From positions 53,166,001-53,230,000 of the forward strand of contig CM065818.1 of assembly GCA_033398695.1 (NCBI GenBank): 64,000 bases of DNA. The letters are read 5' to 3'. Below are positions 1-64,000 of the stretch, in pieces. Under the pieces are notes generated by a model that was given only the letters and a program-made list of their open reading frames with translations, did not search any database and was not told where the DNA came from. Origin of the DNA: Orobanche coerulescens (taxonomy: Eukaryota > Streptophyta > Magnoliopsida > Lamiales > Orobanchaceae). Numbering within the stretch: position 1 is the first letter of the stretch; the number at the start of each line of letters is the position of its first letter. Both the position numbers and the translations under genes were made by a program.

Positions 1-3000
1 CACTGATGCACTAATGATCCCATTTGAGTCGGGTGTAAAACACAGCCATGTTACAGCACCCTGGAAAGAAATCACAACGCATGAGGAACATCAAAAAATA
101 TCAAGGAGTGCATAGAAACTTAGTCACTACTAAAGATTGAAAGAAATTTTAGAATGGAAAAGAAGTAGATGAAATTAATATATTTAAAACGGTGCGCCGA
201 GAAAGGGAGAGAACTGAGAGGAAGCTAGATGACCTTATGGCCTGTCAGTGATTTAACTTTCGTAACTTTAACTTTCATAACAGCTGAACTAGCATCCAAT
301 TCATACTCTATCTTCCAAACCTGTAGCAATAGTTCACAGTATGATATTAAATACACATCTCCTTAACAGTGATGCACCCTGTAAGATAACTTAATTCTAC
401 CTATAATATAGCTGTATTTTTAAAATTTCTGCTTATCAGTCGGCCTTCGGTTCAGTTAAGGCACAATCTATCATTTCATAAAGATTAAGAATACTAGAAA
501 CAAACAACTAGCTGAAGAAGTGCGCATATGTCAAAGATTGGAATTATATCCTAAAGGAAGTATAAATAAGTAAAGAATCTCATGTATAATACAAATCAAT
601 ATTGAATTGCAGAATCTCATGGATGTAAAAGAGTTCCTTTTGAGATTTGAACAGTGCACTTAGGATAGTCAATCAGCAAATTGTTCGTTTTACTTTATCT
701 GTAAAGAAGAAATTTACGATTCCTAATTTGAAAGGCCAGGAGAAAGGAAATATACATCAGCAACAACAAGCCTCGATGACCTTGTAAATTGTGATATCTT
801 GTAGGACCAGAGGGTACAACACAGTGCCACCGAGGACTCAAGAGTCCCACAAGTATATGGTCACCAAAAGTGATACATTAGAGTTTATCTCATATAGTCT
901 AACAGCAATTAACCCCCTTAATGCTACCATTATCAGATGCCTAATAAGAAATGGACCCGGGGTGCAAAATAAATCAGTATAATTCTAGCCCTACAATTTC
1001 TACTGTTATATGTAAGCACAATATGTAATTAACTATTTTACATCGAGACAAATAAACACCTTACATGTGAAAAGTTTTTAGCCTTTCTTTCCTCCTGTTC
1101 ACGACAGAATCAATAAAGTAAAATAGAGCATTTCCAACAGAGTATCATATGTCTAATTCACAGGCAAATAGCATATTGTGTTAAAGTAACTGCATAGATT
1201 ATCTCATTTTAAGGATTTATTTTGCAAATAATATCCTATAGCCAAGACGATGAAAATAAATAATTTATTTAAGCATGTCACCTTCACAGTATACCCTAAA
1301 GTGGCTGCAGCAATATACTGCCCGTCTGGAGATATTGTAGCCATGCTATTCTTGCCCTGATTTGTGTCTGTATTTCCCAACCGTTTTCCCGACTTCCCTT
1401 CCAAAAGTCTGATATCCGTTCCTGTTGAAGGCAAGAGTGACTGAAACCTTTGTCTACACTAATAGGATGCAGATTAACATGGAGTGTCACAAATTCAATA
1501 TGCTACAACAAGTGTTACATGTTCACATTTTGAAGAGAAAACCGATATGTTGAAGGCAATTAGAAGCCCAATCAAATAGGAACCAGTCTATTAGTATTTG
1601 GTTTTTCTGTCTTTTTGCACACAATGGGAAAATCACTAAGCTAGATATTTATAAAGTATGAAAGTCGCTGCGAGTGTGTGAGCTGCCAACTTAATGAAAT
1701 GTCAGGAATAATGATGAAGTACGTGGACCCTACATTATACATTATTATGATTATTAAGTATCATCTAATTTATTCGTTTGAATTTTATCTACTTTAGTAT
1801 CCCTTCCTTAGTTCCTTGTGATCCCCAAATCATCACATTCATTATTCTAAATGTGAGTAAATGTCACTTAGCATGTCATAGGAACATACCCTCGGAACTT
1901 GAAACAAGTAGCGTATTCCCATCAACACCAGCAACTTTAGCTCCGTATAAAGTGACGATGTGCTTTTGATAATGGACCTCATGGATCTCATTCTGGAGAT
2001 GGAACTTTGGGCTATCATCGCCACCTCTCGAGTTGTCTTTTCCATATATGTATAAAGAGCTTCCTTTTCTAGCAGCAGTTTTACAACGCACAACAGCTGA
2101 TGCATCGTCATCTTTACAAGCCACAACTGATGCATCGTCAACAGCTGATGCATCGTCAACAGCTGATGCATCGTCATCAGCAATAGCAACACTTTTACAA
2201 GCCACAACAACTAATGCATCGTCATCAGCAAATGCTACTGCAGTTGGATGACATCCAGCTTTGAGAATGATGATGTCCATACTTGAAGCGACACCCATAT
2301 GAAACATTCGGACTACACCATCATCACATGTTGTATGTACGTACAAACAACAAATAAGTCAGACAATAGCTCCAATTTTTTCGTAAAAAGTACACCACCG
2401 AGATAAACTATACTTAAAATTAATACTATATGACCAATTAAATGTGACTATTTTATTGTTTAGAAACAAATGAAAGGAAGCTACAAAGCATACTTGTTAG
2501 CTGCTAACATAAGTCAAACACTTAGACAGGAAAAGGAATTAAACAGAATGGATAGTTTGTCATAATAGCTGCTAGTCACCCACGATATCAAATGAATGAT
2601 ACTTGATATTCAAAATTTGCTTATTCTTAATAATTAGTTGAGCAACTGATTGAACCGCTCCAGCTAATAATACGGAAACAAAACATGTGTGATTAAGGGA
2701 AATAACAGCAGACGTTAAGTGGTTTATAAGCAGCACATGAGGTCACTCTCCCAACCTTATTTAGTTCATTTGGGAAAGCGTTTTTAGCATGCCCACATGG
2801 AAATTCACCTAAAGTGTAAATCTTTCTAGTCAATAGCCTAAGAGATTACCAGTTTACAAAAAAAGATGTTACAGTTTGTAAATAGTTATACTGTTTTAAT
2901 TTTTATGAGTAACAAAGTTGATAACATCCAATCATAATAGTGAATGCCGCCATGATTAAACATGGGTGCAGAAATGAGAGATGACACGGGTGAGAAAACA

Positions 3001-3161
3001 AAACTGGAAAAAAGGGACATATGTGTATATTTAAGATACTTGTAACGATAATTACCAGTTGCCAATCGATATCCATCATCCGAGAAGCATATTCCATTAA
3101 TGGAATTCTCTTGACCTATCAAATTTTTCAACTCTAACGGATGATGATGCTGGTCCACTTC
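1..3161 (-). CDS. TBL2-like WD40-repeat protein, partial (5 exons visible, 3' end off window)
   Basis: WD40 (transducin) beta-propeller protein resembling plant TBL2-like proteins, which are thought to be membrane-anchored; the exact role is unknown to me. Exons that keep one reading frame (minus strand): 3161-3056 (HHPLEL, then GICFSDDGYRLATG), 2330-1890 (CDDGVVRMF, GCHPTAVAF, SLYIYGK, ending VSSSEG), 1421-1282 (GTDIRLLEGKSGKRLGN, then MATISPDGQYIAAA), 320-234 (VWKIEYELDASS, ending SLTGHK) and 60 to the edge (GAVTWLCFTPDSNG). Donors are GT and acceptors are CAG, except at 2331-2332, where AA stands in place of AG. The N-terminal anchor exon was not found above 3161, and the C-terminal repeats lie beyond position 1. 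The family's usual Trp in the 'IKLW' strand is Leu here. Exon 2330-1890 carries an extra low-complexity stretch. All phases agree, so the gene is either functional with unusual splicing or a very recent pseudogene. Confidence 0.8.
2091..2240. repeat. In-frame tandem expansion inside the TBL2-like exon
   Basis: Short units around 'gatgcatcgtc' with 'aacagct' or 'atcagc' spacers repeat about seven times. On the minus strand they encode alternating DDASAV and VVACK-like blocks, between family residues matching 'VVVACK' and 'GSSLYIYGK'. In the family, as I recall it, a single short linker sits here. The expansion keeps frame and adds roughly 35 to 40 residues to a propeller loop. Confidence 0.8.
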
Positions 3162-4070
3162 CTGCATGCACATCCATCGTGGTATGAGTTGGGGAAAATT
3201 ATTGATAAACAACTAATCTAAGACAAATCAAGAGCATCTACATACACTACAAATACACATTCACCTTCACACACATAAGCACATGCATCTAATACAACTA
3301 ACCTGAGGCTATCTGTTACTTAAGGAGCAACCAAGATCACATTAGAGTTTTAAAGTTATAATTTCTTCTACAACATGACGTTATACAGTGTGTCAAAATA
3401 AACCAGTGATTAGTGGAAACTTTCTAAACTTGGTAGCTTGTTTATAACCATAAGCAACCAGTTGATTCTTTATGTTGGACATCACATGAGGTAAACGACC
3501 TCAAAAAGATTAGTATTTGTGCCAAAGGAAATGTAATATTCTGGCCAAACATAAAATACTTATGCCTCACATTTTAGCTGTCAAATCTACAAGTTTGCAA
3601 ACATCACAAAGGCCGTGTAATATATACATAGGACCATGTTTGAGAGACCCGTGAGTTTTTAACAACCCGATATCATGTTGTGTGTATACATACATATGTA
3701 CGCACATGTATACATAGGTTTATTGGTCACAATTGATCCTGATTGGAGGCGCCTTTCTGAACTTATAAGTAGCTTGCTCGAACCCATATGAGCATGGTGT
3801 CACCGGTGCAAGAATTGTCCATCTGAATTAGATGGTGTCACCAGTGCATCCGATTCAAACCTACAGTTGGCCTCACAAGCCGAGCATGAGTTGTTCCGGT
3901 TTCCCTTAGGCAAGACACAACTGGATAAGCCTAACATTTCTTTTGAAATTTTAGTCCTCGTCGATGACTAATTCTTATGTGTAATTAATTTTGTGTGTGT
4001 GCGTGTGAGCGCCTAATTGTGACACATTGTCCCTTATAGGCCGAGATAGACCAATATGTAAACAAATGCT
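3162..4070. other. No gene recognised; possible location of the missing TBL2 5' exon
   Basis: AT-rich sequence. A near-exact duplicated segment, 'atggtgtcaccrgtgca', occurs at about 3794-3810 and 3832-3848. I could not identify the expected N-terminal membrane-anchor exon of the neighbouring WD40 gene on the minus strand. Confidence 0.4.
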
Positions 4071-4171
4071 TTGTATGTACTTGATGCTATTGTGGATTTT
4101 GATTACAATGACGGAGGGGCTTCCAGAAAAGCATTGAAGTATATTACAAAGAATGGTTATATAAACCAATG
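4071..4171 (+). pseudogene. Papain-like (C1A) protease fragment, exon-sized
   Basis: The plus-strand frame from 4071 reads VLDAIVDFDYNDGGASRKAL, then KYITKNGYI. This resembles the papain segment following the active-site helix, where the family has a Gly-Gly, an Ala/Phe, 'Y I x x N G G I' and then an acidic stretch. The alternative start is not meaningful, because the fragment has no catalytic Cys or His. A GTAAGC donor-like sequence follows at about 4176. It lies head to head with the larger protease remnant at 4659-5403, so both probably derive from one duplicated locus. The match is short. Confidence 0.4.
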
Positions 4172-4658
4172 CTGGGGTAAGCGTTCACACATCCTTTTTC
4201 TTCTTTCTATGGAATTTTTTTCTAATAACATTCTTATTCTGCAATATTATGTATAACAAGTCAAAGTGGTGCTACCTTGATATAGAATCTGGAGATTATG
4301 AACTTTGGTCATACAATAAAACTCAACGGTGAGTTTATAGCAATTCTCTAAAGGAGCTAGTGGCTTCACCCCATGGGACCTTTAGCAGATGTAATATACG
4401 GATTTGGTAAGTAAAGTTGACACGTTATCGCAGAAGGATCCATGTTAATTATTGGTACAATCTAATGAAATGTCTCCATTAGCACAACTAGTAATCTTGT
4501 TTATTACTCCATACATGTGATGTTCAATCTAAAGGGCCACTTACAAAAAAACAAGCTAGCTACTATGCTTATAGGAAGATGCTTCCGGTGTCTATCAATC
4601 AGCGTGTTTTCATAAAACATTGAAGCTAATCATCAAAAGTGAAATTAAGATAAATAAA

Positions 4659-5403
4659 TTAAAGGTAATACATACATACCTCAACATCGCCCCTCAAAAC
4701 AGGTACCAATAAGCGGTCAATGAAATGGTAAGTCACCTTTGAGTAGCCCCCTGCTCCCCATTTTTCCCCCCACGAATTTTTTATTTCTAATATATGCTCT
4801 TCCTCATAAAGAGACGAGGTGTCTAATCCTGTTATGATTACCGGCCTCATTCGCGATCCTCTCCTCTTCATCATAATTAAATACCCGAGCCTCTTTCCCA
4901 CGATCTCCAGCTCGTCTAAAAGGAGTCTCATTCCAAGCAAGAAGTGCCTCCGCGCGACCAAATCCTTCCATCCTAACCCCAGCAACTATAGGGTATTTCG
5001 GACCCCATGGCCCGAAATTCCATTTCAAAGCAGCTACAATCTTATCCCAGCCAAACACCAGCTTTAAATCTTTTAATGTATAATGATGGCCCGATTGGTA
5101 GTTAGGTAACCCTGCTATGTGTATGAACTGATAGTTACAGTGTTGCTGTAACCCCAGGTCTGGGTTAAGAAGGCACTTATAGGCATCATTAAAATTTCGA
5201 ACATGACGCTCAAGTAATGGTTGAGGTGAAAAATCAACCATGTAACCATACTTGATCCTAAAAGTTACGGTTAGCGCGTCGGCCAAAGCAGTTGCTAAGC
5301 AAATGCCTTTGTTATCTTGGTTGTAGATTGTTTTGAACATAAGCCGAAGTGAACACCTAAACCTACGAGGGTCTCTTTCGAGTATAACAAACTCCATTTC
5401 CAT
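4659..5403 (-). pseudogene. Papain-like C1A cysteine protease homologue, frameshifted
   Basis: From the ATG at 5403 one frame encodes about 190 residues. It contains NQDNKGICLATALADAL, which aligns with the papain active-site helix (Gln of the oxyanion hole and catalytic Cys retained, the following Trp replaced by Leu). The second frame, 4985-4659, supplies PVIITGLDT and then IKNSWGEKWGAGGY, the typical Asn-Ser-Trp-Gly C-terminal signature. The switch between frames is a one-base frameshift near 4845-4865, around 'AGGATCGCGAATGAGG'. At the position of the catalytic His ('H-A-V' in active enzymes) the sequence has R-P-V, so the ancestor may already have been catalytically dead. No prodomain or signal peptide is visible. 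No intron is needed. Without the frameshift the protein would be about 245 residues, similar to a bare peptidase domain. Confidence 0.75.
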
Positions 5404-5624
5404 GGCCTTACTTTTTACTTCGATCGGTGGTGTATTTATGATGATATCTTCTTTATGAGGGTTTCCTTCTTTGTGCAGTGGTGTTATTTTTAGGGTTTCT
5501 TCTTTAATGTGGTCGTGGTGTCAAAGGGGGTGGTGGGTCAGCGGTGTTTATTTAATTCGGGCTAAATGGATTATTCATTCCCCCACTCTCAAACATCCAC
5601 GTATATATGGCGACTTGGAGGAAA
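5404..5624. other. Upstream flank of the protease remnant
   Basis: T-rich sequence with no recognisable gene. On the minus strand an A/T-rich 'TTAAATAAAC' lies about 150 bases upstream of the ATG and might be a TATA element, but this is weak. Confidence 0.25.
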
Positions 5625-5959
5625 TTAAGGTTGCGTTTTTATTTTTCACAAAATGTTTTGGGGAAAATAAAGAAAACAGATATCGTATTCAAATCAACGT
5701 TTTCCAACAAAATGTTTTGCAAAACACAAATCCCTTATTTCCTAACTTAAATTACAAAACAAATTTTAGTTGTATTCCTTGTTTTCCTTTGTAACCCTCA
5801 ACCATCCGTCCCTTTCTTCAAAACAGAATATAGAAACATCAACTAAACACGTTTTCTATATTTTCAAGTATTTTGTGGAGATTTTTTCTCCTTCCAAATT
5901 TTTACAAAATTAGAGATAGGAAATAAGAGAATTTGTTCTCCAACTAAACGCACCCTAAG
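5625..5959. mobile_element. MITE-like element with TIR TTAAGG(T)TGCGTTT
   Basis: The left end 'taaggttgcgttttt' and the right end '...aactaaacgcacccta' form imperfect terminal inverted repeats. The interior is AT-rich with 'aaaatgtttt' repeats and no coding capacity. No convincing target duplication was found, so the superfamily is uncertain (hAT-like end sequence). Confidence 0.45.
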
Positions 5960-5962
5960 AAT

Positions 5963-6161
5963 CTTAGAGCTTGTTTGTTAAAAAAATTTATTAAGTCCTT
6001 TTTAATTAAGAGATAACTTAATGCAGACACCCTCAGTTTTATTGCTAAATATTTTCAGTCATCTTTGTCTATTTAGTCATAAACAAACAGTTTTAATATG
6101 ACTTAATGAATTCAGTTTTTTTCATATTAGTCAATTAAGTCACAAACAAACATCACCTTAA
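5963..6161. mobile_element. Short MITE, family member 1
   Basis: Terminal inverted repeats 'ttagagcttgtttgt' and '...acaaacaaacatcacctta'. The interior ('gacttaatg', 'tttttcatattagtcaa') is shared with the copy at 7318-7472, which supports a small repeat family. Confidence 0.45.
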
Positions 6162-7317
6162 AGGATTAAGTGTGGTGAATACTTTCAATTAAGCCATTTA
6201 GGTTGCACGGGTGTCACATTATTTTAACACTTACATTTTAAAATATGTCTCACTAACTAAACACAACACACTTATCTAAGCCCTACTCACCACCAATTTT
6301 ATTTTCTTTTTCATTTTTCTAAATAATCCAAATTTCATTCATTAAAATAAATACAACTTTTATTTATAAATTGAAAAACTAAAACATAGATAATTAAAAA
6401 CATAGACGTGCGAAATAAAAAAACTAAAACATGATTAGAGCTTTTTTATTTCTCTGTAATTGTTGATGAATTATTGCTTCTCAGCAATGCTCCTCACCAC
6501 TTCTTCTCTTTTTGCCCTCAAGTGGGTTGTAACATACACATTTGCTTCGGCGGTCATTAGAAGCGTATGTAAACCGTAACTGTTGATAGCATGTCGAGTG
6601 GCAACTAATGCACCCTCGTCATTTATGAGTCACAGCTACGCATTTATTCAAGATACCATGACAACTCGGTCAACAACTTGTTCGCTAGTGTGACCTCCAT
6701 TGCTAGCTCTCTCCGTAGTCATCTAAGGATCATTCGTCGCACCTCGTTTGGTTCGTTAGCCATAGTTTGTGATAGTTGGGTTGGGAATAATTAAAAAGAA
6801 GATGTGTGTGTATGAGAGAGAGAGGGAGAGTTTACAAAGAAGTTGTTTTATAGAGTGTATTAAAAAGGATAAAAAATAAAATAAAAAAACTTTTAAATTA
6901 TTTAAGTAACTATTTGGAAAAAACGGTAAGATTTTTAAATTTTGTCGTTTTCTTCATCGAATAATTAGCGAAACGAAAGTAGCGAGTGGTCTTGGTGTGG
7001 TGGCGGGGTTTTGACGAGCCACGGCGAGCTACTACTTCGGATTCGGCGAGAGACTTCGTCGCCACACTCAATGCTCTTAACACTTCCATTTTGTAGCAGT
7101 TTTAATAAGATGCTTAATCAAGTGTTTGATAATTTTATTTCTTTGGTGTTATAAACTCATATAAGTGTGTTAATGGTAAACTCAAATTATGTGGCTTACT
7201 TAGAAATCACATGTTAAGATAAGACTTTTATGCATTTATATAACACTTACAACTTTAGATATTCATGAGATATATATATTTTTTTTTACTTTCTTTACCC
7301 TTGTTTATATTTTCTAT
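6162..7317. other. AT-rich intergenic sequence with a GC-rich transposon-like patch
   Basis: About 6480-6790 is more complex and, on the minus strand, starts MANEPNEVRRMI before stops. I do not recognise it. About 6985-7085 is GC-rich ('gtggtggcggggttttgacg') and looks like the end of a decayed DNA transposon. No intact gene. Confidence 0.3.
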
Positions 7318-7472
7318 TAAGTCATGTTAGAAATGACTTGATGCATATAGCCTCCATTTTATCACTTTATATTTTCATTCAATTTCTCTATAAAATTACT
7401 GATAAACAATTCTCATATAACTTTTTCATTATTTTTTTCTTCATATTAAGTCAAATTCAAACATCATCTAAC
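7318..7472. mobile_element. Short MITE, family member 2
   Basis: Diverged copy of the 5963-6161 element: it shares the order of 'gacttgatgcat', 'atattttcattcaat', 'taaacaattc' and 'ttcatattaagtcaaattc', ending 'aacatcatctaac'. Ends are approximate. Confidence 0.4.
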
Positions 7473-7768
7473 TATAAAAGCAAAAGGTATCATGGCCGGG
7501 ATACTCGCCGAATCCGACGTGGGGGCCTTTTTCGGCGTCGCTGAACCACTGCCATGACACTTAGATGATGCCGCCGAAACTCTGCTCCCTAATTCTTCGG
7601 CGGAGAAGATGACATTTTTTTTTTTTTCGTGTTTTTATAAATGATTTTTGTGTATGAGTGTTGTGTATTAATTGGGTATAGTGGAACTCAAATGATTATA
7701 TTGTAAGTAAATTGATGTTTTGAAGTGTGAGTGTCAAAATGATTTAGCACCCAATAAAACCAAAATGA
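7473..7768. other. Non-coding, GC-rich inverted patches
   Basis: The 'ctcgccgaatccgac' and 'ttcttcggcggag' blocks at 7500-7605 resemble the GC-rich patch near 7030-7060. Both may be ends of one decayed DNA transposon. No gene. Confidence 0.25.
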
Positions 7769-8198
7769 CTAAGGCTATGTTTGGGGATGGCTTATGAGAG
7801 GCTTATTGGGGTTTGGGGTTTTAAAATAAGCTGACTAATAAAATAATTCTCGTTTGTCATACAGACTTATGGAGGTTTATGACATATAAAATAAGTCGTA
7901 AGCCTTCATAAGCCCAAGCCCATAAAATGAGGCTTATATGGCTTATAGCTAGTTAAATTACTTAAATAACTTTAAAAATATAATGAATTGTTACGTAAAA
8001 GCTGTAAATATATGTGAATTTAATTTGATTTATTTTTATGTGATTTTACATTAATAAGCTTCAGTTCCAATTAATTCGCCAAATAACATTATAAAATATA
8101 AGTTCCAACTTTCGGCTTATAATAAAAGCTTCAGCCCCAGACCTAGCCCCAACCCCAACTCTAGCCCCATCCCCAGCCTAATACCAAACATACCCTAA
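7769..8198. mobile_element. MITE with TIR TARGG(S)TATGTTTGG
   Basis: Left end 'ctaaggctatgtttggggat' and right end '...ataccaaacataccctaa' are inverted repeats. The interior is full of 'gcttat' and 'agcccca' repeats and is non-coding. It ends 12 bases before the target duplication of the large gypsy element. Confidence 0.55.
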
Positions 8199-8534
8199 CT
8201 TTTGAATGTCATGATTGTAATACCCGGCTATAATTCATTCTGTATCACTCAGTAATTTTCACTCATTAATAATCACTCATCATTCATGAATCACTCTTTT
8301 GCGTTCAATGTTGGCATGTTGTAATCGTATATCAGTTACCGATCGTCATTTTATCTCCGTTTTTAGATCGAGACGGGAGTATGATCATTTTCATTGTGAT
8401 TGATAGCCTTGTACTGGGAGTATCATCTTTGGATCGTGTTAGACTTATTCACTTCCACATTCGTATGATATGTCGGATCATTCATCAGTCGTAGCGAGGA
8501 ATCGGAATTATCGGATTGATTCACCTTGGCGATC

Positions 8535-9020
8535 GAGTTACTAGTAAGGTTACGAGCTACGGCCGTAAGTCACGGAGTACGTCCGTAAGGCCGATTCTGG
8601 CCGTAAGTAAGTGGTGTTCGTATATTTCGGGTGTTGTCGACCAAGGGTGACTTACGGCCGTAAGGGTTGCGGCATACTAGTAAGTCGAGGTGTACGGCCG
8701 TAAGACTTGGCCGGATACGGCCGTGCTGCGGGAAGGATGTCCGCCATTTTTGACGAAGGCGGGTTACACCGTAAGGTTGGCCGGATACGGCCGTATCATC
8801 CGAGTTACGGCCGTAAGGTGTGCGACGGCCGTAAAGCTGTCGCGACGGTGTTTTTGTGAAGGCGGGTTACGCCGTAACTCAGAGCGATTACGGCCGTAAG
8901 TCTGTCGGCGAGCTTTCGGACGAGCGAGTTACGGCCGTATGAGTTGGCGATTCTGGCCGTAAGGCCGTTGACTTGGAAAGTTACGGCCGTAAGAGGGCCG
9001 ACTTACTACCGTAACTTCCG
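8535..9020 (+). repeat. Cluster of TTACGGCCGTAA palindromes in LTR U3 (left copy)
   Basis: About fifteen copies or near-copies of the 12-bp palindrome TTACGGCCGTAA, spaced roughly 20 to 50 bp apart, ending just before the TATA-like box. Two copies here read TACTAGTA where the right LTR has TACGGCCGTA, and several carry 1-2 base deletions. Confidence 0.9.
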
Positions 9021-9032
9021 ATATTTATAGTT
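9019..9032 (+). promoter_or_regulatory. Putative TATA box of the left LTR
   Basis: 'gatatttatagt' lies right after the last palindrome and before a pyrimidine-rich leader ('tttttcctcattttcttcatttt'). That is the expected U3/R boundary layout. Confidence 0.55.
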
Positions 9033-10660
9033 TGGTAGGGACACTTTTTCCTCATTTTCTTCATTTTCACTTTCTTCTTCCTTTTTGTCCGAGAGAGAGC
9101 TTGGGGAAAGGGATTCTTCCTTCATCAAACACTTGTGTACTTGAGTTTCTTCATTTCCATTCGATCATATAGCTCGGATACTCGTTTTAACTCGTGTTCT
9201 TCGGATCGAAGTGGTTGGATCTTCTAGAGGTAATTTCTTCAACATCTTGGATTTCGATTTTGTGTTGAGATATGATGTTTTGGACGTTATAATCATGTTA
9301 TATGAAGGGATATGTGTATGATTATGAGTTTGTATAAGGATTCATTGGATTATTGAGGGATTATTCAAGAACACTTTGAATATCGAGTTGGATTTGGAGA
9401 TTTTCGACTAATTGTTGTTATAATCACGTTTTTGGATATTCGTTGTGGATAATTAATCGTATTGAATATGTTTTGTTGGTTTGAAACACTTCTTGGGGGA
9501 TTTGGTATTGGTATATTGAGGTTTGATTGTAAACAATCGGAGTTTGGACGCAACGTGTTTGATTCAATGCCTCAATGGACTTGGTTTAGTCGTATCGACG
9601 TGTTGAGTTCGTTATATTCATGTTTGTACGTATATTAATCGGATTGTTGGTAATTGAATTGTTCAAGGTTGTTCGAGCGACCGATATCTCAATTAGGACA
9701 TTGTTCGTGGAAGGATAATTATCACCGGTGTTGAGTAAGTTAATTCTTACTCGGTTAAAAGGATATTCATACCTTTTGTTGTTGATTATTCATGATCATA
9801 CCTCATTCATCATTGTATTAATCATATTAAAACTTGTTATTGTCAATTAATCACTTCAGTCATAAGGAACGACGGTTCTAATCTTTTCGTTGAGCTATCA
9901 TTCATTTCATTATTACTCTCATCTCGGTGAGTCATTCTTGACTTTGTCAGATTATTACTTATCCATTGATATTCATTACGGTCATTCTCGTTCATATGAC
10001 CTTCTGGGTTCATATTGCGTGGCCGGGTGTGGCTGTGTGGAATTTTTAGTCGGGCACACGATGGTTATTGTATTGGGTTCACCGATACATTAGACCGTGC
10101 ACACGGGAAAGCGTTACACCGTGAGACTAATTAGGTACACGGACGGGTGTTGTACACTCACACAGAATATTACGGGCGTACTATGATACTCCTCTCCAGC
10201 GTAATTCATAGCTAAGAATATTTCATAACTTCAGTTAATCATAATTGTGTATTTTCAACCCTTGAGGATTGTTGTTCTGCTTAATCGACCCATTTGGGAT
10301 TTTGTTTTTCAGTCGTGGCAAGGCAAACGCACGGAATAGCGAGTTGATGTCGAGGAGTCCCAGTGATACTAGTAGGGGCCCCGATCTTTCGATTATTCAT
10401 GTTATTGTCCTTTATTTTCCATTGCAGACTTTCATTTGAATACTCCGTTTCATCCGGTGTGGTGTATTTTATCTTCATATAAAATACACTAGTATTGATA
10501 TTGTCTGGTGTGTTGTAACTAAACTCCTCATCGGAGTAATTATTGTTGTAATGTAGTTCGGTACTACATTTATCCCGTATAATTCATTCATTTTCAATTG
10601 CACGGTGGGTCCCGGTTGGGGATCTACGACCGTATTATCCTCCTAGTTTGGGGTGTTACG

Positions 10661-10676
10661 AGTTGGTATCGGAGCG
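10661..10676 (+). other. Primer binding site, tRNA-Met type
   Basis: 'agttggtatcggagcg' directly follows the left LTR. It matches the usual plant primer site TGGTATCAGAGC with one change. Confidence 0.8.
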
Positions 10677-11186
10677 TGGTTTTGAATACTATCTTCCGAG
10701 TCATGTCTCATTTGAAATCATCGTCATCGACTAGTATCATTGGACTTTCGCGTCACGTGTGACTGTGCAAATGCCGAGCCAATCGATAGGAAGAAGCGTA
10801 AGATTTCTAACGCCATGGTATAATTTCTGCAATAGTTATTCATTCATCATTCATCATTTAACAATCCTCAAACATCATCATTCATTGTGATTAGGCGATC
10901 ATGTTAACTCATTAATCACTTAATTCATTTCATTACTCGTTAATGATCGGGACGATCTTGTTAATTCATTTATTACTCAATTCATTTCATTACTCGGTTG
11001 TCGATCCGGATGATCATATTTTTAATCTTGTTAAGTTATTCAGGATAATCATTTCAAGAATTTCCTCGAGATAATCATGTCACTTGATAAATCATTCATA
11101 TAATCACTAAGTTAGAGCATGTATACTCATTTTCATCATCTCATGACGTAATCATAACATGATAATCATGCGGAAATATAATCATT
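10677..11186 (+). other. Untranslated leader of the Tekay element
   Basis: AT-rich with repeated 'attcattcatcattcat' and 'ttactcgttaat' words. No reading frame of note before the gag remnant. Confidence 0.5.
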
Positions 11187-11804
11187 TTGCGACCTTCCTA
11201 CTTCAGTATGGACAGAGCTGTCAGGGGATGCACGGGAAGAGGCCGCGGTGCGGGCCGAAACCCGAGGAATAATCACTCGCTGCCGGGAAATCGTGCCCAG
11301 GACTCGGCTCGATCAGAAGATGTTCGGGTTGATCCACTCACTTTTATGCAGGCCATGATGACCCATGTGCAGTTGCTCAATCATCATTGCGCCACTCTGG
11401 CCGGATTAATCGAGAGAACTCTCCCGTATGAGCCAGCTGCTAAGGAAAGTGTTGAACAACAACCTTCATTTGTCAGCAGGAAATCAACGAAGCGTAATCG
11501 GTCCGAGAGCGGTCGGTCAACCTCCAAGAAACCTCGTGCGGGTCCTATCGTTTCTGAGCGACCTCCTACGGCACCTAATCCTGCGGGATCTCAGTCCCGA
11601 CGATCGATTCGGCCATCATCTGTTTCAAGCGTAGGCGCGGCCATTTCAAGACTAGGTGTACGACGCCGTCTATCACATGTCATAATTGTGGGAATTCTGG
11701 GCATAAGGCCCGTTTTTGCCGAAAGGACTCCAAGTCGGCCCGCGGTATCTCGTGCCCCGAAGCAATCGGCGTTTGAATCGGACTACTTTGTCAACGTCGT
11801 TTAA
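11187..11804 (+). pseudogene. gag remnant with out-of-frame zinc knuckle (Tekay element)
   Basis: The frame at about 11208 begins MDRAVRGCTGRGRGAGRNPR, the Arg/Gly-rich N-terminus usual for Tekay gag. It runs on to MMTHVQLLNHHCATLAGLIE and a Lys/Arg/Ser-rich linker. The central gag (capsid) domain expected between these parts and the zinc knuckle is missing. The knuckle is present in another frame at about 11665-11735 (CHNCGNSGHKARFC), so a frameshift separates the two. The protease that should follow is not recognisable. The element therefore cannot make a working capsid protein. Confidence 0.75.
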
Positions 11805-12320
11805 GACAATGGAAGCAAATAGAGTTGGAGCTCGTATTTATCGACGGGAGCGTCCGGTTCGGGGGGCAAGTCCTGCATTCATATGATGGGGAGGATCGAC
11901 GATCCGGTGGACCGAATGATTTCAGGTATACTCGTAATTTTATTTCAACTTGTGTGTACCTTTTGATTCTGGTACACCGTATTCATTCATTTTCGAATCA
12001 TGTTGTAATAGACTTATTTTGGGATAGTCCTATTACTTGTGGACCTCATACCATCGGTCTACCTGGCGATGGAAGAATTTTCGGAATCATACCGAAGTAA
12101 GCTTAGTGACCGCGATTGATTGATGGACCTAATCGTGGTGAATTTTATCTTAGGACGATGTAATTTTCGGTGTTAGTTGGGTTGATCGTTTTGTTACTAT
12201 CCTTAATGTTTGTTAGCGTTTGGTCGCTATCTTTCCGTCGTTGGTTGTCGAATGTGTACTTCAGGAGTAATCCGTTGTTCCAGTAGAATTATTATTAGGG
12301 CGGAAGCAGAGAGATTCCGC
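11805..12320 (+). other. Decayed gag-pol linker
   Basis: Between the zinc knuckle and the minisatellite I see no intact protease motif. Short frames here are chance or heavily degraded remnants. Confidence 0.4.
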
Positions 12321-12705
12321 AATCGATCTATTCAATCATTCATTATATCATTTCCATCGATTGGCCTTTCTAAGGCAATCGAGTCATTCAATCATTCATT
12401 GTTTCATTTTCATCGATTGGCCTTTCTAAGACAATCGAGTCATTCAATCATTCATTGTATCATTTTCATCGATTGACCTTTCTAAGGCAATCGAGTTATT
12501 CAATCATTCATTTGCGTCATTTTCATCGATTGACCTTTCTAAGGCAATCGAGCTATTCAATCATTCATTGTGTCATTTTCATCGATTGGCCTTTCTAAGG
12601 CAATCGAATTATTCAAACATTCATTGTATCACTTTTTATCGATTGACCATTCTAGGGAAATCGAAATGTTCGATCATTTGTGGTATCATTGTCATCGATG
12701 GACGA
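12321..12705 (+). repeat. 56-bp minisatellite with hairpin-forming units inside the Tekay element
   Basis: Six to seven tandem copies of a unit of about 56 bp: 'attcaatcattcattg', 'tatcattttcatcgattg', 'cctttctaaggcaatcga'. Each unit holds an inverted repeat, TCGATTG-n-CCTT against AAGG-CAATCGA with a TCT loop. Later units are more diverged. It lies where protease and the start of reverse transcriptase should be. Confidence 0.9.
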
Positions 12706-12759
12706 CGTATTTCCAGACGAGTTATTTGGTTGTCTTCACATAGAGTAGTGGAGTTCAGG

Positions 12760-13400
12760 AGTGAGTTGGAGCCGGTACGTCCCCTTAATCGAAGGCACCG
12801 TATCGGATGGCCCCGACCAGAATGCAGGAGTGGAAGACTCAACTTGAGGAGTAGTTCGAGAAAGGTTATCGCCGACCGTTTGCGTCCCCGTGAGGAGCAC
12901 CAGTGTGATCTGTCAAGGAGAAGGATGGCTTGTCTCGTGTGTGTATAAATTATCAAGAGTTGAACAGGGTGATGATCAAGATTAGTACCCTTACCCGTAA
13001 TGATAATCTTTTAGATCAACTTCAGGGAGCTTCAGTATCTTCCAGGATCGACTTAAGATCTGAATATCACCAGTTGCGGATTCGAGAGTCGGATATCGCG
13101 AGGACGGCGTTTCGAACACGCTATGGTCATTATGGGTTCGTAGTTATGTCGTTCGGGCTAACTAATGCACCTGCGTTATTCATGGAGTTAATGAATCGGG
13201 TTTTCATCGACTTTTTGGATCAGTTTGTTGTTGTCTTCATCGACGACATTTGGATTTATTCTCGTAGCCGAGAGGAACACGAGGTTCATCTTCATCAGGT
13301 TCTCGACGTGATGAGACGAGAGCAACTTTATGGAAAGTTTTCCAAGTGTGAGTTCTGGAGGTCCGAAATGACTTTCTCGGGCATGTAATTTCATCTGACA
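12760..13400 (+). pseudogene. Reverse transcriptase remnant (Tekay element)
   Basis: Starts in one frame around 12810 (APTRMQEWKTQL, KGYRRPFASP), then continues in the frame of 12930 with [45 protein letters not shown] and [11 protein letters not shown]. The catalytic box usually written YxDD is FIDD here. The segment stops at 13386 (FSGM), with '[17 protein letters not shown]' readable in the next frame. Multiple stops and frame changes make it non-functional. Confidence 0.85.
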
Positions 13401-13856
13401 GAGTTCGTGTCGACCCTCAGAAGACGGAGGCTGTCCGAGATTGGCAACCTCCGAAAGATGTTAAGTAAATCCGAAGTTTCCTCGGATTAGTTGATTAATT
13501 ATTCAACCCACGACTGTAGCTAGCAACCGTGGTTTTCGCGTTGGAAATTGGCGTCATTACCTTTATGGCGTCACCTGTCAGTTATTCACCAATCACAAGA
13601 GATGAAGTATATATTTACTCACAAGGAGTTAAATATGTGACAGAGGCGGTGGTTGGAACTAATCAAAGATTATGATATCGAGGTCCTTTGCCACCCGGGC
13701 AAGGCGAATGTTGTCGCCGACGCCTTGAGTCGTAAGTCCGTTCTAGAGCAGATGCTTGCTCGTTTAACAGTTCAGAAGGAACTTCAGCAGGAATTCCTTA
13801 GACCCGAGATCGAGGTCCGGCTTCAGCGAGTTCAGGAACAGCTTATATGTTAGAGA
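13401..13856 (+). pseudogene. RNase H remnant (Tekay element)
   Basis: A shortened connection/RNase H region. Around 13620-13856 the readable part is [31 protein letters not shown], the typical end of gypsy RNase H and start of integrase. Upstream, the usual RNase H acidic residues are lost to a deletion and stops. Confidence 0.8.
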
Positions 13857-13989
13857 TTTCATCATCTCTTGAGAAGGAAATCAGGGAGAATCAGGGTTCA
13901 GATTCATTTTGTTGATCATCCGCGAGGATGTGGTACAGGGGAAAGCCCCTGGATTTGTGGTCCACGAAGATGGACTCTTGTGATTTGAG

Positions 13990-14745
13990 AATCGGTTGTG
14001 CGTACCGGTGAATGATGAGTTGAAAAACTCGATCTTGAGAGAAGCTCATGCTACCCCATATCCGGTTCATCCGGGGTCTAGTAGGATGTACAAGGACTTG
14101 AAACGAAATTTCTGGTGGAGTAATATGAAGCGAGAAGTCGCGGAATTTGTTTCGAGATGTTTAGCCTATCGAAGTCAATATGGAACATCGGCGACCGTGA
14201 GTATGCGATACCGCTCCTATTCCGAATGGAAGTGGGAAGACATTTCTATGGAATTCATCACGAGTTGCCGACGAGTCGTCGTGGCATGAATACGATCCGA
14301 GCGATCGCGGACTACTTTACTAATTAGCTCATTTCCTTGAAATCAAGAATATGTGGGGTCCCGAGAGACCGGCGATTGTTCATCAAGGAAATAATGAGAC
14401 TTCACGGTACCCCTAACGATCGTTTCGATCGTGACGATTCGTGTCCCATTTTGGAAATCGATTCGTCGTCTATGGGAACTCAATTTGAATCTCATTACCG
14501 TTTTTCATCCTCGGTCAAGCGGACAATCGGAGAGGACTTTTCGGACATTGGAGGACATGTTGAGGGCATGCGTCCTCGATTAGTAGAGGATTGGGAAGCC
14601 CAATTCTTGTTGTTTGTGTCCACGTATGCTTTAGTTAGCATCTGCGATGAAGGTAGCACCTTACGAGGCTGGTACGGTTGTCGTTGTCGATCTCCCTTGT
14701 GTTGGGACGGCCCATCGAATCAATCAAGACCGAGCCCGATATGCT
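13990..14745 (+). pseudogene. Integrase remnant (Tekay element)
   Basis: The zinc-binding part is readable (REAHATPYPVHPGSSRMYKD, then FWWSNMKREVAEFV and a CLAY where the second Cys pair belongs). The catalytic core is degraded into several frames (EDISMEFITS, MRLHGTPN); no continuous D,D(35)E core can be traced. The context between RNase H and chromodomain confirms identity. Confidence 0.8.
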
Positions 14746-14759
14746 TATTAGCCGCCCGT

Positions 14760-15246
14760 GAGAAGGTAGCTTTGATCGGGAGACGTCTGTTGACCGCTCG
14801 AGTCGGCGAAATCATATGCAGTGTCGTAATCGCCATCGACCACTAGAGTTCGAGACGGTGATCCGCTTTTGGTCAAGGTATCCCGGAGTCGAGGTATTCT
14901 CCGTTTCGGAAAACGGGGGAAGTTGAGTTCGAGATTCATTGGACCGTGTGAGATTTTGAATCGAGTAAGCGAGTTAACTTATCGATTGGCCCTATCTCTG
15001 TTGTTGGGCCGAATTCATAATGTGTTTCACGTCTCGCACATACTTCAGTTCGACGAAATCGAGATCGCAGATGATCATTCGTATGAGAAGAGCCCCATAC
15101 GAGTGTTGGAGCGGCAAATCAAACAGTTGAGGAATAAGGCGATTCCTTTGGTTAAGTTTCAGTGGTCTAGACACGGAGTCGAAGAGGCCACTTGGGAAAC
15201 CGAGGAGAGTATGCGGGGGAGTTATCCCGAGTTGTTTGACCCTTAG
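14760..15246 (+). pseudogene. Integrase C-terminus with chromodomain (Tekay element)
   Basis: The frame from 14869 encodes KVSRSRGILRFGKRGKLSSR, FIGPCEILNRV, LLGRIHNVFHVSHIL and then the chromodomain-like end RVLERQIKQLRNKAIPLVKF, WSRHGVEEATWE, SYPELFDP. Compared with the second Tekay element at 63455-64000, about eleven residues after 'FHVS' are missing here. Chromodomains of this class are thought to direct integration to heterochromatin. The segment is open, but its upstream integrase is broken. Confidence 0.85.
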
Positions 15247-15263
15247 TTTCGGGGACGAAACTC

Positions 15264-15280
15264 TTTTAAGGGGGGGAGTA
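15264..15280 (+). other. Polypurine tract of the Tekay element
   Basis: 'ttttaagggggggagta' immediately precedes the right LTR and would prime plus-strand DNA synthesis. Confidence 0.8.
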
Positions 15281-15599
15281 TGTAATACCCGGCTATAATT
15301 CATTCTGTATCACTCAGTAATTTTCACTCATTAATAATCACTCATCATTCATGAATCACTCTTTTGCGTTCAATGTTGGCATGTTGTAATCGTATATCAG
15401 TTACCGATCGTCATTTTATCTCCGTTTTTAGATCGAGACGGGAGTATGATCATTTTCATTGTGATTGATAGCCTTGTACTGGGAGTATCATCTTTGGATC
15501 GTGTTAGACTTATTCACTTCCACATTCGTATGATATGTCGGATCATTCATCAGTCGTAGCGAGGAATCGGAATTATCGGATTGATTCACCTTGGCCAGC

Positions 15600-16103
15600 A
15601 TCGAGTTACGGCCGTAAGGTTCTGAGCTACGGCCGTAAGTCAGCGGGTACGTCCGTAAGGCTGGCCGGTTACGGCCGTAAGTGGTGTTCGTATATTTCGG
15701 GTGTTGTCGACCAAGGGTGACTTACGGCCGTAAGGGTTGCGGCATACGGCCGTAAGTCGAGGCAGGTACGGCCGTAAGACTTGGCCGGATACGGCCGTAC
15801 GTTGCAGGAAGGATGTCTGGCCATTTTTGACGAAGGCGGGTTACACCCGTAAGGTTGGCCGGATACGGCCGTATCATTCGAGTTACGGCCGTAAGGTGTG
15901 CGGTACGGCCGTAAGGCTGTCGACGGGTGTTTTTGACGAAGGCGGGTTACGCCCGTAACTCGAGCGAGCATTCTGGCCGTAAGTCTGTCGGCAGCTTTCG
16001 GACGAAGCCGAGAGTTACGGCCGTATGAGTTGGCGATTCACGGCCGTAAGGCCGTTGACTTGGAAAGTTACGGCCGTAAGAGGGCCGAGTTACGGCCGTA
16101 ACT
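15600..16103 (+). repeat. Cluster of TTACGGCCGTAA palindromes in LTR U3 (right copy)
   Basis: About eighteen full or one-mismatch copies of TTACGGCCGTAA between the U3 start and the TATA-like 'gatatttatagt' at 16109-16120. Spacing is irregular. Many copies are followed by AGG or AGT. Confidence 0.92.
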
Positions 16104-16108
16104 TCCGG

Positions 16109-16122
16109 CGATATTTATAGTT
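16109..16122 (+). promoter_or_regulatory. Putative TATA box of the right LTR
   Basis: 'cgatatttatagtt' about 8 bp after the last palindrome, followed by the same pyrimidine-rich leader as in the left LTR. Confidence 0.55.
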
Positions 16123-17755
16123 TGGCGGGACACTTTTTCCTCATTTTCTTCATTTTCACTTTCTTCTTCCTTTTGTCCGAGAGAGAGATTGGGGAAAGGG
16201 ATTCTTCCTTCATCAAACACTTGTGTACTTGAGTTTCTTCATTTCCATTCGATCATATAGCTCGGATACTGCTTTAACTCGTGTTCTTCGGATCGAAGTG
16301 GTTGGATCTTCTAGAGGTAATTTCTTCAACATCTTGGATTTCGATTTTGTGTTGAGATATGATGTTTTGGACGTTATAATCATGTTATATGAAGGGATAT
16401 GTGTATGATTATGAGTTTGTATAAGGATTCATTGGATTATTGAGGGATTATTCAAGAACACTTTGAATATCGAGTTGGATTTGGAGATTTTCGACTAATT
16501 GTTGTTATAATCACGTTTTTGGATATTCGTTGTGGATAATTAATCGTATTGAAGATGTTTTGTTGGTTTGAAACACTTCTTGGGGGATTTGGTATTGGTA
16601 TATTGAGGTTTGATTGTAAACAATCGGAGTTTGGACGCAACGTGTTTGATTCAATGCCTCAATGGACTTGGTTTAGTCGTATCGACGTGTTGAGTTCGTT
16701 ATATTCATGTTTGTACGTATATTAATCGGATTGTTGGTAATTGAATTGTTCAAGGTTGTTCGAGCGACCGATATCTCAATTAGGACATTGTTCGTGGAAG
16801 GATAATTATCACCGGTGTTGAGTAAGTTAATTCTTACTCGGTTAAAAGGATATTCATACCTTTTGTTGTTGATTATTCATGATCATACCTCATTCATCAT
16901 TGTATTAATCATATTAAAACTTGTTATTGTCAATTAATCACTTGATCATAAGGAGCAGCGGTTCCAATCTTTTCGTTGAGCTATCATTCATTTCATTATT
17001 ACTCTCATCTCGGTGAGTCATTCTTGACTTTGTCAGATTATTACTTATCCATTGATATTCATTACGGTCATTCTCGTTCATATGACCTTCTGGGTTCATA
17101 TTGCGTGGCCGGGTGTGGCTGTGTGGAATTTTTAGTCGGGCACACGATGGTTATTGTATTGGGTTCACCGATACATTAGACCGTGCACACGGGAAAGCGT
17201 TACACTGTGAGACTAATTAGGTACACGGACGGGTGTTGTACACTCACACAGAACATTACGGGCGTACTATGATACTCCTCTCCAGCGTAATTCATAGCTA
17301 AGAATATTTCATAACTTCAGTTAATCATAATTGTGTATTTTCAACCCTTGAGGATTGTTGTTCATTTAATCGCCCCATTTGGGATTTTGTTTTTCGTGTC
17401 GTGGCAAGGCAAACGACGGAATAGCGAGTTGATGTCGAGGAGTCCCAGTGATACTAGTAGGGGGCCCCGATCTTTCAGTTATTCATGTTATTGTCCTTTA
17501 TTTTCCGCTGCAGACTTTCATTTGAATACTCCGTTTCATCCAGTGTGGTGTATTTTATCTTCATATAAAATACACTAGTATTCGGTATTGTCCTGGTGTG
17601 TTGTAACTAAACTCCTCATCGGAGTAATTATTGTTGTAATGTAGTTCGGTACTACATTTATCCTGTATAATTCATTCATTTTCAATTGCCTGGTGGGTCC
17701 CAGTTGGGGATCTACGACACTTTATTATCCTCCTAGTTTGGGGTGTTACAATGAT

Positions 17756-17938
17756 ACCTATCCCTCTATTAAGCTATAGGAAATTGTTGCAATCTATGCA
17801 TAGTGATCATTAGAGCATTCCCAATGGTAACTTGAGTTATAAAATAACACCGTCCATGTCAGCGTCACATCAGTTTTAACATTCCACCTTAACATCCCCA
17901 AAAAACACCCACAACAATAACATTTCCAAGTTAAACTT
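17756..17938. other. Flank with MITE-like end
   Basis: 'gagcattcccaatggtaac' at about 17813 resembles a Tourist/Harbinger-type terminal sequence. A loose inverted partner, 'gttactattgtgagtagtc', occurs near 19885. Boundaries and target duplication could not be confirmed. Confidence 0.3.
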
Positions 17939-18679
17939 TAAGGGTGCGTTTGGTTCGCTGTAATTCGTTGTAATTCGTTATAATTGTAATCTGAATTACA
18001 TTCCAATCATGTTTGGTTGGCAAGGTGAAAGGAATTGTAATTCAGATTACATTACAGTGACTATTTGGTTTGCATTGTAATTGTAATTCAGTCATTACAA
18101 TTACATCAAGTGAGGGAATCTAGATTACATAGGAAGTTGGATGAAAAGTTTTGAATTACGTCGTAATTCAGAATTTGTTTACTTTAATAATAATAATAAA
18201 ACTAATAAATAATAATAATAATAAAATAATAATAATAATAATATAATAATAAAATAATAATAATAATTAAATAATAATAATAATAATAAATAATAAAACA
18301 ATAAAAATAAAATATTAATAATAATAATATAATAACAAAATAATAATAATAATTAATAATAACATAATAAATAATAATAATAAAAAATGATAATTAATAA
18401 TTAATAATAATAATATTGAAAATAAATAATAAAATAATAATAATACAGTATTGTTATTATATTATCGTTATTATATTAACTTTTTAAGTTTTATAAATAA
18501 AATTGAATTACATTACGTTGCGAGTCAACCAAACACATTGACAGATTTCATCAATTACAATTATAACACATTACAATTACAACAGATTCTAATTCTTTAA
18601 ATTACAATTACATCAAATTACAATTCCTTCCGAAGATTACAATTCCTTCAAAAACATTCTGTGAACCAAACGCCCCTAA
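17939..18679. mobile_element. MITE with TIR GCGTTTGGTTC, carrying an ATA-rich microsatellite
   Basis: Left end 'taagggtgcgtttggttcgc' and right end 'gtgaaccaaacgcccctaa' are inverted repeats. 'attacaatta' repeats flank both arms. The middle, 18186-18445, is an imperfect (ATA/AAT)n tract. Non-coding. Confidence 0.6.
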
Positions 18680-20862
18680 CACTCCAACAATTTACAAAAT
18701 CAACCCCTCATTTAGGGGCATAAAAAAAAAAAAAGGCCATTGGTGTGTTAACACCGGCCCTTTAACACCCGAATAACACCACCACCCTCCAATGATAACA
18801 CCGAATAACGGCCAAATAAAACAAAATAACGCCGACTTGGGTCACCTGTGCCACATTAGCTTTCTTTCTGCTGACGACCTGATCACGACCTAGTTGCTAC
18901 AGTGGTGACCTAAGTTTTTTTTTTTTTTTTTAATTGCCAAAAGGTAAAATTTTTGGACTTTTGTGTGTATGAAACTCGGTCGACTTGGCGAACTAGTTCG
19001 TCTATTTCTTGCATCTCAACCGCAACCGACCGGTCACCTACATTGGGGTGACCGACCTTCGACCGAGGTCAACCAAACATGACAATCGGTCCACTGCTCT
19101 TAGCCTTAGAGTCAAATGTCTCAATTGGCGTGCCCTCCTTAGCAGACATGCCGATATAAAAACAGGAACTTAAAACAATTCAAGTAAATCTAAATATTGA
19201 AAGTAAAATTCAATAACGTTAAATTACTTGTTTATACGTGTGGTACAAACAAACGTCTAAAGTTTAAGCAAAACGAGCAAAATAAAAGATTCATAAATCA
19301 ACCATATAATATAATATAATAATATATACATGATCAAACTTAATTAGAGCATAAAGTGTGGTTACATATATTTTGACAAATCAACGTCGCTTCATCAATT
19401 CACATTTGACATTCAAACATCAAAATTACCTTTTATATAATGACTCAAGTCGTTTGTCAGTTTTTTGAGCCCCATCAATTTATTTTATTTTTCAAACAAA
19501 TAAACATTTCATTCATCAAATAAAAATATAAATTATTTAACACTCAGACAACAAAATAATAACATATCCGTTGATTTCAACACTTTCATATACTTTTCAT
19601 CAAAACTTAACCACATCTTTCACGACTACTTTAACTTCTCAATTTTACTATAAGATTTTCAAATCATAATATGTTTACGTTTTTTATTTCGTACGTTTAC
19701 GTTTTTTATTATTTATGCACGTTTTTAATTTACGAATAAAAGTTTTACTAGTTTTTAATAAATATATATAATTGGTTGAAAGGTGAGGTGGTGTAACTAT
19801 TGTGGGTGAAAAGTGAGAAAAGGTGAAGAAATTTAAATGGGGAGAGAAATTTGAAGTGATGCTAAAATGAAAGGTAAATAAGTGTTACTATTGTGAGTAG
19901 TCTAAACCAAGCACATTTATGTATGTTCAGTATTTTTTTTTTTTTATGTTGTCTGTACTCTGTAGGTTTATTCTCAACAAAACAAAATGGTGACTCTACA
20001 AATAGATACGAGCTGGCATTGATGTACTATTGGATCATTTTTATCTTCCGATTTAAACTATCAATTTATTAGAGTAATTAAATTTGGATGTGACATTGTG
20101 TAAAAAGAGTGGCTATAGGACAAGATGGCATGGTTATTATTAATCTGATGAAAGGACATGATGGGGTGAACGATGTATGGTCTTCTCATAGCTACTAGTT
20201 GGGAGCATTTCTCAAGTCTTTTGCATAATGATTTTATTGTTTTCGTTTGCACTTTTTTTATTTAGTTTAATGTACACGTCTTATATTAATTTAGTCGTAT
20301 TTAACTTTTTAACCTATGCGGGTTATTAATACAATAATTTTCGGATATTCTTATTTAAACTATAAGTCATAAGTCGTCGTTGCATTAGTCATTCATAAAT
20401 GTATAAACTCAGTGTAATCATTTATATTTCGCAATAACACCTGTTTCTCTATTTATATGTATTATTTCGTGCAAATACATAACTTTCATATAAATACTAA
20501 TAATAGTTTTCATAGATAACAATAATATATTGTTGTATTCTTTTTATAAATAAAAGTATAAGGCATAAAGTATGTATTAAATGTATAAAGTTATTGAAAA
20601 TGAAAAATATTAATAAGTAGTATTATTAAAAAACCTCCTCCACTTTTAAGTCCTGTTTTTACAAATTTGACGATTTTGATTTTTAGCACATTTTATAAAT
20701 TTAGACGAAGTATATAGTTTGGCCAAATGAAGCTTTAATTTTGATTCACATTGCTTGATTTGTCACGTGTTAAAATAAAGTAACCTGATTGGTTTAAGTT
20801 TTTTTTTAGTAGAATTATTTTGTCAAAATTATTCTAAAATAATGTAATTCTTTTATTTAGTA
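18680..20862. other. Intergenic sequence, no gene recognised
   Basis: Mostly AT-rich. About 18730-18850 has repeated 'aacacc' words. About 18960-19080 is more complex ('cggtcgacttggcgaac', 'gaccgaccttcgaccgagg') and may be an old transposon interior. Poly-T tracts at 18916 and 19931. No reading frame I would defend. Confidence 0.35.
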
Positions 20863-21631
20863 CTAGAAGGGTACCCGCGCAATGCGGCGGCGGGTACCCG
20901 TTGACTATTTTGTAGCGAACAAATGTTTTGAGGTGGTGATGTGATGAGATGGTGGTGACAGTGGCGGCGATAAGTATAGTTATATGTGTTTGCTTACCCG
21001 TTTAGTGAATTCGTTTCACAACACTTCGAATGTATATGTGTTAGTTGTAAGTGTTTGTTTGGGTTGCCCGTAACTTTCACGCGACATCATTATTCCCGCA
21101 TATAAAATACCCTCACCATCTCTTACGCGTCAAACACTCCCCTAAAAGTATATGATTTTGACGAATCAAGATTATATTGATTGGAATAAATGAAATAAAG
21201 GTTAAAGTTGTAAAAATTTGAATTAAAATAAAATAACCCACTAAAAATATAAAAACTAAAAACTCATAAAAATATATTAAAATGGATGTTGAATTAAAGA
21301 GCATAAAATTTTAGAAAATATGGTGAAATTAGATTATAATATAAATAACTAGATAAATAGATATTTTAATTTGAAAATAAAGATGAATTTTTAGTTGAGA
21401 AGTGACACATGTCATTTTATAATTGGAGCTCCTTATCTTAATTTTTGGTGGTTAGGAGTTAGGCTTGGAGTTTGTTAAGAAGTGACACATGTCATTTCAT
21501 GATTGGAGCTCCTTATGTTAATTTTACATGCATTATAATATATCTTTCCATAATAAGCAAGTAAAAAAGTCTGAATTTTTAAGCCATCTAATTTTAGAAG
21601 GCCTAAATGCATTATAAATTAGTAGTATAGA
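20863..21631 (-). mobile_element. Non-autonomous Helitron (769 bp)
   Basis: On the minus strand the element starts at 21631 with TCTATACTACTAATTT, preceded by A. It ends at 20863 with a hairpin (GGGTACCCGC, CGCCGCATT, GCGGGTACCC) followed by TT and CTAG, then T. This is the Helitron pattern: 5' TC, 3' hairpin plus CTRR, insertion between A and T, no target duplication. The interior has no Rep/helicase. It contains a direct repeat, 'agtgacacatgtcatttyat' plus 'ggagctccttat', at about 21402-21436 and 21480-21516. Confidence 0.85.
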
Positions 21632-21727
21632 TATAATAGAAGATTTAAATACCAATATTATTTTTCTCTCGGATGGATATCAAAAAGATCTTGTAAGGGT
21701 TATAATAGCAGGTCTATATCATTTTAA

Positions 21728-22425
21728 TAGGGGTGTGCAAGAAAGCGAAAAACCGAACCTAAACCGGAAAAAACCGAAGAACCGAAACCAAAAAAAACGA
21801 AACCGATTGAAAAACCGACGGTTCGGTTTTTATATTTTGAAAAAACCGAAGTTTTTGGTTCGGATTGGTTTTAGCTTTAAAAACCGACCAATAGAAACCG
21901 AACCGACATTTGAAGTCAAAATAATATATCTTGCCCTGTTGTTCATAAATAATCTAAGTACTTTATCTTGATATCTTCCTTTTACATTACCGTTGTCTAT
22001 GATGCATTTCAAACGTGTGATAACTCTGCTAATATTTTATTTCATAACAATATACATAACACAAATATGCTTCAAGGTAAAAAAAAATGGGTACACAAAT
22101 GTCACAAGAACACATTAAGTTTGAATGTTAATGGTTGTTCTTGCTGAAGATGGTGCAATTACGTCAAAAGATTGAAGAACTTGTTCCAACATCATTCTTT
22201 TTTCGTTTACACACCCTTCAATTGTTTGAGTGTACCTTTCAAGCTCGATAAATCGTATAGAAACCGAAAAAACCGAAAAACCAAACCGAAAAAAACCGAC
22301 AACCGAAAAACCAAACCGACATAAAACCGAAACCGAATGGTTTCTAAAAATCAAAAACCAAAATTTTTCGGTTCGGTTTCGGTTTTATACAAAAACCGAG
22401 CCAAACCGAACCATGCTCACCCCTA
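21728..22425. mobile_element. hAT-type MITE (698 bp) with 8-bp target duplication
   Basis: Perfect 8-bp direct repeats CATTTTAA lie at 21720-21727 and 22426-22433. Terminal inverted repeats are TAGGGGTG(T/A)GCA. Both subterminal regions are packed with 'aaccgaa' and 'cggttcgg' repeats (about 21740-21905 and 22255-22412). No transposase. Confidence 0.9.
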
Positions 22426-22433
22426 CATTTTAA

Positions 22434-24479
22434 TATTAAGTACCATAAATGATAAATTATAGAACTACATTGATCTTGCTTGGTTTTCTTATTACATCCC
22501 CGTGATCTTCACTACGTAATACATGCCAAATAAAAAAATAAAATAGTACGAGCAACGTAAAAAACAAATTGTTCGAGTCCTGTTGAAACTTACATGCATT
22601 GTGATTAAAAAGTGTTGTTTTGTGTATTCTGGGATTTGATATTACGAAAATGGACATATCTTTTGACAGGAAAGTATGGTCATAAAGCATGGTGAAAGAC
22701 AAATAGTGAATAGTAAGAATAGGATTGAAAATCATGTCAAAAAGCATTGTGACTTGTGAGAATGGTGTTTGCACATGACTCAGATTTTCAAAATTGATTT
22801 TTTATTTACTTCTTTGTATTAGAAATAATAGTAGGTTAAATATTATATCTTTTAAATAAATAATCTTACGGTAAATGCTTGTAAAGACATATACACGTAC
22901 AGTTATTAAAAGTAAGTGTTCTTTTTTGTTAGTAATAGAGACCGAACCGAGACACAAAGCGAATGAAAAAATTCGTAGGCGGAGTTGGTGATTGTACTAG
23001 TGTCTGATACACTTTTAAGAAACTAAACGATATTACAAACAAAATTTTAAAGGACCAAATACGTTTAGAAAAAAGTCAAGAATTTTTAACAAAACTAATT
23101 TTACGACACGTCGACACAATAATACATGGGTGTTACGAGACCCGCCCTGGTTTGTACTATATAAATTAACACATGGAATCAAAAGCCTGTTATAGTACTT
23201 TGTAAGCACATACGATTAGTTACTAACGAGAAATTAAGCTCTTGCACGTTGCGTTATAAGGTATAGTGATGTGTTTGTGTGGTGTGTTTGAGTGTGTTTT
23301 CGTCTTTGTGTTTTGTTTTTGGTTGTCGGTGTAGCCGAGCAATATGATGAAGAAGATGATCTTCTTTTTTTCACTTTCAATCTCATAAGACTTAGCATTC
23401 TAACCTTTAGTCCTTGTTAGTTAATTTATTGCACCGCTAGTCCCTGTTGAGTTTGCGTTGTTAATCATTTGATTTTTTTTCTTAAATAATTAGTCCAAAA
23501 TATGTATAAAATTGGTGCGTTATTTTATTTAAATTATGTAATATTTTTATATTAATATGTTGTTTTATTTGAATAAATAAATAAAAAAAATAAAAAAAAA
23601 ATTGATGAGGCCAATACAATGTGTCTTATAACTTGAGTGATGGATGAAAATTGTCTTTTGATTAAGTTATAAGTTTTGAGTTATAAAAAAAATAATAAGC
23701 TAAAGCTACGTACAATACTTTTTGCTATAAAATGTGCCCTATGACTCATGGATACCCAATGCTCTTTGAAATATATATGTAAGTCTTTATGAGGTTTAAC
23801 AAAAAGAAATCTTTAAAAGAAACTAAAAGCTCTATTAAGCTTGATTAGGCTTGATGGAAAAAAGAAAACAGTTTGGCTCGACCTTTTTTCTTTTATAACA
23901 GTTAATCTCCTAATGTCAACGACTATTTTCCAGTTTAGCAAGGCTTAGCCTAAAAAAAATTAGAGTATTTCTTAGATTTTCATTTATGGAGATTTAATAT
24001 ATTGAGCTCAACTCAACTTGGTTAGATACCCTGTCATTCTCGGTATCAAAGCTATACTAACAAAGTAACAATATTAAATCAATATTAATATTAGCTTACC
24101 AGATGTTTTAAGCTCCTCAACTAAATTAAATATTACGGTATTACACTGTACAATGTATAAAATTGTAGGTCGAACCTCGATAAGACCGCCAAACTTTATG
24201 AGACAAAAATTTTGATATTAGAAGAGAACTCAAATTCTACAAGAGTTGCCTAGGCTCCATTTCACTCATATAGGATGCAAATTGCAGGCAAGGTATAGCT
24301 TGTTATAACTTATAATAATTTAGATATAAGTCACCTTACATGTGAATGTAAAAGTTGTTTTATAATAAGAAAACAAATAAAATTATTGAATGTAGCTATA
24401 TAAAAAGACCTTAGGTTGTAGTTACAACTTACAACAATACTGTTTGTTACTCAAATAAAATTATTTACACATAATAACG

Positions 24480-24487
<8 letters not shown>
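22434..24487. other. AT-rich intergenic sequence, no gene recognised
   Basis: No domain-bearing reading frame on either strand. Short homopolymer tracts only. Confidence 0.5.
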
Positions 24488-24513
<26 letters not shown>

Positions 24514-24514
24514 T
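24488..24514. repeat. (TA)n microsatellite
   Basis: Uninterrupted 'tatata' run of about 26 bases. Confidence 0.9.
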
Positions 24515-24728
24515 TGGGCTAGCTAGCAAAGCCTATATAAGAAAGTCAGTATTATATCATAATAGAAATTAGTTGTGGATACTTTGGTTGTACAACTAAA
24601 TTGCTGTAACTTTTCTTAATAGATTAGGTTTAAAGTTTCTTAAACACTACTAGCATTTATACATTTTTGAAAACCTCGAATATAAACTCAACGGGTCTTG
24701 TTTAGCATGGCCTAATACACTTCCTAGC

Positions 24729-25024
24729 TTAAGAGCACTAGATATCGTTTGGTGCCAAAGGGTGGTGCGATAGGAAAATTGGTGACATCTCAGTACTTTT
24801 TCTTCATGGCACGAGGTTTGATTATGGCACCAAAACCTCTTCTCCCTAATATAAAAATGGTGTTGTAAAGTACAAGTGATGCCATAATACACAAAAAAAC
24901 AAACAAACAAACAAAAAATGAAATATCTTTGGCTTTGGCACGAGTTGCAGCATGGTACGTGGTGTCAAAGGTTGGTGCCAAAGCCCATGACTCAAGCCAT
25001 GGAACACTATACCCTGTGCTCTAA
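24729..25024. mobile_element. Tourist-like MITE, about 295 bp
   Basis: Ends 'ttaagagcactagatat' and '...ataccctgtgctctaaa' are inverted repeats (TWAGAGCAC). 'tttggtgccaaag' words occur near both ends. It is compact and non-coding. No clean TWA duplication, so class assignment is tentative. Confidence 0.5.
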
Positions 25025-26505
25025 AGAATAAAACAAAGGCTCATGTGTAGTAATGCTTGTTCTCCCACACACACTTCTTATGTCATAGATTAATGTAGGA
25101 TGTACTATTCATGTAAATGATTACGCACAATTAATCTTAATTTATGTTATTGGGTTTCTCTATTTATACTACATAAGTACTAGTGTCAGTTTTAAATCAA
25201 CCAGGGAGTGATAACTTCTCGTGTGAACAACAAATTGGACAAATGAAGATAAGATAATACCATAACATGCCATAATTCAGTTACTTAATCACCTACAAGT
25301 AGAAGCTGATCATTGTCTTCTCGTCCCAAAAGATTAAATCGCTCACTAGAGCCGTTAGTAATGTTAAATAACCATACTAGTCATGAAGCATTACATAAGA
25401 ACCCAAAAGGGGTTTGATAAACTTAACACAGTTTGAAGGTCCCTACAAGAACTTAACATAAAATCTGAAACCCCAAAAGTAGAGTCACTTAAGTCTACCA
25501 AAAGAACTTTATATAAACGTTTTTTTCTTACCAAAAGAGCTTCAAATAAATTTACAACCCTCCATCACATCAAATCACCACAGCTTAATTGTGTTAGCTT
25601 GAACTGGCCTGCATATATAAACAAAAATACAAAATCAAATTTACTTCAATATATTGAGGGGGTGTTTGGGAAAAATTAAGCTTAGAATTGTTTGCATCCT
25701 AAAATAGCTCGAAATATTTGGAGCTTAAGCTTATTGGCTGTTTTCCCTCCCAGAATAGCTAAAACTTCACCCAACACTTGTTTTGAGCTTTGGGTTTCTT
25801 AATAACAGGATAAGTTACCAAGCACCATAAATTTTCACAACCACACCCCTTAAGCTTAGGCTTACTAACAATCTAAATTTGATTATATCAAGTATACCCA
25901 ACCTCCTTCAATCATTGATTGTGAGTGTCTTTATGACATTTAAGAGCATGAAGTGTCTTAAAGTTCCCGCTTATATAACCAAAGGATTTTTTAGGAGGGG
26001 GCTTGGGAATATTAATAGCTTTTGAATCCTCAAAAAGTTAAAGTTATAAGCTTTATTTTTTACCGTTAAGACAGAGCATATTAGATTATCTTTTTGATTA
26101 GCTAATAAGCACTTTGGATAAACTTATCATGAGATCTTATGAAGGGTTCTCATTTTTGAGAATGGATCAGCTATAATTAAAGAATAAGCTTAGCCAAACA
26201 TCGTTCAAGCTTTCAAAATAAGCTTCAACCAAACACTTGTTTTGACAAATAAGCTACAATGCAGAAAACATTTACCCCCATAAGATTTTGGCTTACAAAT
26301 AGATAAGCCACCCTAAAAATGTTTTCTTGCTTTTAAAATATTAAACTAAAACATACATTTTTCAGGACGTGCTAGTGGATGCCTCATCTGCTCCAAACTC
26401 CCCTCCCTAAAAAAACCAACAAGTATATAAACAATCTAGCAACAACATCAATAAACACTGCACATGTTTGTGCTACATTGAACTTTAACCGAGACCACAA
26501 ACATG
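25025..26505. other. Intergenic sequence with diverged MITE-like ends
   Basis: 'gggggtgtttgggaaa' at 25659 and 'gagggggcttgggaat' at about 25995, with 'agcttat' and 'aagctt' repeats and 'ccaaacacttgttttga' at 26233, suggest one or two decayed elements. Boundaries are not resolvable by eye. No gene. Confidence 0.35.
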
Positions 26506-27633
26506 AACTGCCAAAAAGCATACGATGTAAAGTTTTTCCCTTTTTATTATTTACATGGGTTATTCTAAAATTGATGAAAAAGTATTAATTTTACATCGTT
26601 TTTGGAATAACTAATGTAAATTAATCTAATTTTAATTTTTACATCAGTTATTCAAAATCAACGTAAAATTACTATTTTATACATCGGTTTTGGATTAGTC
26701 AATTTTATTCTTTTTTGTATTATTTCGAAAAAATGATTTTTTATTTTTAATTTTTTTATATTTTAAAGAATCATCGTAAATAAAAATACATGTTTTCAAA
26801 AAAAGGATTTTATGACCGTTTTAGAGAAACCGATGTAAAATTTACCATTTTTATTTTTATTCCAAAACCGATGTAAAAAGTATTAATTACATCGATTTTG
26901 GAATAACTCGTGTAAATTTATCGTATTTTTAATTTTTACATCAGTTATTCTATAACCAATGTAAAATTAATACTTTATTTTATATCGATTTTGGAATAAC
27001 TTATGTAAATTACAATATTTAAAATTTTACATCGGTTGTTTGTATAACTGATGTAAAAGAATAATAATTTTACATCGGTTATTTGAACAACCGATGTAAA
27101 AATAGTAATTTTAGTTTTTACATCGGTTGATTGAACAACCGATGTAAATATATAAATTTTACATCGGTTATTTGAACAATCGATGTAAAATATAATAATT
27201 TTACACCGGTTATTTGAACAACCGATGTAAAGTATAATAATTTTACATCAGTTATTTGAACAACCGGTGTAAAGATATAATAATTTTACATCGGTTATTA
27301 TAACAACCGATGTAAAAAATAGTAATTTTAATTTTTACATCGGTTATTTGGACAACCGATGTAAATATATGATTTTTTACATCGGTTATTTTAACAACCG
27401 ATGTAAAATATAGTAATTTTAGTTTTTACATCGGTTATTTGGACAACCGGTGTAAATATATAATAAGTTTACATCGGTTATTTGAACAACCGATGTAAAT
27501 TGACCAAAATTTTATTTTTTGCATTGGTTTTATTTGATAACCGATGTAAATTGACGGTATTTTTAATTTTTACATCGGTTTTCGTTAAACCGATGTAAAT
27601 TGAGCGTCATAAAAAGTATATTTTGTAGCAGTG
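26506..27633 (-). mobile_element. CACTA-like non-autonomous element made of palindromic subterminal repeats
   Basis: The minus-strand end at 27633 reads CACTGCTACAAAATATAC, a CACTA-type terminus. The body is about eighteen alternating copies of 'ttttacatcggtta' and 'aaccgatgtaaaa' on both strands, arranged as inverted pairs of about 30 bp (arms ACATCGGTT and AACCGATGT around a loop such as ATTTGAAC) repeated about every 45 to 50 bp. The far left end, near 26506 ('actgccaaaaagcatac'), is only a weak partner. Repeats are more diverged to the left (26570-27000) than to the right. No transposase. Confidence 0.7.
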
Positions 27634-27994
27634 CCGGTACCAATTTTCCAAGAAAAACTAGTAGTTTTCTTTTGATTTTTGCATACAAGACATATCATTT
27701 TACAATGCGTTGGTACGGTACCGATAGCCCTCTCATAAAATGCCCAAACCCATAATTTTTGATTTTTATTTGAAGCTTCGGCCGTAGGTTCGGATGGAGG
27801 TGGCATGGTAGACGTAGTAGAGTATTGAGAGAGATTGTGAACTAATAACAATTTATAATAATAAGTACTAAATAAATAAACTCTACTAAATATAAAAAAT
27901 AATACAAAGTAGAAGTAGTAAACTTAACGAAATGCAAGTTGGTTTCATTGTCGCCGGTTCCTTCATGATGAACGTTCCTTGATCCGTCCGCCAT
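27634..27994 (-). pseudogene. hAT transposase N-terminal fragment (BED-type zinc finger), cut by the CACTA-like element
   Basis: The first piece starts at the ATG at 27994 (MADGSRNVHHEGTGDNETN). After an AT-rich intron-like gap ending TTGTTATTAG, the second piece encodes PPPSEPTAEASNKNQ, LWVWAFYERA, then KMICLVCKNQ and WKIGTGT. The W-x-W/F, a C-x2-C pair and a Thr/Gly stretch are the front half of a BED finger as seen in plant hAT (RICESLEEPER-like) proteins. The His pair is missing because the frame runs straight into the CACTA terminus at 27633. Confidence 0.55.
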
Positions 27995-28153
27995 AGTATT
28001 ATACAATTATATAAAGGTACTTAACAAAAAATAATAATGCAAGATTACAAGTTGTGAAAATTAACTTGAGAATTGTGCAAACTTGAGAATTAAGAAGAAG
28101 AGTGATAATGGTGTGGGAAAATGGTTAAGATGTGTTGGTATTTATAAGATGAA
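27995..28153. other. Upstream flank of the hAT fragment
   Basis: AT-rich. It may be the 5' leader and terminal region of the decayed hAT element. It ends at the Helitron terminus. Confidence 0.3.
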
Positions 28154-29196
28154 CTAGTGTATAGCCCGTCGAAACTCGACGGTTAATCACTTTATATTGT
28201 AATTTATAAGTAAAATCTTAAAAATAATTTAATACTTTGTTAGGGTTCAGCCACTTACAATCGTACCGCAGCGGAACACACCAATAAACAGAAATAATGA
28301 GGATGAAATTCAGCTACCCGAACTCATTTAGAATTTATGTACTTATACTCGTCCTAAACCCGATTGAATTTTACTACTTATTCCAGTTCAGAACACATAT
28401 AGTAACACATGAAACAACGAATGTATGCTACAAATATTCAGACCTGTTTAAAATCTTTATACTCATATTCATCAAACTCGATTAAAAGATAACTTTATTA
28501 TTCGTTTATATCCCATACCCCTATGTAATATATGCTAATTATTCAGCGTATTTAAATTTATATAATTTAAACAACTAAACATAAGTTGCTATAGTAATTA
28601 ATAGGTCAATCCATCTCAATGAAAACTCAAATATTGTAAAATAAAGGTTAAGAATAAATATTATGAATGACAAAAAATTAAAATTAAATTCCTTTTATAA
28701 TTTTAGAATTATACGATCTTCAAAAGTCCTTTACAATTTATATACCTATACTTTGATGTGGGATTCAAGATTTTAGATAAATAAGAATAAAAATATAAAA
28801 AACTTCATGTAGGAGAGAGAATTAACGTGGTACTCCGAACCCATATTGCTATTAGATAGTTTATAAATTTATTTGTAAGTAAAGATAATCGAGCTTATTA
28901 AAAAAATATAAAATTATAAAAAATATATTTATGCAAATATAAATTAGATATTAGAAAATAAATGCATACAGCTTTGGCCAACTCAATAGATGATGAAAAT
29001 AAAGTGGTGGTGTAAAATAATTGTGGATAAAATACATACTTATTTTAAATATTTATTCAGTTATTCAATGAGTGGAGTGTCATTGAAAATCAAGACGGAT
29101 GGAAGATTTAACTAAATATGAATCTAGAAAATAAAAATACCACGTATGAGAGAGTTAACGTAGTGCTCCGGATATGTAACAGTATATATATATAGA
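28154..29196 (-). mobile_element. Non-autonomous Helitron, second family (1,043 bp)
   Basis: On the minus strand the 5' end at 29196 is TCTATATATATATACTGTTAC preceded by A. The 3' end at 28154 has hairpin CCGTCGAGTTTCGACGG, then GCTATACA and CTAG followed by T. The interior is AT-rich with plant 'cgtaac...gagagagaattaacg' words also found at the 5' ends near 39173 and 39625. No replicase. Confidence 0.75.
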
Positions 29197-29202
29197 TATA
29201 AT

Positions 29203-29432
29203 TGTTTAAGGAGAAAGTAAAAGACAGCAAATCAATTGTATTGTTAACAATGAATAGGGGGGCCTTTATATAGGCATTACATAAGAGTCCTTCCATACAT
29301 AGGATTCCTAGTTAAGGTAAGACATCTAACAGGATCCTACTACCTCTGGAAGAGTCTAGAACCTTCCATAACTCTATCCCCCCACAACCAGTATTAGGTA
29401 AGACACCAATAAGGAAAGGATTTCCCAGAACA
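29203..29432 (-). repeat. Copia 3' LTR
   Basis: Copy of 36164-36382, with a short extra segment ('aaggagaaag') near its outer end and about ten substitutions. A minus-strand TATA-like 'TATATAAAGG' lies in the middle. Confidence 0.9.
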
Positions 29433-29444
29433 CTCCCCCTGTGT
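29433..29444 (-). other. Copia polypurine tract
   Basis: On the minus strand 'CACAGGGGGAG' abuts the 3' LTR. Confidence 0.8.
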
Positions 29445-29634
29445 CGAGCACTAATACTAACATGGTGCATAAGGTGTTGCCTCGGTAAAAAACCTTTCCA
29501 AGTCAAATAAAACCCTGTGGGAAAAACAAAGACTTGGTGAGGAAAAAGAGCACAACGCACCAACTACAAATGTCAGAATCATGTGAAGTATACTCCCCCT
29601 GAGGTATACATGATACTCATTCGCCGAGCTATCA

Positions 29635-32600
29635 TTAGTTGAGCTCGGATAATCGACACATGCCGATGCTTCTCACATGTTTCTCAAATGTAGATTTTGG
29701 CAGAGACTTAGTGAACAAGTCTGCGATATTCTCATCGGAACTCACTTGTTTCACTTCGATATTCAGCAATTTCTGTATTGTCACCCTTTATGAAACCTAA
29801 CTTCATCTGCTCAATGCATGCCGCATTGTCCTCAAAGATGCAAGTAGGGGTTGCTGTAGTGGGATCTAATCCACACGTTCCTCGTATATGGTCTATGACT
29901 GACCGGAGCCAAATGCACTCCCTTACGGATTCGTGCAATGCAATTATCTCTGCATGGTTCGAGGAAGTAGCAACCAGGGTCTACTTGGTAGATCGCCAAG
30001 ATATCGCCGTGTTCCCGATGGTGAACACATAACTAGTTTGGGAACGTCCTTTATACGGGTCAGAGAGATAACCGTCATCAGCAAATCCAACTAACGTGTC
30101 GTTAGGATTCTCTGCATAAGGGGTAAGCTTGCTTGCATTAGCAGTTCTGGTAGTCAAGCTACCATGCTTAGCTGCAATATCAGAGGAAGATCGACGGTCG
30201 GTATGCATCGTCTTAACCTCAACAATTCCTTTCGGAATATCGCTCTCTCTTGTGTAGGGAAAGAACAATCCAAGATCACTGGAGCCTTTCAAGTATCGAA
30301 AGATGTGTTTTACTCCATTCCAATACCTTATCGTGGGAGTGGAGCTAAATCTCGCTAACAGATTCACAGAGAATGCGATGTCTGGACGAGTACATTGAGC
30401 CAGATACAACAACGCATCGATTGCGCTAAGGTACGATGTTTCTGCTCCAAGGACCTCTTCATCCTCCTCTTTGAGACGAAACAGATCCTTGTTCATTTCC
30501 AGACTTCGACCAATCATGGGAGTAGCAAGAGGATGTGCCTTGTCCATACTAAATCGCCTGAGCATTTTGTGGACATAGGCAGACTGATGAATGAGTATGC
30601 CATCATCTCGATGTTCTAGCTCTAAGCCCAAGCAGAATCGAGTCCTCCCCATGTCTTTCATCTCGAATTCGGATTCAAGGTAGCGGGCCGTTTCATTGAC
30701 CTCATCTATGGTACCGATAACATTCATGTCATCTACATAGACGGCTATAATCACGAATCCTGTATCTCTTCTTTTCACGAAAATGCATGGACATATATCA
30801 CTGTTCTCGTATCCCTTCCCAACCAAGTATTCACGTAGGCGGTTGTACCACATCCTTCCGGATTGTTTCAACCCATACAGTGAACGACGCAATTTCACAG
30901 CGTAAGCGCTCCGTGGTTTAGAGCTACTTGATTTGGGAAATGAAATCCCTTCGGGGACTTTCATATAAATATTCATATCTAGATCCCCATAAAGACACGC
31001 TGTAACCACATCTATAAGCTGCATATTCAGTTTTTCGGACACTACCAAACTGACTAAGTAGCGGAAAGTGATAATGTTCATAACGGGAGAATACGTCTCC
31101 TCGTAGTCAATGCCAGGGCGCTGCGAGAAGCCTTGGGCAACTAATCTCACTTTGTAACGCATGACCGCATCTTATCATTGCGTTTACGAACAAAGATCCA
31201 CTTATGTCCAACTGGTTTAACGCCCATGGGTATTGGCTCGATACGGCCAAATACCTCACATTTAGCCATTGAGTCTAGTTCAGCCTGCATTGCATCTTTC
31301 CATTTCGGCCAATCGGCTCGTTGTTGACATTCAGCAACTGAGCGCGGCTCAGCATCGTCATCTTCAATAATTTCTTGAGCGACGGAGTAGGCAAAAGCAT
31401 CATCGAGTAGCGTGGATGACCTGTCCAATAGTACGTATTCACTCGTACATTGCATCGAGATTTCTTTATTCTCTGACATCAACAAAGTTTCCGACGCGTC
31501 CGTCGATTGTTCCATTGTTGATTCGATGACATATCCGTAGTCAGAGATAATCTCGTGTGACGGAGTCACTGTGTCGATGACGAGAGGATTTTGTGCCTCC
31601 GTTCCTCTTCTCTTTCGAGGTTCGGTATCCTTTCTACCCACTGGCCTCCCCCTCTTTCGAGCAGAGATAAGAGCAGCCGAAGCAGCCGTCCCACCACTAA
31701 GGTTGACGCCGGGGGCATCATTCCTTTGGGCGGCTGAACCTTGCCCTATAACCGGGCCTTCTAACCTTGCAGGAACAATCGCAGCGGGAATGGTAGATCT
31801 TGTCGCTTTCGCAGTATCAGTTAAGCTGTCGGGCATCGAATCCGCAACTTTCTGAAGACTGAGAATACGTTGCACTTCTAGCTCAGATTGATCTGTGCGG
31901 GGATCTTGATGAGGCAAGGAGGGAGCACACCAGACAATTTCCTGGCGTTCAACTGGAATCGTTCGATTCCTCTCCCCCCCTAACGACGGGAAGTTTGTCT
32001 CATCAAAGTGACAGTCTGCAAATCTTGCAGTAAACAGATCTCCCGTCAAAGTTTCCAAATAGCGGATAATTTTAGGCGATTCATAGCCAACGTATATACC
32101 TAATCGTCTTTGCGGACCCATTTTAGTACGTTGTGGAGGCGTAATTGGCACATAGACTGCACAACCAAAAATGCGTAAGTGTGAAATATCAGGCTCATAT
32201 CCAGTTACCAACTGATACGCACTAAACAGTTGATTGGCAGTGGGTCGAAAGCGAATAAGTATAGCCGCATGCAAAATTGCATAACCCCAGGCAGAAATCG
32301 ACAAGTTGGTGCGCAATACCAATGCTCGGGCGATAAGCTGTAACCGCTTAATCATAGCCTCGGCAAGGCCATTCTGCGAATGAATATGGGGGACGAGATG
32401 TTCAACTTCAATCCCTATTGACATGCAATAGTTGTCAAAAGACTTTGACGTAAACTCACCAGCATTGTCCAATCTTAATGACGAAATTGAAAAGTCGGGG
32501 TGGTTAGCCCGTAACTTGATGATTTGTGCTAGGAGTTTAGGAAATGCAGCATTTCTTGTGGATAGCAGAGCGACGTGTGACCATCGCGTTGATGCATCAA

Positions 32601-33438
32601 CCAGAACCATAAAGTATCTGAATGGTCCGCACTCTGGTTGAATAGATCCACATATGTCCCTTTGAATTCTTTGTAAGAAGCGAATGTTTTGTGTTGAGTC
32701 TTTAGCAAAGGACGGAGATGGTATCAACTTTGCTAGTGAACAGGCTTTACAAAACGATTTATGGGCATTAGAAATTGCCACGGAAGCATCGGGATTTATG
32801 AGAGATGCACCGTCAACCGTATCAGGGCGTGCGATCTTTAGTCCCGGTGATACGGTATCAAGCTCACTCACATCAATGCCGATATCGAGTGGTGCTTCCA
32901 ATCATTTTCTGGACTTGAAAAACGGATGACCATGTGAATTTTTCAAAATGCAAATCATCATGTCGCGTCCAGGGTGACGGAGTCGGTCATGCCATAGTTG
33001 GTATGCTTCGGAATCACAAAGTTCGTGACTCACAGCGTAGGATTCAATAACCCTTATTATAGTCTGGTATAAACCATTACTTAGACTCATTAGTTTCTCG
33101 AGAACGCGGTGTCTTCCGCATTCTGCCAGAGTAACACACAAAAATTCTGTCCCATTCTCACAATGTGTATCAAGGTGATAACCGTTGGCACGGATGTCCC
33201 TAAAACTTAGCAAGGTTCGGTTTGCTCTTGGGGCATAGAGAGCATTTGTGACATTAATATGCGTACCATTAGGTAGCAAGAAATGAGCAGGTCCCCTCCC
33301 TTGAATTACTTGGGAGGAACCAATCATTGTTGTCACTGACGATATGTATGGCACAATATCCTTAAATAATTGCATATTCCGAAGAATAGTGTGGGTTGTT
33401 CCACTATCAGCAAGGCACTCAATTTCGCCATGAGACAT
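29635..33438 (-). pseudogene. Copia pol: protease, integrase, reverse transcriptase, RNase H (recently disabled)
   Basis: From the ATG at 33438: protease with ADSGTTHTIL, GAG-pre-integrase domain (LWHDRLRHPG), integrase with catalytic Asp residues in RDICG and LDNAGEF and Glu in NGLAEAMIKRLQ, a Ser/Thr/Pro-rich linker, then reverse transcriptase (RLVAQGFSQRPGIDYEETYS, AVYVDDMNVIG) and RNase H (CIFEDNAACIEQMKLGFIKG). Breaks: an in-frame TGA at 32902-32904 before integrase, a two-base insertion near 31165 between integrase linker and reverse transcriptase, a TAG at about 29983 just before RNase H, and a frame change near 29765 after which ADLFTKSLP is readable. Catalytic residues are otherwise intact. 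The ATG lies exactly one base after a TAG splice acceptor-like site. Confidence 0.93.
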
Positions 33439-34280
33439 CTACAATAAGACATGAAACTCGGTTAGTCTTGTGATGAAAGACATAGCGAAAACTCATTAAC
33501 TTCGAGTTTGGGGAAATTCGACCAAGTTGGTTAGGATCAAAGTTAGCACAATCGCTGGAAATAATTTCCGCGTAGCTTGACCTTTGTTCACTAAAACAGC
33601 AATAACTTCTTCGTTAAGAAGGCTATGAACGAACGGTCAGTTGTTCTGGAAACAAGACTTCCGTATCTTTTTATTCATAGGTCGTGCACTTTCTAGATCA
33701 TTAAACTCAAATATCAGTGCTCATTTCAAGTTGCTATTTTGGTATTTTCCTATTGTTGAGTGATAGAGCAAGGTTGAAGCCTTTTTCAAAGGCATTATTG
33801 TTGATACAATACTATGGCAATATGGCCATAGGAGCGTTTAAACACTTCAAAGAGCATCGTGGTGTTCGATTTATATTTCGACTAATGATTCTTTCGGTAA
33901 CTCCAACTTGGTAGACTTGCAGAGAAAGTAGGAATGTCGGTACAGCTAAGGCTGTTTAAAAACCACTGACTCCGTTTGAACTTTCAAAGCATAAATAAAT
34001 ACCAAGGAGGATGCGCCTAGTCTTGATCATAAGCTTTGATGAAATCCACTAATATATCAATTTAACCAAGCAATTCATTACTGAGCAATTGTTTTGTGAT
34101 AAACCAAACATGCTTTCGAAGGGAAAAATAAAATTCGTTTTTGCACAATCACAGCAATTAAAAGAATTTTATTCATCATGGCCAACTTTATTACATTCAT
34201 AGAAAATCCAAAGTAGTTCTCAAAAACTAGAAACAAGACAAAACATAACCAAAATGTAAAACTAGTCAAACTATAATGAT
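33439..34280 (-). other. Non-coding spacer between copia gag and pol, ending in a 3' splice-like site
   Basis: 842 bases without a coding frame separate the gag stop from the pol ATG. Immediately before pol the minus strand reads ACAAGACTAACCGAG, then TTTCATGTCTTATTGTAG and ATG: a branch-point-like CTAAC, a pyrimidine-rich tract and an AG acceptor. In most copia elements gag and pol are one frame or directly adjacent, so this spacer is odd. Confidence 0.7.
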
Positions 34281-35360
34281 CTAGTCAAAGTCGGCAACAT
34301 CCATATATTGGTCTTTGTCCGCAATGGTGAGAGGAGGGATCTCAGTAGGGATCTCAGTATGGTTCACCTCCGTATTCTCGTTATCTTCCTCCATGTAATT
34401 TGACTCTTGAGTCAAGTACTGTTTATAGTGCTTGTAGTAAGCTTGGATGTTCTTTGGCGCCTTGCAATTGCGGTAAGTATGCTTCTTCGATCCGCAAGTA
34501 TAGCAATTCCGGCCTTCCTTTGGAGTGGTTCCATTCCCAGCGGCAGGAGGCGGTCCACGTGGTTGGGTTCCACTGGGTCCCGTGGCCGAGCCACCTTGCC
34601 TCTTCCACACATTGGAACGACGACCTCGTCTTTTCCCTCGCTTGCTCGAGTCATGCACTCGTGGTGCTTGCAAAAACTGAGTAGCGTTGCCTTTTCTATT
34701 TTGTCGTGGTGCCTTCCTGTGGGTAGCCTTATTCACTTCCGGAACCGGCTTCGTACCAGCTGGGCGCGCATTGCTATTGAGAATAATCTCATGGTGCCTT
34801 TCTTTTTTCGCGAGGTGGGAGATAAGGTCACTAAAATTTTTAATTCTCCCTTCCTCATAGGCAACGCGCAGCTGATGAGCAATCACACTTGCTCCCACGG
34901 GAAACGTGTTATGAGTCTTCTCGATCAAATCTTGATCAGACTTCTTGACACCACAAAAACCAAGATCAGCGCGAAGATCGAGGATGGCTTGGTTATAGGC
35001 CTCCACATTCGCATAATCCAAAAATTGGATTTGCTCCCACTGAAGTTGTAATTCGGGAAAGCGCTGATCATGCACATTATTAAATCGTTGTTCGAGTGTA
35101 TCCCATAGTTCTTTGGGGGTTTGCAAATTCATGTAACACTTTTTCAACAACGGATGTATATGTCTATGCAAGTACATCAGTGCATTAGCCTTGGTTTTCT
35201 CGCTCGGTTCTTGAGCGGTAGGCTCGTTAGAGGGAAAGATGGTGGTGGTAAATCTCTTACCGACGAATGCCAAGCGAACGTTTGAGACCCACCTATGGTA
35301 CTCCTTACCAGCATGGTCAATGATGTCGAACTCCGGATAAACATTGGAGCTTTGTGCCAT
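34281..35360 (-). CDS. Copia gag polyprotein (359 aa)
   Basis: Structural capsid/nucleocapsid protein of the copia element, forming cytoplasmic virus-like particles that package the RNA. It is open from the ATG at 35360 to the stop at 34281. The N-terminal capsid-like domain holds KEYHRWVSNVRLAFVGK, then LWDTLEQRFNN and LQWEQIQFLDYANVEAYNQA. A basic linker of Lys/Arg/Gly leads to one CCHC zinc knuckle, CYTCGSKKHTYRNC, at about residues 289-302, and an acidic tail. Length fits copia gag. The ATG is directly preceded by TATATCTTGTAG with GACTAAC upstream, mirroring the pol start. The intact frame beside a damaged pol suggests recent activity or longer selection on gag. Confidence 0.92.
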   Translation of the reverse strand: MAQSSNVYPEFDIIDHAGKEYHRWVSNVRLAFVGKRFTTTIFPSNEPTAQEPSEKTKANALMYLHRHIHPLLKKCYMNLQTPKELWDTLEQRFNNVHDQRFPELQLQWEQIQFLDYANVEAYNQAILDLRADLGFCGVKKSDQDLIEKTHNTFPVGASVIAHQLRVAYEEGRIKNFSDLISHLAKKERHHEIILNSNARPAGTKPVPEVNKATHRKAPRQNRKGNATQFLQAPRVHDSSKRGKRRGRRSNVWKRQGGSATGPSGTQPRGPPPAAGNGTTPKEGRNCYTCGSKKHTYRNCKAPKNIQAYYKHYKQYLTQESNYMEEDNENTEVNHTEIPTEIPPLTIADKDQYMDVADFD

Positions 35361-35395
35361 CTACAAGATATAAACAAGAGGAAGTTAGTCTTGTT
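35361..35395 (-). promoter_or_regulatory. 3' splice-site-like sequence at the gag start
   Basis: Minus strand: AACAAGACTAACTTCC, then TCTTGTTTATATCTTGTAG directly before ATG. The first half matches the sequence upstream of pol (ACAAGACTAACC). Confidence 0.6.
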
Positions 35396-35744
35396 GGATT
35401 TTCAGTGACAATGTAAACGGTAACAATCGATGCTTTTAAAAGCGTGTAACATAACCGTTACTCGATGTACTTCCCTTAATTGTTGTTTAGTAAAGTCTAC
35501 AAAAAGGAACGGCGATATCAGATCGCACCCAGATACGTGGTGTATGCAACAACCAAAAGTATCGACTTTCAACAATTCCGTGACTCCCCCAGGACTGTCA
35601 CACAGTTTTCTTCGACACGCAGAGATACCGACTTCTCTCGCGGTCTCATCCACCGCAAAGTAGCGTGGGAGATAAAGAACTCAATGACCCATATCCCCAA
35701 AATAAAAATTCCCAAAAAAGGAGAGAATTGAATAGGGACAAGTC

Positions 35745-35760
35745 ATATAATTACCTCGAT
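35745..35760 (-). promoter_or_regulatory. Candidate 5' splice site in the copia leader
   Basis: Minus strand ATCGAG followed by GTAATTATATG gives a good plant donor, with exon end at 35755. Joined to the gag acceptor it would remove 394 bases; joined to the pol acceptor, 2,316 bases including all of gag. Confidence 0.45.
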
Positions 35761-36163
35761 TATAAAATTAGGCATGTGATGAATTTGTAGTGTGCTTCGA
35801 TCTACCGGTTGGTACTCGATGCGACGACGTGAAACCGGAGGCGCAATTTTGGCGGCTTCCGAAGATAAGTTAATGTTCGGGTTTTTGGTCCGAGGTTCAG
35901 AACCGGGTCGTACTTGGCTGGGCTGGAGCTGGCCGGTGGCGGTGGTCAGCGGCGGTCGGCGGCGTTCGACCGTGAATCGCGGCGGATTCTACTGGATCGG
36001 ATCGACGACGCTTTCCGATCGAGCAGCGGATGGCGGCGGCGGCATCAAGGCGCGGCAGCGGGCAGCGGTGGGCAGCGGCGGCGGCGGATGGGTTGGCAGC
36101 GGGTGGCGGCGGCTGGCCGATTTCTCTTCTTCTTTTTTTTGTTCGAGCTACGTGCTGATAACG
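35756..36163 (-). other. GC-rich copia leader and primer site
   Basis: Right after the 5' LTR the minus strand reads CGTTATCAGCACG, a primer-site sequence related to TGGTATCAGAGC and seen in some copia lineages. It is followed by A/G-rich sequence and a strongly GC-rich stretch of CCGCC/GCCGC words (about 35925-36120). Short frames here look like composition artefacts. Confidence 0.6.
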
Positions 36164-36382
36164 TGTTAAAAGACAGCAAATCAATTGTATTATTAACAAT
36201 GAATAGAGGGGTCTTTATATAGGCATTACAATGAGAGTCCTCCCATACATAGGATTCCTAGTTAAGGTAAGACATCTAACAGGATCCTACTACCTCTGGA
36301 AGAGTCTAGAACCTTCCATAACTCTATCCCCTTACAACCAGTATTAGGTAAGACACCAATAAGGGAAGGATTTCCCGGAACA
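36164..36382 (-). repeat. Copia 5' LTR
   Basis: 219 bp, plus strand 'tgttaaaagacag...' to '...cccggaaca', followed by target duplication ATAAT. Confidence 0.92.
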
Positions 36383-37356
36383 ATAATAAAATTATATTTC
36401 AAATCAAATTTATTAGTGCAAAAAGCTCACCAATTATACTTATTAGTTAGGTTCAGCCATTCGGAGTTCCCCACGGCAGCAGAACACCACAAAAACCAAA
36501 AAGATGAGGCAATGATTCAGCCACTCGAACCCGTTTATAATTTATATAACCGCACCCGTCCAAAATCTGAATTAAAAGTGAATTTACTACACGTTTTCAT
36601 CCTCAACCCATATAGTGATACCCGAAACAATACAGCTAGGTTTTAGTCATCTGAAACCCATTTATATATTATATAGCTATACCCATTTCAAAAAAATAAT
36701 TTTAGTACACGCTTCCCTCGCAAATCTGTATAGTTATATGCACTAATTGTCCAAATCTATTAAAATATATAAAATCTAAATAATTAAATTTAAGTTGTTA
36801 TAATAATTGGTTGTTACGTCTGGCTTTAAAAAATTCAAATTTGCTCAAATTGTTATATATTGATAAAAAATTAAATTAAACATCAATAAATTAGTCAAAT
36901 TAATTTTTTAATTCAAAATATTTATATGGCCAACTTTATGATTTTTCAAATTATATTTTTAATAAAAATAATACTACTTATTTGGTCAACTCGATAATTA
37001 GTCAAATTAATTGGTGATAAGAAACATGATGGTAAAATACATATGGAATATATGAATGAATTACCCAAATCTATTAAAACTTATAAAATCTGCATAATCA
37101 AATATAAATTGTTACAATAATTAGTTATGTCTGACTTTAACAAAATTAAAATTCGCTTAAATTGTTAGACATTGATAAATTGGACAAATTAAATATAATA
37201 ATAATAAAAATTTCAGAAAAAATAAGAATTTATTTGGTCAACACAATAATTGCCGAGAATTCATTTTCAATAAAATAATATTATTTATTTAGCCAACCCA
37301 ATAATTGATCAAATTAATTGTATATGAGAAATGTGATGGTAAAATACAAAATGATC

Positions 37357-37405
<49 letters not shown>
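37357..37405. repeat. (AT)n microsatellite
   Basis: An uninterrupted alternating A/T run of nearly 50 bases abutting the MITE. Confidence 0.9.
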
Positions 37406-37410
<5 letters not shown>

Positions 37411-37908
37411 GGGGTGTATTCAATTCAGATTTTGATGGATTAATAATAATCCATGGATTTTAAAAGATTTTGGCGGATTAGAAATAATGCATGGATTAAT
37501 AATAATCATCGTAGAATCTCATAGAGTTGATGGAGAGTCTTTCGGATTTACAAATAGATTTTTAAAAATCCTTCAAAATCTCATTGCTTTTGGTGAGATT
37601 TCAAAACTTACAAAAAAACACTAACAAATCCATCAAAATCCACAATTTTAATGAATCAAAAAAAATCCATAGATTTTTTAATACCCTTAGATTTTAATGG
37701 ATTATTTTAAATCCAGATTGAATACACCAAGATTTTAAATGACATTTTGAAATCCTAATTGAATACACCAAGATTTTAAGTGACATTTTGAAATCCAAAT
37801 TGAATACCTCAAGATTTTAATGGATTCAAAACAATACAAATTGAATACTCTAGGATTTCTAAAATCCAAAAAAATCCCACAAAATCCCAATTGAATACAC
37901 CCCTTTAA
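37406..37908. mobile_element. MITE with TIR (A)GGGGTGTATTCAATT, about 503 bp
   Basis: Ends 'gaggggtgtattcaattc' and 'aattgaatacacccctt' are inverted repeats of about 18 bp. The interior repeats 'attgaatacaccaagatttta' variants in both orientations. Non-coding. It is nested in the Helitron-like tract. Confidence 0.7.
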
Positions 37909-39625
37909 GTTTTCCAATAAAAATAAAACTATTAACTGGTGGTGCAAAACAATTATGAGGTGCAAAATGCATATTGTTTGTGCGTATTTATTTAGGTTAT
38001 CCAATCGATGGAGTCTTATTTAAAACCGACGTGGAATTTAAATTTATATATAAATATTATTAATACAAACCGAATAATTCGCCAAATTAAATTTTCAATG
38101 GAAATAAAACTTTTTATTTAGCTTAATAATCGGCCAAATTAATTCGCCAAAGTAATTATGGAGTAAAAAATAATATTAATTTTAAATATTTATTTAGTTC
38201 CCCAATCGGCAGAGCCTCATTTAAGATTGACGTGGTATTCAAAATTTTAGATAAAACACAAATTTGATAATTGGTCAAATTAAATTCTCAAATAAAAAAT
38301 AAAGTAATTTATTTAATAACTGATGATATTAATATTGGCCAAACTAAAATTTTCAGTTAAGATAAAACTACTAAATAAAACAGATGTGATATTCAAATTT
38401 TAGACAAATAAATTAATATAAATTTAATAATTGATCAAATTAAATTTTCACTAAAAAAATTAACTATTTATTTCTCCAACTTATTCCTTGGACAAATTAA
38501 ACTCAATAAAAATAAAATTTTTAAGCTTATATGTGAAATATAAATATGGAACTTAAAAATACACATTTTTTTAAGTATTTATTCTAATTTCTTAATTTAT
38601 GAAGTTCTACTTTAAATCGATGTGGGATTCAAGACAATGAATTCTGTTTATTTAGAAATTAGATTCTCAAATAAAAAATAAAGTAATTTATTTAATAACT
38701 GATATTATTAATATTGGTCAAACTAAAATTTTCGAGTAAGATAAAACTACTAAAAAAACAAACGTGTTATTCAAATTTTAGACAAATAAATTAATATAAA
38801 TCTAATAATTGATCAAATTAAATTTTCACTAAAAAGTTTAACTATTTATTTCTCCAACTTAATAATTGAATAAATTAAACACAATAAAAATAAAATTCTT
38901 AAGCTTATATATGAAATATAAATATGGAATTAAAAAATACACATTGAATTTTAAGTATTTATTTTAAGTTCTTGATTGATGAAGTTCTATTTTAAATCGA
39001 TGTGGGATTCAAGATAATGGATTCTATTTATTTAGATCGTCTATCGGTTAAGTAATATTTTAAATAGATGTGAGATTCATGATTTTAGATAAACACGAAT
39101 ACTAAATTCACAAAATGCCACAAATGAGAGAGAGTCAATGCGGTGCTTCAAATCCGTAACACTATTATATAGATTTTTAATTATTATAAACTACTAAATA
39201 AAATAGATATGAGATTCAACTTTAGACAAATAAAATTAGTGTAAATTTAATAATTGGTCCACTTAAATTTTCGCTAAAAATTTAAATTTTTATTTGTCCA
39301 ACTTAATAACTGGCCAAGTTACACACAATAAAAGTAATATTCTTAAGTTTGTGTGTAAAATAACTATATGACTGAAAATTACACATTGATTCTAAGTATT
39401 TATTTAGGTTCTCCATTGGTGGAGTCCTATTTTAAATCGATATGGGATTCAAGATATCGAATTCTATTTATTTGAATTGTCTATTGATTAAGTATTATTT
39501 TAAATTAATGTGGATTCAAGATTTTAGATAAATAGAAATCCAAAATTAAGAGAATGCCACCTAGGAGAGAGAATTAATCTAATGTATCAAATCCGTAACG
39601 CTATTATATATATATATATATAAAT

Positions 39626-40287
39626 CTTCAAAAAAAAAAAAATTGATGGCTGGCTGACCGTTGGCAACCCAACGGCTATGTGAACCAAGTTGGTTCAACC
39701 AACCAATAGATTGGTGCCACATGGCATGGCCAACCAACCATTTAAATTTGAATGGTGGGCTTTGGGGTGGGGCTGGGGTGGGTTGGGGCCAGGCTAGGGG
39801 TGGATCGGGCTGAGGCTGGGCCGATCTGGGCTCTGAGGTAGGCCGGGCCGAGCTGGCCTGGGCTGGAGATTTCGGGACCGGGACCGCCCGGATGACCAGG
39901 GGCGCTGAGCTCGGCCCTGAGTCGGGCTGGCCCGGTCGGCCCCCGAACCTAGAAAATCCGGACTGGGCCGGCCCGGTCCAAGTGGTTGAATTCTAATCAA
40001 GTAGAATATTAAATTATTTTGTAAGTTTCTAGTGGTAAATTACAACAAAAACAATTCCCATCCAAATCCGAGGAGCCGGACACTGTATTTCGAAGTCAAA
40101 TTATTTATTATAGTATCATTACTAGATGTCGGGGCAAAGTAAGTCGGGCCACATTTGACATTCAAATGCGATAGGGATCCGGGTATATTGTGTGTGTGTG
40201 TGTGTGTGATGTGATAATGCGTCACACAATTTTGCATATGATACCCTTACCGGTGCAACAGGCAACGTCATCAAAGGGCGGCAGAAA
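39626..40287. other. Intergenic; GC-rich stretch and microsatellite
   Basis: 39740-39985 is unusually GC-rich for this window, with many 'gggctggg' and 'ggccgggc' words, and may be the subterminal region of a DNA transposon. A (TG)n run lies at about 40190-40208. No gene recognised. Confidence 0.35.
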
Positions 40288-40407
40288 ATGGTGTTTCCTG
40301 CGGTGTCGGTACTCATTCCTTCCAAATTTCCGGTATTTTTTTTTTTTTTTTGTATAGTTCTATCAGATATCTTCTTCATTGTTGTGTGAATCTGTATAAT
40401 TGAGCTC

Positions 40408-40409
<2 letters not shown>

Positions 40410-40458
<49 letters not shown>

Positions 40459-40492
40459 GAGGGAGGGAGGGAGGGAGGGAGAGAGAGAGATA
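40410..40492. repeat. (GT)n followed by (GA)n and (GGGA)n microsatellite
   Basis: Compound simple repeat 'tgtgtgtg', 'gagagaga', 'gggagggaggga'. Confidence 0.9.
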
Positions 40493-41300
40493 TCTTTTCT
40501 GTGTACCGGATTCAATTTCATCATATTAGTAAAATAGTGCTAGTTTGAATTCCCAATTACAAAATTATGAATTATTGATCGGACTAGGCATGTGTTGGTG
40601 TTTGCAAGGAGACAGAAACTATTTTGGAACAAGATGAGCTTTTTATTCTGCTGCATTTGGCAAGAGAGTAACAGCTGCTGTTTAAGCCATGGATGATTAC
40701 TTATTTCTGCGAATTTCAATGCTTATGAGCAGTTAATTATGTAAATAAAGGACTTAATGTCAATGTCGTGAAGTCTGACTGTGTCAGATGCATAAACATG
40801 TTATTTCATGTAGTTAAATATACCTGTGACTCTATCCCAGATTCTTATCTGTGATCCTTTTTCCCAAACTGTGTTGTCCATTGTGTTTATCAAACAAAAT
40901 ATGAATTTTGAATGTAGGATATGCAACACTCCCAACAGTTAGAAATAATTACTCCTGAGTGTTTATCAGGCTAGAACAATACAAATTACAATGACCAATC
41001 CAAACACTGCTTCAAAAATGAAATATCCCAATCACGAAATGCAACATCCAAGTCGACAAGGCTTGCAGAATGTTCTGACACAATAATACAAAGGAAATTA
41101 TACAAAGTGTGTTTATTATACACCAATGAATTAAAGTACAAAGATCATAGACAAATCACTCTGACGACCTCGATTACTGGCATCACCACTGATATTACCC
41201 TTGCCGCTATACCGTTCCTGTGCATCACTTTCATCTAAACATCTAAAACGTGTCTGCCCCTGAAGGAATTAGCCTGTAATCACTAATACAAGTAAGGAGA
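40493..41300. other. Intergenic sequence, no gene recognised
   Basis: Moderately complex but without a supported reading frame or repeat ends. Confidence 0.35.
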
Positions 41301-41700
41301 ACATATGAACTATATTTCACAAAATATATTTTATATTTCGGAATATAATCAAATTCACCGAGAGTCCTTTTCGACTAGAAATCATAGCACTCAATGATTA
41401 TCCTGTCATGCCGCCTCCAGCTTTCACACACCATATGTCCCACTCCTGTCGGACATCTCTGGTTGGATAACCCCCCAAAGTTCATGATTCTGGTCATGAG
41501 TCCCCACACGTCCCATTGGACATTCCTGGGTGAACCAATCTTCTCACCATTCTCATACAATATCAACATTCACAACATCAACATTTAACAATATCAATAT
41601 TTCACAATATCAACATTTTTATGCCAAGAATATAGAACTTATAAACAAAGTACTTGCCATAAACTGCAAACTTGAATAACCCGATTAGGAATGACTTAGT
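41301..41700 (-). other. Diverged gypsy LTR-like remnant
   Basis: 'ccagctttcacacacc...tggttggataacc...catgagtccccacacg' has the layout of the U5 side of the Tekay-type LTRs in reverse ('ccttctgggttcat...' region). 'atatcaacat' repeats follow. Similarity is by pattern only. Confidence 0.3.
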
Positions 41701-41708
41701 CGATCAAC

Positions 41709-42261
41709 CATAGTTGTCAATCGCGCATAGCGCCCCATAGCGACAAGGTCCCCTATGGCTATAACGATCGCTATAGCGAATAGCGAGGGCTATTTGAAAG
41801 TAAAGCTCCACAAGTATATAAATACATAATATATAGCATGTACCACATTTAATTCAAAATTTCATGCATATTGAAATATAATATAAATATAAGTTCAAAG
41901 AACAGAAAACATCAATTTTAATACTAGAAAAACATAATATAAAATTCATCGTACCTAAAAACACGTTTCAGATTTTGGGTTTTTAATTTTTTAAAGATTT
42001 ATCTTGCCCATAAACATGTTTCTTGTTGGAATAGAAAAGCGCAACTTATAAAAACGTCCCAGAAAATTAAGAAAAAAATAGAAAAAGAAAACCTGGAATG
42101 CATGAGATATGATATAGCGCCGCTATTCTTGCTATCGCGATCGGCGCTATAGCGAGGATAGCGCTCGCTATCCAAAAAGCCATAGCGATGCGTAGCGATG
42201 AAGCTTCGTTTCGCATCGCTCTTCGCTATAGCGAGCGCTCTGGGCGCTATTAACAACTATG
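41709..42261. mobile_element. hAT-type MITE rich in ATAGCG palindromes (553 bp)
   Basis: TIR CATAGTTGTYAAT at both ends. Flanking 8-bp repeats CGATCAAC (41701-41708) and CAATCAAC (42262-42269) differ at one base, as expected for an older hAT insertion. Both arms are filled with 'gctatagcg' words forming hairpins. Confidence 0.85.
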
Positions 42262-43150
42262 CAATCAACACCTCCAATACCCGAACCTTACAAAATAATA
42301 TACATTCATAACTAACGGTTTCAACAACATGTTTAATCGAACACAAGTATCCTAAATTAGACAACTTATGATTTCTCCACGATTTATGTTCACGAACCAC
42401 CTAGAGGCTTTGACAAATTATTTTGTCAAGCAGAGAAGGTCACAAATTTAGAGAAGTCCCTCAAAGTCAAGGATGATACTATTCGGCGTCAGGAACGAGG
42501 TGAGAAAGAACACCTTTTCCAACAAAAAAGCTAAAGCCATTCTCGACCGTGATTTGAATGCTATACTCCTCTCATCTCTCCCCAAGATGAAGGATTATTG
42601 CCATTGTGTGACATTCCGAACTCAAATGGCCGAGGACATACGGAAACACCCAATAGAGGAAAGTCTAATATATTTATTGATATTATAATGACATTACTAA
42701 GCAATGAACTCACCTACTTATGAGATTGAGAGGTTGGTGCGGGTAGGGAATTTGGGAGAACTCATTTACGAGGAAAGGAGGCGTGGTAAAAAGATTAAGA
42801 AGGAATCAACTCGGCATTCCCCTTGAGGTGAGCATAAGTTGAGGCGTGACGACTGACGAGAATGAAAATTTGCCTCCCTTACCTCGGTGAGTGTGATGCA
42901 AATGTGGGTCAATAATGTTGACTCTCATAGGGATCGAAAATATCATATTAGGACTGTCACACCCGAGCTTAGAAGAATGGAGGTGGGATAAATGTGGACA
43001 CGTCCTATATTATTTTTGGACCATAGGGCGGGAAAGACATCTTTATCACCTTACACAAATGTATTGGTTATCATGGCTATGATAGCCCATTAAGATGAAT
43101 ACAGGAAGTCTCCGGCCACATTTTATATTATGGTTGCTTCCAACGCACGG
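42262..43150. other. Decayed, unassigned coding-like sequence
   Basis: Plus-strand pieces look protein-like but are broken, e.g. about 42960-43140 gives MWTRPILFLDHRAGK and TNVLVIMAMIAH. I do not recognise the family. It may belong with the repeat block that follows. Confidence 0.25.
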
Positions 43151-43152
43151 AG

Positions 43153-43685
43153 TTAAGGTGCACCACTAGTCATATTGTATATTTTGATTTGAAAACCAGA
43201 ACAGATTGCAATTCCGTCTCTTAGATTGTCGTGGGCTCTGCCACACGTGTCCCTCATATAAAAGAGTTCTTTTGCAACCCAATCAAAATGCCAATGTAGA
43301 TGTCGCCTAAGGAGCAGGATCACCGTATATGCCGACAAAAAGAAATGGAGATTAAAGAATGGAGACTCATACTCCACCAGATTCTTCCCCCCATTCTCCA
43401 TTGTTGACGAAACAAGCTCACGTGATGTCGTATGAAGTTAAAATTCAAAATTTTAAACTACACCATCGAAATTCCCTTAGAAGCATGCCATGTGAATGTC
43501 AAACTCATAAGCAACACACATAAGATAATGGAGGTTGTCCTCCCAAGAATATTGAGATTGAATTATGCCTTTCTGATTCGGCCAAAGGTGCACCGTCTCA
43601 TTTTTCCAATCATAAACAATAAAATTTACCAGATGAATGGTAGGACAGAGTAGGGTGGGGAAGCAAACATGGAGAAATTCACTTG
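43153..43685 (-). repeat. Unidentified repeat, copy A
   Basis: On the minus strand it carries protein-like segments (VHLWPNQKGIIQSQYSWED, then ENGGKNLVEYESPFFNLHFF) in two frames. Its sequence recurs inverted at 43690-44260 and in the same orientation at 44325-44660. Family not recognised. Confidence 0.6.
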
Positions 43686-43689
43686 ACTG

Positions 43690-44260
43690 TAAGGGAGATA
43701 CACACAACCCTATTCCCGCCGCAAGACCCCACCTCCCTTATACCCTAACTATTCTATGCCCTCCCCCACTTGACCCTATCATTTATCCAGTAGATTCTAT
43801 TATTTCCAATTCGAAAGTGCACCTTTGGCCGAATCAGAGAGACATAATCTAGTTTGATGACTCTTGGGAGTAAAACTTGCATTATCAGTCTTATGCATGT
43901 GTGGTTGATGTGTTCGTTATTCACACGGTATGCTTCTACGGGAATGTAGATGATGGTAGGTATGAGTTTGCAATTCTCAAGTCATTGGATTTTAACATCA
44001 TACAACATCATGTGAGCTTGTTTCATCGGTAATAGAGAGATGAGGGACTGGTGGAGTATGAGTCTCCATTTGTTAATGTTTATTTCTTTTTGTCACCCAG
44101 TGATCCTACTTCTTTAGGCAAAATTTATCTTGGGATTTTGTAGGGTGCAAGTACTCTCCTTTCAGAGGGACAAGTGTGGCTGAACCCACGACAATTTAAG
44201 AGATGGAATTGTAATTCATTCTTGTTTTCAGATTAGACTACACAATATGAGTATGGGAGC
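43690..44260 (+). repeat. Unidentified repeat, copy B (inverted)
   Basis: Plus strand 'gtgcacctttggccgaatca', 'gagcttgtttcatcgg' and 'gtggagtatgagtctcc' match the minus strand of copy A in order, with substitutions and indels. With copy A it forms a long imperfect hairpin. Confidence 0.6.
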
Positions 44261-44324
44261 GTCCGAGGACATTGAACCTAATACTGATGAAATTGACAAG
44301 ATAGTGAAGGTCATGGCAAGGAAA

Positions 44325-44660
44325 TTGAGTGTCTTTTGCAACCCAACCAAAATCCTAACGTAGATGTCGCCTAAAGCAGCAGGATCACTGTATATGCCGA
44401 TAAAATGAAATGAAGATTAAAGAAGAAGACTCATACTCCGCCAGTTCTTCCCCTAACCTCACGATTGTCGACGAAACAAGCTCAAGGGATCCCTTATGAA
44501 GTTAAAATCTACGTTCCCGTAGAAGCGTTCCGTGTGAGTGGTAAACTCATCAGCAACACACACATAAGATAACGCCTCTTTGATTCGGTTAATGCTGCAC
44601 TTTCCAATTGGGGAACAATAAAATTTACAAGTTGAATGGTAGACCGAGTGAGGTGGGGAA
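44325..44660 (-). repeat. Unidentified repeat, copy C
   Basis: Same orientation as copy A: 'ttttgcaacccaaccaaaat', 'gatgtcgcctaaagcagcagg', 'gacgaaacaagctc'. It is split by the hAT MITE at 44661; its continuation resumes at 45448. Confidence 0.65.
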
Positions 44661-45439
44661 CATAGTAGTCAATAGCGGCCGCTACGGCCGGTATAGCGGT
44701 TAGCGACGCGAAGCGGCCACCTATCGCTATCGGCTGCTATACGCTAGGGGTTTCTGAGTAGCGGCCGCGAACCACCTCTAATAGCGGTAACTCAGTTTAG
44801 CGATGGCGGCCTTAGCGGCCGCTAAATTTCTTTTTTTTTTTTAAAACAATAAAGGGCCTAGCCCTAGTTACCCTCCCGACTGACTCCCCCGTTTCTTTTT
44901 CTTTCTTTTGTTTCTTTCTTTTTTGAAATAATAAAGGCCCAGCCCTAATTAACCCTCCCGACTCCCCGTTTCTTTTTCTTTCTTTTCATTCCTACGTATT
45001 TTCCTCCTGCGCCGAAGTCCAGACTCCAGTTCACCCCCCCCCCCCCCCGCCCGCCGCCGAGTGCCTTAACCCTCCTAAGCTTGTGATATTGACGAATCCG
45101 ATTCCGATGATGATGACTTTGGCATCAGTATTTTAGATGATTAAATTTAATTGAGCATTTGAACTAGACTTTGTTTGCTCTTAATGTTTTTTATTCTAGT
45201 AATCGATTTCCATTTGACGTTTCATCTTTGATGACGATTAATGAACTAACTAGACTTTGTTTTCACTTTAATGAATTTAGTTATTGCCTTACTTGTTTAT
45301 ATATATATATTTATATATATCACTTTTTACAAACTTGTCGCTATATTTGAATTTAGTGGCCGCTATTGTACCACTATCGCTTATATAGCTAAACGGGCAC
45401 GTGACCGCTACGGGCCGCTAATCGCCATTGACTACTATG
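44661..45439. mobile_element. hAT-type MITE rich in AGCGGCCGCT palindromes (779 bp)
   Basis: Perfect 8-bp target duplication GTGGGGAA at 44653-44660 and 45440-45447. TIR CATAGTAGTCAAT. The empty site can be inferred from repeat copy A, which has the same 'gtggggaagc' uninterrupted. The arms contain 'tagcggccgcta' hairpins, and the middle has a C-run (about 45037-45051). Related in end sequence and style to the element at 41709. Confidence 0.9.
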
Positions 45440-45496
45440 GTGGGGAAGCGGACATGAAGGAGCAGTGGGCTTAATATACGTCACTTAAGGCGATTA

Positions 45497-45830
45497 ACGT
45501 ACATAACAAGGTCGGGTTACGTACGTAAACATTGGATCAGGTCAGTCCAAATGGATGTCCACTAGGTGGAGCCACGTATGCAGAGGTCGTGCTAGCAAGT
45601 AGCTAGCTTGCTGAAAATCAAGTCAATGTTGGTTAAGTGCGCAAGGTGAGAGGACTTACGTACGTAAAGTCTGTAGGTTAGGATAGGCTAATACGGTGAT
45701 TTACATACTTAAAGGTGTTACTTAAGGTTAAGACAGTAACTACAGGGCTCAAACTAACATATGTAAAGGATGTTACTTACGTATGTAAGATGGGGTTGAC
45801 ATACGTAAGGCGGTTGAACTTACGTACGTA
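45497..45830 (+). repeat. Cluster of TTACGTACGTAA palindromes
   Basis: About eight copies or variants (TTACGTACGTAA, ACATACGTAAG, TTACGTATGTAAG) over 330 bp. Confidence 0.8.
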
Positions 45831-46434
45831 TACCTCGTTCATTTCAGCCGTTTTCAACTTTGTGCTTGAGCTTCCAGAGCTGCGTTATTTACCTAATTTC
45901 ATATGTTGAGCCTCTGCAACTTGGACTTTTAGTTTGTTGGAGTGTTGGATTGGCGTGCAAGCTCGAGAAGTCCGTTTCTACTGATTGTAAGTACATTTTT
46001 TGTCATGTTAAGGTATGTGTTAGTTTATGAATATGAAGAGTTCCGGAGTATATATCATGTTTAGAATGAACTATGATGAATTCTTGAATTTATGAATTGA
46101 TATACACGGACGATTATGGAATTTAGATTACATCTTGTAGTCTGTCACTATGTTGAGATTTTGGACAAATTGTTGATTGTTAGGGAGTTGTTTTGAAACT
46201 TTGGAGGATTTATGAATTTAAGAGAGTTTATTGTAAGATCAGTGGTGATTTTTATGAATTAGTCTGAATTATGTGCAAGTAAAAGAGAATGATGTTGAAT
46301 TCGATTGAAGTGGAGTTAGAGTTGATGTTTAATAAAGATATGGGAGTTTGATTATGTTGGTCTTGATAGTATGATCGAATGTGATTATGATTGTAGAATT
46401 GTTCGACCAGTGAGACCGTAATAAATTCGTGATT

Positions 46435-46732
46435 GTTGATCATTTAGAAATTATAAGTTGTACGATTTGAGATTGTATTGTGTTTAATTGACTTGTTAGA
46501 ATCATTAGTTATGATTTAAGGTTTGGGTGTTGTGAAGGTTGATGAGGGGGTTGATTCTAATCGATCTAATTATAGTCGTGGTTCGTTGATCATTTAGAAA
46601 TTATAAGTTGTACGATTTGAGATTGTATTGTGTTTAATTGACTTGTTAGAATCATTAGTTATGATTTAAGGTTTGGGTGTTGTGAAGGTTGATGAGGGGG
46701 TTGATTCTAATCGATCTAATTATAGTCGTGGT
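46435..46732. repeat. Exact 149-bp tandem duplication
   Basis: 'gttgatcatttagaaattat...atagtcgtggtt' occurs twice head to tail with period 149. I saw no differences. Confidence 0.92.
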
Positions 46733-47139
46733 TTAATGAAATTATTTTGATTATAACTTCTATGTTCTTGCAACGAAAATGTGAAATGATGTTTTCTTGT
46801 ATATGAAATGAATGTGAATGATGTTGTTCACCTGGTGAGGATCTGACAGAGCCGCTGGGGATTAGGTAGCCGTGATTCCAAACACAAACACAGGTTATCC
46901 ACCTGGTGATTACCCGATGGGGGGCCTCCGGGATTCCTTAATCGAGACTCGGAATCCGAATAACCATGATGGCTATGACATTCAATTATGAGACGTGGAC
47001 TATTTATGTTTTTGATGATATTTCTAATTTCTATTTGTTATGTGAAGCATATGTGAATGCTTTTGGTACAATGTTCAGAAACTTATGATGATATTCTAGC
47101 TAAAAAAATGTGGGGATGGAGCCAATTGCCACCTCCTTG

Positions 47140-47640
47140 ATCGGTTTCCCTGACGGTTCTTTACAACCTTTAGGAATGACAACATTGCCTGTCTCTGTTG
47201 GCGCGCTTTGAGAACAAGATGATCCGATTTCTTATTGTAGATATACCGTCTTCATATAATGCGATATTGGGTAGGCGCTCGCTGAACCTGTTCCAGGCAG
47301 TAGTTTGGGTCTACCATATGAAGATGAAATTCCCACTGAAGTAGTGGAAATGAAAGGGAATCAACATTCATTCCGCAACCTGTATGTAGATAGTATAAGA
47401 CGGTTAGAGTTGTTAGTCCAAGGGCTTGTGCGTAATGATGACAGGGATCGGGATAAAATCATTAAATGTGCGCACGCTAATGAAAACCTAATGGTAGTGG
47501 AATTAATTCCAGGAGATGCTAGTAAAATAGTCAAGGTCGGGACTATCTTGACTCCTGAACATCCTTGGGAGGCTTATACAAGTCTTGGGAGCAAATATAA
47601 ATGTCTTGAGAGCAGATATAAATGTCTCAGGGGTCTTATG
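47140..47640 (+). pseudogene. Gypsy (Tat/Ogre-type) protease-RT linker fragment
   Basis: Plus-strand RFLIVDIPSSYNAILGRRSL, then VYHMKMKFPTE across a frameshift, and VVELIPGDASKIVKVGTILT match the segment between protease and reverse transcriptase of Tat/Ogre-type gypsy elements, where 'YNAILGRP' and 'KFPT' are typical. It is a short, broken fragment with no adjoining reverse transcriptase. Confidence 0.6.
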
Positions 47641-48467
47641 TAGTTCTAACTCATCACCTAACCTTTGCTATACCTTTCTCGACGTATTCTCCCGATCCAA
47701 TAGCGTTTGTCCCGAAGTATTTGCACACAAGTCTCAGGTACATACGGGTCAGTTGGATCTTCTCTTGTGATGCGAAAATCAGGTCGGGTCGGCAGAGTGG
47801 GTCGGGATAATCAGTTCGGAAGTAAATCCCCTCTTCTTTTACACGGTGGTTTGGGGCGGTGTTATTTTATTAGAGTGGTCACTATCGAAAAACTTGTGCT
47901 GACATGAGGACAGTTGAATATATCGAAAAGCAACTATTTAAAAAGATTGTACGTATGCGTTTGAGACTTAATCCGTCTCAAGCCATCAAATACTGATATT
48001 TATGAATTAACTGATGTTTTGCAGACCTTCACTCAAATTTGTGAGTTCTGGACAATTTTATGAATCCCGAGTAGATTTCTAAAAATAAAAGACTCAGTGA
48101 ACTTCATTGATTTGTCAGATTAATTAATATGTCAAATGGACCCCGGCCTGCATGACAAAACTAATACTGGGCATATCCTCGCTGATTTTCTGATGAACTT
48201 ACCTTTGTTTGAATCTGATGAGATTTGTGCTATTGATGACTTTAGCATGATTAATGCTACTTAAATGGCAACTATTTTAAGGTACGATCATTAGGAATTA
48301 ACTATTCTAATTTAGTTGAAGCTGTTGGTCAAATTGGGAAATTATGTATCCTTTTTACGCTTTTACATTCTAAGTAAACTTTTTGCATTGTAGATTTATG
48401 CGTATATGTCCTGCAACATTGCTTGGGTACTTACAGTTAGTGAAAACGTAAATGACATCAGTGTTGC
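47641..48467. other. Decayed gypsy sequence, including an RNase H-like end
   Basis: About 48160-48265 reads HILADFLMNLPLFESDE on the plus strand, resembling the 'ADFL' end of Tat-type RNase H. The rest is unrecognisable. Confidence 0.4.
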
Positions 48468-49879
48468 ATGGCCCTTTTGCCTATTTTGCAGATTCCATCA
48501 ACTAATGGTCAAGTGCGTCACCTTCGTTATTCCTTTCCGATGCGCAAGCAACATGTTTCAGTCGCACGTTCTGCTAAGTTTCTGATGATGGAAAATTTTT
48601 ACCACCCTACTAAGCGTATAGCTTTATTGAATTATACCAAGGACAAGTTATGGAAATTCATCCCTGGTTCAGTTAAAGATTTTCCTTGGAATAAAGCATC
48701 GAGTGTCGCACTGCATGAATTACTGGTTTTGGGGAAAAAGCCATTGAAGTGGTCTTTGCTCGCATGCTTCACGTTTAGTTGCCTGTCTGATATTGCATAC
48801 TCGATCTCTAGAAACAAAGAGTTGGTGTTTCCTTTCGGTCTTTTTGTTGGAAGCCTGCTGACCAAATACGTTGATGAGATAGCTCGAGAACTCCTGCATG
48901 AACGCAAGGTAAAATTGTTTGGATTTTTTTATTTTTTCAAGTGTCAATTTGTGCTTCCAATTCTGGCGTAATTTCACCGAAATCCAAAAGGTTGTTGGGA
49001 GTAGGGGTGACCGAACCGAGCCAAGGCTAGTATATCAAATTTAAGTTTGACTCGTTAATTATCGAGCTGAACTCGAGTTTTCTTTTATCAGACATTTTGT
49101 GGCTCATTCGAGCTTAATCGAGTCTAAACGAACATTCTAAATTTATATTTAAATTAAGTAAAATATCATTTTGTCGATAAAATAAATTATTCTATTCACA
49201 ATATATATTATATTTACTGAAATCATTGCTTTCTTATAGTATATAAAGTTAATTAGAGGTTTAATGTACATCTTACTAATTATAGTATAAAAATACAAGA
49301 TGCACCAAATTAATAATTGCATATTTTTATTCTAACTTACTTATCGAGGTGAATATTGTCAATCTCAAGCTTTACTCATTTAGGTAACGAGCTTTCCTAA
49401 GCGAGATCAAATGAGCTTTTTGTCGAGTCGATCTTGAACAGCTCACAAACCAGCTCAGTTCACTTACACCCCTATTTTTTTTGGGGGTGGGGTGGGGTGG
49501 GGTGGGGGGCGGTATACTTCCGATTCGGATTCGGGATATTGCTTGACTATTATTATAAACAAATAAGCACTTTTTACAACTTCTTTGCCAAATATTTTCT
49601 TCTTACCACTGATTCAGCTTTTAGTTTCTATCTACAGACATTTGATCTTTTTTTTTTCTCCAGGATGGGCATATTACTTTGCGACTTTTGGGCATATCTT
49701 GCTTTTTTGTTCTTGTGAAGTTTATTTCCGCGTACTTCCATGGAGGAAATGATTTTCTATTGCATGCTGCAAACGGAGGATTGTTGCAAGTTCTCTGGAA
49801 TTGGAAAAACTTGCCGAAAAGAGCTGCAGAAAACTCTTTGGCGGGAGATGAATCGATCCCCATGAATGCTGATAACTAG
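48468..49879 (+). CDS. EMB1273-like plastid-targeted membrane protein, two exons
   Basis: Plant-specific protein resembling Arabidopsis EMB1273 as I remember it; its biochemical role is not known to me. Exon 48468-48908 and exon 49664-49879 join in phase (donor AAG/GTAAAA, acceptor TTTCTCCAG) to give about 218 residues. The N-terminus is Ser/Arg/Lys-rich, like a transit peptide. Then come LLNYTKDKLWKFIPGSVKDF, hydrophobic segments WSLLACFTFSCLSDIAYSI, ELVFPFGLFVGSLL and LLGISCFFVLVKFISAYF, and the tail LLHAANGGLLQVLWNWKNLP. The polypyrimidine tract and TTTTGCAG at 48471-48490 make it possible that the true exon starts at 48491 and that translation begins in an upstream exon. The intron holds a MITE and a G-rich run. 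This is the best candidate for a live host gene in the window. Confidence 0.75.
49002..49473. mobile_element. hAT-like MITE in the intron (472 bp)
   Basis: Ends 'taggggtgaccgaaccgagc' and '...tcagttcacttacacccta'-type sequence give inverted TAGGGGTG(A/T). 'gagctttactc' and 'cgagctgaactcgag' repeats inside. No clear 8-bp duplication. Confidence 0.6.
49482..49511 (+). repeat. G-quadruplex-type (GGGGT)n run
   Basis: Five runs of four or more G separated by single T on the coding strand of the intron, next to the MITE end. Confidence 0.85.
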
Positions 49880-51330
49880 GTTCAATGTTTGGCATTCGAC
49901 CGATGATGCTCGTCTCTAGGAGTAATATAGTACCGAGTCAGTGTCTGGTTTCTGACCCTTCTCTTCTTCTTCCTTGTGACTCAAGGTTTGAAATCTTCTT
50001 GATTTTAGAGAAAAAGGGAATAAGAGAAGCACGGAAAGGAAAGTGGTTTTTATTATTGTTAGAATAATGAGAGGCTTTTTTTTTTTTTTTTTTTTTTTGG
50101 GTGAGAAAATGAGAGGCTTTTGTATAGAGTTAGTTCTATTTGTGTGTAAAATTTAGCATTTTGCTCTCGCTTGCTATCATTTATTTGAAGAAATAATTAT
50201 AAAGAATAGAGTTTTCATTGAGCAATTCATGCCACCAACAATTACTAATTGTATGTGGGGTTACTTTTTTTATTAACTTTATTTGTATGCGGGGTAATGT
50301 TATACTAGCCAATAATATGTTAGCAAAATATATTTGAAAATAGAAGAATTTATAATTTCACAATTGATAAAATATTAGATATATTATTTGAACTTAATTT
50401 TTTTAACTTTTTTAGTAAATATTAAAAAAAGAAGGAAAGGAGGAATAGAAAAGTAATTCTTTATTGTAAGAATGTGATAAAATATTATATATATTATTTG
50501 AACTTAGTTTTTTTAAATTTATTTAGTAAATAATAAAAAAAGAACAGAAGAACAGAAAAGTAATTTTTATTCTAAAAATATGATGTATGTGTGCACAAAT
50601 ATGTGTACACATCTATCTTTACTATTAAAAGAGAGTCGTGATACATGTCATTTTGTAAGTTCTTTGATTTTTTTTTTAAAATATAGCTTATATATATAGG
50701 GATGTATTCTTAAATTTCTAGAATTTTTTTTTAGATATGTGTTGTGGGAGTTTTATTCCACAACTTACACTCATATACTAATAAAAAAAATTATTCCCTT
50801 ATTTTTTAGTTTAAAGTTCTAAATCTTTATAATTTTTTATATCATAAATTCTTATTTCTTTATTCTTAATTCTTATTACGATCTCCAATTATACATCCGT
50901 ATTGAATATAATAAATTTGATGGATTTACATTAATGGCCGATTGCACAAAAATTTATATTAAAAAATATGGATATTAATTTTCAGTAAAATTAATTGATG
51001 CAAATAAAAATAAATTAATTCATGTTTATACAATTAGATTTAAGACTCATATTGCTTACACAAAAATTAAATTCTGATATTTATTTAATTATAATAACAA
51101 AAAAAATAAAACATACACTGCACACACACACATATATTTATATATATTAGGACTTAAGCATATACAATTTTCGTCCCGAAAATTGTTCCTGCCTTTTTTC
51201 GGTATGTTCTGAAAATTTATTCATGTAATGGACACTAATTGACTTAACACTATGCTAATGTGATACTCTTTCTTCAATTATATTACACTCCATAAGTTTT
51301 TTATTAACACTACGCTAATGTGATACTCAT
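49880..51330. other. 3' flank of the plastid-protein gene; AT-rich intergenic
   Basis: 3' UTR-like sequence to about 50220. A tandem pair of about 108 bp lies at 50366-50472 and 50476-50582. 'atctatctttactattaaaag' at 50611 resembles a Helitron 5' end, but no 3' end was found. A 23-bp direct repeat, 'aacactaygctaatgtgata', occurs at 51247 and 51307. Confidence 0.4.
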
Positions 51331-51396
51331 CAGAGGCGGAGGGAGGGGGTGGCGGGTAGGGGCTATGGCCCCCTCCCAAATTTTTTTTTCTACTGA
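51331..51396 (+). mobile_element. hAT terminal fragment
   Basis: 'cagaggcggagggag...ggggctatggccccctcccaaa' matches the common plant hAT end CAGAGGCGGA. The partner end was not found; the LINE tail follows at once. Confidence 0.45.
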
Positions 51397-51427
<31 letters not shown>

Positions 51428-52633
51428 TTTTTTTTTTTTATTATAACATCACTTCATTAGAAAATCATAAGAAATTACAAGAAATTAGTGGGGAGCCGAG
51501 AAACTAACTGGGCCCCCACTCCTCTAGCAATAGCGAAACTAATACGATTAAAAATATGAACTGCAGTACGAGCCCCAATGTCTTGAGTCAAGGAGAAACG
51601 TATAATACGATTTAGTAAGGTTATCGCCTCTTTCTCAAGTTCTCCAAAAGAAGAAAAGGAAAAGGGGAGGAACCCGTATCCGATATCTGCGCATTTAGCC
51701 TCATACTTGACACGTTTACGTCGTGCAGCCTCACTAACCGCACGCCCTGGCACAAAATCAAGCAACCCCGATTGCGTCAAAGGAGACGAACCTGTAAGAT
51801 CAACGCAAACATCACGCCCGCCATCCCAAGAATAGAGCAATATATCAGCCGGGCGCAAGGGTCTGTCCATATCTCCATGAAGCCCAATATCCACCTCCTT
51901 ACGAACAGAAATCCCGGACCGAGAGCAAATATCAACAAGGACATCACGCACAATGTTATGCCGATGTTTAATGCCGACAATACCCGCACACGAAACTGCA
52001 TGATCCCCATAATTATCTCCAGTAAAAACCTTAGAACACGCCGAGCACGGTATCTGAACAGTGAAAAGGGGAACACCCAGTCGATAACACAGCACACAAC
52101 GATAGGTCTTGGCGTTCATAGTTTGTCCCAATCCAGATATAGGAACCACTCTAAGCCAATTAGACGTATGATCCTCCTTTAGTATGCTCCATAGCGCCAC
52201 CTGTCGAGGGGATAGATGGAACGTAGATTCAGCATTTTGGGTAACCCGATCGAAGTATATATCTGCCAATTTCTTCATAAGTTTGGGGGCAGCGACCTCG
52301 CTAGGGTTACTCAAAAGGTCAATATCCATATTCACATTAAAAGTACTTAGAGCATCATCAAATGAGGGACCAGTAGTCACAATACCAGCACTATGGAGGA
52401 GCTTAGTCTGTAGACAAGCAGATTGAAGTCTCGAAGCAAGAAAAGCATAGTTCAAAACATCACCTGCAGAATATAAACCGAGCCCCCCAAATGCAAAGGG
52501 TAAGGTGGCGAGTCTCCATTGCCAATCACCAAAACCGGGCCCAGAGGCAGTGACAATACGTTCCAAGGAAGAACGAAGTGCCTCATCAAAAGAAACCTGA
52601 GCACACTCAAAGACCCGAGGAGAACATTTTGTA
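51397..52633 (-). pseudogene. LINE 3' half: thumb, zinc motif, restriction-like endonuclease, (TAA)n tail
   Basis: A frame open from about 52633 to 51475 encodes GDWQWRLATLPFAFGGLGLY, LSPRQVALWSIL, ISGLGQTMNAKTYRCVLCYR, a C-x2-C...H-x4-C motif (CSACSKVFTGDNYGDHAVSC), then KHRHNIVRDVLVDI and LRPADILLYSW...DVCVDLTG, resembling the PD...D-x-(D/E/K) core of a restriction-like endonuclease, and ends LVSRLPTNFL. Beyond the stop the minus strand has an A-run and a (TAA)n tail (51439-51397), a LINE-type 3' end. RLE LINEs cut the target and prime cDNA on it. The same gene type recurs in plant annotations as 'reverse transcriptase-like'. The 5' part lies at 56992-57345 beyond an insertion. Confidence 0.75.
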
Positions 52634-52682
52634 TAATGTAAAACCGACAGTGAATTATTTTTGAGTATTTGGTTGTGTATGT
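52634..52682. other. Left junction of the composite insertion into the LINE
   Basis: LINE homology stops at about 52633. 'gaacat' occurs here (52620-52625) and at the right junction (56987-56992). Confidence 0.5.
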
Positions 52683-52889
52683 TATGTGTTTATTGCAGAT
52701 GAAGATCGCAGCAAGTTCGACAAGAAAGCTGTCCGCTGCATATTCGTTGGATATGATGAACAAAAGAAAGGCTGGAGATGTTGCGATCCAAATACAAACA
52801 AGATCTATATCTCACGAAATGTTGTATTCGATGAGGCATCTTCATGGTGGGCAAACAAGGTGGCATTACCAGATACACATGAGCTGTAA
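52683..52889 (+). pseudogene. Copia integrase C-terminal fragment
   Basis: Plus-strand DRSKFDKKAVRCIFVGYDEQ, KGWRCCDPNTNKIYISR and VVFDEASSWW are the standard end of copia integrase. It is opposite in orientation to the copia fragment at 53993-55854, which begins just downstream of this point in the protein. The two may be halves of one element separated by an inversion. Confidence 0.85.
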
Positions 52890-53634
52890 GAAAATCTACA
52901 CTTTGCAATATTTATTTTTCAATATATTTAATATATTATATATATTTATATATTATTTTACATTAATAAATCTTATATATTTATGATAATGAGAAGTTTT
53001 ATAAATGAATATATATTATAAAAATAAAATATAACATAAAATTTTATATAAATATTTATTTTATTAACTATAAAATAATAATTTTCCTGTGAGGGTCGAC
53101 CCGACTTGCTCCGTTACCTGTGGTGGGTCGATCCATCCCGCCCCTTTCATCTTATGGGGCGGTTTTGGGTCTCACCCTGACCCGTTCCATTATCTCCCTA
53201 ATCTAATAGTTTTTATTAGTATTACACATATCTATATTCGCTCCGTTCCGCCCAAAGTGTAAAATTTAGTCCAAGAAAGTCTCTTTAGAAATACAATATT
53301 TCATTAAATATTTCAAATCAAATATAACAATCACTTTTTATTTTTTAATCTCCACCACACATTTACCATCAATACTTTTTATCTTTTAATCTACACCACA
53401 CACTCATTATCAATACTTACAGAACTTACACCTCTATCACATTCGATCATTCTTCTGAGATACATCACTTTTGCTCCAAATATTGTACTTTGACTGGGAC
53501 GAGGGAGTATTTAAATTTAGGCATGCATCCTTTTCTGAAAATCTGTCATAGGGAATTTGTGCGGGAAATGATTTGTAATATCCAAACTCTTTGATTGGAA
53601 AGTCATAGGAGAATATTAGCTTATCAGTCCATGG
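52890..53634. other. AT-rich intergenic sequence
   Basis: Low-complexity 'atatttatat' to 53090, then a more complex 'gggtcgacccgac...cctgacccgttcc' stretch (53090-53185) like a MITE subterminal region. No gene. Confidence 0.35.
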
Positions 53635-53983
53635 TGTTGAGATATCAAAGGATCATTATAGTGAATTTCTAATGATTTGAGAGAAAAATATTTGTTCTAT
53701 TATCACTCAGGAATAGATACAAACTCACAAAATAGAAAAACTCTCAAACTCACTCAATCTCAACTTGGATTGTTATTCACTCTTTGAACTCACTCTTGGA
53801 GATGGGATGGTTACCAATGCTACAAACATGCCTTATTTATAGGTAGTAAATATGGTGTGAAAGGATCAACCATGTGAAGTTTCTCATCCCTTTCTTGTCA
53901 AACTTGCCAACTAATTGTTCAAAAGTAGATGCCTTCACATGTTGAAATACTTAGCCTCCATTCTAGAAGGGTTTGAATTCTAA
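53635..53983 (-). repeat. 3' LTR of a truncated copia element
   Basis: Minus strand begins TGTTAGAATTCAAACC just after purine-rich GGGTTTGAGGGTGAG and ends ...GATATCTCAACA. Contains TATA-like CTATAAATAAGG. Confidence 0.7.
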
Positions 53984-53992
53984 CACTCACCC

Positions 53993-55854
53993 TCAAACCC
54001 GACTTTGCATTCCGAGTAATTTCCGAAACTGATAAATCTTTGTTGGGGATAAGCTCTTCGTAAATATGTCTGCAACTTGATCTTCTGTATTGACTGGTTT
54101 CATGTCAATATCTCCTTGGAGTACCTTCTCTCGTAAGAAATGATAATGCACTTCGACATGCTTGGTCCGAGCATGAAATACTGGATTCTCAGCCAAACGA
54201 ACTGCTGACAGATTGTCACAGTGTAATGCAACTCCATCTTCTATTGGTTGGTTTAAATCCTTCATGAGTTGAGTCAACCAAGCACACTCTTGTGCTGCCA
54301 TCGCCCCTGCTCTATATTCCGCTTCAGTAGTTGAAAGAGAAACGGTAGGTTGTCTCTTACTGCACCATGATATAGCTCCTGAACCAAGATTGAATATATA
54401 TATCCTGTAGTCGATCTCCGGGTGTCATGGTCTCCGGCATAGTCAGCATCACAATAGCCGCTGACCTTGCTTTGTACTCCCTTCTTGTAGAAAAGTCCCC
54501 AATCAATTATGCCTTTAACATATCTGAGGATTCTTTTAACTGTTTCAATATGTGACTTCTTCGGTTTCTGCATGAACCTGCTAACAACACCTACAGCGAA
54601 TGCTATGTCAGGTCTGGAAAGAGTTAGATAGATAAGACTATCTACTATTTGTCGGTACATTCTTGTGTCCTCCAAGTCTTTCCCATCGTAGGCACACAAC
54701 TTCAAGTTTGGCTCCATTGGGGTAGATATTGGCTTGCAGTCAGTTAGCCTAAACTTCTCGATTAAATCTCTTGCATATTTCTGCTGACCAAGAAATATAC
54801 CATCTGTTCTTTCGACTTCCAATCCTAGGAAGTGTTTCAGTTCACCAAGTTCCTTCATTTGAAATCGGACTAACAAGTTTGCCCTTGTTCGTTGAATCTC
54901 GTTTTCGTCATCGTCAGTGGTGATTAGATCATCCACATATATAAGGACTACTGCTAGCTTGCCTCCTTGAGTTTTCAAGGAATCTGCTGGGGCAATATGA
55001 TAACCACTTTAGACTAGAAACTCAGCAATTTTTCGGTACCATGCTCGAGGTGCCTGCTTCAAGCCATACAACGCCTTTTTCAACTTGCACACATACTCAG
55101 GCTTTTCATGATTCACAAATCCTTTCGGTTGATCAATATAGATATCACGATCAAGTTCCCCATGTAAAAACGCATTCTTCACATCCATTTGCCATAATTT
55201 CCAAGACTTATTTGCTACTAAGGCTAGTAAGACACGAACTGTAGTAATCTTTGCAACTGGACTAAACGTCTCGTCATAGTCTATGCCATACTCTTGAGAG
55301 AATCCATGAACAACTAATAGAGCCTTATACCTCTCGATTGTACCATTTGGACGAATCTTCAACTTGTAAACTCATTTGCAGGATATGGGTTTAACACCTT
55401 GAGGTTTTAGCACTAAATTCCAAGTTTGATTTCGTTTTAATGCCAAAATCTCTTCTTCCATGGCCTTTCTCCACTCTGGACTATTTGATGCTTCTTCAAA
55501 TGTACTTGGCTCTTTGACTTCAGCATAAGCAGCATCTACATACTTTAGATTTAGCCGTCTTTCTCTGGTGGACCTTCGCACTTGAGGTTGTGAAGGTTCC
55601 TGCTCTTCCGGTTGACTAGCCTGTACTTCATCTGGTGTTTCATATACACATGTTCTCCAAGGGCTACTTGATTTGGACCGTACCTCAACTTGATCCGACG
55701 GGGATCTTGGTTCTTCTATGTCATTGTTGTCTTGAGAGGAATGTAGCTGCAATTCACCTTGATTTAGACTACTTATTTCTTTTTTTACTGTACGATGAAA
55801 TGATGACAACTCTTGATTGTGTACGACGATATAACTATGACGATTGTGTAACAT
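53993..55854 (-). pseudogene. Copia pol 3' part: RT and RNase H, truncated and frameshifted
   Basis: Starts in the linker after integrase (RRSTRERRLNLKYVDAAY, WRKAMEEEILALKRNQTWNL), then reverse transcriptase ([49 protein letters not shown]) and RNase H ([29 protein letters not shown]). Breaks include an in-frame stop and small deletion near 55008-54978, a frame change near 54390 that later reverts, and loss of all upstream gag, protease and integrase. The catalytic YVDD is intact. Its LTR follows directly at 53983. Confidence 0.9.
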
Positions 55855-55862
55855 TGAGACGT

Positions 55863-55949
55863 TTTTGATATTTATGACTAGTTTGTTTGATTATTCAGAA
55901 ATTGAAAGCAGGTAATGAAAATAATTAAAAATTCAGAATATTGAGCAAA
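55863..55949. other. Truncation point of the copia fragment
   Basis: AT-rich sequence of unclear origin. Confidence 0.3.
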
Positions 55950-56360
55950 AACATAAAATACCGACGGCATTACCGACGGAAAAACTGCAGTTGAAAAATT
56001 ACCGACGCCCTTTTACCGTCGGTAAAATGCGTCGTGATTTACAGTTTTACCAACGGCTGCAAGGCCGTCGGCAATAGTAAATTAGCGACGGCTAAATTCC
56101 GTCGGCAAAGGCGTCGTCATTGTTCCGTTTAACAATGCCAGGCCCGGCGTCGTTATTGCAAAACTAACGATGGCAACACGACGTCGTAAATTCCGTCGGC
56201 CGTGGCGTCAGTAGTGGCGTCGGTATCCGTCGGCAAAACCGTCCCAGTTTCAGGTCACCCGGGGATTGCCCGACGCCAACGGCGTCAGGAAGCCGTCGGT
56301 AATTTACGCCACGAAATGGCGTCGGTAATTTTTTACCGTCGATCAGTTTTCCAACGCCCT
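55950..56360. mobile_element. CACTA-like subterminal repeat array (CCGTCGGTAA)
   Basis: At least fifteen copies of 'accgacgg', 'ccgtcggtaat' and 'ggcgtcg' variants on both strands, forming inverted pairs, much more GC-rich than its surroundings. The style matches subterminal regions of CACTA elements, but neither CACTA terminus is visible. Confidence 0.5.
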
Positions 56361-56383
56361 TCATTACCGCTGTAATGCTCCAT

Positions 56384-56991
56384 ACTTCACGATAAAAAAG
56401 ATCAATGTACGACCGTAATGTTCGAGTGTTTACAGCAATAAGGTGCTCTTGTCAAAATATGATCCAGCAAGTTAGTTGAATTTCATGTAAAGGCCTACAG
56501 CCATATTGGACCTTGTTTTATGGTCGTAAGCATCGTATGAGTTTTGATACTTAATTTACTTAAGGGAGTTACGATCGTAAGGAGGTATATGTTATTTCCG
56601 TAACATCATTTTTCTATATATAGGGGGAGCAAATTTTTTTGCTCATTTGCACATCCCCTCGCCCCTTCGTGATTTCTGAGTGCGCTTGAGTGTTGTTGAG
56701 TGTTCTTGGAGAGTTGGATACTTGGAGAATCATAGTTAATCATCCATGAAAGAATATAACAAGCATATCAATTGATCAACATTGTTCATCCGAATCTAGG
56801 TGAGTTGACGTTTTGATTTTGAAGAGGTTGATGATTTTCGTATGGGTTTTCATTTTGAGTTGGTTTATATTGTTGTTGGGTGTATAATCATGATATATAT
56901 GGGTACATATATGTGATTATAAGATATATATGATTATCACTTGAGTTTCTTATATTGGTGTTGAAGAACACCTTGAATGTGGGTTACGAAC
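56384..56991 (+). mobile_element. Tekay-type LTR fragment with TTACGATCGTAA palindrome
   Basis: Palindromes (GTACGACCGTAA, TTACGATCGTAA, TTCCGTAAC), then TATA-like 'tctatatatagggg' at 56615 and a leader. 56880-56985 matches the order of the Tekay LTR at 9285-9390 ('ataatcatg.tatat', 'gaacaccttgaatgtggg'). Cut off at the LINE junction. Confidence 0.65.
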
Positions 56992-57345
56992 ATGAAGAAA
57001 TATAACTTAGAAATACCAGCACATGTACGGAGAAGCAACAATTCGCATTGAGGGTCATTGAGTTTGGCAACGGCCTCCATAAGTTCAATAGTTTTAGCAA
57101 CCCTTTTCAGGACCAACTTACTACCAAACTCAAAATCCACACCAACAGGTCCACCCAATAATTTAACACCATGAGAGGGGCGGGAAATATTGGGGGGAAA
57201 AACACCGACATACCTGCTTCTGGAATCCTCCTGTGGCCAAAAGACTTCAGTTTTATCAACATTGAGGTGTAGGCCACGACAAGGTCCATCCGCCATAATC
57301 AACTCCAAAATCTTACCCACAACCAAGGTGTCACCGTAAGGTAGA
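56992..57345 (-). pseudogene. LINE reverse transcriptase C-terminal part (5' segment of the split LINE)
   Basis: The minus strand encodes GDTLVVGKILELI, GLHLNVDKTEVFWP, HGVKLLGGPVGVDFEFGSKL and ECELLLLRTCAGISKLYFF-like residues, the region after the catalytic Asp-Asp box. It continues into the fragment at 52633-51397 (next residues C-S-P-R-V-F-E). The catalytic box itself lies at or beyond the 5' truncation near 57345. Confidence 0.75.
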
Positions 57346-57531
57346 ACTTACTATGGCCACAACTCTCAGTATGAAATTCCCATAATATCAAATAGACGAT
57401 TAAGGATGAGTATGATCAAAAGATAATGACATGCAATATTCATTCCATACAATCTCAATATATGAATACAACGTAAAGGCAGCGAGTGCAATTACTATAA
57501 AAATGAAAAATTATACCCCATATATTATAGT
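57346..57531. other. Intergenic sequence, nothing recognised
   Basis: AT-rich, no supported frame. Confidence 0.4.
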
Positions 57532-58580
57532 TAGGGGTGAAAACGGATCAGATACGGACGGATAGTGCTCTTCCTATATCCTAATCCATATTTTTCTCTC
57601 GGATTCGGAGTCGGATATGGCCGGATACGGATATGAATTCGGATTATTCGGGATACGGACACGGGACGGATTCGGGCCGGATTCGAATAAATATAATCGG
57701 ATAATACGTGTCATACAAAATCGTTTGGAAGTGATTGCAGCATATAAAAAAACTACCTACACAATATTTCATAAAAGTTCTAATGCAAACTATAGTAATT
57801 TTTTTAAAAATCGTTTCATAATAAGGTCCCTCATTTTTACTTATTCAATCTCTCCCATAAAAAACATAAGCTCCATACTTAGCAAAGACTAAATAGTGTT
57901 AATTTAATTGCTTTTAACAATTATTATAATATATATAATTGCCCCTCTATTTACTTGAATAGAACATTTCTTTTAAAATACATTTCATATGAAACAAATA
58001 GTTTATAAGTTAGTATTAAAGTGTTTGGCTAATACATTTCTTTTAAAAAATATTTTTTTTTCAAAAAAATAATTTTTTTTCCGAAATATAATTTTTTTCC
58101 AGAAAATAAATTTTTTTATTTTTCGCAAAAAGTAATTTTTTTTATTTTTTTCAAAAAATATAAAAAATCCAGAAAATAATTTTATTTTTTCGAAAAAATA
58201 ATATATTTTTTCCAGAAAATAATTTTTTTTTCGAAAAAATATTTTTTTGCCAAAAATAATTTTCTCCAGAAAATATTTTTTTAATATTTTTCGAAGAAAT
58301 AAAAAATTTCCATAAATAATGTTTTTTTGAAAAGATAATTTTTTTCCTAGAAAATTTTATTTTTTATTTTTTTGAAAAATAATATATTTTTCCAGAAAAT
58401 ACTTTTTTTTTTTGAAAAAAATATTTTTTTCTTGAAAGTTTGAAAATTTATTACACTGAAGCCCAAAAGTGATTATATATATATATATATAAAATAAAGT
58501 ATATTTAAAATTTAAAAATATGGATATCCGGATTTATTATCCGGATTGGTATCCGGATAATATCCGATAAAGTTTTGTGG
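57532..58580. mobile_element. hAT-like remnant with GGATACGG/ATCCGGAT subterminal repeats
   Basis: The left end 'ttaggggtgaaaacggatc' is followed by 'ggatacggac' repeats (57540-57700). 'atccggat' repeats reappear in inverse form at 58520-58572. The expected right TIR is missing. Confidence 0.45.
58055..58440. repeat. Degenerate T-rich tandem repeat
   Basis: A unit of about 20 to 40 bp built from 'ttttttccagaaaataa' and 'tttttcgaaaaaataa' repeats about twelve times with strong variation. Confidence 0.7.
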
Positions 58581-58589
58581 GTATTGTAG

Positions 58590-60312
58590 TGGTAAGGATA
58601 AATATTGTGTAGTTGTAATACTTTTCTAGATAGTATATTTTCTTACTTGGTCCTGGTGGTTTTTCTACGGTTTGGGAGTTTTCACGTTAAAATCCTTGTG
58701 TTGTTATTTCTCTATTTTGCTTCCTACTTCTACAAGAGCAGTTTATGGCGAGAGAATTTGGAGGGCCAAATTCCCAACAAGTGGTATCATATCCAAGGTT
58801 CTGGTAAAGTGGAGCATTTGCTGGGGTGGAGTTTTGGTGTGGTGTAGTGTGTATACATACAGTCGAAGGAGATTCTGTGTAGGGAAATTGGTTTTTAAGT
58901 GGGACTAGTCTGACCGCACCAATTTTTTCGGGAATCTTCAAGTTCTGTCTAGTAAAGATTGAGATTCTCTCTTTCCTGAGAGCTTACTTAGTGTGTCTAC
59001 TATTCAAGTCTACTGTAGAATTCACCAAAGTATCACAAGAAAATGTCAGGAAGCAGAGTTTCAAATGCCGTCAGATTTGATGTAGAGAAATTTGATGGGA
59101 AAATCAACTTTGTCTTGTGGCAAATACAGGTCAAGGATGTGTTGATTCAGTCTGGTTTACAAAAGGATTTGAAGGGCAAGGTTACTCTGTAAGTAGCGGT
59201 GATGCTATCATAGCCAGTGAAATTGCTAGTGGAACGAACAAAACTAAAATGAGCAATGATGATTGGGAAGATTTAGATTTGAGAGCAGCTGGTGCGATCC
59301 GTCTATGCCTGGCCAAAAATGTTCTTGCAAATGTGCATGGGGCATCTAAGGCAAAAGGGCTCTGGAAAAAACTTGAGGAGTTGTATCATATAAAAGGCAT
59401 CTCAAATTGGGTATATTTGAAAGAGCAGTTTCATACATTATGAATGAATGAAGGTATTACTATTCCAGATCATTTAAGCATTCTCAATGATATTGTTTCT
59501 GAAATTGAATCTATTAGAGTTGTGATTGATGATGAGGATCAGGCCCTGAGACTCATTTGGTCTTTTCCACGATCATATGAGCACACTAAGCTGATATTAA
59601 TTTATGGGAAGGAGAAAATAATATTCTTAGACGTTACTAGTAAGCTTCTTTGGGAAGAGAGGAGGCTTGGTGGGAGTAACAATCCACATGAAAGTTATGC
59701 ATTTATAGCTCGTGATTGGAAAAAGAAAAACTCTATAAAGAATATTTGTTGGGGATGTGGGCAGTCTAGCCACATCAAGAAGAATTGTAAAGGTAGGGCA
59801 GGTTCGGCGAAAAGCTCTGTGTCAGCAAGTGGGAATGCGGATAATGAGGCTAATATTATCTCCGATCTTGATGTTTTTTTTAAAGGACATGTATATCCTT
59901 ATGGCATGGGTCCTAAAGATCCTATTATATAGGATATTAAATGTTATTGGGGACCACATTTTGCACATAAGCATTTGTTGATATTGATGCAGGGTGTGTG
60001 GTGGAATTTATGTCAATGGCTGATTAACTTCCATGAAAGTCAAATATAGGAGTTGCACCATAGTTTTCAGCAAGATTATATTTCGACATGTGTCGAGTTT
60101 AAATGCTTGGGATAGCTAGTTTCGAGTGATTGTGCTTTTATGGTGGAGCATGACTACATTTCAGTGATAGCAAAAGCTATGAGAATCTTCATCAAGGTGG
60201 AGCGTTGTGGGACCACAAAGTCACAAGGGGAAGATTGTTGGTGTTGGGACTTTTAGTCCCACATCGGGTAAAATAGAAAAGGGGGGTGAACCTCTTTGTT
60301 ATAAAATGAGGT
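58590..60312 (+). mobile_element. Gag-only copia element (TR-GAG-like), pol deleted
   Basis: A 5' LTR-like segment ends '...ttcccaaca' at 58779, followed by primer site 'agtggtatcatatcc'. Gag remnant 59043-59932. Then only about 300 bp, including 'gtggagcgttgtgggacc' and purine tract 'acaaggggaagat', before a 3' LTR start, 'tgttggtgttgggac', at 60236. The LTR is cut at about 60312. No protease, integrase or reverse transcriptase between gag and the purine tract. Confidence 0.75.
59043..59932 (+). pseudogene. Copia gag remnant
   Basis: ATG at 59043: MSGSRVSNAVRF, EKFDGKINFVLWQIQVKDV, LIQSGLQKDLKGK, then a frameshift near 59184 into the frame with WEDLDLRAAGAIRLCLAKNV, LWKKLEELYHIKG and KEQFHTL. 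An in-frame TGA at 59441-59443 follows, then DHLSILNDIVSEIES and a zinc knuckle CWGCGQSSHIKKNC at about 59749-59790. The arrangement is typical of copia (UBN2-type) gag. Two lesions make it non-coding now. Confidence 0.9.
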
Positions 60313-61039
60313 TGTTGGAATATTCTATTCTATATAATCATAAATTAGTTTTGATGATGTGTTGTCAAACAAACTAAAACAACAAAGGAAACAATTGATC
60401 GAAGCAAAACAACAAAGAAGTCGAAGATGCTCGAAACGGAGAGAAAAGTAAACAAGTGATGTTTTGACTGAAGCTAACATACGTAATCAGCAGAGTATAA
60501 CGTACGTAATGAAAAGTCACCTGAAGGTAGACGAGTAATGTACGCTAACGTACGATACATAACGTACATAATGAGAGGATACATAACATACGTAATGAGA
60601 TTTAAATATGAATTCAAATATTGGAACCGTTGAACGGATAGATGATGCCATGGAGTAGATCAGCATGCAACGGATATTTTGACTAAAGATAATGTACGTA
60701 AAGAGTGATATATAACGTACGTAAAGAAAAAAAATAGTTGCTACTGGACTGATTTTCATTATACTTAACGTACGTAATGAAGGAGTCTTAACGTACGTAA
60801 TGTGGTTAACGTATGTAATGGTGGACATATAACGTACGTAATGTAGGCAACATGGGCTAACGGCTAGTTAAGGCTCTATGCCTATAAATACCAATACATG
60901 TGGTATTATTCAAAACAACAACTGTGAGATAATCATATATATGTTTGATATCATAGTATACACTATCGTTGTTGTATTGTGCTTAATTGATAAGTGTTTG
61001 AGTGTTCATACACGAAAACATATACGAGAGGAAAGATAC
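60313..61039 (+). mobile_element. LTR fragment with AACGTACGTAA palindromes
   Basis: Begins 'tgttggaatattctatt', which looks like an LTR start, has the palindrome cluster at 60478-60845, then TATA-like 'cctataaatacc' at about 60889 and a leader. It is interrupted by the second Tekay element at 61040. Lineage uncertain; the start resembles copia SIRE-type LTRs more than Tekay. Confidence 0.55.
60478..60845 (+). repeat. Cluster of (T)AACGTACGTAATG palindromes
   Basis: About ten copies or variants, including TAACGTACGTAATG five times, spread over 370 bp upstream of a TATA-like box. Confidence 0.85.
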
Positions 61040-62633
61040 TGTAACACCCCAAACTAGGCGGATATTACAGTGCCGTGAACCCCCGACTGGGACCCACCAA
61101 GCGAATGAAAACTGATGAATTAAATAATATAATTGTAGTACCGAACCACATTATATTACCAAATACTCCGATGAGGAGCTTAAGTATAATACACAAGGAC
61201 AATACAGAATACGAGTATATTTTATATGAAGATAAAATACACCACTCTGAAAAAATAAACATCTCAAACGGAATTTGCAGCGGAAAATACAAATGACGGA
61301 AATGATAAATGAGAAATAACTTAGGAAGACCGGGCCCCCTACTAGTATCACTGGGACTCCTCGCCGTCAGCATGCTCTTCCCGTGCCTTTGCCTTGCCGT
61401 GACCTGAAAACAAAATCCCCCAACGGGGTCAGTTACACAGAACAACAATCCTCAAGGGTTGAAAATACACAATCATGATTTAAATGAAGTTATGAAATAT
61501 CCTTAGTTATGAATTACGCTGAAGAGGAGTATCATAGTACGCCCGTAGTGTTCTGTGCAAGTGTACAAGACGGATGACCGGACACACCCGTCCTTGTACC
61601 TATTAGTCTCACGGAGTTAATCTTTACCGTGTGCACAGCCCAATGTATCACTCCCAATACATGGCCATCACGTGCCCGACTAAAAATTCCACACATCCGC
61701 ACCCGGCCACGCAATATGAACCCAGAAGGTCATATGAACGAGAATGACCACAATGAAAATCAATGAATAATAATAATCTGACAAAGTCAAGAATGACTCA
61801 CCGAAATGAAAGTAATAATGAAGTGATTGATAGTTTCAATGAAATGATTAGAACTGCCGTTCCTCATTAATGAAGTGATTCTTCGACAATTACAAGTCTC
61901 AATATGATTAATAGAATGATGAATGAGTTATGATTATGAATGATCAACAACAAAAGGAATGAAATCCTTTTAACCGAGTAAGAATTAACTTACACAACAC
62001 CGATGAAGAATGTCCGTCCACGAACAACGTCCTAAATGAAATGTCGGTCGCTCGAACAACCTTGAATAACACAATTTACCAATAATTCAATCATTACACG
62101 AATCAAATACGATCATAACCGACTCAAACGTCGATACAACAATATCCAAACTCGAATATATCGAAACCAACTCCAAGATGAGTATTTCAAACCATCAAAA
62201 CAATATCAATGATATCAATAATCTCATAGGAATCCACAATTTCAAGATTACAACAATGTCAAACCGAAATCCCCAATTATCCGAAGTCAACCCCAAGGGT
62301 TCTTGATATAAATCCCCAAAATAGCCATTAAATCCGTAGGAATATATTTATCCTAGATAGATAATCCATATCTAACATATTCCAACAACAATCCAAGCCT
62401 ATACGAAGAAAATCGGAAGGAAAACCCAAAAATCCAAGTTCCTAGATCTAAGAGATTAATACCTTTGATTTGATGTGATGAAGATGATGAAATGATGATT
62501 AATCCGAATGATGAGCTTGAAGATGATGATTGATGATTACACCTCGAATAATACTCTCCAAATCGCCCGAAATCGCCCAAAACCGCCGAAGGAGTGAAGT
62601 GAGATGAAGAAATGACGAAATGGACTGCACTGT

Positions 62634-62648
62634 CCTATTTATAGTCAC
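62634..62648 (-). promoter_or_regulatory. Putative TATA box of the second Tekay LTR
   Basis: Minus strand GACTATAAATAGGAC, about 8 bp after the last palindrome at 62656-62667. Confidence 0.65.
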
Positions 62649-62651
62649 TCC

Positions 62652-63212
62652 TATTTAGCGTGCGCTAGCTCTTGTGCGTAGCGTATGCTAACGGGTATTT
62701 TGAGTAGTCCAGTACCCACTGTCCGGAAACGGTAGTGCGCGCTACATACCTATTTGTAGCGTGCGCTACGGCTATGCACACAGCGTGCACTAACCCCAAA
62801 ATGTTAGCGTGGGCTAACGAATTATCTGATGCCTAGTACTGGAGTCCATAACATTCTGTCCTCTGATCTGATCTCGGTAGCGTGCGCTACAACCAACGAT
62901 TAGCGTGCGCTACCACACCGTTTGCGTACGCTAAAAACCACTCTTAGCGTGCGCTATGAATAAATTCAATTCAGTCCAGTAGCCACTGGACTCAACCTGA
63001 TCCGACCTTAGCGCGCGCTACACCGACTGTACAGCATGCGCTACTCCGGCTCACTAGCGCGCGCTACGTACCATTCGTAGCGTGCGCTACCTACAATCCC
63101 AACTGCCTGCTCAACTACACTAGCGTGCGCTAGTGTTGAGAGGTGGCGTGCGCTACCAGTACTCAATTAGCGCACGCTAAAGAGAGTACTTAGCGTGCGC
63201 TACTTCTCACAC
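62652..63212 (-). repeat. Cluster of TAGCGYGCGCTA palindromes in U3
   Basis: About twenty copies or near-copies of TAGCGTGCGCTA and TAGCGCGCGCTA (also AGCGTGCACTA, AGCGTATGCTA) over 560 bp, at the same LTR position as the TTACGGCCGTAA cluster of the first element. Confidence 0.92.
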
Positions 63213-63454
63213 ACAGCACACTATGAAAAGACAACGATGGTAAACACCGCACGATTCTCCAACTAGATTGATGATGAATGACGATACAAATACTCTGAAC
63301 GATGAATACAATGATTGAATATGAGTGACAAATGATCATTAATGAGTGAAAAATACTGAGTGACAATTACTGAATGATAAATACTGAATGATAATGACTG
63401 AATTACAACCGGGTATTACATACACCCCCCCTTAAAAGAGTTTCGTCCCCAAAA

Positions 63455-64000
63455 CTAAGGGTCAAACAACTCGGGATAACTCTCCCACATACTATCCTCG
63501 GTTTCCCAAGTAGCCTCTTCTACTCCGTGTCTAGACCACTGAATTTTAACCAAAGGAATCATCTTATTCCTCAACTGTTTGATTCGCCACTCTAAAACTC
63601 GTATAGGACGTTCCTCATATGAATGATCGTCGGCGATCTCGATTTCGTCGAACTGAAGTATGTGACTTGGGTCGGCAACATACTTCCACAACTGAGAGAC
63701 GTGAAACACATTATGAATTCGGCTCAACGCCGAAGGTAAAGCCAATCGATAAGCTAACTCGCCTACTCGATCCAAAATCTCAAACGGTCCAATGAATCTC
63801 GGACTCAACTTACCCCTCTTCCCAAAATGGAAGATACCACGACTCGGGGATACCTTGACCAACACGTGGTCACCTGACTCAAACTCTAATGGTCGACGAC
63901 GGTTATCTGCATATGATTTCTGTCGACTCTGAGCGGTCAACAAACGACTCCTGATCAAAGCTACCTTCTCACGGGCGGCTATAAGCATATCGGGCTCGGT
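63455..64000 (-). CDS. Tekay integrase C-terminus with chromodomain, partial (runs off right edge)
   Basis: Open frame from the window edge to the stop at 63455. It contains ALIRSRLLTAQSRQKSYADN (end of integrase core), GDHVLVKVSPSRG, FHFGKRGKLSPRFIGPFEIL, LSRIHNVFHVSQLWKYVADP, then the chromodomain RVLEWRIKQLRNKMIPLVKI, WSRHGVEEATWETEDSM, SYPELFDP. No stop or frameshift is present in the visible 180 residues, unlike the first Tekay copy, so this element may be a younger, possibly complete relative. The enzyme inserts retrotransposon cDNA; chromodomains of this class are thought to bias it to heterochromatin. Confidence 0.92.
   Translation of the reverse strand, partial: TEPDMLIAAREKVALIRSRLLTAQSRQKSYADNRRRPLEFESGDHVLVKVSPSRGIFHFGKRGKLSPRFIGPFEILDRVGELAYRLALPSALSRIHNVFHVSQLWKYVADPSHILQFDEIEIADDHSYEERPIRVLEWRIKQLRNKMIPLVKIQWSRHGVEEATWETEDSMWESYPELFDP

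Follow-up and report, generated by a model that had tools for sequence, protein, structure and literature searches.

Phased arrays of near-palindromic sites as candidate enhancers in LTRs of Orobanche coerulescens, differing between two related Ty3/gypsy elements

The separate regulation of retrotransposon families within one genome is an open question, and a 64,000-nucleotide stretch of Orobanche coerulescens (contig CM065818.1; hereafter the window) raises it in a concrete form: what are the clusters of a 12-bp near-palindrome that crowd several of its long terminal repeats (LTRs)? A sequence-only reading had listed six palindrome-bearing LTR stretches, five of which are upheld as array copies by site counts, by shuffled controls and by a motif-blind scan of the window that flagged them all. 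These arrays occupy four LTRs, one represented by an LTR pair, and hold 9-18 copies each, far over chance. On the forward strand, TTACGGCCGTAA forms arrays A5 (8557..9014; 14 sites at up to 3 mismatches, 4 exact) and A3 (15606..16101; 18 sites, all with at most 2 mismatches, 6 exact), TTACGTACGTAA forms array C (45495..45831; 9 sites at up to 3 mismatches, 7 at up to 2, 2 exact, with a tenth match beyond the array) and TAACGTACGTAA forms array D (60475..60841; 12 sites at up to 3 mismatches, 5 exact). Array B lies on the reverse strand (62656..63202; 18 sites, all with at most 2 mismatches), and its motif TAGCGYGCGCTA reads TAGCGTGCGCTA in the forward listing. Across the window, TTACGGCCGTAA at up to 2 mismatches has 39 matches versus 1.46 expected (maximum in 100 shuffles, 5), TAGCGTGCGCTA has 41 on both strands versus 1.29, and TTACGTACGTAA has 32 versus 3.41, 13 of them being A copies and one the copy in stretch E. 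Beyond the arrays, the motif-blind scan picked out further regions, namely a hairpin array at 26876-27625, a DNA transposon at 41751-42250 and, at 57751-58625, an AT-rich repeat.

For stretch E, the sixth candidate (given as 56410-56606), the forward-strand interval 56407..56580 contains one exact TTACGATCGTAA at 56569 and two matches at 2 mismatches, and was passed over by the motif-blind scan. A GATC-type array at this place is therefore unsupported and was rejected, and GATC as a third motif type has a single exact copy behind it. A TATA-like box lies 34 bp past that copy.

Two of the array-bearing elements can be classified. Element A, on the forward strand, has a 5' LTR at 8216..10660 and a 3' LTR at 15281..17750, delimited by alignment of the pair (95.7% identity over 2483 columns, the 5' LTR against 15281-17749) and by the 5-base flank ATGAT common to their outer sides. 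Its reverse transcriptase fragment (12909..13388, +; Pfam RVT_1, E 1.6e-23) is of Ty3 type, and three pieces of its interior gave no Pfam match. Element B is represented by a reverse-strand 3' LTR (61040..63420), both ends of which are homologous to the A LTR, and by the end of its coding region (63461..64000, -), with an integrase C-terminal SH3 domain (SH3_Tf2-1, 2.7e-27) and a weak chromodomain (Chromo, 0.027, under its cut-off); the rest of the B interior extends outside the window. In a chromodomain check for A and B, PF00385 was frequent among protein relatives. These domains place at least A and B among the Ty3/gypsy elements; the label Tekay for their clade is that of the earlier reading and was assigned without a tree. 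LTR D (60313..61039, +), the start of which was placed by eye from TGTTGGAATATT and is presumably Sirevirus-like, is broken at 61040 by the inserted element B. For C and D, no linked coding sequence was identified in the window. Within the A LTR pair, 15600-16107 shows 51 substitutions and 12 gap events versus 29 and 12 in the remaining LTR, an excess of substitutions in the array that may reflect turnover, alignment slippage or assembly error.

The LTR of A aligns with that of B at about 82% near either end, and the array-bearing U3 between these ends, about 1 kb long, is unalignable: the A stretch 15345..16372 (+) has no detectable similarity to the matching B stretch 62387..63356 (-). This alignment, together with the array motifs, confirms that a second LTR carries another palindrome at the matching place. 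The same reading had proposed a constant TTAC....GTAA arm around a switching core. That arm does not extend to D, with TAAC..GTAA, or to B, with TAGC..GCTA; the frame common to the motif types is TNRCGNNCGYNA, which has 39 matches where 1.6 are expected; the five array copies account for 32 of these, stretch E for 1 and other places for 6. The motif types also have two CpGs in common, four bases apart. Within arrays the middle of the 12-mer is about as well conserved as its arms, which makes the whole 12-mer the unit; for the same reason, the simple story in which cores switch because uncontacted central bases drift was rejected. With the 12-mer conserved as a whole and the entire U3 differing between A and B, a code of constant arm and switching core is weakened and stays hypothetical, as do the roles in self-recognition, silencing and cross-mobilisation suggested with it. 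The array motifs could be paired with no transcription factor; a reading as NAC-like half-sites was considered and set aside.

Local duplication might have left the arrays behind without any selected function, and the A array gives this some support. Its spacers are slightly alike (0.450 versus 0.396 permuted), and part of the array is internally repeated (15601-15799 versus 15878-16100, 67.5%), so that the A gaps are not all independent. Spacers in D (6) are possibly above the permuted level (0.417 versus 0.341), and those in C are at it (0.380 versus 0.387). In B, the sites are conserved (0.864) amid spacers that are unrelated (0.296 versus 0.297 permuted), and the B array is therefore not a decayed tandem repeat, an explanation that was rejected for B and is partly true for A. 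A whole unit repeated together with its spacer, as in a minisatellite, was not found. Since, in addition, spacing is maintained across arrays with different motifs, an origin of the arrays by duplication without selected function appears very improbable.

This spacing is close to helical. With A3, B, C and D pooled at up to 2 mismatches, 33 of 50 gaps measure 20-24 bp (null mean 6.4, largest null 16), and the same tendency is seen at 0, 1 and 3 mismatches (4 of 17, 16 of 36 and 35 of 54, respectively). The best period is 10.8 bp, with a mean cosine of 0.59 over 53 gaps, a value reached by none of 4000 random sets. Taken singly, A3, B and C are significantly phased, and D and A5 are not (P 0.22 and 0.10), their long gaps being off period (mean cosine 0.06 and -0.13, respectively). 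For B alone, 11.0 bp fits better than 10.5 bp (P at 10.5 = 0.02).

The arrays may instead act through base composition, as CpG-rich DNA that positions or excludes nucleosomes and shapes chromatin with no single specific factor. Observed/expected CpG is indeed raised in arrays A, B and D (1.29-2.16 versus 0.92-1.25 elsewhere in those LTRs), and the shared pair of CpGs would suit such a role; however, it is barely raised in array C (1.08 versus 0.95), and a specific 12-mer conserved in each array exceeds what CpG richness needs, which makes this explanation highly doubtful. Of the 10 mismatches in D, 6 are transitions at CpG, as are 6 of the 14 in C. As they are few in A3 (2 of 17), A5 (2 of 18) and B (4 of 14), the decay by methylation at CpG that these counts suggest is limited to D and C.

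Palindromes could also act as RNA, in that read-through or 3' transcripts would fold, feed small RNAs and mark the LTR for silencing. A3 (z -9.35) and B (z -5.00) fold better than 100 of 100 shuffles, and in the maize Sireviruses Ji and Opie the LTR regulatory region likewise contains sequence-variable palindrome clusters, which are a small-RNA hotspot (Bousios 2016, as related in the accessible parts of PMC5311732 and PMC10760457); small-RNA mapping was shown there, whereas the present arrays are known from sequence alone. D shows no such advantage (z -1.31, with 12 of its 100 shuffles folding as well), and RNA hairpins were thus rejected as a feature common to the arrays. Folding leaves the helical spacing unexplained and may be a consequence rather than a function, and we regard a role in RNA structure as improbable.

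A TATA-like box, in each case a pattern match only, follows the last site by 7 bp in the A 5' LTR (9022..9029, +), 10 bp in the A 3' LTR (16112..16119, +), 12 bp in B (62637..62643, -) and 41 bp in D (60883..60889, +), as had been noticed for the four clear promoters; array C has no such box under the pattern used. Because of the dyad symmetry, the near-helical spacing, the unrelated spacers and single prevailing orientation of the B sites, and the TATA-like box that follows arrays A, B and D, we lean, with moderate confidence, towards the arrays being LTR enhancers, that is, phased near-palindromic sites for a sequence-specific dimer, probably a transcription factor of the host. The earlier suggestion of dimeric-factor sites thus fits the anatomy, from which we infer protein binding, the host origin of the factor, cooperativity and activation. 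A dimeric protein would occupy neighbouring sites side by side, about two helical turns apart, and once bound would raise LTR transcription, switching the elements on. On this reading, one lineage would have come to carry a new U3, whether acquired or evolved, and with it different regulators, its LTR ends remaining recognisable.

The protein could alternatively be encoded by the element or by a partner, as an anti-silencing factor like VANC, which would bind the motif and remove methylation, with co-evolution of protein and target explaining the motif difference. The accessible part of PMC5735166 describes VANC21 targets in VANDAL transposons as dense, one-orientation arrays of short motifs that differ among related elements, and here too the B sites are mostly co-oriented (12 TG versus 1 CA) and the A and B motifs differ. 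VANC targets belong to DNA transposons and are a non-palindromic motif, YAGTATTAY, with a known element-encoded binding protein; no extra gene was recognised by eye in the A interior, where the frames are broken, and the B interior lies outside the window. We give this alternative little probability, and prefer the host factor.

The idea of palindrome rows as regulator sites was already raised for another retrotransposon group. The arm/core pattern had been put forward as lacking a known description, yet palindromic repeats upstream of the TATA box in Sirevirus LTRs were published in 2010 as repeated motif (RM) boxes; in the accessible part of PMC2829016 these are LTR-clustered, CpG-rich palindromes, with at least 8 copies per element, a motif that varies by element and an unproven function. 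A, B and D likewise have a many-copy LTR palindrome upstream of a TATA-like box, and C has the array only. An RM-box core CGG-CCG occurs in 12 of 13 published elements, whereas a CGGCCG centre is present here in A and absent in B, C and D. RM boxes are from Ty1/copia Sireviruses, in contrast to the Ty3-type reverse transcriptase of A and the Tf2-1-like integrase end of B. Further differences are the TNRCGNNCGYNA frame, the near-helical spacing (that part of PMC2829016 gives no inter-box spacing) and the unrelated arrays in two related LTRs. Short interrupted repeat cassettes of Arabidopsis also combine short repeats with unrelated spacers and are common in mobile elements, but consist of 2-8 direct repeats, about 57% of them without palindromes, and the accessible part of PMC10342631 gives no tie to LTR promoters. 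Titles and abstracts from the open-licence literature, together with the accessible parts of PMC6911290 and PMC11963269, gave no description of such arrays in Tekay or other chromoviruses, which is weak evidence of absence. Among viral contigs, no encoded relative was found for two query proteins; two paired-palindrome patterns matched one viral contig each (L001 and L002). What is new here is palindrome arrays in a Ty3/gypsy element that are phased and differ between relatives, and this is new only as a variant of a known pattern, since the Sirevirus repeats were already published.

A broader proposal, which we consider unlikely though worth stating, is that plant LTR retrotransposons have one promoter architecture in common, a helix-locked row of dyad sites about 23 bp apart in which the sites are interchangeable; related Ty3/gypsy families would swap the site with the U3 and gain different co-evolving regulators, which would amount to a code separating families within a genome. 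The sequence of the repeated site would name the regulator and its spacing the binding mode, and pairs like the LTRs of A and B permit direct comparison. If the pattern is general, palindrome arrays of the Sirevirus kind would also belong to the Ty3/gypsy elements, which make up a large share of plant genomes.

Four LTRs in the 64-kb window hold arrays, five copies in all, on which direct listing agrees with a motif-blind scan of 500-bp windows for 12-bp palindromes (at least 4 G/C, at most 2 mismatches), in which windows having at least 5 matches were each compared with 30 first-order shuffles. At up to 3 mismatches, the Ty3/gypsy element A carries 14 sites in one of its two LTRs (array A5, 8557-9014) and 18 in the other (A3, 15606-16101). 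This LTR pair (8216-10660 and 15281-17750) shows 95.7% identity and an identical ATGAT flank on its outer sides, and the interior of A contains a Ty3/gypsy RT fragment; a minisatellite (12319-12703, 56-bp unit, 6.8 copies) is also found there. Array B (62656-63202, 18 sites) lies in the minus-strand 3' LTR (63420-61040) of a related element, and this LTR interrupts that of array D (60475-60841, 12 sites). Array C (45495-45831) has 9 sites, with a tenth match beyond it at 45885; downstream, a 150-bp head-to-tail duplication with 98% matching occupies 46427-46733. The sample is one window with a single copy per family, save A with its own LTR pair. The sequence-only reading had listed six palindrome-rich LTR stretches, one of which, 56410-56606, holds a single exact palindrome, was unflagged by the scan and is no longer counted as an array. 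Likewise unflagged was the only LTR pair across the window that is clearly Ty1/copia (29218-29432 and 36167-36382).

Beyond the five arrays, the scan flagged a DNA transposon together with two repeat regions, one an array of hairpins and one AT-rich. The hairpin units at 26540-27603 (approximately 42 bp each, TTTACATCGGTT..AACCGATGTAAA) presumably resemble the subterminal repeats of a DNA transposon, and the short-period AT-rich repeat at 58031-58437, with TTTTTC/GAAAAA palindromes, has no link to an LTR.

The coding end of B has a strong SH3_Tf2-1 match and a weak chromodomain match; the name Tekay for elements in this window is a label from the sequence-only reading. Among the best 120 of 6165 protein matches to this end, the lowest E-value belonged to Tanacetum (55% identity), followed by Orobanche and others (69-72% over nearly the entire query), an Orobanche gracilis entry reached 86% over 79%, and the named entries were from plants, save one labelled Morganella. 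These matches probably place the host in or close to the broomrape family. Identity between elements A and B is 81.9% over 1.1 kb of the downstream LTR end and 82.6% over the interior end and first 64 LTR bases. Between these regions, a sensitive search found no similarity between 15345-16372 of A and 63356-62387 of B, about 1 kb each (its reversed control gave zero matches), and in the adjoining 16373-16614 of A a 65% match to B persists. Both unalignable U3 stretches hold arrays, so what differs is a whole stretch of U3, array included. From these two elements, either a single replacement or fast evolution may account for the difference.

Neighbouring sites preferentially start 20-24 bp apart, in 12 of 17 gaps in A3 and 13 of 17 in B (2.4 and 2.3 by random placement, both P <0.00005), 5 of 9 in C (0.9, P 0.0003), 5 of 11 in D (1.5, P 0.007) and 5 of 13 in A5 (1.6, P 0.013). 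The excess appeared at each mismatch threshold tried for pooled A3, B, C and D: 4/17 at 0 mismatches (null mean 0.9), 16/36 at 1 (3.6), 33/50 at 2 (6.4) and 35/54 at 3 (7.0). Longer gaps included 43-45 bp (four), 52-54 bp (five) and, once each, 30, 38, 64, 73, 106 and 116 bp. The 53 gaps of these four arrays best fit a period of 10.8 bp, slightly above the usual 10.5 bp (mean cosine 0.59, reached by 0 of 4000 random sets). Array by array, gap phase was significant in A3 (P <0.00025), B (0.0005) and C (0.015) and not significant in D (0.22) or A5 (0.10), and a test on site positions concurred (A3 0/1000, B 0.002, C 0.032, D 0.22, A5 0.20). Descriptively, gaps outside 20-24 bp have mean cosines of 0.64 in A3, 0.74 in B and 0.48 in C, in step with the period, and of 0.06 in D and -0.13 in A5, out of step with it.

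Spacers in B are as alike as permuted letters (0.296 vs 0.297), with B sites 86% alike, and C spacers resemble this case (0.380 vs 0.387). Those of A3 are slightly alike (0.450 vs 0.396, SD 0.015), those of D perhaps so (n=6; 0.417 vs 0.341, SD 0.036), and A contains an internal partial repeat. Of the two arrays in A, A5 is the more degraded and A3 the more regular; their aligned parts (8557-9014 vs 15606-16101) differ by 51 substitutions and 12 gap events, against 29 and 12 in the LTR remainder, an excess that may stem from turnover, alignment slippage or local assembly error.

A common pattern, TNRCGNNCGYNA, fits the array types, for which a constant arm and a switching core had been proposed. 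The four central bases are about as informative as the arms in each array (2.14 vs 1.48 bits in A3, 1.64 vs 1.84 in B, 1.42 vs 1.38 in C, 1.73 vs 1.53 in D), so that the centre looks read rather than free. B sites are oriented (middle TG in 12, CA in 1, CG in 3, TA in 2); D shows a weaker trend (right-side TG 7/12, left-side CA 2/12). TAGCGNNCGCTA occurs 14 times in the window (0.01 expected), and the 3 copies outside array B all lie at 41709-42261 and 44661-45439, within short elements that have inverted ends (CATAGTTGTCAAT.. / CATAGTAGTCAATAGCG..) and abundant TAGCG repeats. The half-site is therefore common to these elements and array B, and a common binding protein, or an origin of array B from such elements, is possible.

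Palindromic repeated motifs upstream of the LTR TATA box were already described in Sireviruses in a 2010 study that compared Ty1/copia elements (PMC2829016), and palindromes of maize Sireviruses are described as small-RNA hotspots by two citing papers (PMC5311732, PMC10760457). The passages on motif boxes in PMC2829016 give no inter-box spacing, whereas spacing here is near-helical. Palindromic arrays thus have a known precedent in Ty1/copia; for chromoviruses, Tekay included, such LTR arrays were absent from the titles and abstracts listed by our open-licence literature search.

The arrays have an enhancer-like anatomy: the sites are dyads at near-helical spacing, those of B mostly point one way, and a TATA-like box (a pattern match) starts 10 or 12 bp past the last site in the A 3' LTR and B. 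Judged from this arrangement, the array would act as an enhancer, with a dimeric protein bound to neighbouring dyad copies and perhaps cooperating. Although A is broken and the interior of B lies beyond the window, inspection by eye and Pfam searches of three pieces of A revealed no additional gene in that element, which makes a host factor the most likely, putative, binder.
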